Shown here piece by piece: positions 1 through 19,805 of a DNA stretch of 19,805 bases. The notes under the pieces were generated by a model. That model was not told the DNA's origin. It was given only the letters and a program-made list of their open reading frames with translations, and made no database searches. This DNA is from B21-G16 sp003644825 [NCBI: Candidatus Zhuqueibacterota bacterium]. GTDB lineage: Bacteria; SM23-31; B21-G16. How positions within the stretch are numbered: the stretch's first letter is position 1; the number at the start of each line of letters is the position of its first letter. Both the position numbers and the translations under genes were made by a program. The stretch lies in contig QNDJ01000003.1 in the NCBI GenBank assembly GCA_003644825.1, positions 1 through 19,805 on the forward strand. Direction: 5' to 3'.

Positions 1-37
1 GAATATATATCGACAACTTTCATTTAATTTAGAACTT

Positions 38-1687
38 TCACTTTTTACCTGTATCGGTTTTTTTTTCAAGAAGGATCTGGTTTGTTTTTGATCTTGATTC
101 ACCAATGCTTGTAACATAAACCGCCGGTTTATCCTGAACTGGACAAACATGTTCGCAAATACCACATCCCCAGCAGATTTTCGGGTCAATATAAGGTCTT
201 TTAATGGTTGTAACTGTTCCATCTCTTTTTACTATTTTTTCCTCTTTCAGCCATACGGCTTTTGGTGATGTAGGACAGAATTCCTCGCAAACAATACAGG
301 GTGTGTCCATAGCCCACGGTAAACATCTACCTCTATCATAGAAAGCAGTACCTATTTTTACAGGTTTTCCCGTTTTTATACCCAATTTTTCTTCTTCAGT
401 TATTCTCCATATAGCCCCGGTTGGACAAACCTGACTGCACAATACACAGGTATGTTCACAATATCCTATTCGCATAATAAGCATAGGCGTCCACATTCCC
501 TCTACACCTGCTTCAAGGAAAGTCGGTTGAATAGCATTGGTAGGGCATACTTTCATACACTCACCACATCTAATACATCTCTTAAGAAATTCTTTTTCAT
601 CAAGAGAACCTGGCGGTCTTATTAACCGTGGATTATAATTCTTTGTTAATCCTGAAGTAGCTCTTAAAACAGGAACAAGAGCAGCTCCAGCTACTATGCC
701 TGTTAATATTCTTCTTCGTTGAAAATCAGGTGTAATCTGAGTTCTTTTTCTTGAAGGAAAAAACTTGAACTTCAGGGCACCTTCAGGACATTCTGCCTGA
801 CAATTCAAACATAAATGACATTCAGAGGATTTCCACCTGTCTTTAGGATGCGGGTCATCACCCCCCTGACAGTAAAGTAAACACCTATTGCATTCAGTAC
901 ATTTTTCAGGATATTTCTCCAGTCCAAATATAGAAAACCTCGATATCAGACCCAGAAAAGCACCCAATGGGCATATTCCACGGCACCAGAACCTTGTAAT
1001 CACTCGATTCAGCGCAAGAACCGTAATGAAAATCACACCAATTAAAAAACTATAATGATAAAATGTTTGTTTATAGCTGAGAAGCGTTGAACCAAGAGCT
1101 GCAAAAGAAAAATCAGAAATATGTTGAAAAACTGGTATATTCGTCTGATATAAACCGTTTAAAATGCCTCGTATACCATAATTAACTGCCGGTAAAATTG
1201 ATACTGATAGAGAACGAACAAGAAAAGGAATAGGGTCAATCAATCCAGTTTGTAAACTCGTAAATAATCCAGCAGTAATTAATCCAATCAAGATATAATA
1301 TTTAACAATCTGCCAGCTCTTCCATTTATTAGATTTTATAAGTTTTGCACCTTTTCGCCTTAACTTTATGTGGGAAAAAAAATGATTTAATGTTCCCAGT
1401 GGACATACCCATCCACAGAATGCTCTTCCAAAAATTAATGTTATACCGATAAATATAAGAGCCCAGATTGTTCCCTTATATATACTGTGAGTTGAAATTG
1501 ATGTGGAAAATACAACTAAAGGGTCAAACTCTAAAAATACTCTCACTGGATAGTTCAGCCTGATAGTCTCGACCTCTGATTTCTTGAAAGTACCCCTGAA
1601 CTCGGTCTTTAATAGAAGGAATAAAAATAAAACTAAAAAAATGGTCTGAGAAACCCTTCTTAAAATCCTTATATTTTTTATTTTCAA
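38..1687 (-). CDS. Membrane polyferredoxin, NapH-like plus NapG-like fusion
   Basis: A 549-residue membrane iron-sulfur protein. Residues 1-250 resemble NapH/MauN, with several hydrophobic segments and the paired motifs CGWVCPLG (about 91-98) and CRGICPLG (235-242). Two ferredoxin-type clusters follow (CTECNRC near 263 and CHLCLNC near 290). A second stretch starts with RRRILTG and a hydrophobic segment (324-341), like the signal region of NapG, and carries four more cysteine groups (371-381, 410-421, 464-471, 505-515). It therefore looks like NapH and NapG joined in one chain, a predicted electron conduit between membrane and periplasm; the donor and acceptor cannot be told from sequence. 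The start is TTG, preceded by an AAGGAA-type ribosome site. It lies 24 nt after the DUF362 gene and is probably cotranscribed with it. Confidence 0.85.
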   Translation of the reverse strand: MKIKNIRILRRVSQTIFLVLFLFLLLKTEFRGTFKKSEVETIRLNYPVRVFLEFDPLVVFSTSISTHSIYKGTIWALIFIGITLIFGRAFCGWVCPLGTLNHFFSHIKLRRKGAKLIKSNKWKSWQIVKYYILIGLITAGLFTSLQTGLIDPIPFLVRSLSVSILPAVNYGIRGILNGLYQTNIPVFQHISDFSFAALGSTLLSYKQTFYHYSFLIGVIFITVLALNRVITRFWCRGICPLGAFLGLISRFSIFGLEKYPEKCTECNRCLLYCQGGDDPHPKDRWKSSECHLCLNCQAECPEGALKFKFFPSRKRTQITPDFQRRRILTGIVAGAALVPVLRATSGLTKNYNPRLIRPPGSLDEKEFLKRCIRCGECMKVCPTNAIQPTFLEAGVEGMWTPMLIMRIGYCEHTCVLCSQVCPTGAIWRITEEEKLGIKTGKPVKIGTAFYDRGRCLPWAMDTPCIVCEEFCPTSPKAVWLKEEKIVKRDGTVTTIKRPYIDPKICWGCGICEHVCPVQDKPAVYVTSIGESRSKTNQILLEKKTDTGKK

Positions 1688-1711
1688 AGTATTAAGATTC
1701 CTTTTCAGACT

Positions 1712-2695
1712 TTAACCAAGATTAATCTTCCTGATATTCATTTCATTTAATTTCATATTTCCCAGCCCGCGCTCGTAACCCTTTTTAATAAAACCAAAAT
1801 CTTCAGGGTTTTTATTCAGCAGGGTTGCTCCAAAAGAATCAATAGCTACCTGATCAACACTAACAGCTATAGTTCTTATTTCTTTTGTATCCTGAATGTT
1901 CCCACCCTGAGGACCATTGGTTAAAAGAATACGATAAGCATCAAGTATTACCAGAGTTGGCCTCATAAAATTACATAAATCTGCAATACTTTCATGGATG
2001 TTCTGGTGTAGCTGGTTTCTTCTACCCCCGAGTATTCCATACCAGTTTTTCATTGCCATAGTTGCACCAGCAAGATTATGATGCTTGACTATTGGAATAT
2101 TTATTAATTTGTCGGTCTCAACAAAAGGTGTAAAAACAGGCCATACATCAAGGACTTTACCGCCGAGTTTCATATCTTTGAATTTTCGCTTTTCAGGAAG
2201 GATTACATAACCGCCAACAGATTTCACCGCCCTTGCTATTCCACTCCTTCTAAAGCACCTCCTCGCATCATTACAGGATACATCCGAAACAATAACCTTC
2301 TTTGCACCGACATTATAACAAAGCTCGACAACAGTTTTAACCACTTCCGGGTTTGTATTAGCAGCCTGTTTAGGAACCCTATCCCAGCCGATATTGGGTT
2401 TTATTACTACGACATCTCCTCTGGAAATGAACCTGCTCATTCCCCCAAGTTCATTAATTGCCGATTTAACAAGTTCTGCTGGTGAACTATTCCGAACTAT
2501 AACAATATCCGGAAGGTTTGCAGGTAAATTTACTCTAAAATCATTCATAGTTGTACTCAGCTCTACTTCGCCGGGAAATCTTTCCCGCTTTTTTAACCAG
2601 TATCCAAGTACACCTGTAGTGACAAGGGCTACACCTGTTTTTGCTGTTCTACTGATAAAGTCCCTTCTGGTAAGATTATTATCTTCTTTTTCCAT
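1712..2695 (-). CDS. Tat-exported DUF362 family protein
   Basis: A 327-residue DUF362 protein. A twin-arginine motif (TRRDFISR, residues 9-16) is followed by a hydrophobic stretch, which predicts Tat export, usual for proteins folded around a cofactor. The body carries features typical of the family: VVIKPNIGW near 96, a conserved KHH near 204, and MKNWYGILGG near 216. DUF362 proteins are often encoded beside or fused to ferredoxin-type proteins and are suspected of redox roles, but no reaction is established. The polyferredoxin gene 24 nt downstream fits a shared pathway. No clear Shine-Dalgarno precedes the ATG. The alternative reading of the upstream HEPN gene would overlap this start by 17 nt, which could couple their translation (inference). 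Confidence 0.85.
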   Translation of the reverse strand: MEKEDNNLTRRDFISRTAKTGVALVTTGVLGYWLKKRERFPGEVELSTTMNDFRVNLPANLPDIVIVRNSSPAELVKSAINELGGMSRFISRGDVVVIKPNIGWDRVPKQAANTNPEVVKTVVELCYNVGAKKVIVSDVSCNDARRCFRRSGIARAVKSVGGYVILPEKRKFKDMKLGGKVLDVWPVFTPFVETDKLINIPIVKHHNLAGATMAMKNWYGILGGRRNQLHQNIHESIADLCNFMRPTLVILDAYRILLTNGPQGGNIQDTKEIRTIAVSVDQVAIDSFGATLLNKNPEDFGFIKKGYERGLGNMKLNEMNIRKINLG

Positions 2696-2749
2696 TCTGT
2701 TTATTTAAATTACGAAATATTTCAGGTAATTTACTCAAAACAAAATCTT

Positions 2750-3106
2750 TTATTTTTTTGCAGAATTATATGCGTTCATAGTTTCTGAATGTGAAGAACT
2801 ATACCAATCATCCGGATATCTTATCTCTACTGCATAATCTGATAAATCACCGATAATAGGTTCAATTTTTTCAAAATCCTTATCAATCTCTTTACAAACA
2901 CTCACCAGACCTTCAATAACATTTGTTTTTAGAAAATCGATTTCATTATATAACAAATAACCCTTTAAGTATTTTTCAGCCATTTGTTGAGTATGAAAGC
3001 AAACAGTTCCATAAAGTATATCTTCTGAATTCAAATTATTCTCAACATTTTTCCTGTCTTCTTCAGCCTTAAAAATCCATAGTTTAACGAGGTCAATTTT
3101 TTTCAT
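2750..3106 (-). CDS. HEPN domain protein, probably frameshifted near its C terminus
   Basis: A HEPN-domain protein (118 residues as read), partner of the nucleotidyltransferase whose end it overlaps by 14 nt. The family core is clear: FHTQQMAEKYLKGYL (about 37-51) and YAVEIRYPDDWY near 92-103. The RX4-6H motif of RNase-type HEPN toxins is absent at the usual place, since the first His after that Arg is ten residues away, so nuclease activity is doubtful. The frame ends in GCA AAA AAA TAA. Moving to the -1 frame at this A7 run continues for 24 more codons, to 2679, starting IKDFVLSKLPEIF, which is what the end of this family looks like. The gene is thus either frameshifted (real mutation or sequencing indel) or decoded by slippage into a 142-residue protein. 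Confidence 0.8.
   Translation of the reverse strand: MKKIDLVKLWIFKAEEDRKNVENNLNSEDILYGTVCFHTQQMAEKYLKGYLLYNEIDFLKTNVIEGLVSVCKEIDKDFEKIEPIIGDLSDYAVEIRYPDDWYSSSHSETMNAYNSAKK
2752..2760 (-). other. A7 slippery run at the end of the HEPN gene
   Basis: Read on the minus strand, the in-frame codons are GCA AAA AAA followed by TAA, which forms an A AAA AAA heptamer of the X XXY YYZ kind immediately before a stop. A -1 shift here opens a frame of 24 sense codons that matches the expected HEPN tail. A one-base loss from an original A8 run gives the same picture. The sequence alone cannot separate programmed slippage, a real mutation and an assembly error. Confidence 0.55.
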
Positions 3107-3419
3107 ACAATATAATTCCTTTTTTCATAATATAAGTTATAAAAGCAAGTGGACAATCTTCCCACTTCTTAACTTCTTCCGGCGTATAGATAATTATATC
3201 TTTAGGAAACCGAAATTCTGTTAAGAATTTTCTTATATATTTTCCCCTCTGATATCTTGGTAAATCAACATCTTTAATAATCAACAGATCAACATCACTA
3301 TCACTATCTGAAGCACCATAAGCATAAGAACCAAAAAGAATTATTTTCTCAGGTTTGTAATACTTTACTATTTTCTTAACCATTTTTTCTATCATTTCTT
3401 TTGTCACTATAGCACTCAA
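3093..3419 (-). CDS. MNT-type nucleotidyltransferase (minimal, Pol beta fold)
   Basis: A 108-residue minimal nucleotidyltransferase. The signature GSYAYGASDSDSDVDLLI (about 31-48) contains the GS motif and the DxD pair that bind metal and nucleotide in this superfamily. Size and motif match the antitoxin-side partners of HEPN proteins, some of which add AMP to the HEPN partner to silence it. It is directly upstream of and overlaps the HEPN gene, the standard arrangement. The start is TTG at 3419; the codons of VTKEMIEKM offer later alternatives. It is read as part of a two-gene HEPN/MNT module, of which the HEPN half may be degenerate. Confidence 0.85.
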   Translation of the reverse strand: MSAIVTKEMIEKMVKKIVKYYKPEKIILFGSYAYGASDSDSDVDLLIIKDVDLPRYQRGKYIRKFLTEFRFPKDIIIYTPEEVKKWEDCPLAFITYIMKKGIILYEKN

Positions 3420-3499
3420 AAATAAATAATTTAAGATAAAATATCAAGTTATTTATTAAACTGGATGTACTATAAACATTCCATGCCTGAAGAGGTTTA

Positions 3500-3599
3500 T
3501 AAAAATAACGGGTTATAATGACATAGTAATTATCTACTTTACATCTTTAAATATTCAAAATAAAACCCGTAAAACCTGCATTCCTGACCGTTATTTTTA
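3500..3599. repeat. Spaced 12-nt inverted repeat, possible small mobile-element remnant
   Basis: TAAAAATAACGG at 3500-3511 is the exact reverse complement of CCGTTATTTTTA at 3588-3599, with 76 nt between. The flanks continue with partial similarity. A roughly 100-nt segment bounded this way could be a MITE remnant or a long-range hairpin. No target-site duplication was identified. Confidence 0.35.
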
Positions 3600-3620
3600 A
3601 ATAACACTATAATATTAAAA

Positions 3621-3695
3621 AGATTACTTCGCAATGACAGACCGGCTGAGATTGCTTTGGCCCTGAATACTGAATGGGACATCTCAATGACAGAA
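3621..3695 (-). repeat. Degenerate copies of the TCATTGCGAG...GCAATCTC dispersed repeat
   Basis: On the minus strand this stretch contains CTGTCATTGAGATG followed by AAAGCAATCTCAG, and then CTGTCATTGCGAAGTAATCT. These resemble a dispersed repeat found in many unrelated bacterial genomes that begins TGTCATTGCGAG and ends GAAGCAATCTC. Two decayed units appear to lie side by side. They have no coding potential. Confidence 0.55.
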
Positions 3696-3852
3696 TGGTT
3701 AAGACTGTTTTGATCTGAATGAGGTCTCTCTATGATAGGCAGAGGTTAAATTTATCAATATTATAACTATATGTTCACAATGATTATAATATTAAATAGC
3801 TACGACAGGAGCAATATGTTTGTAGAACTTTTGAATAAAAAAATCTTAATAA

Positions 3853-3937
3853 ATCACCATCTATTAAGAGGTTTCAGGGAAAATTTTTTTCTCAGCACCA
3901 GAATTAAATTCTGGTGCTAGAGTAAGCAGATGGTAAT
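3853..3937. repeat. Perfect 25-nt palindrome inside imperfect outer arms
   Basis: AGCACCAGAATT (3894-3905) and AATTCTGGTGCT (3907-3918) are exact reverse complements around one central base. Outer arms TCACCATCT (3853-3861) and AGATGGTAA (3929-3937) pair with one mismatch. The result could form a cruciform or a strong RNA hairpin. Neither strand has a U-run immediately after the hairpin, so it is not a classical intrinsic terminator. Confidence 0.6.
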
Positions 3938-4068
3938 TCATTAAAATGACTGCCCTTAAAAGGATTGTAACTTTGTTGTTAAAGTCCCAGAACAGTCTCT
4001 TATGAAAATTTATTAAACTTACATTACTATTGTCATTAGTTTATAAATGAAACAATACAACTCCAGGA

Positions 4069-4108
4069 CGTCATTGCGAGAGCCCCAGTATGGGGCGTGG
4101 CAATCTCT
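4069..4108 (+). repeat. TCATTGCGAG-type dispersed repeat with hairpin
   Basis: This copy reads CGTCATTGCGAGAG, then GCCCC AGTAT GGGGC, then GTGGCAATCTC. It folds into two stacked stems: outer ATTGC/GCAAT and inner GCCCC/GGGGC with a 5-nt loop. It sits about 105 nt beyond the stop of the last redox gene. The sequence family is dispersed across many bacterial phyla; whether it is mobile or has a role in transcript ends is unknown. Confidence 0.65.
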
Positions 4109-4174
4109 TGATTTAATTACATCCAGAATGATAGTAAAGATTAGATTATTTTTACCTGTGCCTGTTATAACACA

Positions 4175-4195
4175 AACAATACATCTTTTATTGTT
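4175..4195 (-). terminator. Weak hairpin after the redox operon, possible terminator
   Basis: On the minus strand AACAATA, a 7-nt loop, then TATTGTT forms a 7-bp, AT-rich stem 18 nt past the stop of the last operon gene. It is followed by TGTGTTATAAC rather than a clean U-run. It is the only hairpin close to the operon end, but it is weak. Confidence 0.3.
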
Positions 4196-4213
4196 AGAAA
4201 ATACAATTACAGT

Positions 4214-6616
4214 TTAAGGATTTGTAATGAACAGGAAAGCTTTTTCTGCTGCGGCATTTGCTTGAATAATACACTCCCTTAATGTTTTAGGATAGTGAGC
4301 CATTCCACATACAAATATACCTTCTCTATCAAGTTCTACGGGATTCAATAACGGGTCAATCTCTTTAAAAAACATCTCCTTATCCAGAGAAACATTTAAA
4401 ACATCAGCGATTTTTTTATTATCTTCACTGGGAATTGAAGCTACATTAAAAACAACAAGGTCAGCATCATAGATAGCTTTCACATTCTTTTTCTTATCGT
4501 TCTCAAATACTTTTACTCTAATATTTTCCCCTTCTTCCTCAACTTCAGGGTCAATCACACTTTCGACAAATTTTACACCCTTTTCAATAGCTTCAGAATA
4601 CAGTTCTTCATCAAAATCAAAAACTCTGATACCTTTATGTAAAACTATAATATCAGTATCTGGAGAAACCTGTTTAATTTTAAGAGCATTAACTATTGCC
4701 TCTGTGCAACATAATCTACTACAATAATTTCTGGCTCCAACACATTGAATCATCACCACCTTCTTTGCAGAAAATTTATTTTCTGCAATTAACTTTTCCA
4801 GTTCATATTGATTAATACCTTTATTCTTATTTTTCGACAGAGCATAATCCTCAGAGTATCTATATATTGAAGTACCAATTGCGACTATTATTCCACCGGT
4901 TTTGATTTCATTAAATTTTCCATCTGATTTTATCTTCACAGAGAAATTCCCTGGTTCGCCCTTCACTTCCTCAATATAAGAATTTAAAATTACTTTTATT
5001 TTCTCATTATTATTGACTTTTTCATTTAATTCTTCAAGTTTTTCTTCTGGTTTAATTTCATCACCTGTAATCAAATAATAAGAATCAATAAGCCTTCCAC
5101 CAAGTTTTTCCTTTTTTTCAACAAGAAATACATCCAAACCCAGCTCAGCTAATTTGAGAGAAGCAGTAATCCCGCTTACTCCACCACCGATTATCATACA
5201 GCTTTTCACTTTTTCAATTCTGGTCTTACTTTCAGGTTTCCCATTTTTCTTATCAAGGAGAGTTTTTAATTTACTTAAAATTCCCCCATTACCGCTATTA
5301 ATATCAAGCACATCCACAAATTCCGGTTTCAAATTAGCATCAGCAGAAATATCTTTAAACAAACCTGAATGACTTTCAGAATAACAGGAACAAATTATAA
5401 TTCTATCAAGATTTTCTTCTCTAATTGTATTAATAATATCATCAGTTGATTTCTTAACACATGCATAGTCATATTTCTTAACTGGATATGCTTCAGATAA
5501 TTCATCTATTACACCCAAAAATTCCATCATTTCGGTTTTGCTTAAAGTTTTTAAACCATATTTACACAAGAAAATACCTGTTCTTCCGTCATATTTTCCT
5601 TTTTCAGGTTTCACTGAAACTTCAATTTTTCCTTTTTTATTCTTCAACATAGAACAAATATGTGAAACAACATTACCTGCTTCCGCTATACAGGAAGGTA
5701 TATCCATAGGTCCATTAAAAGCACCTGCAGTAAAAACTCCCTCCTTTTCTGTATAACAGGGTAAAAAGGATTTATTGATAGAAAAGTTATATTTATTTAA
5801 TCCTGTTTTTAACATTCTACTAAGTTTTTTTGCATCCCTGGGAGCTTGAATACCAGTAGAAAGAACAACAAGGTCAAATTTTTCTTTCTTTTCTTCATTA
5901 TTCTGGAGATATTCAATTTTAATATTCCCGGAATCATCCTGTTGTAAATTTTTTACTTCAGCCTCTACAAAATCAATTGTATACTTTTCCTTTGCTTCAA
6001 TGAAAAGTAACTCAGACCCCTTACCAAAAGGCCTTATTCCTCTGTGAAAAATTTTTACCTCGGTATTTTTTAGCCTTTTTTTTATTTCTATTGAGTTTTT
6101 AAGGGCATTCACACAACAAATACTGGAACAATAATTAGCAGCAAGCATTTCCTCTCTGGAACCAACACACTGAATAAAAGCAATCTTTTCCGGTATTTCA
6201 CCATCAAAGGGTCTTAAAATAAGGCCACCATAGGGACCATTATCACTTAAAATCCTTTCGAATTCAATACCTGTAATCACATTATAGAATTTTGAATATC
6301 CGAGTTCCGGTATTCTTCGTGGATTAAATTCCTCAAATCCGGGTGCTAAAATAATGGCGTCAGCTTTTATGTCAATAGTTTCAGGTTTATCATCATAAAT
6401 AATAGCTTTAGGGTCACACTCTGCAAGGCACAGTCCACAGCCTATACATCTCCTGCAGCTCAAACATCTTTTTGCTTCAGCAATTGCTTCTTCTTCTGTA
6501 AAACCAAGTTCAACTTCTTTAAAATTCAATTTTCTTTCTTCGAGAGAAAGTTCTCTCATTTTATGTCTGGGAGTTGGAATATCATCAAATTCCGTAATAA
6601 ATTTATCCTTTTTCAT
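4214..6616 (-). CDS. Double HdrA-like protein: C-terminal half of a GltD-interrupted HdrA plus a second HdrA module
   Basis: An 800-residue soluble iron-sulfur flavoprotein. Residues 15-50 (PRHKMRELSLEERKLNF...) match the tail of GltD-like proteins. Cysteines at 51, 54, 57, 60, 63 and 67 form a ferredoxin-type cluster. From 85 to 330 comes the C-terminal half of an HdrA (ILAPGFEEF, IQCVGSR at 148-154, YCSSICC at 162-168) without its own N-terminal Rossmann motif. Residues 345-440 resemble the N-terminal domain of the HdrA-like proteins at 9134 and 13776 but have lost its CxCG (CKYG). A complete second FAD module begins with IIGGGVSG (475-482), with IQCVGAR...YCSRLCC near 623-637 and no C-terminal ferredoxin clusters. 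A good AGGAG site precedes the ATG. The upstream gene is in the same frame with only a TGA and six codons between. Confidence 0.85.
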   Translation of the reverse strand: MKKDKFITEFDDIPTPRHKMRELSLEERKLNFKEVELGFTEEEAIAEAKRCLSCRRCIGCGLCLAECDPKAIIYDDKPETIDIKADAIILAPGFEEFNPRRIPELGYSKFYNVITGIEFERILSDNGPYGGLILRPFDGEIPEKIAFIQCVGSREEMLAANYCSSICCVNALKNSIEIKKRLKNTEVKIFHRGIRPFGKGSELLFIEAKEKYTIDFVEAEVKNLQQDDSGNIKIEYLQNNEEKKEKFDLVVLSTGIQAPRDAKKLSRMLKTGLNKYNFSINKSFLPCYTEKEGVFTAGAFNGPMDIPSCIAEAGNVVSHICSMLKNKKGKIEVSVKPEKGKYDGRTGIFLCKYGLKTLSKTEMMEFLGVIDELSEAYPVKKYDYACVKKSTDDIINTIREENLDRIIICSCYSESHSGLFKDISADANLKPEFVDVLDINSGNGGILSKLKTLLDKKNGKPESKTRIEKVKSCMIIGGGVSGITASLKLAELGLDVFLVEKKEKLGGRLIDSYYLITGDEIKPEEKLEELNEKVNNNEKIKVILNSYIEEVKGEPGNFSVKIKSDGKFNEIKTGGIIVAIGTSIYRYSEDYALSKNKNKGINQYELEKLIAENKFSAKKVVMIQCVGARNYCSRLCCTEAIVNALKIKQVSPDTDIIVLHKGIRVFDFDEELYSEAIEKGVKFVESVIDPEVEEEGENIRVKVFENDKKKNVKAIYDADLVVFNVASIPSEDNKKIADVLNVSLDKEMFFKEIDPLLNPVELDREGIFVCGMAHYPKTLRECIIQANAAAEKAFLFITNP

Positions 6617-6634
6617 AAAGTTCTCCTGATTAAA

Positions 6635-6637
6635 TCA
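6635..6637 (-). other. In-frame TGA separating the two parts of the HdrA-GltD-HdrA protein
   Basis: The stop of the HdrA-GltD gene is TGA. The next 18 nt encode six sense codons in the same frame and then the ATG of the downstream gene, so readthrough would join both into one chain of about 1368 residues. No convincing SECIS hairpin follows, and an AGGAG ribosome site precedes the downstream ATG. A split into two separately started subunits is therefore favoured. Confidence 0.6.
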
Positions 6638-8320
6638 AGAAAGATATCTATCCATAGAATCAGCAGCAGTATGACCTGCAGCTATTGCCTCGATTACTGT
6701 TGCTGGACCGGTAACATCATCGCCACCAGCAAATATTCCGGGTCTGTTGGTTGCCCCATTTTTATCAATTACAAATGAATCCCATCTTGAGATTTCGAGC
6801 CCGTGCCCTTCATGAAGAAAAGATATATCAGGACGCTGACTAATCGCAGGAATAATACAATCTGCTTCAACTTCAAATTCAGAGCCCTCAACCGGTATTG
6901 GTCTTCTTCTACCGCTTGCATCGAGTTTACCCAGCCTCATTTTAGTACACAACATTCCTGTAACCTTCCCATTACTGCCAAGAATTTTAACAGGTGCAGC
7001 AAGATAATGAATCTTCACACCCTCTCTTTCTGCCTCTTCAACCTCCCAGGGGTTAGCAGGCATTTCTTTCCTTGACCTTCTATAAAGAATGTAAACTTCA
7101 TCACTACCAAGCCTTAGAGCTGTTCTTGCTGAATCAATAGCCGAATTACCACCACCAATAACTATAACCTTTTTACCTGGTTTACTCTTATCTCCGAGAT
7201 TTACCCTTCTTAAAAATACCACACAATCAAGAAAACCCTCATAATCATCTTCGCCTGGAACTCTGAGTTTTAATCCCTTATGTGCACCAATTCCAAGAAA
7301 TACAGCTTTATATCCTTTCTTAAAAAGGTCATCAATGGTAAAATCTTTATTTATTGGTGTATTTAGTTTAATATCTACACCCAGATGTTTAATGTAATCC
7401 ACCTCAACTTCTATAATATCTCTGGGCAGTCGATATTCTGGTATTCCCAGCCACAGCATACCACCCGGAACGGGTGCTGCTTCATAAATTGTGCAATCGT
7501 ATCCTTTAAGAGCAAGGTCATGAGCAACCGTTAAACCAGCAGGTCCAGCTCCAACTACTGCAACCTTTATGTGTTTACTTTTTTCAGGTGGTTTAGGAAG
7601 AAAACTTTTCCCTTCTTTTCTTAATTTTAGTTCGTAATCTGCTACAAATCTTTTTAAAGCATCAATTGCAACTGGCTGGTCTATTTTCCCCCTGTTGCAT
7701 GCATCTTCACAGGGATGATTACAAACTCTACCACAAATAGCAGGAAGGGGATTCCTCTCTCTTATAACCTTTAAGGCTTCAAGAAATTTCCCTTCGGCAA
7801 TCAGTCCTATATATTTTCTGATGTTTATATGAACAGGACAGGTTTCCACACAAATCGGGGTTTCTTTTTCAATATTATAAAGAAAAGGATATGCAGTAGA
7901 ATTATGAATATCTATTGCTGTCCTTAAAATAAGCCCTTCATTAAAAGTATCATAAGGTTTTATCGGGCAAACCCTCATACAATCACCACATGCAGTACAG
8001 TTTTCATTAACTCTTAGTGGGTTTTTCACAACTTTAACTTCAAAGTTTCCTGCTTCTCCTTTAACCCGTGAAATTTCTGCATTTGTAATAATTTTAATAT
8101 TAGGGTGTCTGTAAACAGCGTTAATATCAGGTGCAAATCTGCAAAATGCCGGTTTATCATCAGGATAAGCAGAACTTAATTGAGAAAAAGTACCACCAAT
8201 AGCAGGTGCCTTTTCAACAAGATACACCTTGAAACCTGAATTAGCAAGTTCAAGTGCAGACCTTATTCCTGTTATACCTCCACCTGCTATTATTACTGTT
8301 CCTGTATTACTATTTTCCAT
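6635..8320 (-). CDS. HdrA N-terminal half fused to a GltD-type NAD(P)H oxidoreductase
   Basis: A 561-residue chimera. Residues 9-100 are the start of an HdrA: FAD motif GGGITG (13-18), VEKAPAIGG (35-43) and RHPNI (71-75). The usual paired-cysteine segment is altered, keeping one Cys in KPAFCRFAP. A ferredoxin-type group CTACGDCMRVCP follows (108-119). From about 155 it becomes GltD/NfnB-like: CVETCP (157-162) with CGRVCNHPCEDAC (196-208) for iron-sulfur clusters, GAGPAGL (257-263) for FAD, and GGGNSAIDSA (389-398) with RRSRKEMPA (414-422) for the pyridine nucleotide. The arginines resemble NADP(H)-binding members (inference). It ends where the FAD domain of GltD ends; the expected tail is the start of the next gene. 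It probably gives the complex a second nucleotide site. No Shine-Dalgarno is evident. Confidence 0.87.
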   Translation of the reverse strand: MENSNTGTVIIAGGGITGIRSALELANSGFKVYLVEKAPAIGGTFSQLSSAYPDDKPAFCRFAPDINAVYRHPNIKIITNAEISRVKGEAGNFEVKVVKNPLRVNENCTACGDCMRVCPIKPYDTFNEGLILRTAIDIHNSTAYPFLYNIEKETPICVETCPVHINIRKYIGLIAEGKFLEALKVIRERNPLPAICGRVCNHPCEDACNRGKIDQPVAIDALKRFVADYELKLRKEGKSFLPKPPEKSKHIKVAVVGAGPAGLTVAHDLALKGYDCTIYEAAPVPGGMLWLGIPEYRLPRDIIEVEVDYIKHLGVDIKLNTPINKDFTIDDLFKKGYKAVFLGIGAHKGLKLRVPGEDDYEGFLDCVVFLRRVNLGDKSKPGKKVIVIGGGNSAIDSARTALRLGSDEVYILYRRSRKEMPANPWEVEEAEREGVKIHYLAAPVKILGSNGKVTGMLCTKMRLGKLDASGRRRPIPVEGSEFEVEADCIIPAISQRPDISFLHEGHGLEISRWDSFVIDKNGATNRPGIFAGGDDVTGPATVIEAIAAGHTAADSMDRYLS

Positions 8321-8352
8321 AACTACTAATAAATTAATTTTAAATTTAGTTA

Positions 8353-9126
8353 CTACTCATCTACAGTTTTCCATAATGGAGAACTTCCTGAGACATCTTC
8401 AAGCTCTACAAGTCCCATTTTCTTCAAATTAGCTATTTCTCTAAGGATACGATGAGAAGGAAGCCTCATTTTTTCAGATAATTCCTTTACAGAAGAAGGC
8501 TTATTTTTCAACCTCAAAAGTATCTCCTGCAGGTCAACTTCATCCATCACAACTTCCTTAAACATTCTCTCTATTTCATGAGCAGTGAATATTTCGTTAT
8601 AAAGGTTACCACTTTCCATAAATTCGGTTCTTTTACCAACAACCCATCTCAGTTTCTTACCTTCAAGGGCATTCCTGACTGCTTCCAATTTGAGTTTTAA
8701 CTCATTTTCACTTAAATTTTCTGCTTTACCAATCCTTCCCAGTTCAATAATTTTATCCATAAATTCAGAAACATATTTTACAAATTTTTGTGCTTCAGCA
8801 GAGGACATAAACTTAATCGTCAATCTCTCAGGAGATATACCTGCTCGTTTTAGAGCAAGCTGTGTCAAAAGTATTTTACCCTGAGCCTGATAATTTCCTG
8901 ATATATACCTGCATTCACCTAACAGACAGCCACCGCAGAATACTCCATCTGCTCCATTAACAAAAGCTTCCATTATCAATGAAGGGTCTATACGACCTGA
9001 ACACATCACTCTGATTATTCTAATATCAGGTTTATACTGAATCCTCGCAACCCCGGCGAGGTCTGCTGCTCCGTATGCTCACCAATTACAGCAAAAAGCA
9101 ATTATTTTTGGCCTGAATTTTTCCAT
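8353..9126 (-). CDS. mvhD: Selenocysteine-containing MvhD with winged-helix tail
   Basis: The gene starts at ATG 9126, after a GAGGAG site at the end of the preceding gene, and reads through an in-frame TGA at 9079-9081 (codon 16) to give 257 residues. The N terminus reads FCCNWU-AYGAADLAGV; MvhD/HdrD-associated proteins have CCNWC at this spot, so the TGA replaces the cluster-associated cysteine and is read as Sec. Other MvhD landmarks follow: MCSGR near 41 and GGCLLGECRY near 64. A [2Fe-2S] protein of this family passes electrons from a donor module to HdrA. Residues from about 200 (EILLRLKNKPSSVKELSEKM) look like a winged helix-turn-helix domain. Starting at the internal ATG 9009 would drop 39 conserved residues. 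Sec decoding is inferred, not proven. Confidence 0.85.
9043..9081 (-). promoter_or_regulatory. Putative bacterial SECIS element in mvhD
   Basis: Starting 18 nt after the UGA, CCUCGC (9061-9056) pairs perfectly with GCGAGG (9048-9043) around a 7-nt loop CGGGGUU with G residues near its apex. A looser outer pairing AUAC/GUAU (9076-9073 with 9037-9034) extends the element back towards the UGA. Position and loop fit bacterial SECIS elements recognised by SelB. Confidence 0.65.
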
Positions 9127-9133
9127 ATAATAT

Positions 9134-10813
9134 TTACTCCTCTAAAAAAGCCCTTATCTGAGCCTTTATCTGTTCATCACTGAAATGATTCATTCTTATC
9201 GCATGCCTGTAACAGGAAGCACCACAAATTCCGCATCCTCTGCATGCAACTTCAATAACTTTTGCTTTTACACCTTTTGGAGTTTCTACCATTTCTATCG
9301 CATTTGAAGGACATAAAGAAGCACACAACCCACAGCCTCTACATTCATCTTCATAGTAAACACTGGATACAATAGGCTCTACCATTACATACTTCTTTTC
9401 AAGATGAATGGAAGATCTGGCAGCAGCACCAAGAGCCTGTGTAGTACTCTCCTCAGTTGAAGCAGGCCAGTGAGCAGTTCCACAAACATATATACCATTT
9501 GTCGAAAAATCGAGAGGCCTTAATTTTATATGTGCTTCAAGATAGAACCCGTTTTCATCAAGAGTAACCTTTAACTTCTTAGAAAGATTCTCATTATCTT
9601 CAGGTGCTACAAGAGGCGTTGCAAGAATAATCAAATCTGCAGGTATTAAAAGCTCCTTACCCAGAATCTCATTGTAAACTCGAACTGTATTATCCTCTAC
9701 TTCTGGAAGTTTATTCAGGGAATAGTTTACAAACCTTATTCCATTTATTTTTGCTCTTCTTAATGTTTCCTCATTGGTTGTTCCATAAGCCTGTAAATCT
9801 CGATATAAAATAAAAATTTTCGATTCAGGATTCTTTTCTTTAATCAGTAATGCATTCTTTATTGCACTCATACAGCAAATTCTTGAGCAGTAAACTCTCT
9901 CATTATTCCTTGACCCGGCACACAGAATCATAACAAAATTCTTATATTGACTGATTCCATCATTTTTTAATTTATCTTCAAGTTGGAGCATATCTATTAC
10001 TTTTTTACCATCATAGCTAAATAAACCTTCAGGACTAAGAGTTTTTGCCCCGGTTGCAACAATTATAACACCAATATCAAAATTTAATTCATTGCCTTTA
10101 TCATTTTCTGCTTTTACTTTATAATTTCCGATATATCCTCCAACATTTTTAATCTCAGTAGAAGTAAAAACATTGATATTTTTATTTTTTTTCACTTCAT
10201 TAATCTTCTGATTTATATATTCTTCTGCATTGATGTTTTCAGGGTAAATTTTATATAGAGATTTTACCAACCCACCCAGCTTTTTTTCTTTTTCTATCAG
10301 TTTTACCTTAAAACCCCTGTTAGCGAGAGATAGAGCAGCAGATAACCCTGAAATACCACCGCCGATAACAAGAGCAGATGGTATTACACCAGCCGTTATT
10401 CTATCCTTTGGTTCGAGTTTGCTGGCTCTGGCAACCCCCATTCGGACAAGGTCTTTTGCTTTTTGTGTAGCTTCCTCTCTTTCATTTTTATGAACCCAGG
10501 AACATTGTTCTCTTATATTGACAAACTCAAACAGGTAAGGGTTTAAACCTGCTTCTTCACAGGCTGCCCTGAACGTGGGTTCATGGGTCAATGGTGTACA
10601 CGCTGCAACCACCACCCTGTTAAGATTGTTATTTTTAATTCCTTCTTTTATTTCATTGACTCCGGATTCAGAACAGGTAAATAAATTCTCCTTAACATAT
10701 ACTACTCCAGGAAGGGTCTTAGAATATTCTGCTACTTCTGGAACATCAAGAAATCCCCCGATATTGGTTCCACAATTACAAACAAAAACACCTATTCTTA
10801 ATTTTTCTTCCAC
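9134..10813 (-). CDS. HdrA-like flavoprotein with C-terminal double ferredoxin domain
   Basis: A 559-residue HdrA-family subunit. The N-terminal domain (1-135) has VFVCNCG (10-16) and VVVAACTPLTHEP near 68-80, as in bacterial HdrA-like subunits. The FAD module begins with VIGGGISGL near 149 and contains CAGSRNNERVYCSRICC near 300-316. Two [4Fe-4S] groups close the chain (CRGCGLCASLCP and CRGCGICGASC, about 490-535). It is a close paralogue of the protein at 13776. It lacks the inserted ferredoxin group and the CxxC/U segment of the HdrA at 10843, so it probably relays electrons rather than being the bifurcating flavin site (inference). The start is GTG, 29 nt after the selenocysteine HdrA gene; its stop overlaps the ribosome site of the MvhD gene. 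Confidence 0.87.
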   Translation of the reverse strand: MEEKLRIGVFVCNCGTNIGGFLDVPEVAEYSKTLPGVVYVKENLFTCSESGVNEIKEGIKNNNLNRVVVAACTPLTHEPTFRAACEEAGLNPYLFEFVNIREQCSWVHKNEREEATQKAKDLVRMGVARASKLEPKDRITAGVIPSALVIGGGISGLSAALSLANRGFKVKLIEKEKKLGGLVKSLYKIYPENINAEEYINQKINEVKKNKNINVFTSTEIKNVGGYIGNYKVKAENDKGNELNFDIGVIIVATGAKTLSPEGLFSYDGKKVIDMLQLEDKLKNDGISQYKNFVMILCAGSRNNERVYCSRICCMSAIKNALLIKEKNPESKIFILYRDLQAYGTTNEETLRRAKINGIRFVNYSLNKLPEVEDNTVRVYNEILGKELLIPADLIILATPLVAPEDNENLSKKLKVTLDENGFYLEAHIKLRPLDFSTNGIYVCGTAHWPASTEESTTQALGAAARSSIHLEKKYVMVEPIVSSVYYEDECRGCGLCASLCPSNAIEMVETPKGVKAKVIEVACRGCGICGASCYRHAIRMNHFSDEQIKAQIRAFLEE

Positions 10814-10842
10814 AATATCTTCCCGAACTTTAATTAACTATT

Positions 10843-12147
10843 CTATGCCCTTTTTTTCAATTTTAAACCTGCCAGTGTTTCCATAACTCTATCTGCAGCA
10901 GCGCTTGCAGCAGCAACAGATTCCGGAATATCCATTGGCCCCTGACTGAAACCACAGGCAAATATGCCCGGCACAGTTGTATCAGAAGGATACGGTAAAT
11001 TCTTTCTTACAAATCCATTCTCATCAAGTTCGTAGCCAAACATCTTACTCAATTTTTCAGCATCACTGCTTGGTTTTGCTGCAGTAGAAAGAACAACCAT
11101 ATCAACTTTTAAACTTTTAACCTTCCTTTCTATCGTATCCTCATACCATACCACCGGATTTTGTTCTTCATCTTCAGTAATTTCAGCAACCCTGCCTCTT
11201 ATATAATTAATTCCATATTCATCTTTTCCTCTTCTTTCATACTTTTGAAACCATTTACCAACATTTCGAAAATCAGTATGGAATATATAAGAATCTGATT
11301 CAGAGTCATGTTCTCTTGCAAGCATAGCATCTTTTATTGCATACATACAGCAAACACTGGAACAGTAATTGCAATTATTAAGGTCTCTGGAACCAACACA
11401 CTGAATATAAGCCACTTTTTTTGCCAGCTTTTTATCTGATGGCCTTAAAAGATGACCGCCAGTTGGACCTGTTGCATTAATCAGTCTTTCATATTCCAGA
11501 CCAGTAATTATATTTTTCAGTCTTTTATACCCATATTGTGTTAAATGAGAAGGGTCAAACATCTCCAGACCCGTAGCAATCACCACTGCCCCTACATCAA
11601 GTTCTACAATTTCATCTTTTTGTTCATAATCAATTGCACCTTTTTTACATATTTTTTCACACAATTTACACCTTCCTTTTAGAAAAAAAGTGCAAACATC
11701 TTTATCAATAGTTGCAACCGCCGGAATACCCTGTGCAAAGTAGATATATATTGCTTTTCTATCCCTCAAACCCATATCAAAAGAATCGGGTGCTTTCTTG
11801 GGACATTTCTCTATACACTCGCCACAGGCATTGCATATATTTTCATTAACATACCTTGCTTTTTTTCGAATTTTTACCTTAAAATTTCCTGCTTCTCCTT
11901 TTGCATCTTCAACCTCACTATAAGCCATAATCTTTATGTTAGGATGCCGACCGGCATCCAGCATTTTCGGAGCAAGAATTCATATAGAACAATCATTGGT
12001 AGGAAATGTTTTATCGAGCTGTGCCATAATTCCGCCTATACTGGGCTTTTTTTCTACAAGATATACTTTTTTACCCATTTCTGCAAGATCAAGGGAAGCC
12101 TGTATTCCTGCTATTCCACCTCCTATAACCAGTACATCTTCACTCAA
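10843..12147 (-). CDS. hdrA: Selenocysteine-containing HdrA
   Basis: Start chosen at TTG 12147, behind AGGAGG with 8-nt spacing and two bases after the preceding stop; the product is 434 residues when the in-frame TGA at 11980-11982 is read as Sec. The N terminus has [14 protein letters not shown] for FAD and [19 protein letters not shown], then TNDCSIUILAPKM: the UGA takes the place of the second Cys of the conserved HdrA CSxC segment. A ferredoxin group ([11 protein letters not shown]) and a second cysteine cluster ([19 protein letters not shown]) follow, then [30 protein letters not shown] and a closing [25 protein letters not shown]. HdrA carries the bifurcating FAD in heterodisulfide reductases. 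A start at 11964 would discard the FAD-binding half-domain. Confidence 0.88.
11942..11982 (-). promoter_or_regulatory. Putative bacterial SECIS element in hdrA
   Basis: Twenty nt after the UGA, GGAUGCC (11959-11953) and GGCAUCC (11948-11942) form a perfect 7-bp stem capped by the tetraloop GGUC. GGUC is also the apical sequence of the Escherichia coli fdhF SECIS. The perfect stem, loop identity and distance together strongly support selenocysteine insertion at the UGA. Confidence 0.8.
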
Positions 12148-12148
12148 A

Positions 12149-13285
12149 TTATTTTCCTCCTAACTTTTCTGCTATTAACGTTGTTATATCTTTAATCCTT
12201 ATATTATAGTTATTGTCTCTGTCAAAAAGGGCACAATTCAGATGTATTTCACACTTGGGGCATCCTGTTATCAGTGTCTCGGCTCCTGTATTTTCTGCTT
12301 CTTTAAGCCGCTCAACCTGAATTAATTTATTAACCGATGTACAGTTTATCCAGTTGCTTGAACCACAGCATAAAGAGTTTGCTCTGTTTCTTGGCATATC
12401 TTTAAAAACAATTCCAGGTATATTCTGTATTAAATTTCTTGGTTCTTCATATATTCCCATAAATCTGCCGAGTCTGCATGGGTCCTGATATGTAACTTTA
12501 TCCTCAGTTTCCAGAAACGAAAAATCTCCATCCCTGAGTTTTTCATTTACGAAGTTGGGCAGATATACACATTCAAAATCCAATTTTCCAAAATACAAAG
12601 GATAGACCTCTTTAAACATATTGTATCCTTCAGGACAGGTAAAAAAAACTACTTCAGCACCAGAATTATTTATTGTTTTCAAATTGTATTCTGCAAGGGT
12701 TTTAAATACATCAAATTCACCAATCCAGTAATGGTCATGTCCACAACATCTTTCATTCTCCGATATAACAGGTTCAATTCCAAAAAAATTAAAAATTTTT
12801 AAAGCTGATACTGCTATATCAATACTTTTAACATTAATATCTTTAAATATAATATTAAAAAAAGGTAAACACCCGACAAAATAATAAAACTTTCCCCTGT
12901 CAGTAACTTTAAAATTTTCAGGAATCCACTCTTTTGATTTTCTGAAGAATTCTGTGGTCTGGAGCTCCATCATTGCTTTTAAAGTTCCTGCGTGAGTACA
13001 GGTTCCATTTTCACCAAGAAGTTTTGCTTCAATTCTTGACCTCATAATAAACTGGTTAAAATCAACCGATGCAGGACACCTTGAACTACAGGCTTTACAG
13101 GTTAAACAGGACCATAACTTTTTGCTCCTTATTACATCATCTTCTTCCCCTAAAAGCAAATTTTCAACCATTAATCTGGGTGAAAAATTAGAGTCTATCC
13201 TTGATATCGGACAGCTTCCAGTGCATATCCCACACTCAATACAAAAATATGCTTTTGTATCATCAATTATTTTTTCTATATTCAC
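12149..13285 (-). CDS. HdrC-HdrB fusion, heterodisulfide-reductase-like subunit
   Basis: A 378-residue protein joining HdrC-like and HdrB-like parts, as in HdrD and GlpC-type proteins. Two ferredoxin groups lie at 15-25 ([11 protein letters not shown]) and 60-70 ([11 protein letters not shown]). The first CCG domain has C139 and CC180-181 but ends CPEG (217-220) instead of CPxC. The second is canonical: C270, CC306-307, CPKC 342-345. In HdrB such domains bind the noncubane clusters where the disulfide is cleaved, so this is the likely substrate-reducing subunit, possibly with one unusual cluster. No membrane anchor is encoded nearby. The GTG start overlaps the stop of the preceding mvhD by 4 nt (GTGA), suggesting coupled translation. 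The physiological disulfide is unknown. Confidence 0.87.
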
Positions 13286-13698
13286 GAAGAGACCTCCGTT
13301 TGAACCTTGCCCATTTTTCTTATTTTCATTACAAATTTATTTACTATCGAAGCAAAGGTCGAACCATCGACTTCTGTGAACAACTTTATTTCCAATCTTT
13401 CAGGTTCTATTCCTGAAAACTTCAATAATTGTTTTGTTTCTTCAACTACTTTAATGCATTTTTCATTTCCGACAATATAATGACAATCACCTTCCTCGCA
13501 GCCTGCTATCATAACACCATCAGCACCATTCTTAAAAGCTGTAAGAATATTTGAAGGAGTTATCTGACCTGTGCATATAACTCTTATTATTCTAACAAAT
13601 GGTGAATATTGCTGCATTTCAACACCAGCATTATCTGCTCCAATATAGGGTGTCCATTCACATGCAAAAATAATTATCTCCGGGTCTTTTTTATTCAT
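13282..13698 (-). CDS. mvhD: MvhD-like [2Fe-2S] subunit lacking one conserved cysteine
   Basis: A 138-residue MvhD homologue of minimal length. It reads FACEWTPYIGADNAGV near 11-26, where the family usually has CCNWC; the second Cys position is Thr (codon ACA), so neither Cys nor Sec is present there. The remaining landmarks are kept: ICTGQ near 41 and AGCEEGDCHY near 65-74. It probably joins an HdrA-type subunit to the electron-donating module, perhaps with altered cluster ligation. It differs from the second MvhD of the operon, which has Sec at that site and a winged-helix tail. The ATG has only a weak CAGGAT-like site. It overlaps the HdrCB gene by 4 nt. Confidence 0.87.
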   Translation of the reverse strand: MNKKDPEIIIFACEWTPYIGADNAGVEMQQYSPFVRIIRVICTGQITPSNILTAFKNGADGVMIAGCEEGDCHYIVGNEKCIKVVEETKQLLKFSGIEPERLEIKLFTEVDGSTFASIVNKFVMKIRKMGKVQTEVSS

Positions 13699-13775
13699 CT
13701 GTTATAATCCTGCTGTGTAATATTTTAAGTTTATTTCTGAATTAAAACAAAATTTTATATTTTCAAAATCTTTAC

Positions 13776-15443
13776 TCACACAAAAACACCTAACATACTA
13801 TCAATTTGTTTTTTTGAAATAACCTGTGGTTGCAAAGCACCGCTCGGGCAAACCACAGTACACACTCCACAACCCTTACACATAATAGAATTGAATTTTA
13901 CCTGTTTTATACCACTACCAGTATCGAACAATTCAACAGCATTAAACTCACAAACTTCAACACATCTGCCACACCCTCTGCAGGTCTCAGAATCATAACT
14001 GACAACAACAGGTTCAATTTCTATCTTTTTATTCTTTAATACAACATATCCTCTGGAAGCAGCACTATATCCCTGAGCAATACTCTCAAAAGTATTTGCA
14101 GGCCAGTGCACATTACCTGCAACATAAATTCCCCGGGGAACATATTTACCCGGTTTAAGGCGAACCTGTTTCTCAACAAGAAATCCATTCTCATCTAAAG
14201 GTATTCCGAGTATATTATGGAGCTCTTCAGATTGCTCATCCGGAACAACAGGAACAGATAAAACAAGTAAATTATAAGGTAAATCCCCTGACCTTTTTGT
14301 TTCAGTTCCAGTAAACAGAATTACATCTTCAAGTATTTTCACAGGTTCAGCGTAATTATACTGGATAAAATTTATACCGGAAAGCTCTGCTCTCTTTCTG
14401 TCCTTTTCATTGAAAGCAGGAATATCTCTGTAAAGAATAGTAATATCTGCCTGAGGTGACATTTCTTTTAAAATAATTGCATTTTTTATTGCAGTAATAC
14501 AACACACCCTTGCACAGTAAGGCCGTTCATTATTTCTGACACCCTCACATTGAAACATTACAACTTTTCCAGGGTTTTTAAGTCTTTTGTCATTTTCCAG
14601 CAGCATTCTTTCGAGGTCCATCTGGGAAATTACTTTATCGCTTTTTCCGTAGTCTGGATTTTCTGGTTGAAGAGCTTTTGCACCGGCTGCAACAATTATT
14701 ATCCCGGCATTCTTTTTAATTTCTCTGTTATTCTGGGTAATAACAACATCGTAATTCCCAACACAACCCGAAACACTGGTTACTCTGGCATTTGTTAATA
14801 TCTCAATACCCGGTATACTTTCTATCTTCTTTATCCTGTTCCGAATAAAATCCCTGGCATTAATCATAGTTGGGTAAATTTTATATAAATTCTTCAGCAT
14901 TCCACCAAGTTCTTTTTCCTTCTCAACGAGTAAAACTTTAACATTTTTTTCTGCCAGAGATATAGCAGATGTAATTCCCGTAATGCCACCACCGATGATT
15001 AAAGCTGATGGAATAACTTCTTCTTCAATAACATCAAGGGGTTTACTTTCCTTTACTTTAGCTACCCCCATACCCACAAGTTTCTTTGCTTTTAACAGAG
15101 CTTTCTCCTCGCTGTCAATATGAACCCAGGCACATTGTTCCCGAATATTTACCATTTCAAATAAATAGCTGTTTAACCCTGCTTCCTCAGCAAGGTTTCT
15201 AAAAATGTTCTCAAATATTCTCGGCGAACATCCCGCAACAATAAAATGAGTTAAGTTCTTCTCCTTTATTACTTTACTTATAAATCTTTTACCATCTTTT
15301 GAACAGGAATAAGGAAGTCTCTTTACAAAAGTTACATTATCCAGGGATTCTGCAAATTTTTCAACCTCTTCAAGGTCAATATAATCAGATATTTTGTTTC
15401 CACAATTACAGATAAAAACTCCTATATTAATACTCTCGCTCAC
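13776..15443 (-). CDS. HdrA-like flavoprotein with C-terminal double ferredoxin domain
   Basis: A 555-residue paralogue of the protein at 9134, with the same layout. The N-terminal domain has VFICNCG (9-15) and FIVAGCSPRIFEN (67-79). The FAD module starts at LIIGGGITGI (148-157) with VEKEKELGGMLK, and QCEGVRNNERPYCARVCC lies near 296-313. Two closing [4Fe-4S] groups are CRGCGRCVEVCEFNA and CKGCGVCTVVCPSGA (about 490-535). It is the first Hdr-type gene after the NADH module, so it may be the electron entry point from NuoEFG-like subunits to the Hdr part (inference). The start is GTG behind a strong GAGAGGAG site that overlaps the end of the preceding gene; a 77-nt gap separates it from mvhD. 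Confidence 0.87.
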   Translation of the reverse strand: MSESINIGVFICNCGNKISDYIDLEEVEKFAESLDNVTFVKRLPYSCSKDGKRFISKVIKEKNLTHFIVAGCSPRIFENIFRNLAEEAGLNSYLFEMVNIREQCAWVHIDSEEKALLKAKKLVGMGVAKVKESKPLDVIEEEVIPSALIIGGGITGITSAISLAEKNVKVLLVEKEKELGGMLKNLYKIYPTMINARDFIRNRIKKIESIPGIEILTNARVTSVSGCVGNYDVVITQNNREIKKNAGIIIVAAGAKALQPENPDYGKSDKVISQMDLERMLLENDKRLKNPGKVVMFQCEGVRNNERPYCARVCCITAIKNAIILKEMSPQADITILYRDIPAFNEKDRKRAELSGINFIQYNYAEPVKILEDVILFTGTETKRSGDLPYNLLVLSVPVVPDEQSEELHNILGIPLDENGFLVEKQVRLKPGKYVPRGIYVAGNVHWPANTFESIAQGYSAASRGYVVLKNKKIEIEPVVVSYDSETCRGCGRCVEVCEFNAVELFDTGSGIKQVKFNSIMCKGCGVCTVVCPSGALQPQVISKKQIDSMLGVFV

Positions 15444-15455
15444 TTATTACTCCTC

Positions 15456-16100
15456 TCAAAAACCTGGTGAAAAATGAAAACTTCCACAAACATTACATCT
15501 TCTCTCTGAGAATTTATCAGACCATTGATGCATTACACTTATACCACTCAATTCATCAAGTTTGATTGCACCTGTAGGACATACAGTCGTACAGGTACCA
15601 CATTTAATACAATTCACAGTCGCTGTTAAAAAAGGGGGTTTTACCTCCATTTTATAACCTCTATCCACAAAATGAATTGCCCTGGCACCTACAATCTCGT
15701 CGCATGCCCTTACACATAACCCACAAAGAATACAATTGTTATCTTCTTCTTCAAATCTACTTTTCTTAACTCCATACTCTTCAGCCAGTTCTTTAATAAC
15801 TTTACTTCCGGGGCAATCCGCCAGTAGTAACTCCAGCACCATTTTTCTCGTTTTAATAACTTCTTCTGAATCAGTTCTAACCACAATTCCTTCAGATACA
15901 GGAAAGGTGCAGGAAGGAACTAACTTACTTCCATTTTCAGAAACAAGCTCTACAAGACATATCCGACAGGCACCATACGGTTTAAGAGCCTCGTTATAAC
16001 ATAAGGTGGGAATCTGAATGCCGTTTTCCCTGGCAGCTTCAAGAATTGTAAGGTCTTCACTCACAGAAATTTTCCTGCCATCAATGGTTATATTTACCAT
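15456..16100 (-). CDS. HoxU/NuoG-like iron-sulfur subunit without catalytic domain
   Basis: A 214-residue ferredoxin-like protein matching the N-terminal part of NuoG and the small HoxU subunit. A [2Fe-2S] domain has C34, C45, C48 and C64. A stretch LADCPGSKVIKELAEEYG (94-110) matches HoxU-like proteins, and two [4Fe-4S] groups follow (CILCGLCVRAC 123-133, CIKCGTCTTVC 164-174). It ends with RRCNVCGSFHF, a lone CxxC near a His, of unknown role. No H-cluster domain follows, so this is not the catalytic subunit of an [FeFe]-hydrogenase; it carries electrons from NuoF to the Hdr-type subunits. It starts with ATG behind GGAG. Confidence 0.88.
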   Translation of the reverse strand: MVNITIDGRKISVSEDLTILEAARENGIQIPTLCYNEALKPYGACRICLVELVSENGSKLVPSCTFPVSEGIVVRTDSEEVIKTRKMVLELLLADCPGSKVIKELAEEYGVKKSRFEEEDNNCILCGLCVRACDEIVGARAIHFVDRGYKMEVKPPFLTATVNCIKCGTCTTVCPTGAIKLDELSGISVMHQWSDKFSERRCNVCGSFHFSPGF

Positions 16101-16159
16101 TATTTACTCCACTATATTGACATAAAAAATTTTCCAGAATCTCATAATATCAATTTAAA

Positions 16160-17968
16160 TTATTCCATATATATAGCATCACCAGCAATAGCATCAAATC
16201 TACACACCTCGTAACAGGCACCACATTTAATACATTTAGATGCATCCAGATTATGGGGCTGGGCTTTTGGGCCGGTAATTGCACCCGTTGGACAAACCTG
16301 AACACACCTTCTACAACCAGTGCATTTTTCGGGGATAATTCTGTAAATTATCAAATCTTTACATACTAAAGCAGGGCATCTTTTCTTTTTTATATGCGCT
16401 TCATATTCATCCCTGAAATATCTTATTGTCGATAGAACCGGATTTGGTGCTGTTTGACCGAGCCCGCAAAGAGAAGCTTTTTTTATAGTTTCAGCAAGTT
16501 CTTCAAGAAGTTCAATATCTCCTTCTTTTCCTTTTCCCTGGGTAATTCTTGTAAGTATCTCTCTCATTCTTCTAATTCCACTTCTGCAGGGCACACATTT
16601 ACCACAGGATTCATCCTCAAGAAAAGAAACAAAATATTTTGCCACATCAACCATACAGGTATCCTCATCCATCACAATAAGACCACCTGAACCCATAATT
16701 GCGCCGGCTTTTGTCAGTTGCTCATAATCTACCGGCAGGTCAATAAGTTCCTCAGGGATACATCCACCCGATGGACCCCCTGTTTGAACTGCTTTAAATT
16801 TTTTACCGTTGGGTATTCCTCCACCAATGTTATAAATTATTTCTCTTAAGGTAATTCCCATAGGAACTTCAACAAGTCCTGTGTTATTGACTTTTCCAAC
16901 AAGAGAAAAAACCTTTGTTCCTTTACTTGTTTCTGTTCCAATCCGGGAAAACCAGTCGCCCCCCCTTGCTATAATAACAGGAATATTTGCCCAGGTCTCA
17001 ACATTATTAATATTTGTTGGTTTTCCCCATAATCCTTTTTGAGCCGGGTATGGGGGTCTTGGTGTGGGTCTACCCACTTTTCCCTCTATTGACTGCATAA
17101 GAGCAGTTTCTTCACCGCAAACAAAAGCACCACCACCCCGAACTATCTTCAGGTCAAAATCAAACCCTGAACCAAGAATATCTTCTCCAAGAAGACCATA
17201 ATCTTTAGCCTTTTCCACGGCAATACTAATTCTTTTCAGAGCAAGTGGATACTCATCCCTTACATAAACAAATCCCTTATGTGCTCCTATTGCTTTTGCA
17301 CCTATTACCATACCTTCAATTACAGAGTGAGGGTCAGCTTCCAGGATACTTCTATCCATATAAGCACCCGGGTCTCCTTCATCAGCATTGCAGATAATAT
17401 ATTTCACATCTCCTTTCGATGCTCTGCAGAGTTCCCATTTTCTACCGGTGGGAAATCCTGCACCACCTCGCCCTCTTAATCCTGAAATTTTTACTTCATT
17501 TATAATTTCCTCAGGGGTCATTTCAAAGAGAGCTTTACCCATCGATTGATACCCATCATTTGCAATATACTCTTCAATCTCTTCAGGGTCAATTCTTCCC
17601 CTATTTCTTAATGCAATAAGTATCTGGTGCTTAAAAAATTCAATATCCATCATCTTGGGGATAACCTCTTCCCCTTTCGATGGAGTATACATCAACTTTT
17701 TAACGGGTCTGCCTTTTAGAAAATGTTCTTCAACAAGATATGGTATATCTGATTCCTTTAACTGCTGATAAAATATCCCATCAGGCTGCACAACAAGTAT
17801 AGGACCCCTTTCACAAAATCCGTTACACCCCGTCGGAACAATTAATACCTCATTTTCAAGGTTATGTTTTTTTATTTCAATTTCCAGAGATTTTTTTATA
17901 TTAAAGGCATTATTGGATACACAAGCAGTTCCTGTACATAAAAGTAGATGGGTTCTGTATCGTTTCAA
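16160..17968 (-). CDS. nuoF: NuoF/HydB-type NADH dehydrogenase subunit
   Basis: A 602-residue NADH-oxidising subunit of the three-part form found in HydB, HndC and related bifurcating enzymes. Residues 1-90 are a thioredoxin-like [2Fe-2S] domain (C11, C16, C48, C52). The NuoF core binds NADH and FMN (GLRGRGGAGFPTGRKW 163-178, CNADEGDPGAY 193-203, RGGGAFVCGEETAL 277-290), followed by an SLBB-like stretch and the [4Fe-4S] site CGKCVPC (455-461) with Cys 501. Two ferredoxin groups end the chain (549-559, 579-589). It is the likely entry or exit point for NAD(H), together with the NuoE domain encoded just upstream. The TTG start at 17968 lies behind GAGGTAAG, 26 nt after the REC-NuoE gene. Confidence 0.93.
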   Translation of the reverse strand: MKRYRTHLLLCTGTACVSNNAFNIKKSLEIEIKKHNLENEVLIVPTGCNGFCERGPILVVQPDGIFYQQLKESDIPYLVEEHFLKGRPVKKLMYTPSKGEEVIPKMMDIEFFKHQILIALRNRGRIDPEEIEEYIANDGYQSMGKALFEMTPEEIINEVKISGLRGRGGAGFPTGRKWELCRASKGDVKYIICNADEGDPGAYMDRSILEADPHSVIEGMVIGAKAIGAHKGFVYVRDEYPLALKRISIAVEKAKDYGLLGEDILGSGFDFDLKIVRGGGAFVCGEETALMQSIEGKVGRPTPRPPYPAQKGLWGKPTNINNVETWANIPVIIARGGDWFSRIGTETSKGTKVFSLVGKVNNTGLVEVPMGITLREIIYNIGGGIPNGKKFKAVQTGGPSGGCIPEELIDLPVDYEQLTKAGAIMGSGGLIVMDEDTCMVDVAKYFVSFLEDESCGKCVPCRSGIRRMREILTRITQGKGKEGDIELLEELAETIKKASLCGLGQTAPNPVLSTIRYFRDEYEAHIKKKRCPALVCKDLIIYRIIPEKCTGCRRCVQVCPTGAITGPKAQPHNLDASKCIKCGACYEVCRFDAIAGDAIYME

Positions 17969-17994
17969 TGTGCTTACCTCTAAAAAATTAAGAA

Positions 17995-18876
17995 TTATTC
18001 ATACTTACTTAATATCAAAGGAATTTTTGACTGGTTCAACTTTCCATGAAAGTTTTCATCAATAACTATCACTGGAGCAAGACCACAGCAACCAACACAT
18101 CTTACAGTTTCCATAGAAAACCTGCCATCAGGTGTAGTTTCACCTGTTTTAATACCCAGTTCTCGTTCCAGTCTATCTTTAATATTAGGACCGCCCTTAA
18201 CATGACAGGCAGTTCCAAGACAGATAGAAATATGATGCCTGCCTCTGGGTTTCAAGCTGAATGCCCTGTAAAAAGTAGCCAGACCAAATACCCTCGATAA
18301 AGGAATATTCATTCTATCTGCAATCAATCGTAATAATTCTTCAGGTAAGTATTTCAATTCCTTCTGAACATCCTGCAATATACTTATCAAGGCAGAATCA
18401 TCAAAATTGTATTTTTTAAGAATGGTTTCCAGTTTTTCAACATTTAGAATATCACCAATAGCAGAAACAGGGGGGCGTTCGGATACTTTTTCCACTGGAG
18501 AAGGCTGGACTTTTTCCTCTATAGCCTTTTTAACAACTTCCAGTAATTCATCAGGAGTAAACGGCTTCATCACATAATTAAAAGCCCCTTTTTTCATAGC
18601 TTCAACGGCTGTTTCTACTGTAGCATGGCCTGTAATCATAATTGCAACAGTTTCAGGAGCTTCTTCTTTTATCATTCCAAGGAGGTCAAGCCCGTTTATA
18701 CCCGGCATTACCATATCAACAAGAACAAGATTGTAGAAAGATTTTTTAATTTTTTCTAGCCCCTCTTTTCCATCAGCAGCAGTATCCACCTGGAACCCTT
18801 CAGGTTCAAGAATAAGCTTACATCCTTCCCGAAACCCCTCCTCATCGTCCACAACAAGAATTCTAAAATTATCCAA
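17995..18876 (-). CDS. nuoE: Response-regulator receiver domain fused to NuoE
   Basis: A 293-residue fusion. Residues 1-120 are a complete receiver domain of NtrC-like type: acidic pair D10/D11, phosphoacceptor D54 in LVDMVMPG, T82 in ITGHATVETAVEAMKKGA and K104 in MKPF. After a proline-rich linker (125-140), residues 145-293 are a NuoE/HoxE subunit with the [2Fe-2S] ligands C219, C224, C260 and C264 (CLGTAC and CVGCC). NuoE works with NuoF in NADH oxidation. All phosphorylation residues are intact, so the NADH module may be controlled by phosphorylation, perhaps by the kinase-like ATPase encoded upstream; this is inference. The TTG start follows AAGGAG, and 14 nt separate it from the preceding gene. 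Confidence 0.92.
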   Translation of the reverse strand: MDNFRILVVDDEEGFREGCKLILEPEGFQVDTAADGKEGLEKIKKSFYNLVLVDMVMPGINGLDLLGMIKEEAPETVAIMITGHATVETAVEAMKKGAFNYVMKPFTPDELLEVVKKAIEEKVQPSPVEKVSERPPVSAIGDILNVEKLETILKKYNFDDSALISILQDVQKELKYLPEELLRLIADRMNIPLSRVFGLATFYRAFSLKPRGRHHISICLGTACHVKGGPNIKDRLERELGIKTGETTPDGRFSMETVRCVGCCGLAPVIVIDENFHGKLNQSKIPLILSKYE

Positions 18877-18890
18877 TTCCTGCTCCTTCT

Positions 18891-19274
18891 TTAATAAACC
18901 GTTTCACTGCCAAAGGCAAGGGCATAATCCACTACTATATTCCCTCCCAGGATATGTTCCACCATTATCTTTTTAACTTTATCCTCGGTTAAATCAATAT
19001 ACTTTACAGGTGGTTTTCCTGGTATTTCGACTGTCATCATTGGCTCGTGACTGCACAAACCGGCACATCCAGATGTTGTTACAATAACATCCGTTATATT
19101 TCTTTCTTCAAGTTCCTTAAGTAAAGAATTCATAATATTCCTTGCTCCAGAAGCAATTCCACAGGTTCCCATGTGAACTATTATTTTTGCTCTTCCCTTT
19201 CCATCTCTTGTCTTAATTGATTCTTTGGCTTTGTCCCTTAATGCTTTCAATTCATCCAGTGTTAACTTTGGCAT
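18891..19274 (-). CDS. Small thioredoxin-like [2Fe-2S] protein (HndB-like)
   Basis: A 127-residue protein of the thioredoxin-like ferredoxin family found in NADH-linked [FeFe]-hydrogenase operons (HndB and related). Cysteine motifs MGTCGIASGA (35-44) and SGCAGLCSHEPM (68-79) supply the [2Fe-2S] ligands. The N terminus (LTLDELKALRDKAKESI) is a helical stretch usual for this group. It is probably an accessory electron carrier of the NuoEF module. Its ATG follows CTGGAG, and a 225-nt AT-rich gap lies upstream. Confidence 0.88.
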   Translation of the reverse strand: MPKLTLDELKALRDKAKESIKTRDGKGRAKIIVHMGTCGIASGARNIMNSLLKELEERNITDVIVTTSGCAGLCSHEPMMTVEIPGKPPVKYIDLTEDKVKKIMVEHILGGNIVVDYALAFGSETVY

Positions 19275-19499
19275 AAATTTACTCCAGATAACAAATTTTA
19301 TATTATATTTATTAATTTAAATTATTTCGGCAGGAACAAAAATAGAGGGTGAATATACATAATATAAATATAATCTATTTAAAATTAATACTTTATATCA
19401 TATTTAATTTAAAATTTTCACCCACTCATAATACCTTTTAATTACTAATCGATCCTGCACAAATCGAATTCAGTAATATAAAAAACAACTTTTAATTTT
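19275..19499 (-). promoter_or_regulatory. AT-rich leader with nested inverted repeats
   Basis: This 225-nt gap between the ATPase gene and the [2Fe-2S] gene is the largest non-coding gap inside the redox operon. It is very AT-rich and holds two nested short inverted repeats: GCAGGA (19330-19335) with TCCTGC (19453-19458), and inside them GGGTGAA (19347-19353) with TTCACCC (19417-19423). It could hold an internal promoter, operator sites or an attenuator. No clear -35/-10 or -24/-12 pair was found. Confidence 0.35.
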
Positions 19500-19805
19500 T
19501 CAATAAAAATTTACTTTTAATTTTTTTAATTCATTTATGAGACTCTTCCTTATAAAACTTAAAACTTCTACATTATTTATGGGTAAATCACCTAATTCCC
19601 TTTTTATCTGTTCCGTATTGAAAAAAAAATTATTGTCATCTTTCCTATGAGAATAAATGAAATTAACTTCAGGATTTCCAGCAATCAGGGTAATAAGGGT
19701 TTGAGGAATATCTCCCAATGGTTTTCTATCTATGTTATCATACTCAAAAGTTGCCACAACGGTTGTTCCTTTTCCCTCTTCTGATGAAATTGAGATACTT
19801 CCCCC
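19500..19805 (-). CDS. Histidine-kinase-like ATPase, 5' part missing
   Basis: The frame is open to the window edge, so only the last 101 residues are present. They begin GGSISISSEEGKGTTV, the closing G-box/GTT element of HATPase_c domains, then AxFEYDNIDRKPLGDIPQTL and a tail of about 60 residues containing NFIYSHRKDDNNFFFNTEQIKRE. ATP-binding proteins with such a tail accompany NuoE/HydB-type genes in anaerobes, where their role is not settled. The GTG at 19757 lies inside the domain and is not the true start. The receiver domain on the nearby NuoE is a possible partner (inference). Confidence 0.75.
   Translation of the reverse strand, partial: GGSISISSEEGKGTTVVATFEYDNIDRKPLGDIPQTLITLIAGNPEVNFIYSHRKDDNNFFFNTEQIKRELGDLPINNVEVLSFIRKSLINELKKLKVNFY

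Follow-up and report, generated by a model that had tools for sequence, protein, structure and literature searches.

What kind of enzyme is encoded where a NuoEFG-like NADH module and a large set of HdrA-type flavoproteins share one gene run? The question is raised by a stretch of 19,805 nucleotides (the window) from the genome of B21-G16 sp003644825, which is 83.6% complete.

A conserved run of twelve genes

Positions 4214-19274 of the window carry, on the minus strand, a tight run of 12 genes (Table 1). The order is a 2Fe-2S protein, a response-regulator::NuoE fusion, NuoF, a short NuoG, HdrA relay 1, MvhD1 and HdrCB, followed by HdrA, HdrA relay 2, MvhD2, an HdrA-half::GltD chimera and an HdrA-half::HdrA relay double protein. 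Consecutive genes are spaced by -4 to 77 bases, MvhD1 and HdrCB overlapping by 4 bases. The tight operon described in an earlier, sequence-only reading of this DNA is thus present with every gene it listed, and what its gene list overlooked were both selenocysteines and the response-regulator fusion. The response-regulator fusion of NuoE is conserved in G015. The earlier count of five HdrA-type flavin modules also agrees with ours: relay 1, HdrA and relay 2 hold one FAD unit each, the chimera joins the first half of the double protein to form a fourth (a split HdrA), and the rest of that protein is the fifth. As that reading had stated, the Pfam-scanned window proteins showed no catalytic domain of a hydrogenase, no FlxABCD and no domain of a formate dehydrogenase.

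Table 1. Features of the window, with amino acid identities to the counterparts in G015
Feature	Position	Strand	Length	Match or basis	Identity to G015
C-terminal fragment, probably histidine-kinase-like ATPase	19500..19805	-	101 residues	cut by contig end	
HndB-like thioredoxin-fold [2Fe-2S] protein	18891..19274	-	127 aa	PF01257 24.6 bits, cut-off 24.8	51%
Response-regulator receiver::NuoE (BfuC-like)	17995..18876	-	293 aa	PF00072 6-115, PF01257 150-292	49%
NuoF/HydB-type (BfuB-like), putative FMN + NAD(H) site	16160..17968	-	602 aa	PF01512, PF10589, C-terminal Fer4	75%
Short NuoG (BfuA-like)	15456..16100	-	214 aa	PF13510 + Fer4: Fer2, two 4Fe-4S motifs	47%
HdrA relay 1	13776..15443	-	555 aa	NF040770 434 bits; N-domain, FAD domain, C-terminal 2x4Fe-4S	42% (positional counterpart)
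MvhD1	13282..13698	-	138 aa	PF02662 145 bits	54%
HdrCB fusion	12149..13285	-	378 aa	PF02754 twice + Fer4	56%
HdrA core with predicted selenocysteine	10843..12147	-	434 aa	NF040770 539 bits; 8rvu/5odc match	71%
In-frame UGA of HdrA, read as selenocysteine	11980..11982	-		position 197 in 5odc numbering (Cys197 site)	
SECIS-like hairpin of HdrA	11942..11959	-		7-bp stem, GGUC loop	
HdrA relay 2 (layout as relay 1)	9134..10813	-	559 aa	NF040770 532 bits	64%
MvhD2 with predicted selenocysteine (CCNWU)	8353..9126	-	257 aa	PF02662 161 bits; 5odc_D match	59%
In-frame UGA (TGA) of MvhD2, read as selenocysteine	9079..9081	-			
Possible SECIS hairpin of MvhD2	9043..9061	-		6-bp stem; single fold	
First half of split HdrA (about 1-150) + GltD/NfnB-like NAD(P)H-FAD domain (chimera)	6635..8320	-	561 aa		62% and 80% (two pieces)
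GltD-model tail + second half of split HdrA (about 1-330), then HdrA-like relay (double protein)	4214..6616	-	800 aa		45%

The sequence-only reading had proposed a comparison of gene order across genomes, and we located the orthologous block with NuoF as the query. All 12 genes were found again, in unchanged order and at 42-80% identity, in the draft genome of a member of the Zixibacteria, 'Candidatus Zixiibacteriota bacterium isolate CSMAG_2270' (G015; locus L053). In G015 the block is divided between two contigs, which share an exact end overlap of 141 bases within the chimera gene. Given this recurrence, the conserved order of the 12 genes is beyond chance. In another genome, G028, the double protein recurs in full, together with the end of the chimera. 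Among five other genomes of the window's own phylum, no full-length match to the 800-aa double protein was found, and three had partial matches. A scan with HdrCB gave 37 loci of other cluster types, several of them short, and none of the 37 showed NuoE or a full NuoF in the stretch covered.

The fragment at positions 19500-19805 matches no Pfam family. Its SSEEGKGT motif presumably marks a histidine-kinase-like ATPase, and a second basis for this label is contig C8 of the same genome, which ends in an ATPase-like N-terminal piece and also carries NfnAB and sensor genes. An exact end overlap between C8 and the window was not found; from these apparent two halves of one ATPase gene, C8 may adjoin the window.

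Cofactor sites and selenocysteine

Bfu enzymes are marked by the BfuB B2-site ligands C438, C/T476, H525, C531 and C536 (7t2r numbering). The best PDB match of the window NuoF was 7t2r_B (872 bits), and the ungapped alignment placed C438, T476, H525, C531 and C536 at identical numbers. BfuC (NuoE) and BfuA (NuoG) homologues are both in the cluster. These observations point to a Bfu-type NuoEFG module with an NAD(H)/FMN site, bifurcation itself being predicted; the NAD(H) site earlier assigned to NuoF stands as a prediction. The short NuoG had no His-Cys3 motif on reading of its sequence and no catalytic or hydrogenase domain by Pfam.

HdrA, also named in the sequence-only reading, is present, not as two open reading frames (11980-12147 and 10843-11964) but as one gene read through a TGA. 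Its product lacks the N-domain and has a complete inserted ferredoxin. The UGA (residue U56 of the product) is conserved in G015. Of the 40 distinct sites picked up by our motif, 36 have it; the motif omits some sites, such as L110 and L115 (both Cys). The hairpin that follows was compared over 35 sites, where 99.6% of cells were paired and one pair covaried (UA 20, CG 10, UG 5). SelA (TIGR00474, 564 bits) and SelB (TIGR00475, 349 bits) are encoded side by side on contig C279; tRNA-Sec was not found above the Rfam cut-off in this 83.6% complete genome, only below it. The UGA at the Cys site, the SECIS-like hairpin and the Sec machinery together support HdrA being a selenoprotein. We rejected a frameshifted or dead gene, since the apparent stop codon is UGA, falls where a Cys is conserved and comes with a covarying hairpin.

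The residues E356 and K409 have been proposed to mark bifurcating HdrA. In pairwise alignments, both equivalents were kept in four of the five HdrA units, among them the selenocysteine-containing HdrA (Sec-HdrA), which also retains the FAD-proximal 4Fe-4S cysteines; the last unit, at the end of the 800-aa protein, lacks the K409 equivalent. The bifurcating machine proposed earlier is thus consistent with the marker residues and remains a prediction from them. For heterodimeric HdrA, complementarity between the N-domain and the 197-site has been proposed (PMC9012536). The block fits this pattern: Sec-HdrA has no N-domain, and the relays have the N-domain and no 197-site, relays 1 and 2 lacking the inserted ferredoxin as well. 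The positional counterpart of relay 1 in G015 scores best against window relay 2.

The two MvhD proteins differ at their Cys/Sec site. In MvhD1 the site is lost, the residue now being Thr (CEWT; CSWH in G015). MvhD2 probably contains selenocysteine (U16), as suggested by a UGA that is conserved in G015; its hairpin is a candidate, the G015 counterpart having the same stem letters and a different lowest-energy fold. The C-terminal extension of MvhD2 weakly resembles a winged helix, under the Pfam cut-offs.

HdrB of HdrABC complexes has two five-Cys non-cubane cluster sites. In a 39-sequence table of 18 Fe-S cysteine positions, the window HdrCB retained Cys at 17, residue 220 being Gly. The second non-cubane site is complete, and the first lacks its fifth Cys (G220) in both the window and G015. 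Gly at this position was seen in three of the 39 sequences, namely the window and two copies from G015. With the fifth Cys missing, HdrCB may not reduce a heterodisulfide.

The chimera and the double protein had been described as separate types. This did not hold. HdrA residues 20-154 precede GltD in the chimera, and HdrA resumes from about residue 160 in the next protein, so that GltD lies within the inserted ferredoxin domain, between the two clusters, as in type III HdrA but as a split gene pair. The same insertion occurs as one continuous gene at two other loci, L028 (906 aa) and L135 (1485 aa). Because these single-gene versions exist, we read the chimera and the first half of the double protein as one HdrA split over two genes with GltD inserted, a layout already published (PMC12054007, PMC9430772, PMC9012536), and we rejected the two as unrelated oddities. 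In the GltD part the motif reads GXGXXA, and this favours NADP under a published NAD(P)-motif criterion (PMC12054007); the NADP(H) site suspected earlier is therefore still a probable one. A GltD-type FAD in a Bfu enzyme has been argued to bind NADP(H), not to bifurcate (PMC9304861). In other genomes NuoG is fused directly onto HdrA, at the inserted ferredoxin domain. This suggests direct electron transfer between the NuoG and HdrA modules.

One complex or several

Do these products work together? Our leading reading, which we consider an evenly balanced proposition, is that all 12 products assemble into a single, very large soluble complex of the NAD(P)H/ferredoxin-linked Hdr type that bifurcates or confurcates electrons and has several bifurcation-capable flavins; its physical unity, direction and substrate we infer from the genes. 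This reading draws on the gene order kept in G015, the Bfu ligands of NuoF, the UGA of HdrA with its hairpin and SelA/SelB, the E356 and K409 equivalents, the N-domain/197-site pattern, the inserted GltD and the NuoG-HdrA fusions elsewhere. In such a complex, the Bfu core would bring electrons of NADH and of ferredoxin together at mid potential, and these would pass via NuoG to an HdrA heterodimer of Sec-HdrA and relay 1 or 2, the Sec completing the 4Fe-4S cluster of the partner relay's N-domain. The FAD of the heterodimer would then split the electrons, the high-potential branch leading to a disulfide-like substrate at HdrCB and the low-potential branch to ferredoxin, or to NADP via the GltD-bearing HdrA. 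The whole machine might also run in reverse. It would work like the electron-transfer half of BamDEFGHI minus the ring-reducing subunits, plus a Moorella-type HdrA. The lost site of MvhD1, the presence of two MvhD and two relays, and the HdrCB loci elsewhere without NuoEFG speak against this reading, as do the Cys lost from HdrCB, the K409 equivalent missing from the last HdrA unit, the better match of the G015 relay 1 to window relay 2, the lack of a tRNA-Sec above the Rfam cut-off and the published argument that a GltD-type FAD does not bifurcate.

The two MvhD and two relays could also mean that one operon encodes two complexes, a NuoEFG-relay 1-MvhD1 enzyme and a Moorella-type enzyme of HdrCB, Sec-HdrA, relay 2, Sec-MvhD2 and HdrA::GltD. 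Hdr sets without NuoEFG do occur at loci in the same genome and elsewhere, and at L117 and L109 NuoEF is accompanied by a single HdrA set and a single MvhD. However, the genes form a single run with gaps of at most 77 bases and the MvhD1/HdrCB overlap, and this run is also kept in a second phylum. We regard two complexes as possible, on the unlikely side.

It is improbable that the block is the electron-transfer half of a tungsten (AOR/BamB-type) reductase with its catalytic subunits encoded elsewhere in the genome. Its subunit types match BamDEFGHI as far as the Bam descriptions go, and AOR-family genes number two in the same genome, one in G015 and one (in two pieces) in G028. Yet the AOR-type domain of the BamB/BamC tungsten subunits was absent from the window proteins, and no AOR match was found in the G015 and G028 stretches around the block. 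Of the two AOR matches of the genome, one lies on contig C32 and has its own HdrA::GltD, relay and MvhD there, the other adjoins a ferredoxin on C223, and an acceptor site is already provided by HdrCB. CODH (TIGR01702) was found in none of the three genomes G000, G015 and G028.

DRTGG-like, RsbW-like ATPase and [FeFe]-hydrogenase-domain genes accompany Hyd operons. Such genes lie directly downstream in G015 (the DRTGG-like one below the Pfam cut-off), with similar genes in G028 and on contig C8. Nevertheless, an [FeFe]-hydrogenase-type operon, with NuoEFG working for a hydrogenase and the Hdr genes as mere neighbours, is very improbable. The own-genome [FeFe] matches, a histidine-kinase fusion (182 bits) and a protein of 432 aa (142 bits), stay below the TIGR04105 cut-off of 450, as does that of G015 (105), and the window NuoG has no hydrogenase domain.

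A single complex of all these products would rank with the most elaborate electron-coupling enzymes known, and it would show a Bam-type chain, in which a Bfu module feeds HdrA, at work in the absence of any aromatic-ring reductase. Specific testable predictions follow from the conserved gene set, its selenocysteines and the cysteines it has lost. A broader reading, which we hold to be doubtful, joins a three-site bifurcation machine in the window with the inserted ferredoxin of HdrA as a general socket for pyridine-nucleotide modules. The socket would receive GltD between its two clusters (window, Moorella, ANME-1) or, alternatively, a whole NuoEFG, in which case the N-half of HdrA would be encoded ahead of NuoE and its C-half would follow NuoG as a fusion. 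The machine would place three chemically distinct possible sites in series, the Bfu FMN, the HdrA FAD and the NfnB-like FAD, and its low-potential branch would include a selenolate ligand; the machine might drive electrons below the ferredoxin potential, or balance the NADH, NADPH, ferredoxin and thiol pools in one particle. That one HdrA domain has repeatedly taken up NAD(P)H modules suggests a simple rule by which such complexes evolve new electron inputs.

Relation to described systems

The sequence-only reading did not recognise the gene set as a described enzyme. Our literature search likewise found no description of the full 12-gene combination, while NuoEFG with HdrA or MvhD is in print, for BamDEFGHI and, in the part of the report available to us, for Desulfotignum phosphitoxidans. 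The building blocks are thus already known, and it is their combination for which no description was found.

Among described enzymes, BamDEFGHI of class II benzoyl-CoA reductase comes nearest, judged by its published descriptions. According to these, BamIHG of Geobacter and Desulfosarcina are NuoEFG-like homologues of BfuABC, BamE and BamD are HdrA/HdrB/HdrC-like, and BamE of Desulfococcus multivorans contains Sec. The window likewise combines a NuoEFG-like module with HdrA/HdrB/HdrC-like partners. If the missing His-Cys3 motif corresponds to the published A3, its NuoG has A1, A2 and A4-like motifs only, as in the Bam clade. Unlike Bam, the block is without BamB/BamC and has the additional HdrA::GltD, two relays, two MvhD and the response-regulator fusion.

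The MetVF-HdrABC-MvhD enzyme of Moorella thermoacetica, in the portion of its description consulted, has an HdrA of 1487 aa that GltD interrupts and that continues into a second HdrA unit. The window shares the GltD-interrupted HdrA, the second HdrA unit and the Hdr and MvhD partners, whereas its HdrA::GltD is split in two genes, MetVF is absent and a NuoEFG module is present. The type III HdrA of ANME-1 and Bathyarchaeota also has an NfnB-like GltD in the inserted ferredoxin domain; in contrast, the window version is bacterial, is a split gene, is accompanied by NuoEFG and Sec, and has GXGXXA in place of GXGXXG as its NAD(P) motif. In Desulfotignum phosphitoxidans, nuoEFG-mvhD and nuoGEF-mvhD-hdrA units were noted in 2013, in which NuoEFG adjoins HdrA and MvhD as it does here, but the part of that report available to us names neither an HdrCB nor a GltD chimera nor a double HdrA in these units. 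Finally, the window shares with the Bfu family (HydABC, NiFe-HydABCSL and Stn) the BfuB marker ligands and the NuoE/NuoF/NuoG core, and differs in that its third partner would be an Hdr assembly rather than H2 or NADPH alone.

Gene block and its conservation

The window is the entire contig C3 of a draft genome (2.48 Mb, 493 contigs, 83.6% complete) and carries twelve successive genes with intergenic gaps of -4 to 77 bases (Table). The NuoF search covered 24 genomes: six of the window's own phylum and those to which 18 of the 37 HdrCB loci belong. Of these, 21 gave a match; the top foreign hit came from G015 (Candidatus Zixiibacteriota bacterium CSMAG_2270), to which locus L053 belongs. There, HndB and all genes after it, as far as the beginning of the chimera, stand in the same order. 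What is left of the chimera lies, together with the double protein, at the end of another contig, which shares an exact 141-base overlap with the end of the first. In order, with identity to G015 in brackets, the block encodes an HndB-like 2Fe-2S protein (51%), a response-regulator::NuoE fusion (49%), NuoF (75%), a short NuoG (47%), HdrA relay 1 (42%; the G015 protein was assigned by position, its best-scoring label being window relay 2 at 526 bits), MvhD1 (54%), HdrCB (56%), HdrA (71%), HdrA relay 2 (64%), MvhD2 (59%), an HdrA-half::GltD chimera (62/80%) and an HdrA-half::HdrA relay double protein (45%). The phospho-accepting Asp of the NuoE-fused receiver seems, by reading, to be lost in G015, so this domain may have a structural role instead of acting as a switch.

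A further genome, G028, also holds the chimera end and a complete double protein. In the phylum of G015, a match to the 800-aa double protein at E<=1e-100 was obtained for at least 5 of 132 genomes, part of the candidates having been scored; the matches in G015 and G028 start from residue 1 (46%) and three others from residues 17-49 (33-35%). No full-length match was found in five other examined genomes of the window's phylum. The block is followed downstream by a nucleotidyltransferase/HEPN pair and by genes for a DUF362 protein and a Fer4_5-motif Fe-S protein, none of which was counted as part of it. By reading, contig C8 ends with the N-terminal half of an ATPase gene, and the missing C-terminal half may stand at the window's opening, so that C8 may adjoin the window on its upstream side.

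Coordinates of the block and of related features
Locus	Position	Strand	Feature
Window	4214-19274	minus	Twelve-gene block
Window	17995-18876		NuoE with response-regulator domain, LVDMVMPG
L108 (G015)	10097-10981		NuoE with response-regulator domain, LTELEIPG
Window	2750-3419		MNT-like nucleotidyltransferase and HEPN genes, likely a toxin-antitoxin pair
L171 (contig C8)	5338-14817		NfnAB-type fusion, [FeFe]-hydrogenase-domain histidine kinase, response regulators, DRTGG, RsbW-like and PHP genes
L028 (own genome)	1905-9499		Aldehyde ferredoxin oxidoreductase (AOR), ferredoxin, one-gene HdrA::GltD, HdrA relay, MvhD; possibly an NAD(P)H-linked AOR-Hdr enzyme
L029 (own genome)	85-6762		Second Hdr cluster: Sec-HdrA, MvhD, HdrCB
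L030	1-6037		Double HdrA (973 aa), two MvhD, two FrhB/HdrL-like Fe-S proteins (labels by reading)
L109	6165-7919		NuoG::HdrA C-half
L110	8735-12001		NuoG::HdrA C-half
L113	9582-11372		NuoG::HdrA C-half
L115	5262-6857		NuoG::HdrA C-half
L157	4031-5812		NuoG::HdrA C-half
L160	47-1840		NuoG::HdrA C-half

Cofactor and predicted selenocysteine sites

An ungapped alignment with 7t2r revealed C438, T476, H525, C531 and C536 in NuoF. In Bfu bifurcating enzymes (BfuA/B/C being NuoG/F/E-like), such residues ligate the B2 cluster of BfuB, whose His is present in nearly all BfuB and absent from non-bifurcating homologues (PMC9304861). A His-Cys3 motif was not seen on reading NuoG of the window and of G015. 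By our own mapping it would correspond to A3 of PMC9304861, where Type 2 BfuA, Bam (class II benzoyl-CoA reductase) included, lack A3 and A5.

In the Sec-HdrA core, the inserted ferredoxin and the 197-site (5odc numbering) are present and the N-domain is missing; relays 1 and 2 carry the N-domain and a C-terminal ferredoxin and lack the 197-site. HdrA pairs of such complementary make-up are proposed heterodimers, Cys197 of one completing the N-domain cluster of the other (PMC9012536). Equivalents of E356 and K409, proposed marks of bifurcating HdrA (PMC12054007), are both retained in four of the five HdrA units; the last has V at position 409 in the window and E in G015.

The HdrA and MvhD2 genes are each interrupted by one in-frame TGA, at residue 56 of HdrA (Cys197 of 5odc; query 3 aligned with chain 144) and at the second Cys position of the CxWC-type motif of MvhD2 (CCNWC). 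Of the HdrA sites in the window and in loci L028 onwards, only those that match our motif were counted; of these 40 distinct sites, 36 have TGA and four a Cys codon. After removal of one sequence with N, 35 TGA sites were aligned: a 7-bp hairpin begins 20 bases 3' of the UGA with 99.6% of cells paired, compared to at most 57.1% for slid versions. Four pairs are invariant and one varies (UA 20, CG 10, UG 5). None of 500 shuffles reached the observed value for paired cells, for cells changed on both sides or for the covariation score, but 456 reached that for the number of both-side-changed pairs and all 500 that for further pair types; the covariation signal thus comes from a single pair, among related sequences. 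The own genome has adjacent SelA and SelB genes on contig C279, and tRNA-Sec was seen there only below the Rfam cut-off (genome 83.6% complete).

In HdrCB, the first non-cubane site lacks its fifth Cys. Of 39 aligned HdrCB sequences, three have G at residue 220 (that of the window and two from G015), and the own-genome paralogue in L029 retains the Cys. The Cys/Sec site of MvhD1 is also lost (CEWT in the window, CSWH in G015). Judging from these losses, the HdrCB substrate may not be a classical heterodisulfide.

Chimeric and split HdrA

The 561-aa chimera comprises HdrA residues 20-154 followed by GltD, and the 800-aa protein a GltD-type model tail, HdrA from about residue 160 and finally another HdrA relay; GltD thus sits between both clusters of HdrA's inserted ferredoxin. 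One-gene HdrA::GltD proteins occur in the own genome (L028, 906 aa) and, with a relay, in G087 (1485 aa). Related proteins are found in Chloroflexota loci L041, L045 and L050, with HdrA's second half matched little or not at all. GltD-inserted HdrA has been described in Moorella (PMC9430772) and as archaeal type III HdrA (PMC12054007, PMC9012536). The NAD(P) motif GGGNSA fits GXGXXA, read as NADP-preferring (PMC12054007), and hints, as a weak test, at NADP preference of the window's GltD. Such an FAD in the Nfn-Bfu enzyme is argued to serve as a site for NADP(H) rather than for bifurcation (PMC9304861), which counts against the GltD/NfnB-like FAD as a third bifurcation site of the block.

HdrA-type matches lay within a few kb of NuoF in 7 of 20 fetched neighbourhoods (L108, L109, L110, L113, L115, L117, L119), and nearby in 2 of 10 from a second batch (L157, L160). 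NuoG::HdrA fusions are present in six (Table), with the HdrA part starting from residue 104-105, where the inserted ferredoxin has its first cluster. The HdrA N-half precedes NuoE or is fused to it in five of the six (L110, L113, L115, L157, L160), where the NuoEFG module sits inside a split HdrA; none was recognised in the L109 neighbourhood. Counting the genomes with a match that spans both NuoG and HdrA gives at least 12 of 132 for the phylum of G015 and at least 3 of 301 sampled from that of G006, both lower bounds with some candidates per genome scored. No description of this arrangement was found in the literature passages searched.

Proposed electron flow and relation to known systems

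The modules and cofactor residues of the block are evident in its predicted proteins, and from them we infer complex formation, direction and substrates. The Bfu core would join the electrons of NADH and ferredoxin, the HdrA heterodimer would split those coming from the core, HdrCB would be the exit for high-potential electrons, and the low-potential partner would be ferredoxin or NADP(H). Whether the block is such a Bam-like serial electron machine we regard as evenly balanced. The main rival is that two complexes are made from the one operon. Neither NuoE nor NuoF past its C-terminal ferredoxin stretch was found in any of the 37 HdrCB loci, several of them short, so NuoEFG does not always accompany the Hdr part. 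Clusters like that of L029 were seen in HdrCB loci of Zixibacteria, Neomarinimicrobiota, Chloroflexota and Calditrichota.

The twelve-gene set was absent from the literature passages searched; "undescribed" is limited to that literature, with a 2021 HdrA-module review outside it. Described there are nuoEFG-mvhD-hdrA units of Desulfotignum phosphitoxidans (PMC4046663), Sec in HdrA, MvhD and BamE of Desulfococcus multivorans (PMC5109826), Hdr-Flox and Stn (PMC10327494), HdrABC-MvhD-MetVF (PMC5736913), archaeal double-HdrA fusions (PMC11237513) and BamDEFGHI with its proposed double bifurcation (PMC9304861, PMC13328260). It is to Bam that we liken the block, as a putative serial machine in which a Bfu core would feed HdrA.
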